Source: an uncultured Lachnospiraceae bacterium (GTDB taxonomy: Bacteria; Bacillota; Clostridia; Lachnospirales; Lachnospiraceae). Taken from it: 36,449 nucleotides of DNA. Numbering within the stretch: position 1 is the first letter of the stretch; every line of letters begins with the position of its first letter. The notes beneath the pieces were generated by a model that was not told the origin of the DNA, searched no databases, and was given only the letters and a program-made list of their open reading frames with translations. Positions 1 through 36,449 of the stretch are shown here, in pieces. The stretch covers positions 1 to 36,449 of the forward strand of contig CANSTU010000032.1 of NCBI GenBank assembly GCA_947650005.1, read 5' to 3'. The position numbers were made by a program, and so were the translations under genes.

Positions 1-109
1 CTCCCTGATTGAAATGCGCGCCTTGCGCGCAGACGGGAGCATGATTGAAAGAAAGCCCTTTCAATCTCCCTGATTGAAATACGCGCTTTGCGCGCAGATG
101 GGAGTAACT
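1..109 (+). repeat. Paired-hairpin 5'UTR repeat, locus A (upstream of mecA)
   Basis: Two GC-rich hairpin modules flank one AT-richer hairpin. The first module (1-39) is CTCCC, a TGATTGAAA spacer, the perfect stem TGCGCGC/GCGCGCA, then GACGGGAG. The middle hairpin pairs ATTGAAAG (44-51) with CTTTCAAT (58-65). The second module (66-104) repeats the first with small changes and ends in GGGAG (100-104), which is the Shine-Dalgarno sequence of mecA, 5 nt before its ATG. CTCCC at 66-70 can pair with this GGGAG. The element may extend left of the window. Related elements lie at 2538-2642, 19212-19490, 23489-23570 and 27875-27935. Confidence 0.85.
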
Positions 110-862
110 ATGAAAATTGAGAAAGTAAACGATCATCAGATTCGCTGTACTCTCACCAAAGCCGACTTGGCCGATCGGGAACTGAAGATCAGCGAGCTTG
201 CCTATGGCACGGAAAAAGCAAAAAACCTGTTTCGGGATATGATGCAGCAGGCCGCACAAAAATTTGGATTTGAAGCAGAAGATATCCCTCTTATGATAGA
301 AGCCATCCCTTTAAACTCCGATTGTATTGTCCTTATCATCACTAAGGTAGAGGATCCAGAGGAGCTGGATACACGTTTTTCCAAATTTGCCCCCAGTATC
401 CATGACGACGATTCTCTGGAAGATATGATTCAGGAACTGAGTGAAGGGGCGGATGATGTGCTGGATCTCTTTAAACGGATCCGTGAAAGCCGAACCACCC
501 TTGCAGGCGGACAGAAGGATAACACAGATGCAGCCGCTTCAGAAGGGACAGATGCTGATAAGCCGTTATCCCTTACACTGCTCTATTCCTTTTCCACGCT
601 GAATCATGTCATACGGCTGGCCCATGTGCTGGATGGTATCTACCATGGAAGCAACTTCCTCTACAAAGACAATACCTCAGGAAGGTATATCCTTTTGGTT
701 ACCAACGGCAGCCATACGCCTGAGGAATTCAACCGGCTTTGCAATTGCCTGTCTGAATATGGCCGCCAGGAAAAAAGCGTACCCGGCCAGGAAGCCTTTC
801 TGGAGGAACACTGTGAATTAATACTCGCTGGGAATGCCTTGCAGTCTTTGAACAAGGTCTAA
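110..862 (+). CDS. mecA: Adaptor protein MecA
   Basis: MecA is the cytosolic adaptor that brings substrates to the ClpC/ClpP protease in Firmicutes and was first known as a negative regulator of competence. The 250-residue product has the family N-terminus (MKIEKVNDHQIRCTLT), an acidic, low-complexity middle (about residues 85-155, rich in D/E/S), and a C-terminal ClpC-binding domain with aromatic-rich beta strands. This two-domain layout and length fit the family. The start at 110 is chosen because GGGAG sits 5 nt upstream and homologues begin with MKIEK; an upstream in-frame ATG at 74 lies inside the repeat hairpin and would add 12 repeat-encoded residues. A bidirectional terminator follows at 934-964. 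The upstream context is cut by the window edge. Confidence 0.93.
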   Translation: MKIEKVNDHQIRCTLTKADLADRELKISELAYGTEKAKNLFRDMMQQAAQKFGFEAEDIPLMIEAIPLNSDCIVLIITKVEDPEELDTRFSKFAPSIHDDDSLEDMIQELSEGADDVLDLFKRIRESRTTLAGGQKDNTDAAASEGTDADKPLSLTLLYSFSTLNHVIRLAHVLDGIYHGSNFLYKDNTSGRYILLVTNGSHTPEEFNRLCNCLSEYGRQEKSVPGQEAFLEEHCELILAGNALQSLNKV

Positions 863-933
863 TCCTTTGGATTCTATTTCGCCTTTTATGTAAACAAATG
901 CTTCCAAGTTCCATGTATCGGTTCATGGCAAAA

Positions 934-964
934 AAACAGGCGGCCAATTCCGTGCCGCCTGTTT
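934..964. terminator. Bidirectional hairpin terminator between mecA and the DUF1858 gene
   Basis: AAACAGGCGGC (934-944) pairs with GCCGCCTGTTT (954-964) around a 9-nt loop. A-rich sequence on the left and T-rich on the right let it end transcription of mecA (+) and of the convergent DUF1858 gene (-). Confidence 0.75.
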
Positions 965-1011
965 CGTGTTCAGTAAAGGTGCATATCTCCTTCAACTGCG
1001 GCTTCCGCCTT

Positions 1012-1203
1012 TTATACCGCTGTCACCGCCTTCATCAGTTCATCGATATCGATCCCATGAACCATTGCCGCCTCTTCCAGGCTCTCTCCCTGAGCTGAAG
1101 GGCATCCCAGGCAATGCATTCCCGCATTCATCAATACAGGAGCCACATCCGGGTTCATCCTGAGGATTTCCCCGATCGTCATTTCTTTGGTAATGTCAGC
1201 CAT
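1012..1203 (-). CDS. DUF1858 / hybrid-cluster-protein-associated redox disulfide domain protein
   Basis: This 63-residue protein consists of one DUF1858-type helical domain. It has the family pattern [28 protein letters not shown], written here only as landmarks: an N-terminal TIGEIL helix, the NPDVAPVL turn, then HCLGCP with a CxxC pair at about residues 31-34, then ESLEEAA. In this family the CxxC pair is thought to form a redox-active disulfide, and the domain is often found near hybrid cluster (prismane) proteins or fused to redox enzymes; its biochemical role is not settled. A strong AAGGAGGT site lies 7 nt before the ATG. It is a stand-alone gene convergent with mecA. Close to the ferredoxin gene, but no shared operon is visible because the two are divergent. 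Confidence 0.88.
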
Positions 1204-1608
1204 TTTGCCAACCTCCTTTTCTTATGAAAACTTCAGCCGTATACACAACTGTCCAGTTCAGTATAATACTTTTCCCACAAATGTTCAAGCTATGCAGCTG
1301 CCCAATCCATTGCAACATCTTATTAATTTACATTTCTTCCCATGCCGGGACGCCGTGCAGAGAGGAATATGCCAGGAGGAGCCGTGGAAGCGCCTAATCA
1401 CAGCAATCAAATGAACGGTCCATTTCCCTTTAAAGGACGCGGCCTGCAGGATCACAGAATGGAGATTTTGGGCCTTCGAAAAATGGTATCTGTGTTTTCT
1501 AAAAAGTACAAAAAAATAACAGGATTACCGGAAAAAAATCTTGTACAAAACTCGTTTCTATATTAGAATAGTTATTGATAATTAACTATCGCAAAGGAGG
1601 ATTTTATT
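1204..1608. other. Intergenic region between DUF1858 and ferredoxin genes
   Basis: About 405 bp without a convincing gene. It must carry the divergent promoters. Only the ferredoxin promoter (1541-1569) is recognisable. Short open frames here have no ribosome binding site and no recognisable sequence. Confidence 0.6.
1541..1569 (+). promoter_or_regulatory. Sigma-A-type promoter of the ferredoxin gene
   Basis: TTGTAC (-35, 1541-1546), a 17-bp spacer, and TAGAAT (-10, 1564-1569). The start codon of the ferredoxin follows 40 bp downstream with GGAGG at 1596-1600. Confidence 0.6.
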
Positions 1609-1779
1609 ATGGCATATGTAATCAGTGATGCTTGTGTAAGCTGCGGAACCTGCGAAGGACAGTGCCCTGTCGGCGCTATCTCCGCTGGTGACGGACAGTA
1701 CGTGATCGATGCGAATACCTGTATTGAATGTGGTTCCTGTGCAGGAGCCTGCCCTACAGGCGCTATCTCCCAGGGTTAA
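1609..1779 (+). CDS. 2[4Fe-4S] ferredoxin
   Basis: A 56-residue clostridial-type bacterial ferredoxin, a soluble low-potential electron carrier. It shows two pseudo-symmetric halves, each with CxxCxxC and a CP pair: CVSCGTCEGQCP (about residues 9-20) and CIECGSCAGACP (about 38-49). All eight cluster-ligand cysteines are present. Length and acidic composition match the classical clostridial ferredoxins of about 55 residues. GGAGG lies 8 nt before the ATG. The gene is monocistronic, with its own promoter at 1541-1569 and a terminator at 1855-1893. The redox partner cannot be told from the neighbours. Confidence 0.95.
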   Translation: MAYVISDACVSCGTCEGQCPVGAISAGDGQYVIDANTCIECGSCAGACPTGAISQG

Positions 1780-1854
1780 TCAGTCCGCGGTGCGGCGTCT
1801 CTTTGGGGAAATATTCCAGAAAACATAGGAAACATGTGCTGCTAAGCGCACGCG

Positions 1855-1893
1855 GAAAGAAGCATTCACATAGGCGAATGCTTCTTTCTTTTT
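1855..1893. terminator. Bidirectional terminator, ferredoxin / MerR gene
   Basis: GAAAGAAGCATTC (1855-1867) pairs perfectly with GAATGCTTCTTTC (1876-1888), followed by a T run on the plus strand and preceded by A-rich sequence for the minus strand. The left arm overlaps the stop codon of the MerR gene. Confidence 0.8.
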
Positions 1894-2537
1894 CCAAACA
1901 CCGATCCAACCCTCTTTTTATCTGCCGATGCTGCCTGTGCTTGTGCTTCTCCTGTTTCCTTTTTTCTACGTTCCCAGATTCCAGTCTTTTTTCTGCTGTA
2001 TTCCCTCAGTTTCTCATCCAGTTTTCGAAAATGTTCTTCTTCCCGCTCCATCCGTTCCTGATCCCGCTTGCGATTTTCCTCGTCCTGCGCCCGGAACTGG
2101 TAATCCAGCTCCTTCAAAATTGTTTCCCTTATTTCCCGGGTCATTTCCTTGTTATTTTCCCGTACAGCCTGAGATATCAGATTATGAAGGAGCATCTGAA
2201 GGCGAGCCCCCTTATCCCCTTCGGAAGGCCCAGGGGCAAGCTGTCCCTCTTCTCCAGCGATCTCTCTGCTCTGCAGCGGCACCATTACCTGCATGCTGCT
2301 GTCCGTTAACACCGTACGGATTGCTTTAAGCTGCAGCCCCTGTTCTTTCATTTTTTTGATTTCGCGGAACTGTTCCACATCTTCGCTGGTGTAATACCGA
2401 TGTCCCAATTCGTTCCTGCGTATGGGAAGTTTCAATTCCTCCTCCCAATAACGTAGCACATGGCTCTCCACTCCCACAAGCCTGGCCGTTTCCGAAATAA
2501 GATATTTTTCTTCTGTCTGACTCTTTTCCATACTCAT
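1866..2537 (-). CDS. MerR-family transcriptional regulator with long coiled-coil tail
   Basis: A 223-residue DNA-binding protein. Residues about 12-80 form the MerR winged helix: YLISETARLVGVESHVLRYWE (helix-turn-helix), then the wing with GHRYYTSEDVEQF and the helix REIKKMKEQGLQLKAI. After a variable stretch, residues about 125-210 are highly charged (repeated E/R/K, such as EEENRKRDQERMEREEE) and likely form a coiled coil for dimerisation. No metal- or drug-binding domain is visible, so the signal sensed is unknown. The start at 2537 is supported by AGGAG 5 nt upstream; that site is the 3' end of hairpin repeat locus B. A second ATG two codons later is possible. It follows dnaB on the same strand but a terminator-like hairpin (2655-2684) separates them. 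Confidence 0.85.
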   Translation of the reverse strand: MSMEKSQTEEKYLISETARLVGVESHVLRYWEEELKLPIRRNELGHRYYTSEDVEQFREIKKMKEQGLQLKAIRTVLTDSSMQVMVPLQSREIAGEEGQLAPGPSEGDKGARLQMLLHNLISQAVRENNKEMTREIRETILKELDYQFRAQDEENRKRDQERMEREEEHFRKLDEKLREYSRKKTGIWERRKKETGEAQAQAASADKKRVGSVFGKRKKHSPM

Positions 2538-2642
2538 ATCCGCTCCTATCTGTCCGCTTTTGCGGGCGCTCGAATCAAGGGAGTTGAAAGCGCCTTTCTT
2601 TCAACTTTGCTCCTATCCGCCCGCTTTTGCGGGCGCTCAAAT
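2538..2642 (-). repeat. Paired-hairpin 5'UTR repeat, locus B (upstream of the MerR gene)
   Basis: Read on the minus strand: a GC-rich hairpin GCGCCCGC/GCGGGCG-type ending in AGGAGCA, then GTTGAAAG/CTTTCAAC (2583-2590 with 2598-2605), then CTCCCTTGATTCGAG, a second GCCCGC-AAAA-GCGG hairpin and AGGAG (2543-2547) serving as the Shine-Dalgarno site 5 nt before ATG. Same architecture as the loci at 1-109 and 23489-23570, with different GC-stem sequence. Confidence 0.85.
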
Positions 2643-2654
2643 TCCTGAAAATAA

Positions 2655-2684
2655 AAAGAGGCCCCACGCAAATGAGTCCTCTTT
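2655..2684 (-). terminator. Terminator after dnaB
   Basis: On the minus strand, AAAGAGG and CCTCTTT (plus-strand arms 2655-2661 and 2678-2684) form a stem followed by a run of Ts (A-rich 2651-2657 on the plus strand). It ends the gdpP-rplI-dnaB transcript 43 bp past the dnaB stop. Confidence 0.65.
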
Positions 2685-2726
2685 CGTAATATCATGTTTT
2701 GGGACGATGATCATCCAACCACATCC

Positions 2727-4067
2727 CTATCTTTCCAAATTGGCAAATTTCGTGAATTCAGGCAACCATACCAGGTCAATGGTGCCGATCGGCCCGTTTC
2801 TCTGTTTCGCTATGTTGATCTCGGCAATTCCCTTTTTCTCCGTGTCCGGGTTGTAATAATCATCCCTGTAAATGAACATGACCACATCCGCGTCCTGTTC
2901 GATGGCGCCAGATTCGCGCAAATCCGAAAGCATGGGCCGATGATCCGGGCGCTGCTCCACGGCACGGCTAAGCTGCGAAAGGGCCAATACCGGAACCTGC
3001 AGTTCCCGGGCAATCGCTTTAAGGGATCTGGAAATATCGGAAATTTCCTGCTGCCTGGAGTCAGTTCCCCTCCCGCTTCCCGACATCAGCTGGAGATAGT
3101 CTATTATCACCATCTTTAAATCCATTTCCAGCTTAAATTTACGGCATTTAGAACGTAGTTCCGGAACGCTGATACCTGGGGTATCATCAATGATCAGATT
3201 TGACTGACCGATCATCCCTGCGCTTTCGATCAGCTTTTCCCATTCGTTATCCGATAGGTTCCCTGTACGAAGATGCTGGGAATCCACCTTGGATTCCATG
3301 GCGAACAACCGATTTACCAGTTGCTCCTTGCTCATTTCCAGACTGAATATGGCCACGCATTCCCGGGAACGGAATGCCACATACTCCGCAATATTCAGCA
3401 CGAACGCCGTCTTTCCCATGGAAGGCCTGGCAGCGATCAACACCAGATCAGAGGGCTGCATACCCGCAGTTCTGTAGTCCAGATCAATAAAGCCCGTAGC
3501 GATTCCGGTTACATTCCCATCGCTATGGGAAGCTTTCTCAATCTTATCCATGGCATTCATTACCACTTCCCGGATCGGCACGAAATCTCCGGTATTCCTG
3601 CGTTGGATCAGATCGAACACCCGCTTCTCCGTATCCTCCAGAAGCGCTTCCATGCTGTCCTTTCCCGCATAGCAGTTGTTTGTGATCTCTTCCATCAGAC
3701 GGATCAGACGCCGCAGCACGGCCTTTTCCGCCACAATGTTGGCATAGTATTTGATGTTGGCAGAGGTTGGAACGGCCACCAAAAGCTCCCTGATGAATTC
3801 CAGACTGGCGACTTCCGGCGGGACATCCTTTTCCTTCAGACGGTTCTGCAGAGTGACCAGATCCACCGGCTGTCCCTGGTCATTGAGCTCCACCATAGAA
3901 TCAAAAACCACTCCATAGGATTTATTATAAAAATCTTCTCCGGTGACCGACTCCGAAGCGATCACAATGGCTTCTCTATCCATGATCATAGAACCGATCA
4001 CCGACTGCTCCGCTTCCATACTATGGGGCAGTACTCTCTTTAAAACAGCCTCGTCCATCGATGTCAT
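2727..4067 (-). CDS. dnaB: Replicative DNA helicase DnaB
   Basis: DnaB is the hexameric ATP-driven helicase that unwinds the replication fork. The 446-residue product has the N-terminal helical domain (about 10-110: LPHSMEAEQSVIGSM, typical DnaB start), a linker, and the RecA-like C-terminal domain. Walker A is ARPSMGKT (about residue 212-219), with SLEMSKEQL, the Walker B-like MVIIDYLQLMS, QLSRAVEQR and the C-terminal DLVWLPEFTKF. Length is standard. The start is placed at 4067 because an AGGGG site lies 8 nt upstream; a GTG at 4106 in the same frame lacks a ribosome binding site, and an ATG three codons further in (4058) is also possible. It is the last gene of the gdpP-rplI-dnaB cluster, an order common in Firmicutes. 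No intein is seen. Confidence 0.95.
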   Translation of the reverse strand: MTSMDEAVLKRVLPHSMEAEQSVIGSMIMDREAIVIASESVTGEDFYNKSYGVVFDSMVELNDQGQPVDLVTLQNRLKEKDVPPEVASLEFIRELLVAVPTSANIKYYANIVAEKAVLRRLIRLMEEITNNCYAGKDSMEALLEDTEKRVFDLIQRRNTGDFVPIREVVMNAMDKIEKASHSDGNVTGIATGFIDLDYRTAGMQPSDLVLIAARPSMGKTAFVLNIAEYVAFRSRECVAIFSLEMSKEQLVNRLFAMESKVDSQHLRTGNLSDNEWEKLIESAGMIGQSNLIIDDTPGISVPELRSKCRKFKLEMDLKMVIIDYLQLMSGSGRGTDSRQQEISDISRSLKAIARELQVPVLALSQLSRAVEQRPDHRPMLSDLRESGAIEQDADVVMFIYRDDYYNPDTEKKGIAEINIAKQRNGPIGTIDLVWLPEFTKFANLER

Positions 4068-4179
4068 CCGTATACCCCTGTGTATCGCAGGCTGCGCCTG
4101 AGACACCGTACCAATAGAGAGTTCGGAAGTCTCCCTCCAAACTTATCTTCTTTCCGTTTCAATCCCAATCTTGTGTACT

Positions 4180-4623
4180 CTATTCTTCAACCTTGACCTT
4201 CAGTTTTCCCGTCACCTGGGGATGAAGACGCACCGGGACATCATAAGTTCCATAAGCTTTTATTCCGTCGGTTAACTGAATTTTTTTCTTATCGATCTCC
4301 AAACCGCACTGTTCTTTAAAAGCAGCGGCGATTTCTTTAGAAGAAACGGAACCAAAGACCCGGCCGCCTTCTCCAGCTTTCATCTTGATGACCACGAACT
4401 TATTTTCCAGTTCCTTTGCAAAGGCCTGAGCTGCTTCCAGAATCTCCTTTGCTTTTTTCTCTTCGTTCGCATGTTGCAGCTTCAGGTCGTTCAAGTTCTT
4501 CCCTGTCGCTTCCACCCCCACCTTTTTAGGGAGAATGTAATTTCTGGCGTATCCGTCGTTTACATTGACCACTTCCCCTTTTTTCCCAAGGCTCTTTACA
4601 TCTTCCAGTAAAATCACTTTCAT
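4180..4623 (-). CDS. rplI: 50S ribosomal protein L9
   Basis: L9 binds 23S rRNA near the base of the L1 stalk. The 147-residue protein shows the signature of the N-terminal domain (MKVILLEDVKSLGKKGEVVNVNDGYARNYI, here quoted as landmarks VKSLGKKGEVV and GYARNYILP), the long connecting helix (about 45-78, rich in K/E/A), and a C-terminal domain with RVFGSVSSKEIAAAF. Length matches the family. The ATG overlaps the gdpP stop by 4 nt (ATGA), so translation is probably coupled to the upstream gene; GAGGAAGG lies inside the end of gdpP. Confidence 0.97.
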   Translation of the reverse strand: MKVILLEDVKSLGKKGEVVNVNDGYARNYILPKKVGVEATGKNLNDLKLQHANEEKKAKEILEAAQAFAKELENKFVVIKMKAGEGGRVFGSVSSKEIAAAFKEQCGLEIDKKKIQLTDGIKAYGTYDVPVRLHPQVTGKLKVKVEE

Positions 4624-6674
4624 TGTCTCAATTCACCTTCCTCTATCATTTTATCCAGTGTTTCCTTGATTCGCCTGATCACTTCCGACGGCTGGGCATT
4701 GTCCACCTGACAACCTGCCACGCTCATGTGGCCTCCGCCGCCCATCCGCTCCATAATCACCTGCACATTGACTTCATCTATAGAGCGGGCGCTGATATAG
4801 ACACGCCCCTGATACTCCGTCAGCACAAAGCTGGCGCGCACCCCCTTCATGTTGAGCAGCTCATTGGCCGCCTGGGCGCCTACGATCGTCGGACTCTGCA
4901 GCCCTTCGCTTCTGCATACGGATACTGCGTAATACTCCCGGTAAATTTCCGCCTGGCTCACCGCATCCGCCTTGGCCTTATATTCTGCCGCATTCTCTCG
5001 GAAGAGCTTGCGTACCCGCGTTACATCAGCGCCGTTGCGCCGCAGGAAAGCTGCTGCCTCAAAGGTACGGACGCCTGTTTTCGTCATAAAATTATCGGTA
5101 TCGATCACAATGCCGGAATACATGCAGTCCGCTTCCTCACCCCTGATGCGTACCCCGTCATTGATATACTGCAAAATTTCGGATACCATCTCACAGGCGG
5201 ACGAAGCATAGGCCTCCACATAGGACAGCGTGGCATTCTCAATGGTCTCCGTCCCCTGCCTGTGATGGTCCAACACCACAATCGATTTACAAATCTTTAA
5301 GAGCTCTGGGCACTCGGTAATGCTGGGTTTATTCACATCCACCACCACCAACACCGTATTGCTCCCTGCCATCTCTATAGCCTGCTGGCTGCGCAGGAAC
5401 ATATCCGGCTCATATTCCCTGTTGTTCTGGAACATCTCGATTAACGGCTGGACGGAAGTGGTAATATCGTTGATTACGATCTGCGCCCGGCGCTCCAGTG
5501 CCTTTGCAATCCGGTAGATCCCAATGGCCGCGCCAAAGCTGTCCACGTCGGCCATACGATGGCCCATGATCAGGATCCGATCCTTACTGGTGATGATCTC
5601 GCTGAGGGCGTGGGCCTTCACACGCGCTTTTACCCTGGTGTTCTTCTCCACCTGATGGCTCTTTCCGCCATAGTAACTGATCTGCTCCGGCGTTTTCACC
5701 ACAGCCTGATCCCCGCCGCGGCCCAAAGCCAGGTCGATTGCCGTTCTCGAGAATTCATAGTTCTGGGAATAGCTCAGACCATCCAGCCCGATTCCTACGC
5801 TTATCGTCACAGCCATTTCGTTCCCGATATTCACCGTTTTCACATCATCCAGGATCTCAAAACGCTTCTCGCCCATCTGCGCTACGGCCTTTTTCCGCAG
5901 GATCGCCAGATACTTGTCCTTCTCCATCTTCTTACAGATTCCATCAAAGCAGGCCACATATTTATTGATCTTTCTTTCGATCAGGGCGGTTAGCAGAGAA
6001 CGCCTCACCTCTTCCACGCTTTCCAACGCTTCATCATAATTGTCAAGATAAATCAGTCCCACCGCCAAGGATTGGTCATCGTTTTCCTTCAAAGCAATTT
6101 TCAACGCCGTCTCGTCAAACAGGCACATGGCGAACAGACAGCCCTGATATTCTTCTTCCCCTATGATATCACTGTCATCAGCCATCTCGCGCAGGGAAAT
6201 TCTGGTGAATTTCGCAACAAATTCGCTATTCTCATGGGAAATTTCAAATTCACACACGCCCTCCTCCTCCGAAGGGAGCCTGTCCTTTGTAACCGATGAA
6301 AAAAAAGACGTAATGGATTTCCTCACTGCCTTCTCGTTATGTATGGCCTGAGAAAATGCCTCATTGTACCAGATGATCTTTCCATCCTCATCCAGCAAGG
6401 TATAGGGAACATCCAGTTCCTTCAAAAGCTCCTTCTGTATCTGCCCATACTGTGTGGCAAAGCTCACCAGTTCGTTGATAATAATGGGCCTATTATAAAA
6501 CATTAAATAGAGAATCATTCCAAAGTAAAAAACCAAAAAGCAAGTCAGCAAAAACCCCGCCTGCAGATCCAGAAAATAAACCCCCAGATCCACCAACAGA
6601 AGCATTAATCCCAGATACAGGGAAACCTGCATGTAGATTCTCAACCGCCCTTTCAGCTTCACTCTTTTTTTCAT
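4620..6674 (-). CDS. gdpP: Cyclic-di-AMP phosphodiesterase GdpP (DHH family)
   Basis: GdpP hydrolyses cyclic di-AMP to pApA and so helps set osmolyte and cell-wall homeostasis. The 684-residue membrane protein has two N-terminal transmembrane helices (about 13-35 and 38-60), a PAS-like sensor domain (about 85-145), a degenerate GGDEF domain (about 200-325, no GGDEF active-site motif), and a DHH/DHHA1 module: MGHRMADVDSFGAA (about 370-383), VVLDHHRQG with the DHH triad (about 469-471), and a C-terminal GGGGHMSVAG. Start: ATG at 6674 begins MKKRVKL; its AGGAAAGG site is about 12 nt away, which is long. In-frame ATGs at 6728 and 6716 lie just downstream of the predicted promoter and remain possible. 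First gene of the operon with rplI and dnaB. Confidence 0.95.
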   Translation of the reverse strand: MKKRVKLKGRLRIYMQVSLYLGLMLLLVDLGVYFLDLQAGFLLTCFLVFYFGMILYLMFYNRPIIINELVSFATQYGQIQKELLKELDVPYTLLDEDGKIIWYNEAFSQAIHNEKAVRKSITSFFSSVTKDRLPSEEEGVCEFEISHENSEFVAKFTRISLREMADDSDIIGEEEYQGCLFAMCLFDETALKIALKENDDQSLAVGLIYLDNYDEALESVEEVRRSLLTALIERKINKYVACFDGICKKMEKDKYLAILRKKAVAQMGEKRFEILDDVKTVNIGNEMAVTISVGIGLDGLSYSQNYEFSRTAIDLALGRGGDQAVVKTPEQISYYGGKSHQVEKNTRVKARVKAHALSEIITSKDRILIMGHRMADVDSFGAAIGIYRIAKALERRAQIVINDITTSVQPLIEMFQNNREYEPDMFLRSQQAIEMAGSNTVLVVVDVNKPSITECPELLKICKSIVVLDHHRQGTETIENATLSYVEAYASSACEMVSEILQYINDGVRIRGEEADCMYSGIVIDTDNFMTKTGVRTFEAAAFLRRNGADVTRVRKLFRENAAEYKAKADAVSQAEIYREYYAVSVCRSEGLQSPTIVGAQAANELLNMKGVRASFVLTEYQGRVYISARSIDEVNVQVIMERMGGGGHMSVAGCQVDNAQPSEVIRRIKETLDKMIEEGELRQ

Positions 6675-6750
6675 GGCTATACCATGCCTTTCCTGTTGTA
6701 GGCGTCGCCCCAGCATGCCGCGCAGCATCGGGAATTATACGGCTTTTGCC

Positions 6751-6779
6751 ATTATACCATTTTTTTGACAATAAGCCAA
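6751..6779 (-). promoter_or_regulatory. Promoter of the gdpP-rplI-dnaB operon
   Basis: On the minus strand, TTGGCT (-35, 6774-6779), a 17-bp spacer and a perfect TATAAT (-10, 6751-6756). Transcription would start near 6744, upstream of all candidate gdpP starts. Confidence 0.7.
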
Positions 6780-6977
6780 TAGTTTCCTTCTGCGAGTATG
6801 CGACACAATCTGCCAAAAGCCAACAAATAAGCGGTCTGTAACTGCTATGGAAGGGGGCGGGGAAGGGCACCCCGGCCAGAGGGAACACCCAAAAACGCCT
6901 CGTCCGTCCCGAAATGCCCCGCTTTGCACACGCTCCCCCATCCTACGCACCTATGGCATTCTCTCAATTCAATACAA

Positions 6978-7027
6978 GAAACCCTCCCACGCCGGAGAGA
7001 TGAGCTCAATCCACGTGGAAGGGTTTC
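6978..7027 (-). terminator. Terminator of the rpsF-ssb-rpsR operon
   Basis: On the minus strand GAAACCCTTCCACG (arm 7014-7027) pairs with CGTGGGAGGGTTTC (arm 6978-6991) with one G-U pair and a 22-nt loop. It lies 29 bp after the rpsR stop. The T tract is weak, so termination strength is uncertain. Confidence 0.6.
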
Positions 7028-7056
7028 ATTCAATAATGACTGGTTTTCAGACTATC

Positions 7057-7320
7057 TTATTCAGCCACATAAGGCATCAAGGAAAGATGACGAGCGCGCT
7101 TGATCGCCACGGTAAGGGCTCTCTGGTGCTTTGCGCAGTTGCCGGTGATCCGCCTGGGCAGAATCTTACCCCTCTCGGATACATACCTCTTCAGCTTATT
7201 CACGTCCTTATAATCGATCACATTATCCTTGCCGCAGAACACACAAACTTTTTTCCTTCTGCGCACGCCGCCCCTTCTCTTCATCGGAGCATCCGTCTTT
7301 TCTGCTTTATTATAAGCCAT
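7057..7320 (-). CDS. rpsR: 30S ribosomal protein S18
   Basis: S18 binds 16S rRNA in the platform as a heterodimer with S6. The 87-residue protein has the basic N-terminus, the core signature ([53 protein letters not shown]). It is the zinc-ribbon-like form with cysteines in CVFCGK and GNCAKH. AGGAGG lies 7 nt before the start. Last gene of the rpsF-ssb-rpsR operon, the standard bacterial order. Confidence 0.97.
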
Positions 7321-7457
7321 AATTTTGCCTCCTATCTGAAAATGAATCCCGAATACGAACTACCTATACCCATCTGTGCGCAAGGTACGTACTCAAATCA
7401 GGAAGATCGATACAAAATACCAATCTTGTCCCACCATGGGACAGCTTCCCTTCCCCG

Positions 7458-7916
7458 TTAATTAAACGGCAGCTCTTCGTCAATCCCGTCCGGGATATTC
7501 ATGAAGCCATCCCCAGGCGCGCTTGGCTCAGGTCTGGACATCGGTGCGGAATATCCACCGGAATAGCCCCCGTCGCCATTTCCGGCCGCATTCTTGCTCT
7601 CAGCAAACTCCTGATCGTCCACGATCACGTCGGTTGTATAGACCTTCACGCCGTCCTTGTTCACATAGCTGCCCGTCTGGATCCTTCCTGTGACAGCGAT
7701 TTTGATTCCCTTACGCAGATATCTTTCAGCGAATTCCGCACTTTTTCCGAAAGCCACACAGCTAATAAAATCCGCTGTTGCCCCGTCGCTGCTGTTGCGG
7801 GTAAACCTGCGATCCACAGCCAGTGTATATCTGGCAATCGCCGTGGAATTTTCCCCCTGGGAATATCTTACTTCCGGATCCCTGGTCAAACGTCCCATAA
7901 GAATTGCTCTATTCAT
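7458..7916 (-). CDS. ssb: Single-stranded DNA-binding protein
   Basis: SSB coats single-stranded DNA during replication, repair and recombination. The 152-residue protein starts with the OB fold (MNRAILMGRLTRDPEVRYSQ, VAFGKSAEFAERYLRKG, VTGRIQTGSY), followed by a Gly/Ser/Pro-rich flexible linker (about 115-142) and an acidic tip ending in DEELPFN. The tip resembles the usual DDDIPF protein-docking peptide but is followed by one extra residue. AGGAGG lies 5 nt upstream. It sits between rpsF and rpsR as in most bacteria. Confidence 0.96.
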   Translation of the reverse strand: MNRAILMGRLTRDPEVRYSQGENSTAIARYTLAVDRRFTRNSSDGATADFISCVAFGKSAEFAERYLRKGIKIAVTGRIQTGSYVNKDGVKVYTTDVIVDDQEFAESKNAAGNGDGGYSGGYSAPMSRPEPSAPGDGFMNIPDGIDEELPFN

Positions 7917-7975
7917 ATTACCTCCTGTACTGCGAAAGCACGCTCAGTACAATCCGGGAAACGCAACCATTCCGA

Positions 7976-8263
7976 TTATGCTTCGCATTTCACGACTAAA
8001 TATCTCATAACATTGTCCATGATGCGCACACGGCTTTCGATCTCAGCAGGCGCAGTGGTCTCGGCATCGAACTGGATGAAATAATAGAATCCCTCTTTCA
8101 TCTTCTGGATCTCGTAGGCGAGCCTTTTCTTCCCCCACTCGTCTACATTTGTGATCGTGCCGCCGAATCTCTCGATAAGAGCCTTGCATTTGTCAACCAC
8201 ACCGGCTCTTTCTTCATCTTCGATTTTCGCATTCACGACAACCGCTAATTCATATTTGCTCAT
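7976..8263 (-). CDS. rpsF: 30S ribosomal protein S6
   Basis: S6 pairs with S18 on the small subunit platform. The 95-residue protein begins MSKYELAVVVNAKIEDEE and contains the family strands GGTITNVDEWGKKRLAYEI and the C-terminal VMRYLVVK. Start at 8263 is set by AGGAGGT 6 nt upstream; an in-frame ATG at 8320 would add 19 residues from the leader and lacks a ribosome binding site. First gene of the operon, driven by the promoter at 8329-8357. The leader between promoter and gene contains a short CCCC/GGGG hairpin and could hold the S6:S18 autoregulatory motif known in many bacteria, but I could not confirm its CCG box. Confidence 0.96.
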   Translation of the reverse strand: MSKYELAVVVNAKIEDEERAGVVDKCKALIERFGGTITNVDEWGKKRLAYEIQKMKEGFYYFIQFDAETTAPAEIESRVRIMDNVMRYLVVKCEA

Positions 8264-8328
8264 AGTTACCTCCTTCTGGTCTCTGGCCCCCGCAGGGGAG
8301 CAAGGAAATTTATATATCACGAGCTAAT

Positions 8329-8357
8329 ATAATAGCATAATATCCGCATCTTTTCAA
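8329..8357 (-). promoter_or_regulatory. Promoter of the rpsF-ssb-rpsR operon
   Basis: On the minus strand, TTGAAA (-35, 8352-8357), 17-bp spacer, TATTAT (-10, 8329-8334). The resulting leader is about 60 nt. Confidence 0.7.
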
Positions 8358-8362
8358 GCTTT

Positions 8363-8536
8363 TTAGCGGATTTCTCTCACATTTTTTTCCACCAGTTTCC
8401 TTGGAACCATGATCTGATGGCCGCATCCCAAGCACTTCAGGCGGAAATCCGCTCCTACCCGCAGTACCTCCCATTCCTTATTTCCACAGGGATGCTGTTT
8501 TTTCAATTTCACAATATTCCCCACCTGGATATCCAT
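8363..8536 (-). CDS. DUF951 domain-containing small zinc-ribbon-like protein
   Basis: A 57-residue protein of the DUF951 family, widespread in Firmicutes and of unknown molecular role; some annotation links it to mechanosensitive channel neighbours. Visible motifs are VGNIVKLKKQHPCG near the start and LKCLGCGHQIMVPR, giving three cysteines (C19, C37, C40 approximately) that could bind a metal, and the C-terminal R-K-L-V-E-K-N-V. The start at 8536 is chosen for GGAGG 5 nt upstream; an ATG at 8557 overlapping the sirtuin stop would add seven residues. It follows the sirtuin gene by 17 bp and is probably co-transcribed with it, just upstream of the rpsF promoter. Confidence 0.88.
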   Translation of the reverse strand: MDIQVGNIVKLKKQHPCGNKEWEVLRVGADFRLKCLGCGHQIMVPRKLVEKNVREIR

Positions 8537-8553
8537 ATCTGCCTCCAGTCTCC

Positions 8554-9270
8554 TCATAGGGCAGCAAAGATCTCACCTATACTACCCTGAACCATCAGAT
8601 TTGCCTGGGCATCCCTGGGCGTGGGCGTTTTATTGATAAGAATCAGCTTATTTCCTCTATAATAGTCGATCAGGCCAGCAGCTGGATAGACCGCCAGGGA
8701 TGTTCCTCCGACGATCAGCACGTCGGCTGCCCGGATAGCCGACACCGCCCGGCTCACGGTATCCTGATCGAGTCCCTCTTCATACAGCACCACATCCGGT
8801 TTAATATTTCCGCCGCATGCGCACTGGGGAACTCCTTCCAAATCCTGAATATGGGACAGATCATAAAATCTATGGCACCGTTCACAGTAATTCCGCAGGA
8901 CGCTGCCGTGCAGCTCCAACACGTTTTTACTCCCTGCCTTTTGGTGCAGGCCGTCAATGTTCTGCGTGATCACCGCCTTCAGTTTCCCCTGCGCCTCCCA
9001 CTCAGCCAGCCTCCTGTGCGCCGCGTTGGGCACGGCATCCGGAAAGAGCATCTTATCCCTGTAAAAGCGGAAAAATTCTTCCGGATTCCTCCGATAAAAA
9101 GTATGGCTCAAGATCGTCTCAGGCGGATAGTCATATTTCTGATTATACAGCCCGTCCACACTCCGAAAATCAGGTATCCCGCTCTCCGTGGACACTCCCG
9201 CTCCGCCAAAGAAAACGATATTTTCCGAAGCATCTATTATCTCCTTTAATTCTTTCAAAAGCTGCTCCAT
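8554..9270 (-). CDS. NAD-dependent protein deacylase, Sir2 family
   Basis: Sirtuins remove acetyl or other acyl groups from lysines, using NAD+ and releasing nicotinamide. The 238-residue cytosolic protein has GAGVSTESGIPDFRS (NAD binding, about residues 22-36), TQNIDGLHQKAG, the catalytic histidine in ELHGSV, four zinc cysteines in CERC...CACGG, and GGTSLAVYPAAG. It appears intact and of typical length. Start at 9270 is supported by AGAGGAAAG directly upstream. It lies 17 bp upstream of DUF951. Whether it prefers acetyl or longer acyl groups cannot be told here. Confidence 0.93.
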   Translation of the reverse strand: MEQLLKELKEIIDASENIVFFGGAGVSTESGIPDFRSVDGLYNQKYDYPPETILSHTFYRRNPEEFFRFYRDKMLFPDAVPNAAHRRLAEWEAQGKLKAVITQNIDGLHQKAGSKNVLELHGSVLRNYCERCHRFYDLSHIQDLEGVPQCACGGNIKPDVVLYEEGLDQDTVSRAVSAIRAADVLIVGGTSLAVYPAAGLIDYYRGNKLILINKTPTPRDAQANLMVQGSIGEIFAAL

Positions 9271-9423
9271 CTTTCCTCTCATTCTGCCACACAACGCGGC
9301 TCTCGCTTCTAAACGAAACTTCCTTCCTGTCTGCCGTTACTTTTCACACGTCCGATTCAGAGGATACTTTCACGGTACAGCAAACGTATGTACGGTCAGG
9401 CAGCCCTGCCCCTGTGGTATCCG

Positions 9424-9452
9424 TTGCATTCCCGTTTCCCGTCGAATATAAT
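9424..9452 (+). promoter_or_regulatory. Promoter of the C26-family hydrolase gene
   Basis: TTGCAT (-35, 9424-9429), 17-bp spacer, TATAAT (-10, 9447-9452). It lies inside the upstream extension of the open frame and so supports the start at 9489. Confidence 0.7.
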
Positions 9453-9488
9453 AAACTCAAACGCTGTTTTTCGAAAGGACATTCTTCC

Positions 9489-10160
9489 ATGAATAAAATC
9501 CTGATTGCCGGAATGCCGTCCCAAACGGCCCATTACCAAGATGCCCTGTCCCGCCTGGGGGCCCTCCCAATCGTATCCCTCGATCCCATGCAGGCCGATT
9601 CCTGTGATGCCCTACTCCTCCCGGGCGGCGGCGATATTGACCCTGCCCTTTTTGGCGAAAAGGACGCTGGTTCCCGCAATATAGACGCCGCCCTGGACCG
9701 GCTGCAACTGGATATCCTTGCCCGTTTTATCCGTCTGGGAAAACCGGTTTTGGGTATCTGTAAGGGTCTGCAGGTTATCAATGTCCATTTTGGAGGGACA
9801 ATTATCCAGGATCTTCCCACTGCGGATACCCATCGCTACAATGGGCAGGATCAGATCCATTCTACCCGTGCCCTACCCGGTAGCATTCTGGCCGGCCTCT
9901 ACGGAGAAGAGTTTGCCGTTAACAGTGCACACCATCAGGGTCTCGGGCGGATCGGCCGAGATCTTATCGTCATTCAGCACACCTCTGACGGCGTGATCGA
10001 AGCAGCCATCCATTCCTTTCTCCCCATTCTGGCCGTCCAGTGGCATCCGGAGCGCATGTGCTTTTCCAGAAGGCAGGACGATACCGTGGACGGCAGTCTG
10101 CTTCTCTCCCGTTTCCTGGATTCCTGCCGTTTGGGCAATTTTGGACACCCTGGACGCTAA
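9489..10160 (+). CDS. Gamma-glutamyl-gamma-aminobutyrate hydrolase family (peptidase C26, PuuD-like)
   Basis: A 223-residue class-I glutamine-amidotransferase-like hydrolase. Members cleave gamma-glutamyl bonds, as in gamma-glutamyl-GABA of the putrescine pathway. The sequence shows the oxyanion-strand region LLLPGGGDIDPALF, the nucleophile elbow LGICKGLQVINV (Cys about 97), NSAHHQG, and the catalytic His-Glu in AVQWHPER. All three parts of the triad are present. Start at 9489 (MNKILIAG) has GAAAGGA about 10 nt upstream, and the promoter at 9424-9452 lies downstream of the alternative ATG at 9414. No putrescine genes are nearby, so the substrate is open. Its 3' end faces the DUF5722 gene. Confidence 0.9.
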   Translation: MNKILIAGMPSQTAHYQDALSRLGALPIVSLDPMQADSCDALLLPGGGDIDPALFGEKDAGSRNIDAALDRLQLDILARFIRLGKPVLGICKGLQVINVHFGGTIIQDLPTADTHRYNGQDQIHSTRALPGSILAGLYGEEFAVNSAHHQGLGRIGRDLIVIQHTSDGVIEAAIHSFLPILAVQWHPERMCFSRRQDDTVDGSLLLSRFLDSCRLGNFGHPGR

Positions 10161-10184
10161 CTGCCTGCCGCGCAGGATTTTGAC

Positions 10185-12020
10185 CTATTTTTTCTTTATG
10201 ACCTCGTCCCAATCCTGGATCCCTATATAAACCTTGGCAAACTCCGTGTACTCCTGTGACCTGTCCGTATCGATGTAGCGGAAAGTATCATAGATGTACT
10301 TCTTTCTTCCGTTCTGGTAAGAAAGGCCAAGCGCCAGCCCCTGCGCCACTTCCTCCGCCGCATCCGTCTCCCGGGACAGAATCATGGCGTCGATATACTG
10401 ATTGTTTTCCGCGATATAGTATGCATAGGCAAAAGCGGCTGCCTGCACATCCTCTCCATAGGTAGAGGTGAATCCCATCTCGCTCAGGATCACAGGGCGC
10501 ACCTCACCCTCCTGCGTCAAAAAATCCGGCTGCCGCAGATAGTCAGTGACCACGTCAATATTATAGATCGTCACCATGGACGTGTCCTCCGATTCCTGCA
10601 CCAGCGCCTCGTTTTGGGCAGACAGCTCCCAGAACTTGGGCCAGGTGAGAGGGACGGAATAAGGATGGTGAGCCAGTCCCCAGTCAATATTTCCCTCCCT
10701 CGTAATACACTCGTTGAACGCATCCAATATGTCCCTGGAATTATAACTGGACGCGGAAGTTAGATTACCCGTCCACTGCTGATCCAGGGAAATGTATACC
10801 CGCGCATTGGCATTCATACTGCGTATTCCGTTATAGACCAGCCGGAAGGCCCGGGCATACTCCCTGACGTAAACATCCAATTCCACGTTCTGCATATAGT
10901 TCCACAGAGAACGGACATTGATCTCATTCCCCACGATCCAATTCATCACCGTCCCGTGCTCCTTGTCCCGATAACGTTCCGCTAAAAAGGCAGATACCGC
11001 CTCTAAGTACTCACAGCCCTCTTCCTCCGCTGCATTGAACGCATAATAATAAGCATTCCCGTTCCTGGACAGGGGATGGATCATCTGGGGCGCATGGGAA
11101 GCCTTGTTATTTAACAGGATTGCGGTTATTACAATCCCCTTACGCGTCAGCGTACGGAATACATAATCATATTCGTCCACCACGTGACCGTTTAACGTGT
11201 ACTTTTTTCCGTTGTAAGTGTACGTAATCGTAGGATAGTCGCTGTGGGTCGAGGGTCCAAGGATCCGGGCCACAGGAATATTATACACGGCATGTTTCAC
11301 GCCCAGCTCATCCAATTCCGACGTGGCCAGCTTCAACGGATCCACCAACAGCCCTTTGATGGATTCTGATTCCGGAAAGGGCTCACTATACCCCGCAAGG
11401 GCCTCCGGATTGGTAATATAATGGGGCGCAGTTATAGCCACATATTGTCCGTCCGCTTTCACCGTCACCACAAATTTATCATACAGCCTGGAATTCTCCT
11501 GAAATTCGTTGATGGGCGCAGTCAGCGTAAAAAAATGCTCCTTCTTTGTCTCCGCAATGGCTTCCCGTCCTTCCGGAACGCTTTCCTCGTAGGGTTTAAG
11601 AGCAACCAAATAGAAATTGTCGTCGTCACTCTCCGGCAGTTCCCCCGTTTCCCCCTTCAGTGCAAACTGCTCCCCGTCAGGAAGGATTTTGCATGAAACC
11701 ACCTTAGCATCGCCCTGTGGTTCCTGCGCCGCGACGCTATCCCTGATTCCTTTGGGAAAAGAGATCGGCCCATCGCTGCTGCCTTCCTCTTTCGGTTTTA
11801 CGGCCGCCTCCGATTCCTCAGGAACGCCGCCGCTCGTCTGCTGGCTCTCCTTCCCATCCCTGAATGCCGCAAACAAGGACACAGCCATTACCATCAGGAC
11901 GACACAAAGCAACAGCGCATATCCGCAGACAGCCCTGTCGCTCATTTTTCTTTTCTTCCCGGATCGTTTTATCTTCCTTCCCCTTTGCGTAAAATTGCCT
12001 TTTTTCATATTTCGCTTCAT
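10185..12020 (-). CDS. Membrane-anchored DUF5722 protein (cellulase-like TIM-barrel glycosidase)
   Basis: A 611-residue protein with a very basic N-terminus (residues 1-28), one transmembrane helix (about 31-53) and an outward-facing body, so probably a type II membrane or shed surface protein. After a Ser/Glu-rich linker (about 55-100), a beta-sandwich-like part and then a TIM-barrel-like part follow. IVGNEINV (Glu about 366) and VILSEMGFTS (Glu about 514) sit where the acid/base and nucleophile lie in clan-A glycosidases, with HHPYSVPLTW between them. These features match the DUF5722 family, which has no settled substrate that I know of. The ribosome binding site is weak (CGGAAG just before ATG). 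Monocistronic; HelD lies upstream on the same strand, 240 bp away. Confidence 0.8.
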   Translation of the reverse strand: MKRNMKKGNFTQRGRKIKRSGKKRKMSDRAVCGYALLLCVVLMVMAVSLFAAFRDGKESQQTSGGVPEESEAAVKPKEEGSSDGPISFPKGIRDSVAAQEPQGDAKVVSCKILPDGEQFALKGETGELPESDDDNFYLVALKPYEESVPEGREAIAETKKEHFFTLTAPINEFQENSRLYDKFVVTVKADGQYVAITAPHYITNPEALAGYSEPFPESESIKGLLVDPLKLATSELDELGVKHAVYNIPVARILGPSTHSDYPTITYTYNGKKYTLNGHVVDEYDYVFRTLTRKGIVITAILLNNKASHAPQMIHPLSRNGNAYYYAFNAAEEEGCEYLEAVSAFLAERYRDKEHGTVMNWIVGNEINVRSLWNYMQNVELDVYVREYARAFRLVYNGIRSMNANARVYISLDQQWTGNLTSASSYNSRDILDAFNECITREGNIDWGLAHHPYSVPLTWPKFWELSAQNEALVQESEDTSMVTIYNIDVVTDYLRQPDFLTQEGEVRPVILSEMGFTSTYGEDVQAAAFAYAYYIAENNQYIDAMILSRETDAAEEVAQGLALGLSYQNGRKKYIYDTFRYIDTDRSQEYTEFAKVYIGIQDWDEVIKKK

Positions 12021-12260
12021 TCTTCCGCCGTCGAATCAGGAATGGCATACCTGCTTCCCTGACCGCCCACCTTTCTTTATGTATTCTAACACAAGGCAGA
12101 AGGGGAGAACAGCATGAATAATCGTTTTTTTTTATTCATAATAAAGTTTTTACCCGGGAATCTTCCTCTTCGCACGGGTTCCTGCAGGATACATGAAGCA
12201 GCGGTTTAAACGCTGTTTCCCTGTTATGCATGTCGGGCCGCGTTGACACATTCCTGATTC

Positions 12261-15200
12261 TCATCTATAATTGGGGAATTTGATCTTATTCACCGCACCG
12301 GCCAGAAGGAAGTAATAATCCATCTGTGAATCCCCTTCCGTATATAGGTAGGAGCCATAGGTGGGAATATCACAGCATATGGTGGGGCAGTTGGATGCCA
12401 TCAGAATGCCATATCCCCTGTCCGAAAGCAGCAGCGGCAGACAGTCTTTTGCTTCTCCATGGGAAATATACCTGGCGCTTTTACGCAGGGAGAGCACGCC
12501 CTTTCCGGATCCCACTCCCTGCAGCGTCTCTTCCTTTGTCCAGTCCAGATAAAGCCACGTACGCATTCCGCCCGTTCCGCTTTCCATCTGCCTCGGTTCC
12601 CTGGCCCGCTCCGACAGCAGCGGTTTCCTATCTCTAGTCATATAAGTAATAGCGCCGCCCGTTTTGTCCACCCGCAGGCACAGGTCGTCCGTCAGAACTT
12701 CCACCGCATTTCCAGCCGTTCGGTACATCCAGGCATCGTCCGCCCCCGGCACCACAATCCGTCCTTCCCTTTTTTTCTCTAGTTGGGTTCCTCTCGCAAA
12801 GGTAATACGGATAATGCCGCTGTCCACAGGACTGATCCGCAGCACTCCGTATCGGCTGCTCAGATACAATCCGTCCGTCTCCTTGGACATCCAGCGCACG
12901 GCTAAATCTATCTTCCCGTGCCCGGCCGGACGGAGCTTTCCGTTATCCGGCATATCTCCAAAGGTGGGAGCGCTCGTCGTCTTTGACGAGGCGCTTACCC
13001 GCTCTACAGACTGCCCTTTCCCTTCTACTGCAAAAGAGCCCTGTTGACGCACACCCGGGGTTGAGCGGAGCATTCCCATCCCTTCCCCTGCTACCGGTCG
13101 GTTTCTCTCCTTCCAGCCGGCTATGGGACGTCCCTCTTGCCCGCCCCTTTCAACTGCGGCGCAGCCGGTCGGCAGCTTTGCTCGTTTTCCTTCCAAGCTT
13201 CCCCGCCCGATTTGCCTTTTCACGCATGACGTATCCTCCCCCTCTTTGCACCCTCTTTTCCTCCCATCGTTTTGCGCTCCAGACGTCTGCTTTTCCCGGT
13301 TCTCATCAGCTCCCGGCAGAATGATGTGCCGTTTTCCTTCTGGTATCGGATCCGCGATCAGCCCTGTCAGGTTGCCGGTATGCAACACACACAACTCATG
13401 AAGGGCACGGGTAGCGGCCACATACAAGAGTTTTGCATGGCCGTCGTCCACCGGATAGTCTTTCCTGTCCGGATCCAAAACGAGGACCGCGTCGAATTCC
13501 AGCCCTTTGGTTAAGTTTACAGGAAGTACCATAACGCCGCTTCCAAAAACCGTCTTTTCCGGATCGCTTTCCATCACCTCCAGATATTCCGACAGCTCCT
13601 GCGCCGCGCGCGCAGCCTCCTTCTGATTCCGGCACACCACGGCAATGGTATCCAGTCCTGTTTCCTGCCATCCACGGCAGACCCTAGCAGCCGAACGCAG
13701 CAAAGTTTTCCGGTCCCGCTCTTCCCTTACCTCCACCGGCTTTCCGTGCCGGATGATGGGTTCCACCGGATAAACAGCGAACTGCCCATGATGCAGGATT
13801 TGGGTGGCAAACCGGGAGATTTCCACGGTGTTCCGGTAGCTTTTTTTCAAAATGCCAAAGCTGTCCATCGCATCCGTAAGAAGCAGCCTTCTCAACTCCT
13901 CCCAGTCGTTCAGGCCATATCCGAAATGGATATTCTGTGACACGTCTCCCATGACCGTATAGGTGCAGCCTTTTAAACAAAACTTTAATACGGCATATGC
14001 CATGATCCCGAAATCCTGAGCCTCATCGATGACCACATGGTGCGCCTCGCTGATCACCTCCGTCTCTTTCACCCGTTTATACAAATAGGCCAGCGCCGCC
14101 AGATCATATACATCAAACGAATCCTCAGGGATACTCACCTCATGCCCTTTGGCAGCCTGCCGCATCAGGAATTCCCGGTACAAGTCATAGATCGGCCTTT
14201 TCCAGGCCCTTCCCCCATATTTTCCCCGATAGGCCTTCAAAATGGCCTTCCGTTCCGCATCCGTATATTTGATTCCCTTTCCAAGGAATTCTTCTTTAAT
14301 CTTGTTGATCAGCCTTTCATTGAGCATATTGATCTTGCTCTGGACGGATACCCCTGGATTTTGCCGAATATAACGTTCTACCGTTTCCTCGTCTACCAGG
14401 CGTACCAAGTCTTCCAAAGCTGCCGGCTTACCGTCCGTCTCATCGAACACACCCGTCTTACCGTCCCGCATCCCCTCCACAAACTGTCTCGGATTGAGGT
14501 AAACAGTCTCCCTGGGAATCGTTTCCCATTCCAGCCGATCACAGTAAGTTTCCAGGGCCCGGAACCAGCGCCTGCCCCCCTTGATGTTCTCCCGGCCATC
14601 GTTCCCCCCGGATTCTTTCACCTTGTACTTTTCCTCGTCCCAATCCTCATACAGAAGCCGTACAAAGAGCTGCTCCATAGTCATCTGCCGCACGCCGTAC
14701 ACATCCAAATCCGGCAGAACCCCTGTGATATAGTTCAGCAGAATCCGATTGCTCCCCACGATATAGAAATCGTCCGGTCGGAACCGCTCCTGATAATTGT
14801 ACAGGATATAAGAGATCCGATGCATGGCCACCGTGGTCTTTCCCGAACCGGCCACCCCCTGCACGATCACATTATGGTACGGCGACTTCCTGATGATCTC
14901 GTTCTGTTCCTTTTGGATGGTGGCGACGATTTCCCCCAGCACCGCCTGCTTGTTTTTCGCTAGATACTTTGTCAGCAAGTCGTCGTTGGCTATCACCTCG
15001 CTGTCAAAATAATCCAGAAGCTTCCCTTCTTCTATTTCATAGGTTCGCTTCCGTTTCAGGCGAACCCGGATCCGGGAACCGCCGGGCGCCGCATAGCTGC
15101 ATTCCCCCAGCCCGTTTTCATAGTAAACATTTGCAACGGGCGCGCGCCAATCCACCACCATCCAATGAGTGGTATCCCTGGAAATACCTCCCTTGCCGAT

Positions 15201-15521
15201 GTACAGGGATTCTTCCTTTCCTGCCGTCTCATCACGGAATACGATCCGGCCGAAATAGGGCTTTTGCTGCGCCTTCTCATTCCGAAGAAACGCGCGTTTC
15301 ATATGATCGCGCAGGGTGATGGTATTGTGCAGAAGTGTGAGCATTTCCACATCGTTGCTCCTGAAATGTTCCCGCATTTCATCGATATCACTGCTCATCT
15401 TCTGAACCTCTTGTCCGTACTGCTCCACATTCTTCCTTACCACGGTCAACGTCTCATCCAGATACGCTTCTTCCTCCTGCCGCGACATTCCCGGAAGTTC
15501 CTTTTCCTTCGCTGTGTCCAT
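12261..15521 (-). CDS. helD: HelD-type UvrD/RNA polymerase-recycling helicase with GH31-like C-terminal beta-sandwich
   Basis: Residues 1 to about 715 form a complete HelD-type superfamily-1 ATPase, a factor that clears stalled RNA polymerase from DNA. The N-terminus is a coiled coil (about 12-85), Walker A is GVAGSGKTT (222-230), Walker B DEAQD (499-503), then GDVSQNIHFGYG (about 525-536), SYRNT (561-565), TKGLEFDAVLVLD (671-683) and YVAATRAL (700-707). A basic low-complexity linker (about 728-865) follows. Residues about 866-1080 (LYLSSRYGVLRISPVDSGI, PLLLSDRGYGILM, SQMDYYFLLAG) resemble the N-terminal beta-sandwich of GH31 alpha-glucosidases, with no barrel after it. HelD proteins are usually about 690-780 residues; this one has 1086. 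Start at 15521 has AAAGGAGT 7 nt upstream. Confidence 0.88.
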   Translation of the reverse strand: MDTAKEKELPGMSRQEEEAYLDETLTVVRKNVEQYGQEVQKMSSDIDEMREHFRSNDVEMLTLLHNTITLRDHMKRAFLRNEKAQQKPYFGRIVFRDETAGKEESLYIGKGGISRDTTHWMVVDWRAPVANVYYENGLGECSYAAPGGSRIRVRLKRKRTYEIEEGKLLDYFDSEVIANDDLLTKYLAKNKQAVLGEIVATIQKEQNEIIRKSPYHNVIVQGVAGSGKTTVAMHRISYILYNYQERFRPDDFYIVGSNRILLNYITGVLPDLDVYGVRQMTMEQLFVRLLYEDWDEEKYKVKESGGNDGRENIKGGRRWFRALETYCDRLEWETIPRETVYLNPRQFVEGMRDGKTGVFDETDGKPAALEDLVRLVDEETVERYIRQNPGVSVQSKINMLNERLINKIKEEFLGKGIKYTDAERKAILKAYRGKYGGRAWKRPIYDLYREFLMRQAAKGHEVSIPEDSFDVYDLAALAYLYKRVKETEVISEAHHVVIDEAQDFGIMAYAVLKFCLKGCTYTVMGDVSQNIHFGYGLNDWEELRRLLLTDAMDSFGILKKSYRNTVEISRFATQILHHGQFAVYPVEPIIRHGKPVEVREERDRKTLLRSAARVCRGWQETGLDTIAVVCRNQKEAARAAQELSEYLEVMESDPEKTVFGSGVMVLPVNLTKGLEFDAVLVLDPDRKDYPVDDGHAKLLYVAATRALHELCVLHTGNLTGLIADPIPEGKRHIILPGADENREKQTSGAQNDGRKRGCKEGEDTSCVKRQIGRGSLEGKRAKLPTGCAAVERGGQEGRPIAGWKERNRPVAGEGMGMLRSTPGVRQQGSFAVEGKGQSVERVSASSKTTSAPTFGDMPDNGKLRPAGHGKIDLAVRWMSKETDGLYLSSRYGVLRISPVDSGIIRITFARGTQLEKKREGRIVVPGADDAWMYRTAGNAVEVLTDDLCLRVDKTGGAITYMTRDRKPLLSERAREPRQMESGTGGMRTWLYLDWTKEETLQGVGSGKGVLSLRKSARYISHGEAKDCLPLLLSDRGYGILMASNCPTICCDIPTYGSYLYTEGDSQMDYYFLLAGAVNKIKFPNYR

Positions 15522-15583
15522 GTCCACTCCTTTCTGCAATGTGCCGTTATGAGATCGCCTTTCGCTGCCAGCGGGTACCTGAA

Positions 15584-15602
15584 CTGCTACCGATGTACGG
15601 TA
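15584..15602. other. Short perfect hairpin upstream of helD
   Basis: GCTACCG and CGGTAGC face each other around a 5-nt spacer in the leader region of helD, about 65 bp before its start. It could be a regulator site or an RNA hairpin; no T tract follows, so it is unlikely to be a terminator. Confidence 0.45.
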
Positions 15603-15814
15603 GCAATGTAACATCCATTCTATCTAAAAAAGAAAAAAATACTAGACTTTATTTTTGAAAAGTGGTAAAGTAGATACTGAAGTGTGGATAGAGTTAAAAT
15701 TGGCAGGACTTTTATTATGGCAAGTGCCATGATAGGGTTCTTTTTTATTCCGTGGGAATCGGCACTTTTTCCCTAGTGCCGCATAATTTACACAAAAAAA
15801 GGAGGCGCATATCT

Positions 15815-16177
15815 ATGGGATGTCTTGGAAATATTTTATGGTTTATCTTCGGAGGCTTTATCAGCGGGTTGAGTTGGGCAGTAGCCGGGCTCCTATGGTG
15901 CATCACCGTCGTCGGGATTCCCGTGGGCCTGCAATGCTTCAAATTCGCTGCTCTCAGCTTCTTTCCCTTTGGTAAAGAAATCCGTTATGGAGGAGGCGCC
16001 GGTTCCCTTCTCCTGAATTTGATCTGGATCATCGTATCCGGCCTGCCTCTGGCGATAGAATCTGCCGTACTCGGCTGTCTGCTCTGTATCACCATTGTGG
16101 GCATCCCCTTTGGCCTGCAACATTTTAAAATCGCCAAGCTCGCCCTGATGCCCTTTGGCGCAACCGTGGAAGGTTAA
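15815..16177 (+). CDS. YccF domain-containing inner membrane protein
   Basis: A 120-residue membrane protein made of two YccF (DUF307) repeats. Each repeat has a hydrophobic stretch followed by the signature ITVVGIPVGLQCFKFAALSFFPFG (first, about 30-53) and ITIVGIPFGLQHFKIAKLALMPFG (second, about 93-116). The near-identical C(I/L)TxVGIPxGLQ motif in both halves shows an internal duplication, standard for the family. The role of YccF proteins is unknown. Start at 15815 has GGAGG 9 nt upstream; an ATG at 15752 would add 21 non-hydrophobic residues and has no ribosome site. It is divergent from helD and convergent with the GH13 gene. Confidence 0.92.
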   Translation: MGCLGNILWFIFGGFISGLSWAVAGLLWCITVVGIPVGLQCFKFAALSFFPFGKEIRYGGGAGSLLLNLIWIIVSGLPLAIESAVLGCLLCITIVGIPFGLQHFKIAKLALMPFGATVEG

Positions 16178-16210
16178 CGCAATAGAACGGTTGCAATCAA
16201 AGAGTGAAAA

Positions 16211-16240
16211 CGCCGCAGCCTCCGAATAGGGACTGCGGCG
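16211..16240. terminator. Hairpin between convergent YccF and GH13 genes
   Basis: CGCCGCAG (16211-16218) pairs with CTGCGGCG (16233-16240) around a 14-nt loop that may pair further. It sits between two convergent stops and likely ends both transcripts, although the T tracts are weak. Confidence 0.55.
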
Positions 16241-16276
16241 CCAATTATTATAGTGGAACCTCGTTCCATTTTCTTG

Positions 16277-17995
16277 TCAAGCCAGTTTTAGTACAAGGCA
16301 CTGGAAGGGTTCTAACATCAGGGTATTCCTGCTGCCGGACCTTTCAGCAAGGCTGCTTTCTGCTGCCCCGGCGCTGTCTTTCCCTTCGGTATCATAATTA
16401 TCAAGGAGTATCTCCCCCACCCGTTCCTCAAAGGGCAGCTTTACCCTTTCCTTTCTGGCACTCGTGAGAATCAGAAGGCGGTTCTTTTCGTCTCTTCTCT
16501 CATAAGCCAGAATCCCGTCTTCCTTTTCATATCTTGGAAGGAATTCCCCGTAAATAAAGGTCTCCTCCAAATCCGCCCGCCTGCGTACCGCAACCATGCG
16601 TTTATAAAAGTTCAGCAGGGAATCCGGATCTTCTTTCTGCGCTTCATAGTTCAGCTGTGCATAGTTGGGATTGACTGCAAACCAGGGCTTTGCATCTGAA
16701 AAACCGCCGTTTGACTTCCCGTTCCACTGCATGGGCGTACGGCCATGTTCCCTGCTGGCATGGTTGAGTTCCTCAATGGCTTCCTCCGGGCTTTTCCCCT
16801 GCATCAGCAGACGGTCATAGATGGCATAGGTAGGCTTGTCCACATACTCCTCCAGCCGTTTCTTGGGATAATTGCGCATTCCGATCTCCTGCCCCTGATA
16901 TAAAAAGACGATACCCGGGAAAAAGAAATTCGTCACCGGGAGCATACGGATGCTGTAACGGTTCTGATCCTCCCCAGCGAGGAAACGGTCGATACATCTG
17001 GGTTTGTCATGGTTTTCCAGAAAATTACAAAGCATACCCCGTCCATCCACCACCCGTTGTGCCTCGAACAGCTTATCCCGGTAATCGTTGAACAGCGCCT
17101 GTGTGTTTCCCTTCCATTTCTCTGCGTTCACATCATGGAATGTATGGCTGAAATCGAAAATGGAGCAGAAATTCCCATCCTCACCGATCACCGCTTCCAC
17201 CTCTTCCGGCCTCATCTGGTCATATTCCCCGATGGTAAGCGCATCAGAAGGCAGGAACGTACGCTCCTTCATCTCCCGGAGGATCTCCGAAAGCCCGTCC
17301 ACATTGTTGATGTAGTCAAAGGCCAGATTATATCCGTCCGGACCATCCGGCGGAAGGTTAGAATAAGAATAGTTTTTCTTCAAATGGCTGATGGCGTCCA
17401 GACGGAAGCCTCCTAGCCCCATATCCATCCACTTCAGAATCATTTCGTATATTTCTTCTCGCAGCTTCGGATTTTCCCAGTTCAGATCCGGCTGCTCTTT
17501 GGTGAAAATATGTAGGTAATATAAATCATCCCATCCCTCCACTCGTTCCCAGGCGCTTCCCCCGAAAATAGAGCGCCAGTTATTGGGCGGATTTCCGTCT
17601 TTTCCTTCTCTGAACACATAATAGTCCCCATATTCCCCATGGGGATCCTGCAGCGCCTTTTGGAACCATTCATGTTGGTCGGAAGAATGGTTTACCACCA
17701 GATCCATCAGTATTTTTATCCCCTTTTCAGCCGCCCTGGCGATCAGTTCCTTCATATCGTCCATAGTGCCAAAGGATGGGTCTATCCCCATATAATCAGA
17801 AATATCATACCCGTTATCCACCATTGGGGATGCAAAAACCGGACACAGCCAGATCACATTCGCCCCCAACTGCGCGATTTCGTCCAAATGGCGGATCACC
17901 CCCTGAAGATCCCCGACCCCGTCCTGATTGGTATCCTGAAAGCTTTTAGGATAGATCTGATAGCCGACCGTATTGTGCCACCATTTTTTCAACAT
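16277..17995 (-). CDS. GH13 alpha-glucosidase (oligo-1,6-glucosidase type)
   Basis: A 572-residue cytosolic GH13 enzyme that would release glucose from isomalto- or malto-oligosaccharides. The start WWHNTVGYQIYPKSFQDTNQDGVGDLQG is typical of the oligo-1,6-glucosidase group. The four conserved regions are present: DLVVNHSSDQH, GFRLDAISH (nucleophile Asp), TIGEYD (acid/base Glu), and FLENHDKPR (transition-state Asp). The QDGVGD calcium-type loop and the C-terminal beta domain are intact. No signal peptide. Start at 17995 has GGGGAG upstream; the longer frame to 18136 reaches into the GNAT gene. It follows that gene by 62 bp. No sugar transporter adjoins it. Confidence 0.93.
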   Translation of the reverse strand: MLKKWWHNTVGYQIYPKSFQDTNQDGVGDLQGVIRHLDEIAQLGANVIWLCPVFASPMVDNGYDISDYMGIDPSFGTMDDMKELIARAAEKGIKILMDLVVNHSSDQHEWFQKALQDPHGEYGDYYVFREGKDGNPPNNWRSIFGGSAWERVEGWDDLYYLHIFTKEQPDLNWENPKLREEIYEMILKWMDMGLGGFRLDAISHLKKNYSYSNLPPDGPDGYNLAFDYINNVDGLSEILREMKERTFLPSDALTIGEYDQMRPEEVEAVIGEDGNFCSIFDFSHTFHDVNAEKWKGNTQALFNDYRDKLFEAQRVVDGRGMLCNFLENHDKPRCIDRFLAGEDQNRYSIRMLPVTNFFFPGIVFLYQGQEIGMRNYPKKRLEEYVDKPTYAIYDRLLMQGKSPEEAIEELNHASREHGRTPMQWNGKSNGGFSDAKPWFAVNPNYAQLNYEAQKEDPDSLLNFYKRMVAVRRRADLEETFIYGEFLPRYEKEDGILAYERRDEKNRLLILTSARKERVKLPFEERVGEILLDNYDTEGKDSAGAAESSLAERSGSRNTLMLEPFQCLVLKLA

Positions 17996-18057
17996 ATCTT
18001 CTGCTCCCCTTTCCATATTCGTATATAGTATATAGATTAAATGATGTCGCCCTCTGT

Positions 18058-18519
18058 TTATCCTTCCATCCGGTGTACATACATCCTCGCCAGATCCACT
18101 TCCCCGTCTCCCTGCACCATACATAGGAATTCCCATCCATAGCGCTCATAAAAAGAGGTATGGTCCGTCACCAAATAAAGAGTCCCGACTCCCCTCGTTT
18201 TCATATCCTGGCATACAAAATTCAGCAATGCCCCTGCCACTCCCTGGCGCCGCCTATCTTCTTGCGTATACACTGCGCAGACGTTGGGGGAAAGATCCTT
18301 CCTGTCATGGAAATCATTTTCGATCACTCCCATTCCCCCGATGATTCTCTCACCCTCCATGGCCATATACCATTGCGGGACGCTTCCCTTCTTCTCCAGG
18401 CATTCTTCCATGCTGTCCAAATAAGCCTGCAGCGGAATTCCCCATTTTACATGAAACCATTGGGCCGCCTCTTCCTTGATTTCAGGCACGTCCACCAAAC
18501 GAATCATGCGATACTCCAT
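18058..18519 (-). CDS. GNAT-family N-acetyltransferase
   Basis: A 153-residue member of the GCN5-related acetyltransferases, which move an acetyl group from acetyl-CoA to an amine. The acetyl-CoA loop is the motif A segment VYTQEDRRRQGVAGALL (Q/R-x-x-G-x-A, about residues 84-100), preceded by the strand GGMGVIENDF and followed by LYLVTDHTSFYERYGWEF, the usual motif B. The substrate cannot be predicted. GGGAGG lies 5 nt before the ATG at 18519. It is upstream of, and may be co-transcribed with, the GH13 gene. Confidence 0.88.
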   Translation of the reverse strand: MEYRMIRLVDVPEIKEEAAQWFHVKWGIPLQAYLDSMEECLEKKGSVPQWYMAMEGERIIGGMGVIENDFHDRKDLSPNVCAVYTQEDRRRQGVAGALLNFVCQDMKTRGVGTLYLVTDHTSFYERYGWEFLCMVQGDGEVDLARMYVHRMEG

Positions 18520-18635
18520 CCATTTCTACCTCCCTTAAAATGGGCTTCTCACAGGCATCCTTTGACGGGTCTGCCTGGCAAATCCCCTATCTACGCCATT
18601 TAGGGAAACGGCCCTTTGATTTCATCTAAGACAGA

Positions 18636-19211
18636 TTACAAGTTTCCCTTTAAGCCAATCTCCTCCGCCCGTTCTCTCATTCCTTCAATGGTTTCACGGA
18701 TTACATCGTCAAGCTCCATACCGAGCATCTCACAGCCGCTGCGTATTGTCTCCCGATCCACGCCCGCCGCAAAGGACTTGTCCTTGAATTTCTTCTTTAC
18801 CGACTTCACTTCCAGATCCAGCACGCTCCTGGAAGGACGCATAAGGCATACCGCGTTGATCAGTCCCGTCAGCTCGTCCACCGTAAACAGAACCTTTTCC
18901 ATCCTGCTCTCCGGCTTCGCGTCTGTACAGATTCCATAACCGTGGCAGCTCATAGCGCGGATATAGGTCTCATCCACACCTCTTTCCCGCATGATCTCCT
19001 CCGCCTTTCGGCAATGCTCTTCCGGGAATTTCTCATAGTCCAGATCATGCAGCAGGCCGGCAACACCCCATACCTCTTCATCTTCCCCCTCCAGCCTGCC
19101 AAAATGGGCCATTACCGCTTCCACCGCCAGGGCGTGGTTCTGAAGGGCCTGGCCTTTCGTATACTCAGTCAGCAGTTCCCAGGCATCCTGCCTTGACATC
19201 TTCTTTTCCAT
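18636..19211 (-). CDS. HD-domain hydrolase
   Basis: A 191-residue soluble protein of the HD superfamily (metal-dependent phosphohydrolases). It shows LQNHALAVEAVMAHF (first His), LLHDLDYEKFPEEH (the HD pair, about residues 56-57), and ISCHGYGI-like MSCHGYGICTD with a further His, then a helical C-terminus. Many close relatives are annotated simply as HD or HDIG proteins and no substrate is known. The start at 19211 has GGGAGG 5 nt upstream, supplied by hairpin repeat locus C; the in-frame ATG at 19271 lies inside the repeat. No operon partner is evident. Confidence 0.85.
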   Translation of the reverse strand: MEKKMSRQDAWELLTEYTKGQALQNHALAVEAVMAHFGRLEGEDEEVWGVAGLLHDLDYEKFPEEHCRKAEEIMRERGVDETYIRAMSCHGYGICTDAKPESRMEKVLFTVDELTGLINAVCLMRPSRSVLDLEVKSVKKKFKDKSFAAGVDRETIRSGCEMLGMELDDVIRETIEGMRERAEEIGLKGNL

Positions 19212-19490
19212 TTTTGCCTCCCATCTGCGCGATTTGACGCGCGTGCATATCAGAAGGATTGAAAAATTCAATTTTCATCCTTGCTCCCATCTGCGTGCAT
19301 CGCACGCATTTAAATCAAGGCGGATGAATACGCCCTTCCTTCATCCTTGCTCCCGTCTGCGTGCATCGCACGCATTTAAATCAAAGAGGATGAATGCGTC
19401 CTTCCTTCATCCTTGCTCCCGTCTGCGTGCATCGCACGCATTTAAATCAAGGCGGATGAATGCGTCCTTCCTTCATCCTTGCTCCTATGC
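19212..19490 (-). repeat. Paired-hairpin 5'UTR repeat array, locus C (upstream of the HD gene)
   Basis: Three tandem 66-bp units (19281-19346, 19347-19412, 19413-19478) are followed, toward the gene, by one diverged unit. Each unit on the minus strand has GGATGAA/TTCATCC, a CTTTGATTT or CCTTGATTT spacer, the stem TGCGTGC/GCACGCA, and GAYGGGAGCA. The gene-proximal unit has GGATTGAAAA/TTTTTCAATCC, a GCGCG stem and GATGGGAGG, which acts as the Shine-Dalgarno site. The array also produces a spurious plus-strand frame with 22-residue periodicity. Confidence 0.9.
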
Positions 19491-19652
19491 CCGCAGCCTC
19501 CGTTTCCAGCCGGATCAGGACAACGGGACGCAGCGGTCGTACAGAATACTTCGAAGAAAATAATAGCATAAAAATTGCTACCTGACATTAAGAAATTCGA
19601 TAAAATAGCTTTTATTTTAGCTTTCGGCTGGCTCAAAAAAGGGCGGCACGCT

Positions 19653-20258
19653 TCAAAACAGGCTCAACTGTTCATAATCCGTTTTTCGTTCCAGCAAGCA
19701 GGGCGTTTTTTGTAGGAAACCTTCTATCTTCCTATCATCCATCATCCACTCCGCAATCTCCTGCCGCTCCAGAATCAGCGGCATTCGGTCATGTACCGGC
19801 TCCATGGAAGCATTTGCCACAGTCGTGAGGATCACAAAATGTTCCCCATCTTCATATCGCCTGCTAAACCCCGCCATGAACAGAAGCGACCTATCTTTCC
19901 TGCAAAACGTATTCTTCTCTTTTTGAGGGTTCCATTCGTAGAACCGCGCTGCCGGGATCACGATACGTCTGTGAAGGATACCATCCCGAAATAGCGGCTT
20001 TTCTAATACGGACTCGCATCTGGCATTAAAAATCACCCTTTTCCCTTCAAAACCAGGCAAGCCCCAACGCTGCCATTCGCAGCATATGGAGCCGTCCTCT
20101 CTTGACAGTATCGGCGCAACTTTACCTGGGTGGATGTCTCCTGCCGCAATTCGGCCTGAAGCCTGTAAGGATTTCTGCCTTTTCTTTACATCCTCCTGCC
20201 AAACCAACTTTTCAATTTCCCTGGCCGTTTGACCGTCCACTTCATATCTACCGCACAT
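19653..20258 (-). CDS. SOS response-associated peptidase / abasic-site processing protein (SRAP, YedK-like)
   Basis: A 201-residue SRAP protein. The family (E. coli YedK, human HMCES) forms a covalent crosslink through Cys2 to abasic sites in single-stranded DNA. The N-terminus MCGRYE places the catalytic cysteine at residue 2 after Met removal. Other conserved parts are NARCESV, AARFYEWNP (Glu), and PVHDRMPLIL (His). The C-terminus QLSLF is common in this family and resembles a clamp-binding peptide. AGAGGAG lies 7 nt upstream of the ATG. Stand-alone gene. A partial copy of the CAAACGCATGAATG repeat lies just upstream at 20303-20345. Confidence 0.93.
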   Translation of the reverse strand: MCGRYEVDGQTAREIEKLVWQEDVKKRQKSLQASGRIAAGDIHPGKVAPILSREDGSICCEWQRWGLPGFEGKRVIFNARCESVLEKPLFRDGILHRRIVIPAARFYEWNPQKEKNTFCRKDRSLLFMAGFSRRYEDGEHFVILTTVANASMEPVHDRMPLILERQEIAEWMMDDRKIEGFLQKTPCLLERKTDYEQLSLF

Positions 20259-20302
20259 AAAATCTCCTCTGAATGCCTTTTCAGTCCCATAAATCGTTTT
20301 CC

Positions 20303-20345
20303 ATTCACGGCAAACAGGGCCGCTTGTCCATTCATGCGTTTGTCA
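20303..20345 (-). repeat. Half copy of the CAAACGMATGAATG repeat
   Basis: On the minus strand ACAAACGCATGAATGG is followed by a CAAGCGGCCCTG stretch. It matches the left arm of the palindrome at 33131-33208 and the ends of the 20947-21204 element, but lacks an inverted partner. Confidence 0.55.
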
Positions 20346-20445
20346 CAGTTCGCCCCCTCACTCTTGCCCTGTATACGGCTGATAGAGGCAGTCATGTCAT
20401 ATTCTATCCCGTTTCTGACATAACATGGCTGCAATCTTATATGAG

Positions 20446-20661
20446 TTAAAACTCCAAATAGCCATACGCCTGCAGAATGTCATGCGCCTTTTGCCCGGTC
20501 ACAATACTGCTTTGCATCGATTTTGCATAAGATCGAATCGAAGGAAGCGCTTCCCCGGCTTTCAGTTCGTCGCTCATAAACTGCGTTTTCATCTACGCCG
20601 CAATCTGCCCATGCAGAAGACTGCTCGTCTCATTACTTCCAATGATTTCCTTAACATCCAC
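20446..20661 (-). pseudogene. Broken GntR-family (YtrA-like) transcriptional regulator
   Basis: Read from GTG at 20661, the frame gives VDVKEIIGSN...LLHGQIAA, then an in-frame TAG (codon 23), then MKTQFMSDELKAGEALPSIR, YAKSMQSSIVTGQKAHDILQ and AYGYLEF before a TAA at 20446. The pattern (S/D)ELKAGEALPSIR followed by an AK-x-(15)-ILxxYG helix is the winged helix of GntR regulators (normally GELKPGDxLPSIRxLAKEL). The intact protein would run to about 120 residues in the YtrA group; this one stops after about 71 codons and has an internal stop. The promoter at 20698-20726 looks intact. I read this as a decayed regulator. Confidence 0.65.
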
Positions 20662-20697
20662 TGCTCTTTCTCTTTTCTGTATTATATCAACAAATAC

Positions 20698-20726
20698 AGT
20701 ATAGTACATGCATATACATGCGTCAA
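20698..20726 (-). promoter_or_regulatory. Promoter with operator-like palindrome of the GntR pseudogene
   Basis: On the minus strand TTGACG (-35, 20721-20726), 17-bp spacer, TATACT (-10, 20698-20703). The spacer contains the symmetric ATGTATATGCAT, the kind of site a YtrA-like repressor could use for autoregulation. Confidence 0.6.
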
Positions 20727-20946
20727 GGAATCTATTTGCGTCACTTATCCATTTCAAAACAGTTTCCTATCGGTTTGCAGGCAGTTATGACAGGAAATGG
20801 AATCTGGGAACCTGTCCTACAGAGTTTAACAATTCCGCCTCTAAATAAAATACTTATTTTTTAAAGGAAAATATTGAAGAAAGAACAGGTAGCCGCTATA
20901 ATGGCCACAAGCAAGCCCGTATTGGCAAACTGCCCGCCAAGAAAAA

Positions 20947-21204
20947 CAGGGCAAACGCATGAATGTGCCAGCCAACCCCTTTGATCCCTGCGCAATCCCA
21001 TTTCGGCATCAATTGCACGTGGGAGCCACAGAGGGGATCATCAAAAACGTCAGCACTTTGCGAGCGCGTTCTTTGCGATCTTAGTACCGCTGCGTCTTGG
21101 TTGTGCGGGAGCCGTCCCCGCTGGATCCCCACGCACGGCTGAGGCCGAAATGGAATGATGCAGCAAGCAAAGGGATTGGTCGGTGCATTCATGCGTTTGT
21201 CCTG
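20947..21204. repeat. About 250-bp imperfect inverted-repeat element
   Basis: The left end (from CAAACGCATGAATG at 20952) and right end (to CATTCATGCGTTTG at 21199) are inverted copies. Over the outer 56 bp the arms keep equal length and are clearly alike, for example CCCTTTG, CATTTCGGC in the left arm, GCCGAAATG, CAAAGGG in the right. Weaker similarity continues inward (CGTGGG with CCCACG). The centre is not symmetric and holds no credible gene. The element occupies most of the space between the GntR remnant and the DMT transporter. Confidence 0.7.
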
Positions 21205-21265
21205 CGAGAAGAGGAGCAGAAATTAGGTTAGGGAAAACCATATGTCACGATTAGGAGGAAATATC

Positions 21266-22150
21266 ATGTCAACGTTTTTCATCTTTCTGCTCACAGTAAT
21301 ATGTGTTGCGCTTTACACGGGGCAGACGTTTTTTAGCAAACTGTTCTCCACCCATTACAGAGGGCCACAGGAAGCCGCAACACCTGTCTATGCCGTTTTA
21401 TATGGGGTACTTGTGAGTACCGTCACGCTGTTTTTGAGCCACTTTCAGGTTACCCCATCCAAAGAAACGATACTGTTGGGATGTATCAATGGAGGGGTGT
21501 TGTTTCTCTTTAATCTCAGCATGATCCATGCATCCCGAACCGGCCCGTATGCATTTCAGAGTATCATGATGCTTTTCGGCAATATCGTAGTATGCCTGGC
21601 CTTTTCCTCCGTTTACTGGGGGGATCGTCTGACACTTCTTCAGATGGCCGGGATTGCCGTGATGCTCGTGGCCTTTGTTGTTCTGAACGGCGGAGGAATC
21701 GACCTGCAAAGCGTCCAAAAGGGATACTTTTTTTGGGTCATATTGCTCTTTTGTACAAATGGTATCTATGGCGTCCTTATGGATGCCCAGCAAAGATTGT
21801 ATGTTCATGAGCGCAACGAAATGATCCTTGTCACCTTCCTTTCATCCGCTGTGATATCGCTGTTCTATTTATTCGTTACGCAACGGAAACGATCGTTCAA
21901 AGTTTTCCGAATGGGAAAAGCGGCTTGGGGATTTACAGCCGGAAGCGGCCTATGCGCTGCCTTTGCGGTATATATGCTTATGACTCTGTTGGCTTATATA
22001 CCAGGTTACATCCTCTATACCGTCTGTAACGGCAGCGTTCTGGTCCTTTCGGCCATTCTGTGCAGGATCGTACTAAAAGAGAATATGACAAAGATGACGG
22101 TTGCAGGGATAATACTTTCCGTGGTAAGCATCACATTATTGAGTATATAA
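21266..22150 (+). CDS. DMT-superfamily (EamA-like) membrane transporter
   Basis: A 294-residue, very hydrophobic protein with about ten predicted transmembrane helices in two similar halves, as in EamA/DMT exporters or permeases. The first half includes ILLGCINGGVLFLFNLSMIHASRTGPYAFQS-like segments and LAFSSVYWGDRLTLLQMAGI; the second ends with VLSAILCRIVLKENMTKMTVAGIILSVVSI, the helix 9-10 pattern (glutamate before the last helix) typical of the family. Substrate unknown. AGGAGG lies 7 nt before ATG 21266; an ATG at 21242 is also in frame but has no ribosome site. A terminator follows at 22210-22246. Confidence 0.87.
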   Translation: MSTFFIFLLTVICVALYTGQTFFSKLFSTHYRGPQEAATPVYAVLYGVLVSTVTLFLSHFQVTPSKETILLGCINGGVLFLFNLSMIHASRTGPYAFQSIMMLFGNIVVCLAFSSVYWGDRLTLLQMAGIAVMLVAFVVLNGGGIDLQSVQKGYFFWVILLFCTNGIYGVLMDAQQRLYVHERNEMILVTFLSSAVISLFYLFVTQRKRSFKVFRMGKAAWGFTAGSGLCAAFAVYMLMTLLAYIPGYILYTVCNGSVLVLSAILCRIVLKENMTKMTVAGIILSVVSITLLSI

Positions 22151-22209
22151 GGATTTCGTTTATCCGGCAAAGCAGTATTTCATCAAAAGAATCTGACGCC
22201 TAGACGTAA

Positions 22210-22250
22210 AGCCGGCAGACCTGTGAAAGATCAAGGTTTGCCGGCTCTCT
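22210..22250 (+). terminator. Rho-independent terminator after the DMT transporter
   Basis: AGCCGGCAGACCT (22210-22222) pairs with AGGTTTGCCGGCT (22234-22246), one G-U pair, followed by CTCTTT. Confidence 0.8.
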
Positions 22251-22394
22251 TTATATCCCCCAATTTTCCACTCCCTTCTTCGCCCAGATCCGTGGCATGC
22301 CAATTCTGCCTTCGGCCTGGGAAGCGTACGGCAGGAGAGCGGCCCTGGCCATAAGAAGGCTATATTGGTCTTGGCAGGTGTATGAACCGTTATG
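22251..22394. other. Intergenic stretch before the glycan-operon promoter
   Basis: No gene, repeat or hairpin that I can support between the terminator of the DMT gene and the promoter block at 22395. Confidence 0.5.
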
Positions 22395-22441
22395 AAAAGT
22401 ATATTTTATCATGTAAAACTCTGCATTTTACCCAGTAGAAT
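22395..22441 (+). promoter_or_regulatory. Shared 47-bp promoter/operator block, glycosidase operon copy
   Basis: Begins AAAAGTATATTTT, continues TCATGTAAA and TGCATTTTA, and ends in the -10 box TAGAAT (22436-22441). The -35 region is poor, as expected for an activated promoter. The minus-strand block 33015-33061 before the importer operon matches it at 40 of 47 positions with no gaps. Confidence 0.75.
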
Positions 22442-22534
22442 ATTTTAGGAAAAATTGCTAAAATATTAGGAAAAAAGGGATTCCTTTTATGGATCATGGA
22501 GATTTTCAGGATCAAGGAGGAAGGGGGATATGCT

Positions 22535-23488
22535 ATGCAGGAGAAAAAATGGATCTATCTTATTCACTTAAGCACCAATATGTGGGGAGACCCTGGTTCC
22601 AACTTCATCTACAAACCTTACTATGATACGTTCCACACGGACGAGGACATCTGGAGGAAAACCATCGATTTCCTTCCAGCACAGGGTTTCAATTCCCTGC
22701 TGATCGATGTCGGGGACGCGATCCAATATGAGTCGCATCCGGAGATTGCCATCGCGGGAGCCTGGTCCAAGGAAAAGATGAAAAAGGAACTCGACTACAT
22801 CCGCTCCATCGGTCTGACTCCGCTGCCAAAGCTCAACTTTTCCACTTGCCACGATGCATGGATGGGCGAATATAGCAGGATGGTAAGTACGAAGCAGTAC
22901 TATCAGTTCTGCGATGATGTGATCGACGAAGTCTGCGAACTGTTCGATTATCCACAACTGCTCCATCTTGGGATGGACGAAGAAGGTTTGGCATGCCAAA
23001 AAGAATACAGCATCTGCCACATCCGCTTTGGCGATCTGTGGTGGCATGATGTCTACAAGCTCTTCAACGCGTGCGACAGAAATGGTGTCCGTCCATGGGT
23101 CTGGGCCGATCCATGCTGGAAGCATCCCGATGTGTATCTGAAGAAGATGCCCAAAAGCGTTATGCAGTCAAACTGGTGGTATGATCCGATGCCCCGCGCA
23201 GAAGACGGTACGTTTGAGGACCACCGTCCGGGCTGCTATCAACTTCTTGAGAAGGCCGGATACGATCAGATTCCCACATGCAGCTCCACCTGGAGCTACC
23301 AGTTTAACACAGACGATACGCTCAGAGAGGTGTGTTCCTGCATTTCTGATGAACGCCTTAAGGGAGTCATCGCAGCGCCCTGGCAGCTTACCACACAGGA
23401 GGATTATTACACGCTTCTTGACGAAGCGAACCGATTTGGTTTAGCAAAGAGAAAATATTTTCCAGACGCACCAGAAAGCCTTTATTAG
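22535..23488 (+). CDS. GH20-superfamily-like TIM-barrel protein
   Basis: A 317-residue protein without a signal peptide, hence probably cytosolic. It reads like a stripped-down glycosidase barrel: WIYLIHLSTNMW at the start, GFNSLLIDVGDAI, a central LLHLGMDEEG (Asp/Glu about 148-150) that recalls the H-x-G-x-D-E motif of GH20 hexosaminidases, then VRPWVWADPCW, MQSNWWYD and GVIAAPW. I do not recognise a named family with confidence; GH20-like is inference from the DE motif and tryptophan-rich strands. Start at 22535 follows a GGAGGAAGGGGG stretch; an ATG at 22496 is also in frame. First gene of an operon with the GH36-like protein, sensor kinase, regulator and GDPD. Promoter block at 22395-22441. 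Confidence 0.65.
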   Translation: MQEKKWIYLIHLSTNMWGDPGSNFIYKPYYDTFHTDEDIWRKTIDFLPAQGFNSLLIDVGDAIQYESHPEIAIAGAWSKEKMKKELDYIRSIGLTPLPKLNFSTCHDAWMGEYSRMVSTKQYYQFCDDVIDEVCELFDYPQLLHLGMDEEGLACQKEYSICHIRFGDLWWHDVYKLFNACDRNGVRPWVWADPCWKHPDVYLKKMPKSVMQSNWWYDPMPRAEDGTFEDHRPGCYQLLEKAGYDQIPTCSSTWSYQFNTDDTLREVCSCISDERLKGVIAAPWQLTTQEDYYTLLDEANRFGLAKRKYFPDAPESLY

Positions 23489-23570
23489 GAAGGGGAGCAA
23501 GGTTGAAAGAAAGGCGCTTTCAACCTCCCTGATTTACAGGCGCGCTTAGGCGCGCGAAGGGGAGCAAAAT
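23489..23570 (+). repeat. Paired-hairpin 5'UTR repeat, locus D (upstream of the GH36-like gene)
   Basis: GGTTGAAAG (23501-23509) pairs with CTTTCAACC (23517-23525), then CTCCC (23525-23529), TGATTTACAG, the stem GCGCGC/GCGCGC (23540-23545 with 23550-23555), and GGGGAGCA. GGGAG at 23560-23564 is the ribosome site, 6 nt before the ATG, and can pair with CTCCC. The element fills exactly the gap between two operon genes. Confidence 0.87.
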
Positions 23571-25301
23571 ATGTACACACAAGAAAGCAACGGCCGCTAT
23601 TTCGTAAAAACAAGCAGCTATGCGCTCACGATCACAGCGAATTGCATTGATTTTATCGTAGCCGGGGAGGTTCTCGCCGGTCTTCGCCCCGTATCCGCAG
23701 TGAATACCTGTGGAAAAGAAAACAAAGTAACCGACGATGCGGAAATGGGACAGGTCAAGCTGTCTGCATCCATAGAACATGAAATCGCTACCTACATATG
23801 GGAATCGTCCTCTTCTCTGTGGGAGAAGAAGGAATATATCGTACGTTGCTTTGAAACGCATTTTGAATACTCCGTCCGTGTTACCGGAAGGGGCGCCGTC
23901 GATACGGTAAATTATTTTAGCGGAAATCTCTCCGAGGGAAAGCAGGGCAGCATGTACGAATTCGATATGGGCTTTACGCCTATCGTAACGGTTACAGGCC
24001 AAAAACAGTGCTATTTCTCGGCGATGGAAAGCCAAGAAGTTTTTTCCTATCTGATGATTCCTCCCATGTTTGTATACAGCTTCTCAACTCCCGGGGTTGC
24101 CCCCAAAATAGCATTTGGCCTTGCGGCCGACAGGGGGGAACACAATTTTACCCAATTTAACTATAAAACGCACTCCGATGCAAATCGTAGGCGTTTCTGG
24201 TTTTGGACGGATCAGAGCGGGCATACTGTTGTCAACGGTACATGGGAAACTCCCAGAGTCCTCTGCTATGTGGCCGAAAGCGATATGGCGGCGCTCAAAG
24301 TATACAGCGACTACTACTTTACCGCCGGTCTCGCAAAGCATAAATCGCCCGGCGAAAAGCGGCCGCGCTTTTGGTACGGTCCGATGACCTGCGGCTGGCT
24401 CGAGCAATATGCCTATGGTAACAGACACGGAGGCAAATATACAAGTTATGCCGAATGCACGGCTCTCGCATGCGAAGAAGTCTATCGCAATCTGGCCAAG
24501 GAGCTTCAGAAGAAAAAACTATATCCTAAGATCATGATCATTGACGATAAATGGCAGAACAGCTATGGCGATCAATATCCGAATAAGGATCAATGGCCGG
24601 ATCTGCGCGCCTTTATTGATGAGAATAGGGACAAAAACGGGATTTATACAATGCTGTGGTTTAAACTTTGGGATGCCGAAGGACTTGAAGAAGATATGTG
24701 TATGTGGGATCCGAAGGAAAACCGTCGTGTTGCGGACCCGACCAACCCCAAATATCGCGAACGCCTAAAGGCAATGCTTTATCATCTTCTTTCCAGCGAC
24801 GAGGGATGCTGTAATGCCTACGGGCTGAAGCTTGACTATGCGTTCTGGCAGCCTGTCGGCCGGGGTGCAAGATCCTATTCCGGAAAATACGGCGTTGAGC
24901 TATTCCTTGAATTGATTTCTTACATCTATCGGTGCGTGAAAGAAATCAAACCCGAGGCGGTCGTAAATTGCAGTCCCTGCCATCCCTTATTTGTCGAATT
25001 CTGTGATCAGGCCCGCCTCCATGACTACTATATCGATCTTCGCCGCTGCTATGAAGAATTCAGTTTCCGCAAGGAGGTCTATGAAATCGCCATGCCGGAC
25101 GTTCTTTTCGATACCGACGGAGCTGCATTTTCTTCCTATAGAGATACCATGCGCTATATGCGCCTTGCCCCCACGCTCGGAATCCCTGATCTCTATTGTA
25201 TTTCCCCCATGCCCAGCCTTGAGCTGAGCGCCGACGATTGGGATTGCGTAAGCAAAGTATGGGCCGAATATGACAGGCGGATCGATCGAATGTTTGAATG
25301 A
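23571..25301 (+). CDS. GH36/clan-D-like glycosidase
   Basis: A 576-residue protein without a signal peptide. Residues 1 to about 255 look like a beta-sandwich; about 265-560 look like a TIM barrel. Barrel features are FWYGPMTCGW, the strand IMIIDDKWQNSYGDQ, YTMLWFKLW, GLKLDYAFW (Asp about 422, where GH36-type alpha-galactosidases place the nucleophile) and DVLFDTDGA (Asp about 514 or 516, a possible acid/base). GH36 enzymes usually exceed 700 residues, so this is a short or separate branch; GH31/GH-D relatives are an alternative. Likely acts on an imported oligosaccharide. The start follows the repeat-borne GGGGAG. Its stop overlaps the kinase start by 4 nt (ATGA). Confidence 0.72.
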   Translation: MYTQESNGRYFVKTSSYALTITANCIDFIVAGEVLAGLRPVSAVNTCGKENKVTDDAEMGQVKLSASIEHEIATYIWESSSSLWEKKEYIVRCFETHFEYSVRVTGRGAVDTVNYFSGNLSEGKQGSMYEFDMGFTPIVTVTGQKQCYFSAMESQEVFSYLMIPPMFVYSFSTPGVAPKIAFGLAADRGEHNFTQFNYKTHSDANRRRFWFWTDQSGHTVVNGTWETPRVLCYVAESDMAALKVYSDYYFTAGLAKHKSPGEKRPRFWYGPMTCGWLEQYAYGNRHGGKYTSYAECTALACEEVYRNLAKELQKKKLYPKIMIIDDKWQNSYGDQYPNKDQWPDLRAFIDENRDKNGIYTMLWFKLWDAEGLEEDMCMWDPKENRRVADPTNPKYRERLKAMLYHLLSSDEGCCNAYGLKLDYAFWQPVGRGARSYSGKYGVELFLELISYIYRCVKEIKPEAVVNCSPCHPLFVEFCDQARLHDYYIDLRRCYEEFSFRKEVYEIAMPDVLFDTDGAAFSSYRDTMRYMRLAPTLGIPDLYCISPMPSLELSADDWDCVSKVWAEYDRRIDRMFE

Positions 25302-27151
25302 CCTCACAGTCGTTCAAAGGCAGCAAAATATCCGGATGGATAAAAGAACTTGAAAGGAACAGCCGTTTGAACAAAAAAAGAATAATCCGATTTCCGCTGC
25401 CAGTGCAGATGTCTCTACTTTATATTTTTATCTGCCTGCTTCCGACACTTCTGCTCTGCTTCTATTTTTCAGATGCTGTACGTATACTGAGTATTTCGGA
25501 GACGAAAGAAATCTATCGTTACTCCGTCGAACAGGTTGGAACGAACCTGAACGAAAAAATAACAGAAATAGCCCAAGCCTCCTTTGCCGTCGGTACGGAT
25601 AAAGCCGTAGTCTCCTATCTTTCGGATCATACGGAAGACGATTACCGGCTATACAGCACTTATGTAAGCACGGTTCACGGGCTGTTTGAGCAGCTGCGAT
25701 ACCGTTTTCAAAATCTGCGCGTCCACATTTACACAACAAACCCCGATATCAAGTTTTCCGGGACATTTATCCGGGACGATGAGCAGTTTCTGGAACGTGA
25801 AGAGGCTCTGGAAGATGCGGACGGGCTGTTCGCATGGAACGGTATTTGCCGGGAATTCGGAAGGGATTACCTGATCGCCAGCACGCCGATCAAGGATTTC
25901 TCCATGGGGGGCGCTACCGTGGGCATTCTGGAGATTGGCATCGACCGGGAGGACCTTGTCGCATATATTGATGAAGCGGCTCTTTCGGATGTAATCGTCC
26001 TGCTGCGGGATCAAAACGATCGTGTGCTGCTCTCAAACCTACAGGACACGCAGAAAGAGCAGGAGCTTCTACAGGTTCTGCAAACCCCACGGGAAAGCGA
26101 CATCGTATCATGGGACGAAAAAAGCTATCTGGTGTTCCAGTCTGACATTGAAAACAACTATCTTGGAATCGATCAATGGAAAAATGAACACCTTGTTCCG
26201 CTGCAGATTGTGGAACAGGGCGCGCGTGAAATTAAGCTCACGGGATTTGTGGTGACAGGGATCCTTGCCCTGACCGCATTGACTATCCTGATGTTCTTTT
26301 CGCGCCGGCTGACGCGCCGGCTGAAGTTGCTGACAGACGCGATGAACCATATTGAAGCCGGACACAATGATGTTTCGATTCCAGTCACCGGCCACGATGA
26401 AATCTATGATCTCGGAATGCATTTTGAAAAAATGGTCTTGCGGATCCGTTATCTGATGAACGAGGTTTATGAAAATGAGATCAAGAAACAGAAACTGATC
26501 AACGAACAAAAAACGATCCGGCTGATCATGCTGCAAAATCAGATCAATCCGCATTATTTATTTAATACGATGGAAACGATCCGAATGAATCTCTTGATCA
26601 AAGGCGATACGGAAACCGCAGGCGTGATCCGCGTATTTGCAGACAGCTTCCGTGAAATGCTGGACGATTCCACACTGACCTGCCGTCTAGGCGAAGAGTT
26701 GGGATTTGTAAAAAAATATTTTCTGATCCAGAAATACCGATTTGAGGAAAAGATCGATCTGACGATCTCGGCGGATGAATCCATGATGAATGCTGTGATC
26801 CCAAAATTTCTGCTACAGCCAATGGTGGAAAACTCAATTCTTCACGGGTTGGAACAAAAGGCGGGAAACGGAATGGTATTCGTTCAGATCGAGCGGTTCG
26901 GAGAGGTTCTGCATATCCGTATTAAGGACAATGGGATCGGTATGAACGACGCAGAGCTTTCTGCCCTGAGGGAAAGTATTGCCCACCCGGAGGAAGGCTG
27001 GAGGGAGCATTATGCGTTACGTAATATTGCGCGACGCCTTTCACTTCTATACAATGGCGACGCCCTGCTTGAGTTGGAGAGCGTTGCCGGCCGGGGGACA
27101 CATTTTCATGTGTGTATTCCATATAGCGAAGAGCAGATAACCGACCGATGA
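25298..27151 (+). CDS. YesM-type sensor histidine kinase
   Basis: A 617-residue membrane kinase. Transmembrane helix 1 is at about 38-58 and helix 2 at about 315-335, enclosing an extracellular sensor domain of about 255 residues (Cache-like). A HAMP domain follows (about 336-390), then the LytS/YesM-type phosphoacceptor domain QNQINPHYLFNTMETIRM with His about 419, and the ATPase domain with VENSILHG (about 510-517), DNGIGM (about 544-549) and GRGTHF. All catalytic parts are present. Such kinases usually sense extracellular sugars and phosphorylate the neighbouring YesN-like regulator. The start codon overlaps the stop of the GH36-like gene (ATGA), implying coupled translation. Confidence 0.92.
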   Translation: MTSQSFKGSKISGWIKELERNSRLNKKRIIRFPLPVQMSLLYIFICLLPTLLLCFYFSDAVRILSISETKEIYRYSVEQVGTNLNEKITEIAQASFAVGTDKAVVSYLSDHTEDDYRLYSTYVSTVHGLFEQLRYRFQNLRVHIYTTNPDIKFSGTFIRDDEQFLEREEALEDADGLFAWNGICREFGRDYLIASTPIKDFSMGGATVGILEIGIDREDLVAYIDEAALSDVIVLLRDQNDRVLLSNLQDTQKEQELLQVLQTPRESDIVSWDEKSYLVFQSDIENNYLGIDQWKNEHLVPLQIVEQGAREIKLTGFVVTGILALTALTILMFFSRRLTRRLKLLTDAMNHIEAGHNDVSIPVTGHDEIYDLGMHFEKMVLRIRYLMNEVYENEIKKQKLINEQKTIRLIMLQNQINPHYLFNTMETIRMNLLIKGDTETAGVIRVFADSFREMLDDSTLTCRLGEELGFVKKYFLIQKYRFEEKIDLTISADESMMNAVIPKFLLQPMVENSILHGLEQKAGNGMVFVQIERFGEVLHIRIKDNGIGMNDAELSALRESIAHPEEGWREHYALRNIARRLSLLYNGDALLELESVAGRGTHFHVCIPYSEEQITDR

Positions 27152-27163
27152 GGAGGGAACGAG

Positions 27164-27892
27164 ATGTACCGTGTAGTGATCGCAGACGATGAGCGGGCAA
27201 TCCGGACCGGCCTGCAGATCATTGTTGATTGGAACAAGCTGGGGTTTGAAATTGCCGGATGTGCAAGCGACGGAGAAGAGGCGCTGCAAATGCTGTTGAA
27301 ACAGAATATCGATGTCCTGGTGACCGATATCCGTATGCCCAGGCTCAGCGGCTTGCAGCTGGTAAAGAAAGTACAGGAGCTGGGATTATCGATACATGTT
27401 ATACTTCTTACAAGTTACCGTGATTTTGAATACGCACGCCAAGCCATTTCGCTTGGCGTGCGCGAATATCTGCTCAAGCCTGTGGACGAGGTCGCTTTAC
27501 AGGAGCTTCTTCGGAAGATGTACGACGAACTTAGCAAACGTGACGAGGAGGATAGCACTCATCGCGAGCAGCAGCTTGTTACCCAGTTACGTAGGTTGAT
27601 CGAAGAAGAATACATGCAAAACATCAGCCTGAAAAGCTTGGCTGAACGCCTGCATTACAATCCGGCTTATCTGGGCCGGCTGTTTCGGGCAGAAACGGGA
27701 AATAGTTTTCGGGATGAGCTGAACCTTTATCGAGCCCGTCAGGCAGCGCAGCTGCTCAGAAACAGCAGTATCAGCATCAATGATGTGGCCGAGCGCGTCG
27801 GATATCACGACATTAATTATTTCCACCGCATTTTTTTAAAGATCTATGGGGTTTCACCAGGAAAATATAAAAGCGGTCAGCGGAAAAGCTGA
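27164..27892 (+). CDS. YesN-type response regulator with AraC DNA-binding domain
   Basis: A 242-residue cytosolic regulator: receiver domain at 1-120 with acidic pocket DDE (8-10), phosphorylated Asp about 55 (VTDIRMPR), Thr/Ser in LLTSYRDF and Lys in YLLKPVDE; then an AraC helix-turn-helix pair at about 145-240 (ISLKSLAERLHYNPAYLGRLFRAETG, NDVAERVGYHDINYFHRIFLKIYGVSPGKYK). It is short because the linker found in longer YesN proteins (often over 400 residues) is missing. GAGGAGG lies 6-7 nt upstream and it follows the kinase by 12 bp. The probable target is the 47-bp block in front of this operon and of the importer operon. Its stop codon lies in a GGTCAGC/GCTGACC hairpin that begins repeat locus E. 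Confidence 0.93.
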   Translation: MYRVVIADDERAIRTGLQIIVDWNKLGFEIAGCASDGEEALQMLLKQNIDVLVTDIRMPRLSGLQLVKKVQELGLSIHVILLTSYRDFEYARQAISLGVREYLLKPVDEVALQELLRKMYDELSKRDEEDSTHREQQLVTQLRRLIEEEYMQNISLKSLAERLHYNPAYLGRLFRAETGNSFRDELNLYRARQAAQLLRNSSISINDVAERVGYHDINYFHRIFLKIYGVSPGKYKSGQRKS

Positions 27893-27935
27893 CCAATGGT
27901 TTGAGTGCGTGCTTTTCACGCGGATGGGAGCAGTC
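27875..27935 (+). repeat. Paired-hairpin 5'UTR repeat, locus E (upstream of GDPD)
   Basis: GGTCAGC (27875-27881) pairs with GCTGACC (27888-27894) and overlaps the stop of the regulator gene. After an ATGGTTTGAG spacer, GCGTG (27907-27911) pairs with CACGC (27917-27921), then GGATGGGAGCA; GGGAG (27926-27930) is the ribosome site 5 nt before ATG. The layout matches the other four loci although the first stem has a quite different sequence. Confidence 0.65.
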
Positions 27936-28766
27936 ATGGATTTATTTGATCTAGCAAAAAGGAAAAAGGTGTTGCTCATGGCGCACCGCGGCGTTGCATT
28001 CGGCAATATCCCTTGCAATTCGCTACAAGCGTTTCAGATCGCGCTGAATCAGGGAGCCGATATTGTGGAACTGGATGTGGAATGCAGCAGCGACGGCGTG
28101 CTTTTCGTACAGCATCCCGGTATGGAAAAGGTACATCTAGGGCTTCAAGATTCCATCAAAAATTATCCCTCTTCAATGGTCTCAAATCTTCGGCGGTTCA
28201 ACTGCGATATGGCCCCCACGGAATGGACGATCGTAACCTTGGAAGACGCCCTGCTGCTGTTGCGCGGAAAATGTATTGTTAATATCGATAAGTTCTGGAA
28301 AAATCCCAAGCAGATTGCGGAATTGGTCCGCCGGCTCGGGATGGAAGATCAGGTACTGATCAAAACTGCAAACCGCCCTGGCTATCTTGAGGACGTGGAG
28401 CGCTATGCACCGGATCTTCCTTATATAATGCTTGTGCGGGAGGAAGACCATATGCATTTGGAACTGATGAGGCGTAGGATCAATTATATAGGCGTAGAGG
28501 CCCTGTTCAGTACGGACGATGCACCGGTCGCTTCGTGCGAATATCTTGACCGGATGCACCGGGATGGAAAAATTGTCTGCTGCAATGCCATTGTCTATGA
28601 TTACCGGGAAGTTCTCAGCAGCGGCCATACCGATGACGTTTCCATGGTGGAGGATCCGGAAAGGGGCTGGGGATGGATTGCCGATCGTGGTTTTGATTTG
28701 ATTCAGACCGACTGCCTGCTGCCTTGCCGTCAGTTCTTGGAAGCCACCGGCCGACGCGCAAAATGA
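27936..28766 (+). CDS. Glycerophosphodiester phosphodiesterase-family protein (GDPD)
   Basis: A 276-residue cytosolic GDPD-type TIM barrel; the family cleaves glycerophosphodiesters to glycerol 3-phosphate and an alcohol. It carries MAHRGVAF (catalytic His-Arg 17-18), ADIVELDVECSSDGVLFVQHPGME (metal ligands Glu about 45 and Asp about 47, second catalytic His about 60) and a C-terminal GFDLIQTDCL. The usual PENT motif after HRG reads PCNS here, so one conserved acidic residue is missing; I recall a GDPD subgroup with PCNT, but activity or substrate may differ. Start at 27936 uses the repeat-borne GGGAG. Last gene of the glycosidase/two-component operon; why a GDPD sits here is unclear. Confidence 0.85.
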   Translation: MDLFDLAKRKKVLLMAHRGVAFGNIPCNSLQAFQIALNQGADIVELDVECSSDGVLFVQHPGMEKVHLGLQDSIKNYPSSMVSNLRRFNCDMAPTEWTIVTLEDALLLLRGKCIVNIDKFWKNPKQIAELVRRLGMEDQVLIKTANRPGYLEDVERYAPDLPYIMLVREEDHMHLELMRRRINYIGVEALFSTDDAPVASCEYLDRMHRDGKIVCCNAIVYDYREVLSSGHTDDVSMVEDPERGWGWIADRGFDLIQTDCLLPCRQFLEATGRRAK

Positions 28767-29167
28767 GGTAGCTTTGGAGAGTGACCCATCTGTAATCACC
28801 TTTCCGCCATATTTTACTCCTGTCTTACCACAGCCACTCCCCCGCTTCTTCATACTTCTTAGCCAACATGCACCGTTCATGCGCATCTCGTATAAGGGGC
28901 TGCATCAAAACAGGATAAGGGGCTGTTACATTTTATGGCAGCGCCGCAATATCTCGGTAGACCGCTGTTACAACCATGCGATATATTGCGTATGTCTGCT
29001 ATGATGCAGCAGCCCTTTATCATCTCCCCTTGCTGTCTCAAATCCCTAGCGTTATTGTCAAGAACAGATTCTATTCAAGCGTAGTCATAAACCGTTTCTC
29101 CAAATGTACCATTCCTCCCGGGATCGCCAATAGCCCCGATGTCTGACTGCCCTTGTCTATCTGCGCC
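28767..29167. other. 401-bp region between convergent operons
   Basis: Holds the palindromic element at 28892-29020. The rest shows no supported gene. No classical stem plus T tract was found for either operon. Confidence 0.6.
28892..29020. repeat. Nested palindromic element between convergent operons
   Basis: Outer arms ATAAGGGGCTGCATCA (28892-28907) and TGATGCAGCAGCCCTTTAT (29002-29020) are inverted with a 3-nt slip. Inner arms CGCAATATCTCG (28945-28956) and CGATATATTGCG (28979-28990) are also inverted. AAGGGGCTG is repeated directly at 28917-28925. It lies between the GDPD stop and the solute-binding-protein stop; it could end transcription from both sides or be a miniature mobile element. 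Confidence 0.6.
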
Positions 29168-30910
29168 TTATTCCAGCGCTTTCTTCTGTTCTTCATAGAT
29201 TTTGTTGTATGCGGCAACAACGGATTCTGCCCCAAGCTTTTTGTACTCGTCTAACTTACGGGAATAGATATCCTCAAAGTCGCCGCTCATCACGATCTCT
29301 ACTGTCGCTTTGTTACGAAAGTCCACAAGCTGCTGCTCCAGCTTTGCATCGGAAGAGGTCGGATCAAGGGCAACCGTCCCCACAACACCGCTCGGGATAA
29401 ACTCGACGTCGAATCGGTTATTCTTGAACCATATATCTTCCTCGATCTCCCAGCCGTAATGGCCATAAACCTCCTTTGCACGATCGGATAACGTATCCAG
29501 CTTGAAGCTTTTGCTGTCCGTCATCTGGTAATATTGACCGGAGTCGTCCATCCCTTTGGACAGACCGAGAAAATCAAAATTCCCAATACCCTGTTTGCTC
29601 AGGTAGCTGGCATCCTTGTGGTACTCATCCAGGAGTTCCTGCGTTGGAGTACGGGCACCGTCTTCGACCGTATAGTGCTCGCCCTCAATGCCCCATCCCA
29701 GCAGGATCTGTCCTTCATCTGAAGAAAAGTAATCCAGCATTTCCATAATACGTTCCGGATATCTCGCATTCTTCGTGATCGCCATACTCTGATAAGGATA
29801 GTTCTGAAGTTCACGGAAATGCCGCGTTTCCCCATTGTCGATCTGATCCTGAGACATGATAGGCATCTCCACGTAAGCCATCTCCGGATGTCCTGCCTCT
29901 TCAAGAGCGGCGTTTGATGCTTTCACGTACCATCCGCCGGTATACCACAAGGCAAGCGCACGTCCGGCAACCGCTTTTTCGTTTGTCTGTGACGACAGAT
30001 CAGAGAAGCATTCTGGATCCAGAAGCCCTTCCTGATAGAGACGGTTGAAAAAACGGAGCGAGGACTTCACATATTCATTCTGGAAATAATCCTCATATTT
30101 GTCTTCCTTATCATTGTAAATCACGGCATTGTTTCCGCCCATAGCGGTATATCCGCCTTTTTCATACAGGATCGGCATGATTCCCTGGATACCGTAACCC
30201 TCGCCGCCGGGCATCGTTAAGCCGATGGTGGGCTGGCCGTTTGTTTCCGGAAACTGTTCCATACCAATCTTCAAAACTTCGATCCACTCATCCTCCGTCA
30301 GAAGGTCTGGCCACCCAGCCGCCTCCAAAACGTCGCTCCTGATCCATATATCAGAGCTCAACGCAACCTGCGGAGAATCATATTCCCATGTGTACAGGTG
30401 CCCATCGCCGGAAGACATTTTCGCAAGCTGAATGGTATCCCTATGATACTCGAGAAAATTCTGCGCCCCGCAGCTGTTTGCCAGTTCTTCCAGGTCGAGC
30501 AGCGCGCCTGCCTTGGCATAGGTCTGTATATCCTCATTGTTTCGAAGACGTACGATTTCAGGATAGCTCTGCCCAGAAACCATCAGCGCGACCTGCTCGT
30601 CATAATTGCCCGAGTAAGACGTTACATTAAAAACGATATTAAATTTTTCTTTAATGAATTGGCCAAGCAATGTGTCCGTGCTGAGAAAGCTGGAAGCTTC
30701 TGGATCCATCATATCGATCACATACTCTTCACGCGTTTCTGCTCCTGTTGCTCCCTCCTGCGATTCCGTATCCCCTGTCGATGTTTCCCCCGTTGAAGAC
30801 GCCGAATCCATGTCGGCCGAAGTTTGGCTTGGCGCCGAAGATTTTCCGCATCCGATGGCCGATACAAGCATCATTAAAACCAGGATGCACGCAATGATCC
30901 TTTTTTTCAT
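29168..30910 (-). CDS. ABC sugar-importer solute-binding lipoprotein (LplA-like)
   Basis: A 580-residue exported lipoprotein. The signal peptide MKKRIIACILVLMMLVSAIGC ends in a lipobox (LVSAIGC, lipidated Cys about 21), followed by a Ser/Thr/Glu-rich tether (about 22-60). The mature part is a large type of extracellular solute-binding protein, with the start YVIDMMDPEASSFL, the central FPETNGQPTIGLT and C-terminal EDIYSRKLDEYKKLGAESVVAAYNKIYEEQKKAL, typical of the LplA/YtcQ group that works with LplB/LplC permeases. Substrates in that group are complex oligosaccharides. AGGAGGT lies 8 nt before the ATG. It follows the second permease by 162 bp. No ATPase gene is present in the cluster, so a shared MsmX-like ATPase is expected elsewhere. 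Confidence 0.92.
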   Translation of the reverse strand: MKKRIIACILVLMMLVSAIGCGKSSAPSQTSADMDSASSTGETSTGDTESQEGATGAETREEYVIDMMDPEASSFLSTDTLLGQFIKEKFNIVFNVTSYSGNYDEQVALMVSGQSYPEIVRLRNNEDIQTYAKAGALLDLEELANSCGAQNFLEYHRDTIQLAKMSSGDGHLYTWEYDSPQVALSSDIWIRSDVLEAAGWPDLLTEDEWIEVLKIGMEQFPETNGQPTIGLTMPGGEGYGIQGIMPILYEKGGYTAMGGNNAVIYNDKEDKYEDYFQNEYVKSSLRFFNRLYQEGLLDPECFSDLSSQTNEKAVAGRALALWYTGGWYVKASNAALEEAGHPEMAYVEMPIMSQDQIDNGETRHFRELQNYPYQSMAITKNARYPERIMEMLDYFSSDEGQILLGWGIEGEHYTVEDGARTPTQELLDEYHKDASYLSKQGIGNFDFLGLSKGMDDSGQYYQMTDSKSFKLDTLSDRAKEVYGHYGWEIEEDIWFKNNRFDVEFIPSGVVGTVALDPTSSDAKLEQQLVDFRNKATVEIVMSGDFEDIYSRKLDEYKKLGAESVVAAYNKIYEEQKKALE

Positions 30911-31072
30911 TTCTAACTACCTCCTTTTCATATAAAAAAATCTATTTACAATACGATCCGCCGGTCCCGATACATCCATTGCATAGGCGGTTGTGGGGCG
31001 TCTCGGCGATCCATATGAGGAGCCCGCCCATCGGTGCGTCCAGATCCACGCATTTCGTATCATAAGTACAGA

Positions 31073-32026
31073 TTAGCCCTTGACCGACCCGATCAGGATA
31101 CCGCTTGCAAAGTACTTCTGCAGAATGGGATACACGCAAAGGATCGGTACAGTTACGATCACTGTAAGCGCCATTCTTGCCGTCACGGGGTTGAACAGCG
31201 ATTGGAGTTCTCCTTTGCTCTCCGCTTCCTGCAGCGACGATGCTCTGGTGTCGATGAAGGTCATCAAAACATATTGCAATGTATGCAGATCCGACTTCAT
31301 GGAATTATAGATCATCGTGTCACTGTAAGCATTCCACTGATTCACGCAGTCAAACAACATTACGGCCGCTAGAACCGGCATACAGAGCGGAAGCAGCACG
31401 CGGAAAAAGATTACATAATCATTTGCGCCGTCTATCAGTGCGGATTCCTCCAGTGCCTCCGGGATTCCCTCCATATAGGTCTTGATCAGGATCATGTTAA
31501 AGGTGCTGAACATTGCCGGAACGATATACACCCAAAAGGTCCCCGCCAGATGAAGCCGCTGCATCAGGATATACGTCGGAATAATACCGCTGCTAAAATA
31601 CATTGTCATTAAAACATAGATCAGGAACACCTTGCGGCCAATCAGCCTTTTACGTGATAGGGCGAACGCTCCCATCGAATTGACCATAAGGGAAATAAGG
31701 GGACCGAGCGTGCTGCGCGCAATGGAAACGAGCATCGCGTGGCCGATATTCGCCGCATTGGTAAAAAGAATCCGATATGATTCCAGGGTAAAACCGCGCG
31801 GATAGAGCAGAAGGCCCGCCCCCACTTTTCCCGAAGTACTCAGCGAATAAAACAGGATATATAAAAATGGATAGAGCGTTATGACGGAAATAAGGATCAT
31901 AACGATCACAACGACCAGTTTCAATATGTAATCGGAGATACAGGAGGAACGGTCGTGATAGAATTTCCTGTGCCGAAGGTTGCGCTTTCTCCCGGACAAA
32001 ATTTCCGCTTTCTCAGACTTGACCAT
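31073..32026 (-). CDS. ABC sugar-importer permease (LplC/YtcP-like)
   Basis: A 317-residue inner-membrane permease with about six transmembrane helices. The ATPase-coupling EAA loop is EESALIDGANDYVIFFRVLLP (about residues 205-225), matching the EAA---G signature of binding-protein-dependent permeases. The start LVVVIVMILISVITLYPFLYILFYSLS and the C-terminal LCVYPILQKYFASGILIGSVKG are characteristic of LplC-type carbohydrate permeases. The extended, basic N-terminus (about 35 residues before helix 1) is usual. GGAGG lies 10 nt upstream. It follows LplB-like permease by 20 bp and precedes the lipoprotein gene. Confidence 0.93.
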   Translation of the reverse strand: MVKSEKAEILSGRKRNLRHRKFYHDRSSCISDYILKLVVVIVMILISVITLYPFLYILFYSLSTSGKVGAGLLLYPRGFTLESYRILFTNAANIGHAMLVSIARSTLGPLISLMVNSMGAFALSRKRLIGRKVFLIYVLMTMYFSSGIIPTYILMQRLHLAGTFWVYIVPAMFSTFNMILIKTYMEGIPEALEESALIDGANDYVIFFRVLLPLCMPVLAAVMLFDCVNQWNAYSDTMIYNSMKSDLHTLQYVLMTFIDTRASSLQEAESKGELQSLFNPVTARMALTVIVTVPILCVYPILQKYFASGILIGSVKG

Positions 32027-32046
32027 TGAGTTGGTTCCTCCTTTCC

Positions 32047-32967
32047 TTAAATCAGCGATCGGCCATTGACGCGTTTTGCAACGATATTAACGGTAAAGAA
32101 CATGATCAGACTGGCGGCTGTCTTGATAATACCTACCGCGGTCGCATAGGAGTAGTCGAGCATTTTCAAGCCGTAACGGTATACATAGACATCGAGCACC
32201 TCCATCTTCTGCCAGTTGACCGAGTTTGAAAACAAGTTGAACTCCTCAAAATTCGAATTGAATATCCAGCCCGAATTCATGATCAATAAAACTGCGAGCG
32301 TTGGAGCAAGTGCAGGAATCGTAATAAAGCGAATCTTCTGCATATGTGTGGCGCCGTCGATGCTGGCCGCTTCATACTGTTCCTGCTCAATACCGGATAT
32401 CGCCGCCAGAAATATCACGCTGTTATATCCGATACTTTTCCAAAAACCTACAAATATGATCACGCCCCAAGAATAATTCGGATCCCCCAAGAAGTTGATC
32501 CCTGTGTCTATCAGGCCAAGATCCTTTAAAACCACATTCAATACGCCGGTCTGCATAGAAAGGAACGTGTTGAAAAGAGTGTATGTGATCACCCACGAAA
32601 TGAAAAACGGAAAGAAAGAAATCGACTGTACAACTCTGCGCAGCCAAGAGGTTCTCACCTCGTTGAGCAGTATGGCAAACGCGCACGCGCTGACCAAATT
32701 AATCGCCAGAGAACTCAGGTTGATCACAAGTGTGTTACGGAGCACATAAAACGAATCGGCTGCCTGTGTAAAGAAATACTCGAAATGGCGAAATCCAACG
32801 AACTTGCCGCCAAACAGGCTGCCCCCGATCTGGTAATCAGTAAACGCCATCGCCCACCCGCTGAGCGGTATGTATGAAAACAGCGTAACGGCTACCAGCA
32901 TCGGTATCATCATGATATATAACCTGTGCTGCCCAGCGACCTTTTTAAGAAAATGTCTAGTTTTCAT
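32047..32967 (-). CDS. ABC sugar-importer permease (LplB/YteP-like)
   Basis: A 306-residue inner-membrane permease with about six transmembrane helices, the partner of the LplC-like protein. It has the opening helix LYIMMIPMLVAVTLFSYIPL, the periplasmic FVGFRHFEYFF, and the EAA loop YEAASIDGATHMQKIRFITIP (about residues 205-225). AGGGAGGGGGG lies 4-5 nt before the ATG. First gene of the importer operon (LplB, LplC, binding protein), which is transcribed from the shared promoter block at 33015-33061. Confidence 0.93.
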   Translation of the reverse strand: MKTRHFLKKVAGQHRLYIMMIPMLVAVTLFSYIPLSGWAMAFTDYQIGGSLFGGKFVGFRHFEYFFTQAADSFYVLRNTLVINLSSLAINLVSACAFAILLNEVRTSWLRRVVQSISFFPFFISWVITYTLFNTFLSMQTGVLNVVLKDLGLIDTGINFLGDPNYSWGVIIFVGFWKSIGYNSVIFLAAISGIEQEQYEAASIDGATHMQKIRFITIPALAPTLAVLLIMNSGWIFNSNFEEFNLFSNSVNWQKMEVLDVYVYRYGLKMLDYSYATAVGIIKTAASLIMFFTVNIVAKRVNGRSLI

Positions 32968-33014
32968 AAAATCCCCCCTCCCTTCTCTTATATTTTGGCA
33001 GAATGTAACGAAAA

Positions 33015-33061
33015 ATACTACTGGATAAAATGCATGACTTTACATGAGAAAATATACTTTT
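33015..33061 (-). promoter_or_regulatory. Shared 47-bp promoter/operator block, importer operon copy
   Basis: On the minus strand it begins AAAAGTATATTTT (33061-33049), continues TCATGTAAA, TGCATTTTA, CCAGTAG and ends in the -10 box TAGTAT (33020-33015). It lies 47 bp before the LplB start. It matches 22395-22441 at 40 of 47 positions with equal spacing. Confidence 0.75.
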
Positions 33062-33130
33062 GGGCTTGCAAGGCTCCCAAGGTATCCCTGCCAGATGCAA
33101 GGATATGCAAAACTTACGCCCAAAATAAGA

Positions 33131-33208
33131 CAAACGAATGAATGGCCCAGCGGCTCTGGAAGCTCCCCATCAGGAACTCCCTGGACCGCTAGGCCATTCA
33201 TTCGTTTG
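33131..33208. repeat. 78-bp palindrome with CAAACGAATGAATG ends
   Basis: CAAACGAATGAATGGCC-C-AGCGG at the left and CCGCT-A-GGCCATTCATTCGTTTG at the right are inverted copies with one mismatch in 23 positions, and the pairing continues inward (CTCTGG/CCTGGA, GGAAGCTCC/GGAACTCC) to a short loop. It lies between the GH78 stop and the importer promoter. Ends match those of the element at 20947-21204 and the half copy at 20303-20345. Confidence 0.85.
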
Positions 33209-33399
33209 TATGCTGAAAAACTCAGCCACCACAGAGCAAGTGATTTATTCGTCTCCAAAGTTCTGTTTCCGATTCAGCAAAAGCCCCTCGTCAAAGAACT
33301 GGATTCCTTTTTACAAACCCATTCCACCAGTCCACGCTTCGCAGGCTGATGAAATAGAAAGAGTATTTTATTTTTATTCTTTGAAGTAATGGAAGATGG

Positions 33400-36033
33400 T
33401 CAAAGCACATAGGTATATGTGCCCGCTCCAACGGTTTCTTGAACCTTCTCGCCGTTTACGCCGGTGAGGACGATTTCAGCCTCGGCATCAAACGGAACAG
33501 TGAAAGTATAGCGTACCTTCTCACCCTCGTATTTCCAACCGCTCTCATAGTGTCCGGCAGCTGTCTCAACCGTAGCTTTCGCTTCTCCCAAGCGCTTGTC
33601 CGGCAGCGGACGGAGCAACGCGCGTTTGTATCCCGGCGCCTCTGCAACCGGATTCAACCCGCAGACGTCTTTATACACCCACTCAAACACCGCGCCATAC
33701 GCATAATGGTTCATGGAGTTCATACCGATGCCACTAATCTTCCCGTCCGGATTCACAGAATTCCATCGTTCCCAGATCGTCGTTGCACCCATGTTGACCT
33801 CATACAACCAGCTTGGCAGATCCTCCTGCAAAAACAGCGTATACGCATCCTCGTTTGAGCCATTTTCCGAAAGTGCACGGCAGAGCACCGGCGTACCGAG
33901 GAAGCCAGTCTTCAAATGCATCTTATTCTGCACAAGCAGCAATCTTAAGGAATCCAAAATCTTCCTGCGGGCGTGCTCCGGCGCAAGGCCGAAGACGAGT
34001 GAAATCGCATGACCAGTCTGCGTATGCGCCGCGCACCGGCCCCCAGGCGTATAGTATTCGCGGCGTACCGCGTCAAGAATCTCCTCAGAACGCTTTTTAT
34101 AGATCGCGTAGTCCCAAGTCTTTCCAAGGACGCGTGCCGCGTCCCGGACGCAGCAGGTGGATTTATAGTAGTATGCGGAACACAGGAAGGTTACATCCGT
34201 GCCCCCAAGGGTGGATTCCGGATTAAACCCGGATTCCGGACCGTCCAGCGCCAGCCAGTCGGCAAAATGAAACTCCAGTCCCGGCCAGAGGCGCGTGCCA
34301 CCGTGCGCCTCATCATAGCGGTAGACCCAGTCGGCCCAGCCCTTCATGTTGTCATAGCTGTTCTCTAAAATAGCCGGATCTCCGGAAGCAAGATACGTCT
34401 CCCATGGGACGATGGCCGCAGCATCCGCCCAGCCACACCGTCCGCCGCTCGAGAGCACGGGATGCGTCTTCTGGTACTCTCTGGATACCATCATTGGAGC
34501 CACATCCGGCGTTCTGCCGTCTTCTTTCTTCTGCTCGATGAGCAGATCCTTCATATATTTCGTATAGAACGCTTCGCAGTCCATGTTGAAGTTCGCCGTC
34601 GGGCAAAATGCCTGCGCGTCTCCGGTCCAGCCCATACGTTCATCACGCTGCGGACAGTCTGTGGGCACATCGAGAAAGTTGTCCCGCTGGCTCCAAACGG
34701 AATTCAGGAAAAGCCTGTTGACCTTCTCATTGCCCGTCACGATTTCTCCTGTAGCCTCCAAGTCAGAGTACATCGCCCATGCCTCGATATCCTCAATGCC
34801 ATCAAAACTCTCGATACCGGAGAACTTCACAAACCGAAATCCGTAGAATGTAGCGACGGGGCGTATAAAACCTTTTCGTCCGTCCGAAATGAAGCGGTAC
34901 TCCGCAAGGGCAGAACGCATATTATCGCGGTAGAAGCAATCGTCCTGCAAAAGCTCCCCGAATTGCAACCGCAAAGCCGTACCCTTTGGCAAGTCAGCAG
35001 TAAACGTCAGCCATCCGGTAATATTTTGCCCAAGATCGAGTACGAGCTCGTTCTTCGGCGTCGCAATGACCTTGGGGACGATCCTATGCTTTATCCTAAC
35101 TGGAAGAGAAAGCCTGTCCGTGATCTGGCCTAGCTTCGTCGAGGTATTAATCTTCACCCCGCGCCAGTCTGCATAGGTACACTCAGCCGACGCCCAATTT
35201 TTGATCTCGAGCGCCTGCTCATACCGTTCTCCGTCGTAGATATTTCCAAACGTCAACGGACACGGCGCAGACTGCCAGGATTCATCCGTCGCAATGATGA
35301 TCTCTCCCGCGTCCGTCCAAACGTGCAGCTCACCGAGGAGCAGATATTCTTCTGTAAAATTATTTGCCGGTATGCCGGGAAAATTTGTCTCATAACTGCC
35401 AGGCTCGCTCCCAAATGAGAAACGGCCCTTGGCCCAACCATTTCCAACGACCGCACCGAGGACATTCTCGCCTTCATGCAGGTATTCAGTCACATCATAG
35501 GTTTGTAGCTGAATCCAACTATCGTAAACAGTGCAGCCGGGCGCAAGGAATTCCTCACCGGCTTTTTTATCATTCACAAAGAGTTCGTAGATCCCCAAAC
35601 CCGTGAAGTACGCCCGCGCACGGATCACCTTGCCAGGGATCGTAAAAGTCTTTCTGAAATACGGCGCAATGTCACAAGAAAGATCCGGAGAGATCGGTTT
35701 TCCGCAGAGAGGTTCATCCATCTTACCGGTCTCAAACCATGCAGGCTCACTCACAACAGTTTCATTATGCTCGTTTGTTACGGAAACACGCCAGAAATAA
35801 CGCGTACATGGTTCCATCCGAAACTCTAGTTTCACTCCGAGAGACGAAAGTGTTTTCGACACGCCGGTGTCAAAGACAAGCTCGGAAAAATCTGAACATT
35901 TAGAAACTTCCACCCTGACGGCAATCTGCTTTTTCGCCTCTGTCTCACAGACGGTCCATGAGACCGACGGGGTTCTCAGGTCAAATCCTAACGGACTTTG
36001 AATGCGATTTGTTTTCATGCGGGTGATCTTCAT
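33400..36033 (-). CDS. Alpha-L-rhamnosidase, GH78
   Basis: An 877-residue enzyme that removes terminal alpha-L-rhamnose from glycosides or plant polysaccharide fragments. It has the family's order: N-terminal fibronectin-like domain (about 1-115, TPSVSWTV), two beta-sandwich carbohydrate-binding-like domains (about 125-420, including YFTGLGIYELFVN, GNGWAKGRFSFG and LDLGQNITGW), and an (alpha/alpha)6 barrel (about 430-770) with DCPQRDERMGWTGDAQAF (general acid and water-activating residues) and the WERWNSVNPDG loop, then a C-terminal beta domain. No signal peptide, so cytosolic action on imported sugar is likely. Start at 36033 has AGGAGG at 8 nt; an ATG at 36039 is only 2 nt from it. Upstream of the importer operon on the same strand. 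Confidence 0.95.
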   Translation of the reverse strand: MKITRMKTNRIQSPLGFDLRTPSVSWTVCETEAKKQIAVRVEVSKCSDFSELVFDTGVSKTLSSLGVKLEFRMEPCTRYFWRVSVTNEHNETVVSEPAWFETGKMDEPLCGKPISPDLSCDIAPYFRKTFTIPGKVIRARAYFTGLGIYELFVNDKKAGEEFLAPGCTVYDSWIQLQTYDVTEYLHEGENVLGAVVGNGWAKGRFSFGSEPGSYETNFPGIPANNFTEEYLLLGELHVWTDAGEIIIATDESWQSAPCPLTFGNIYDGERYEQALEIKNWASAECTYADWRGVKINTSTKLGQITDRLSLPVRIKHRIVPKVIATPKNELVLDLGQNITGWLTFTADLPKGTALRLQFGELLQDDCFYRDNMRSALAEYRFISDGRKGFIRPVATFYGFRFVKFSGIESFDGIEDIEAWAMYSDLEATGEIVTGNEKVNRLFLNSVWSQRDNFLDVPTDCPQRDERMGWTGDAQAFCPTANFNMDCEAFYTKYMKDLLIEQKKEDGRTPDVAPMMVSREYQKTHPVLSSGGRCGWADAAAIVPWETYLASGDPAILENSYDNMKGWADWVYRYDEAHGGTRLWPGLEFHFADWLALDGPESGFNPESTLGGTDVTFLCSAYYYKSTCCVRDAARVLGKTWDYAIYKKRSEEILDAVRREYYTPGGRCAAHTQTGHAISLVFGLAPEHARRKILDSLRLLLVQNKMHLKTGFLGTPVLCRALSENGSNEDAYTLFLQEDLPSWLYEVNMGATTIWERWNSVNPDGKISGIGMNSMNHYAYGAVFEWVYKDVCGLNPVAEAPGYKRALLRPLPDKRLGEAKATVETAAGHYESGWKYEGEKVRYTFTVPFDAEAEIVLTGVNGEKVQETVGAGTYTYVL

Positions 36034-36141
36034 ACACATAGCCTCCTATACGCTGACCGTTTAATATGTAACAAATTTTACTCTGATGCTGCGTAACATC
36101 TGATTCTTATGTCCATACCGATCTGCAATCTCATTTACAGC

Positions 36142-36171
36142 AAAATAAAACCCCTGAAATTCAGAGGTTTT
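36142..36171 (-). terminator. Terminator of the tRNA cluster
   Basis: On the minus strand AAAACCTCTGA (arm 36161-36171) pairs with TCAGGGGTTTT (arm 36147-36157), one G-U pair, followed by ATTTT. It lies 3 bp past tRNA-Cys. Confidence 0.8.
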
Positions 36172-36174
36172 AAG

Positions 36175-36246
36175 AGGCGCAGACCGGATTTGAACCGGTG
36201 AATAACGGTGTTGCAGACCGGTGCCTTACCACTTGGCTACTGCGCC
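36175..36246 (-). tRNA. tRNA-Cys (GCA)
   Basis: A full cloverleaf of 72 nt on the minus strand. Acceptor GGCGCAG pairs with CTGCGCC, discriminator U. D arm GCCAAGTGGTAAGGC, anticodon loop CTGCAAC with GCA at 36212-36214, T arm CCGGTTCAAATCCGG. The outermost anticodon-stem pair looks mismatched. CCA is not encoded. Confidence 0.93.
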
Positions 36247-36280
36247 ACATTTATATTATATGCACATTCATTTTAATAAA

Positions 36281-36352
36281 TGACTCCGACGGGAATCGAA
36301 CCCGTGTTACCGCCGTGAAAGGGCGATGTCTTAACCGCTTGACCACGGAGCC
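36281..36352 (-). tRNA. tRNA-Glu (TTC)
   Basis: A 72-nt cloverleaf on the minus strand: acceptor GGCTCCG with CGGAGTC (one G-U), discriminator A, anticodon loop CTTTCAC (TTC), T arm ACGGGTTCGATTCCCGT. CCA is not encoded. Confidence 0.95.
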
Positions 36353-36396
36353 ATATCCGGGACACTTCCCACTGCTACAAATCAATTTATTTCAAA

Positions 36397-36449
36397 CTCC
36401 CCGAGTAGGGCTCGAACCTACAACAACTCGGTTAACAGCCGAGTGCTCT
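36397..36449 (-). tRNA. tRNA-Asn (GTT), cut by window end
   Basis: The 3' part of a minus-strand tRNA: anticodon stem-loop ACTCGGCTGTTAACCGAGT with GTT, T arm GTAGGTTCGAGCCCTAC, acceptor TCGGGGA and discriminator G. The 5' part lies beyond the window. Confidence 0.9.

Follow-up and report, generated by a model that had tools for sequence, protein, structure and literature searches.

A short two-hairpin repeat is dispersed through the genome under study (G000, hereafter the home genome) and stands directly before genes, in their orientation, far more often than chance would place it. We consider it probable that the repeat represents a family of short, non-autonomous interspersed elements that enter between a Shine–Dalgarno (SD) sequence and its start codon and bring a replacement SD with them. 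The starting point was an original prediction made on the window, one whole contig (C32) of 36,449 nt whose start falls inside a repeat array. Its observation was confirmed and turned out to be larger than described, and its interpretation was partly supported.

Read in gene direction, the unit of about 66–74 nt consists of GGGAGCA, hairpin 1, YCCTGATTT, a GC-rich hairpin 2, AGAYGGGAGCA and the start codon; it thus runs from one SD to a second, AGATGGGAG, with the start codon about 5 nt further on. Many copies carry GGGAG on both borders, and no terminal inverted repeats were seen in the unit. The window was scanned, with filters off, using R2, a broader covariance model built from 89 copies from several genomes, yielding the following features (E-values are those of R2):

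1–34, plus strand: hairpin 2 end of an upstream copy, truncated by the contig start (partial match 2–31)
35–106, plus strand: copy a (5e-18); GGGAG at 100–104 is the predicted SD of mecA, ATG at 110
2541–2614, minus strand: copy b (2e-18), predicted SD of a MerR-family gene at 1866–2537
2618–2642, minus strand: hairpin 2 fragment of the copy before (20.1 bits; in direct repeat D4, 91%)
7365–7433, minus strand: decayed copy (3e-4) between presumably ssb-like and rpsR-like genes, absent from the original prediction
19216–19486, minus strand: tandem array of four copies with a 66-nt period (19348–19420, 8e-19; 19216–19288, 3e-15; 19421–19486, 2e-13; 19289–19346, 2e-10), the last placing GGGAG before an HD-domain gene at 18636–19211
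23493–23566, plus strand: copy d (3e-20), predicted SD before the open reading frame (ORF) 23571–25301
27879–27932, plus strand: diverged locus e (4e-4), hairpin 2 and SD before a GDPD gene, ATG at 27936

The top five of these E-values are circular, because the copies concerned are among the 89 rows of R2; those of the copies at 27879 and 7365 are not, and the real test lies in genome-wide counts and controls. All five loci for which a common layout had been claimed read as described, except that at the last one (27875) we assign only hairpin 2 and the SD to the family, because the first hairpin overlaps the end of the upstream reading frame (27164–27892) at its stop codon and its arms no longer fully pair in the sister species. 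Loci a, b and c comprise more than one unit or unit part, fused at a common GGGAGCA or AGGAGCA. Copy d begins 5 nt past the end of the upstream ORF 22496–23488; the sister species, G106, has a single GGGAG without hairpins at this site. The decayed copy no longer has an adjacent start codon, and the ATG at 7320 is preceded by its own AGGAGG; the genes on either side of this copy were named from their protein starts.

Searching the home genome with a 30-nt hairpin-1 pattern, allowing up to two mismatches, gave 76 matches, compared to none for a reversed-pattern control. A first covariance model, built from 25 home-genome copies, found at least 151 matches with E-values up to 0.1; 150 of them form 103 arrays. 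Rescanning home-genome DNA around the known arrays with R2 raised this to at least 216 copies, grouped into 135 arrays (86 with one copy, 28 with two, 13 with three, five with four and three with five), some of the 66 added copies being weak (E up to 1e-3). The figure of 216 is a lower bound, because a further 20-kb stretch (C19) outside the count contained two more copies. Unlinked copies reach 96% identity.

Both hairpins covary, also in other genomes. The alignments were fitted to the models and are biased towards them, the first model deriving from the home genome only; within them, 95.5% of cells pair among the 25 home-genome copies and 93.3% among the 89 copies from several genomes, where 15 of 16 base pairs show double changes. 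These 89 copies hold 197 double-change cells versus 64.9 in shuffles, and reach a covariation score of 0.391 versus 0.160 for shuffled alignments and at most 0.120 with slid partners. The 35 distant copies from seven other genomes (G024, G045, G087, G101, G103, G105 and G111) alone score 0.451 versus 0.155, with 99 double-change cells versus 31.3. The claim that stem changes keep pairing therefore stands for the family, but not for the first hairpin at 27875 in the sister species. At C43:28266, C66:7485 and C36:4052, both arms differ between the orthologous copies of the home genome and G106 but pairing is preserved, which replacement by another copy would also explain.

Placement was assessed on 124 arrays, with genes called by reading frame only; 32 weak opposite-strand matches lying over real copies had been excluded before counting, as had 11 of the 135 arrays, which are so close to a contig end (within 60 nt) that they have less than 60 nt of downstream DNA. 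A start codon 3–11 nt after an SD-like core, opening an ORF of at least 60 amino acids (the looser test), follows 91 of the 124 arrays. The spacing is 5 nt in 55, 6 nt in 20, 4 nt in seven and wider in nine of these (4–6 nt in 82), and the start codons comprise 84 ATG, five TTG and two GTG. A strict test (GGAG, 4–6 nt, ATG, ORF of at least 60 amino acids) was passed by 72 of 124 arrays, compared to 116 of 3,919 GGAG and 38 of 1,010 GGGAG sites outside copies in the same DNA. The predicted position directly before a gene, in its orientation, is thus well above chance, and the copies are not randomly placed or oriented: 94 of 124 arrays have an ORF start within 40 nt at their 3' side, but only 11 of 122 have one on the opposite side. 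Among the 33 arrays failing the looser test, inspection by eye showed that 12 continue into diverged copies and six have an ATG at the usual spacing with a short frame, the remainder being decayed, displaced or unclear.

The same arrangement recurs elsewhere. Among the 35 distant copies, which are the best of their genomes and in several cases part of short arrays, 34 precede an ORF of at least 60 amino acids at SD spacing. In G106, in stretches chosen around copies, the looser test accepts 64 of 91 arrays; it also accepts 442 of 2,534 other GGGAG sites there, because start codons inside genes qualify. Four G106 copies lie away from start codons (L181:11973, L197:19006, L216:484 and C63:8572), all within larger composite repeats absent from the home genome, and these argue against a strict start-codon rule. 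At L197:19006, L181:11973, L216:484 and L266:1073 of G106, the two-hairpin unit forms the left part of such composites, again away from start codons. G106 also contains a further dispersed leader, ending in CCCAAAACGGGAAAGGCATGGGTATAAATATG or similar before start codons (L182:2024, L194:5571, L210:7538, L216:934 and L266:9958). Back in the home genome, a same-strand ORF stops within 120 nt upstream of 27 of 74 gene-preceding arrays (within 30 nt for 18), a further 17 having too little upstream DNA. Many arrays therefore lie inside operons, making the supply of a promoter a less likely role.

The genes behind the repeat are unrelated and include household genes. We ran Pfam on 20 downstream proteins, five from the window and 15 from a random list of 30, and obtained MecA (PF05389, 3.9e-76, for the mecA product), MerR, HD, GDPD twice, an SH3 domain, a glucosamine isomerase-type protein, DUF6106, solute-binding and permease transporter parts, an ABC ATPase, TatD, an AP endonuclease-type protein, DUF4317, histidine biosynthesis, a phosphatase and MinC. 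Three of the 20 matched no Pfam family at 1e-5. The absence of a common function was thereby upheld, but not the label of glycosidase for the gene at 23571, which is one of these three. The unit before minC in the home genome (L147, C56:1541; identified by Pfam) apparently recurs before minC in G103, a distant member of the genus (L099; judged by the protein start only); its presence in two genus members could reflect an old insertion or repeated choice, and could also reflect a conserved function.

The distribution of the repeat across genomes is patchy. Six of 13 genomes of the genus carry the unit, with at least 150 matches in G000 and at least 147 in G106, and 13 in G101, eight in G103, three in G105 and ten in G111. 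Within the family, at least four of 100 genomes were positive with the first model and at least ten of 250 with R2 at 1e-4; in a phylum sample of 398, the home genome was the only one among the matches listed. Weak carriers may be missed in these larger scans, because the best 12–49 candidates per genome were scored under strict filters. A strict pattern run against GTDB contigs returned 12 stretches, all in records of the sister-species MAG S29_Bin8, with home-genome records possibly left out. Viral contigs, phages and plasmids, each queried with one pattern or one 74-nt copy, gave no match. Among the distant copies, 24 of 31 have an SD-like tetramer within 15 nt before hairpin 1, compared to 8.6 in control windows, a result that is supportive only, because the search model itself favors GGGAG there.

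Orthologous leaders with and without the unit were compared between the home genome and G106. Both flanks were found in G106 for 20 arrays, of which four were dropped as too gapped; the remaining 16 and five from the 20-kb C19 stretch gave 21 sites. The unit is absent from G106 at nine of them (C6:26663, C17:14669, C31:17811, C31:22439, C32:23493, C63:13342, C19:8491, C19:13320 and C19:16083), partial or decayed at three (C32:19216, C19:6469 and C19:21498) and present at nine, two of these being strongly diverged (C67:7394 and C94:5418). At five of the nine unit-less sites, G106 has its own, different SD before the start codon. The clearest case is C19:13320 (minus strand), where G106 reads GGAGGTA, 3 nt and ATG, and the home genome reads GGAGGTA, the unit, GAAGGGAGCAAAAT and ATG before the same 275-amino-acid protein; GGAGGTA is thus kept to the left of hairpin 1 and a new GGGAG stands before the ATG. 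At C31:17811, C31:22439 and C63:13342, the G106 SD is unlike that of the element, and the home genome keeps a purine-rich stretch to the left of hairpin 1. At C19:16083, the home genome has only hairpin 2 and the SD, placed after the native AAGGAGGGAG. The reverse case also occurs: at C63:17416–17551, G106 has a chain of hairpin modules with one TTGAAAAT-type hairpin 1, and the home genome has GGAGGTTGACG-ATG. At C32:23493 and C19:8491, the G106 SD is of the GGGAG type, so slippage between flanking repeats could just as well have removed the unit. No consistent target duplication appeared in the examined junctions; a close match between left and right borders is confined to some copies, such as d. 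To find an outgroup ortholog that would give polarity, the DNA of C31 was searched against five genus members, which yielded only short matches of 64–93% identity; we take these for paralogues rather than the ortholog.

We infer that insertion accounts for the species differences, that an enzyme moves the element and that translation starts from the new SD. The element would settle between the SD and the start codon, oriented as the gene; the old SD would be left on its left side and its right end, AGATGGGAG, would become the new SD at normal spacing, so that the gene would remain translatable. Because GGGAGCA borders both sides, the number of adjoining units could also rise or fall at one site, giving tandem arrays. 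The layout and one-sided orientation suggest that insertion is strand-specific, by analogy with IS200/IS605 or REP elements. A more far-reaching proposal, which we put forward tentatively and regard as possible rather than probable, is a mobile class that targets the translation initiation region: it would recognize the SD on one strand, insert before the start codon and supply a structured replacement SD through a new enzyme, with genes, essential ones included, surviving the event. If the mobile reading is true, many start sites in some Lachnospiraceae are made of mobile DNA, and the repeat spreads through household genes by restoring the very signal that it separates. The repeat would also be a testable lead to a new mobility enzyme, and, as a natural collection in which one SD module comes with varied hairpins before about 90 genes, it is useful for studies of translation initiation.

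The original prediction had allowed for either a mobile element or a common translational control module. Patchiness, unrelated genes, unit-less sister sites and unlinked copies up to 96% alike favor the mobile reading, and nothing pointed positively to shared regulation. The main rival, which we judge unlikely, remains a shared cis-regulatory RNA module in which a factor or condition acts on both hairpins and governs SDs across a large regulon. It would account for the strong covariation and for the conservation of the unpaired YCCTGATTT and AGATGGGAG in other genomes, and the sequences suggest that YCCC could pair with GGGAG. Yet the genes are unrelated, household ones included, the sister species differ in presence at nine of 21 sites, and the unit occurs in at least ten of 250 family genomes. 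Moreover, the predicted unpaired probability of the right SD (mean of 0.46 over 105 copies) and of the left SD (0.42) is similar to that of 104 ordinary genes (0.40), which gives no support for an SD-masking switch, and we rejected SD masking. The mobile reading has its own counter-evidence: the sister SD is of the GGGAG type at two of nine unit-less sites, as slippage would leave it; the minC unit occurs in G000 and, by protein start, in G103; 33 of 124 home-genome arrays fail the looser test; the four G106 copies in composite repeats lie away from start codons; and neither a linked transposase, in the search with PF01797, nor a consistent target duplication was found.

Selection could instead act on a peptide or on coupling, if hairpin 1 encoded a mini-ORF (a start, nine codons and a TGA stop) with coupling to the gene that follows, as in a translated, MIRU-like element. 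Of 114 home-genome copies with a left GGAG, 101 have ATG, GTG or TTG 3–8 nt past it and 70 stop within 11 codons, before hairpin 2, the commonest peptide being LKEGRFQPP (n = 14); among 30 NTG-bearing distant copies, nine overlap the gene start at −4 or −1 and the rest are scattered. This reading is nevertheless quite improbable, and a conserved mini-ORF was rejected: the frame is not kept across subfamilies, whose loops have other lengths, the amino acid at codon 4 varies freely, seven of 30 distant copies start with CTG, and the stop lies anywhere between 62 nt ahead of the gene and 110 nt within it, so frame, start codon and stop are not kept in relatives and the constant feature is the hairpin. 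We give slightly less credence still to a single-strand element of the REP or IS200/IS605 type, with a left hairpin after a target GGGAG, a right hairpin before a cleavage GGGAG and a Y1 transposase since lost. Strand-fixed insertion would produce one orientation, the order of target, hairpin, spacer, hairpin and GGGAG would fit IS200/IS605-type architecture, and Y1 proteins (PF01797, the only enzyme family covered in the search for a parent transposon) are present in nine of 14 tested carriers, namely four genus carriers besides G000 and G106 (G101, G103, G105 and G111) and five of eight family carriers (G024, G138, G184, G190 and G195). However, PF01797 had no match in the two copy-rich species G000 and G106, nor in G087, G175 and G013, and it occurs in the genus non-carriers G102 and G110; given its absence in the main carriers, Y1 was rejected as the mover. 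An autonomous version, in which a gene would separate the two hairpins, was not found at two hairpin-1-matching loci outside the model list, one being an ordinary diverged copy before a gene and the other cut by a contig end. Chance or assembly artefact has a negligible probability: contigs do break at arrays (for 11 of 135 the end is no more than 60 nt away), but the reversed-pattern control (0 versus 76) and the copies in other genomes refute it, and the arrays may in turn explain contig breaks in these assemblies. A small mobile element with an SD-restoring right end is favored because Y1 is absent in the main carriers, the mini-ORF is unconserved and SD accessibility is ordinary.

REP, BIME and REPIN sequences, with their RAYT (Y1) transposases, are short dispersed paired hairpins with a GGAG-type motif beside them. 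The likeness lies in short dispersed hairpin units, their pairing and the adjoining GGAG-type motif; unlike REPs, the present units are fixed at start codons and their two richest carriers lack Y1.

In keeping with the original prediction, which knew of no named family of this form, Rfam at the curated threshold detected only tRNAs in the window and nothing near threshold for 19150–19550. We recognized no description of it in the literature full text, which is weak evidence of novelty, as few subscription papers were covered. Pneumococcal BOX elements, proposed as the nearest analogy, gave way to mycobacterial MIRUs, whose behavior as described in PMC12548453 is closer. There, MIRUs are short repetitive units, said to be mobile and to integrate at start codons while hardly affecting the gene, by way of a coupled ORF. 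Insertion at start codons and in the same orientation is shared (here 91 of 124 arrays), whereas the MIRU ORF is coupled at −4 nt and no frame is kept here. The repeat is not filed as a MIRU because the coupled ORF is not conserved and because covarying hairpins and a replacement SD, both present here, are absent from that description of MIRUs. BOX, RUP and SPRITE are, according to PMC3049150, small interspersed repeats built from modules in varying composition, some with expressed ORFs; the modular, variable form is shared, but BOX is over-represented there between convergent genes, whereas the present units stand at start codons in one orientation and supply an SD. Correia elements and other bacterial MITEs, as covered in PMC10969869, are likewise small and mapped upstream of genes, with effects on expression. 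Correia elements are, however, said to carry promoters, and no long terminal inverted repeats were seen in the present units; the text of that review contains neither 'Shine' nor 'ribosome binding'.

Several further features accompany the arrays. In the array at C24:10910 (L128) and in L167, L172 and L004, the last unit is longer and has an extra hairpin of the GGACTTTGTGACG...CCCAAAGTT type, which precedes a GCCGC-type hairpin, with AGAGGAAATATG in the complete ones, giving the array system a second end module. Another end module, in L164 (C92) and L132 (C31:22439), consists of a TTTGAAAC hairpin, CTCTTTATTGG, a ATCGCAGGCATAGCCTGCGAT hairpin and GGGGTATAA. Nine-G runs occur downstream of the copies at C3:59247 (L107) and C1:40499 (L102), where reading frames are interrupted, possibly by phase variation or assembly error. 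The window also contains, at 20947–21204, an inverted-repeat element of about 258 nt with 77-nt arms that are 75% complementary, part of which (about 120 nt) recurs many times in G106, forming a separate MITE-like family. A further MITE-like sequence at 33130–33209 has nearly palindromic 37-nt arms with a 6-nt gap, and its end, CATTCATTCGTTTG, resembles the CATTCATGCGTTTG end of the 20947 element.
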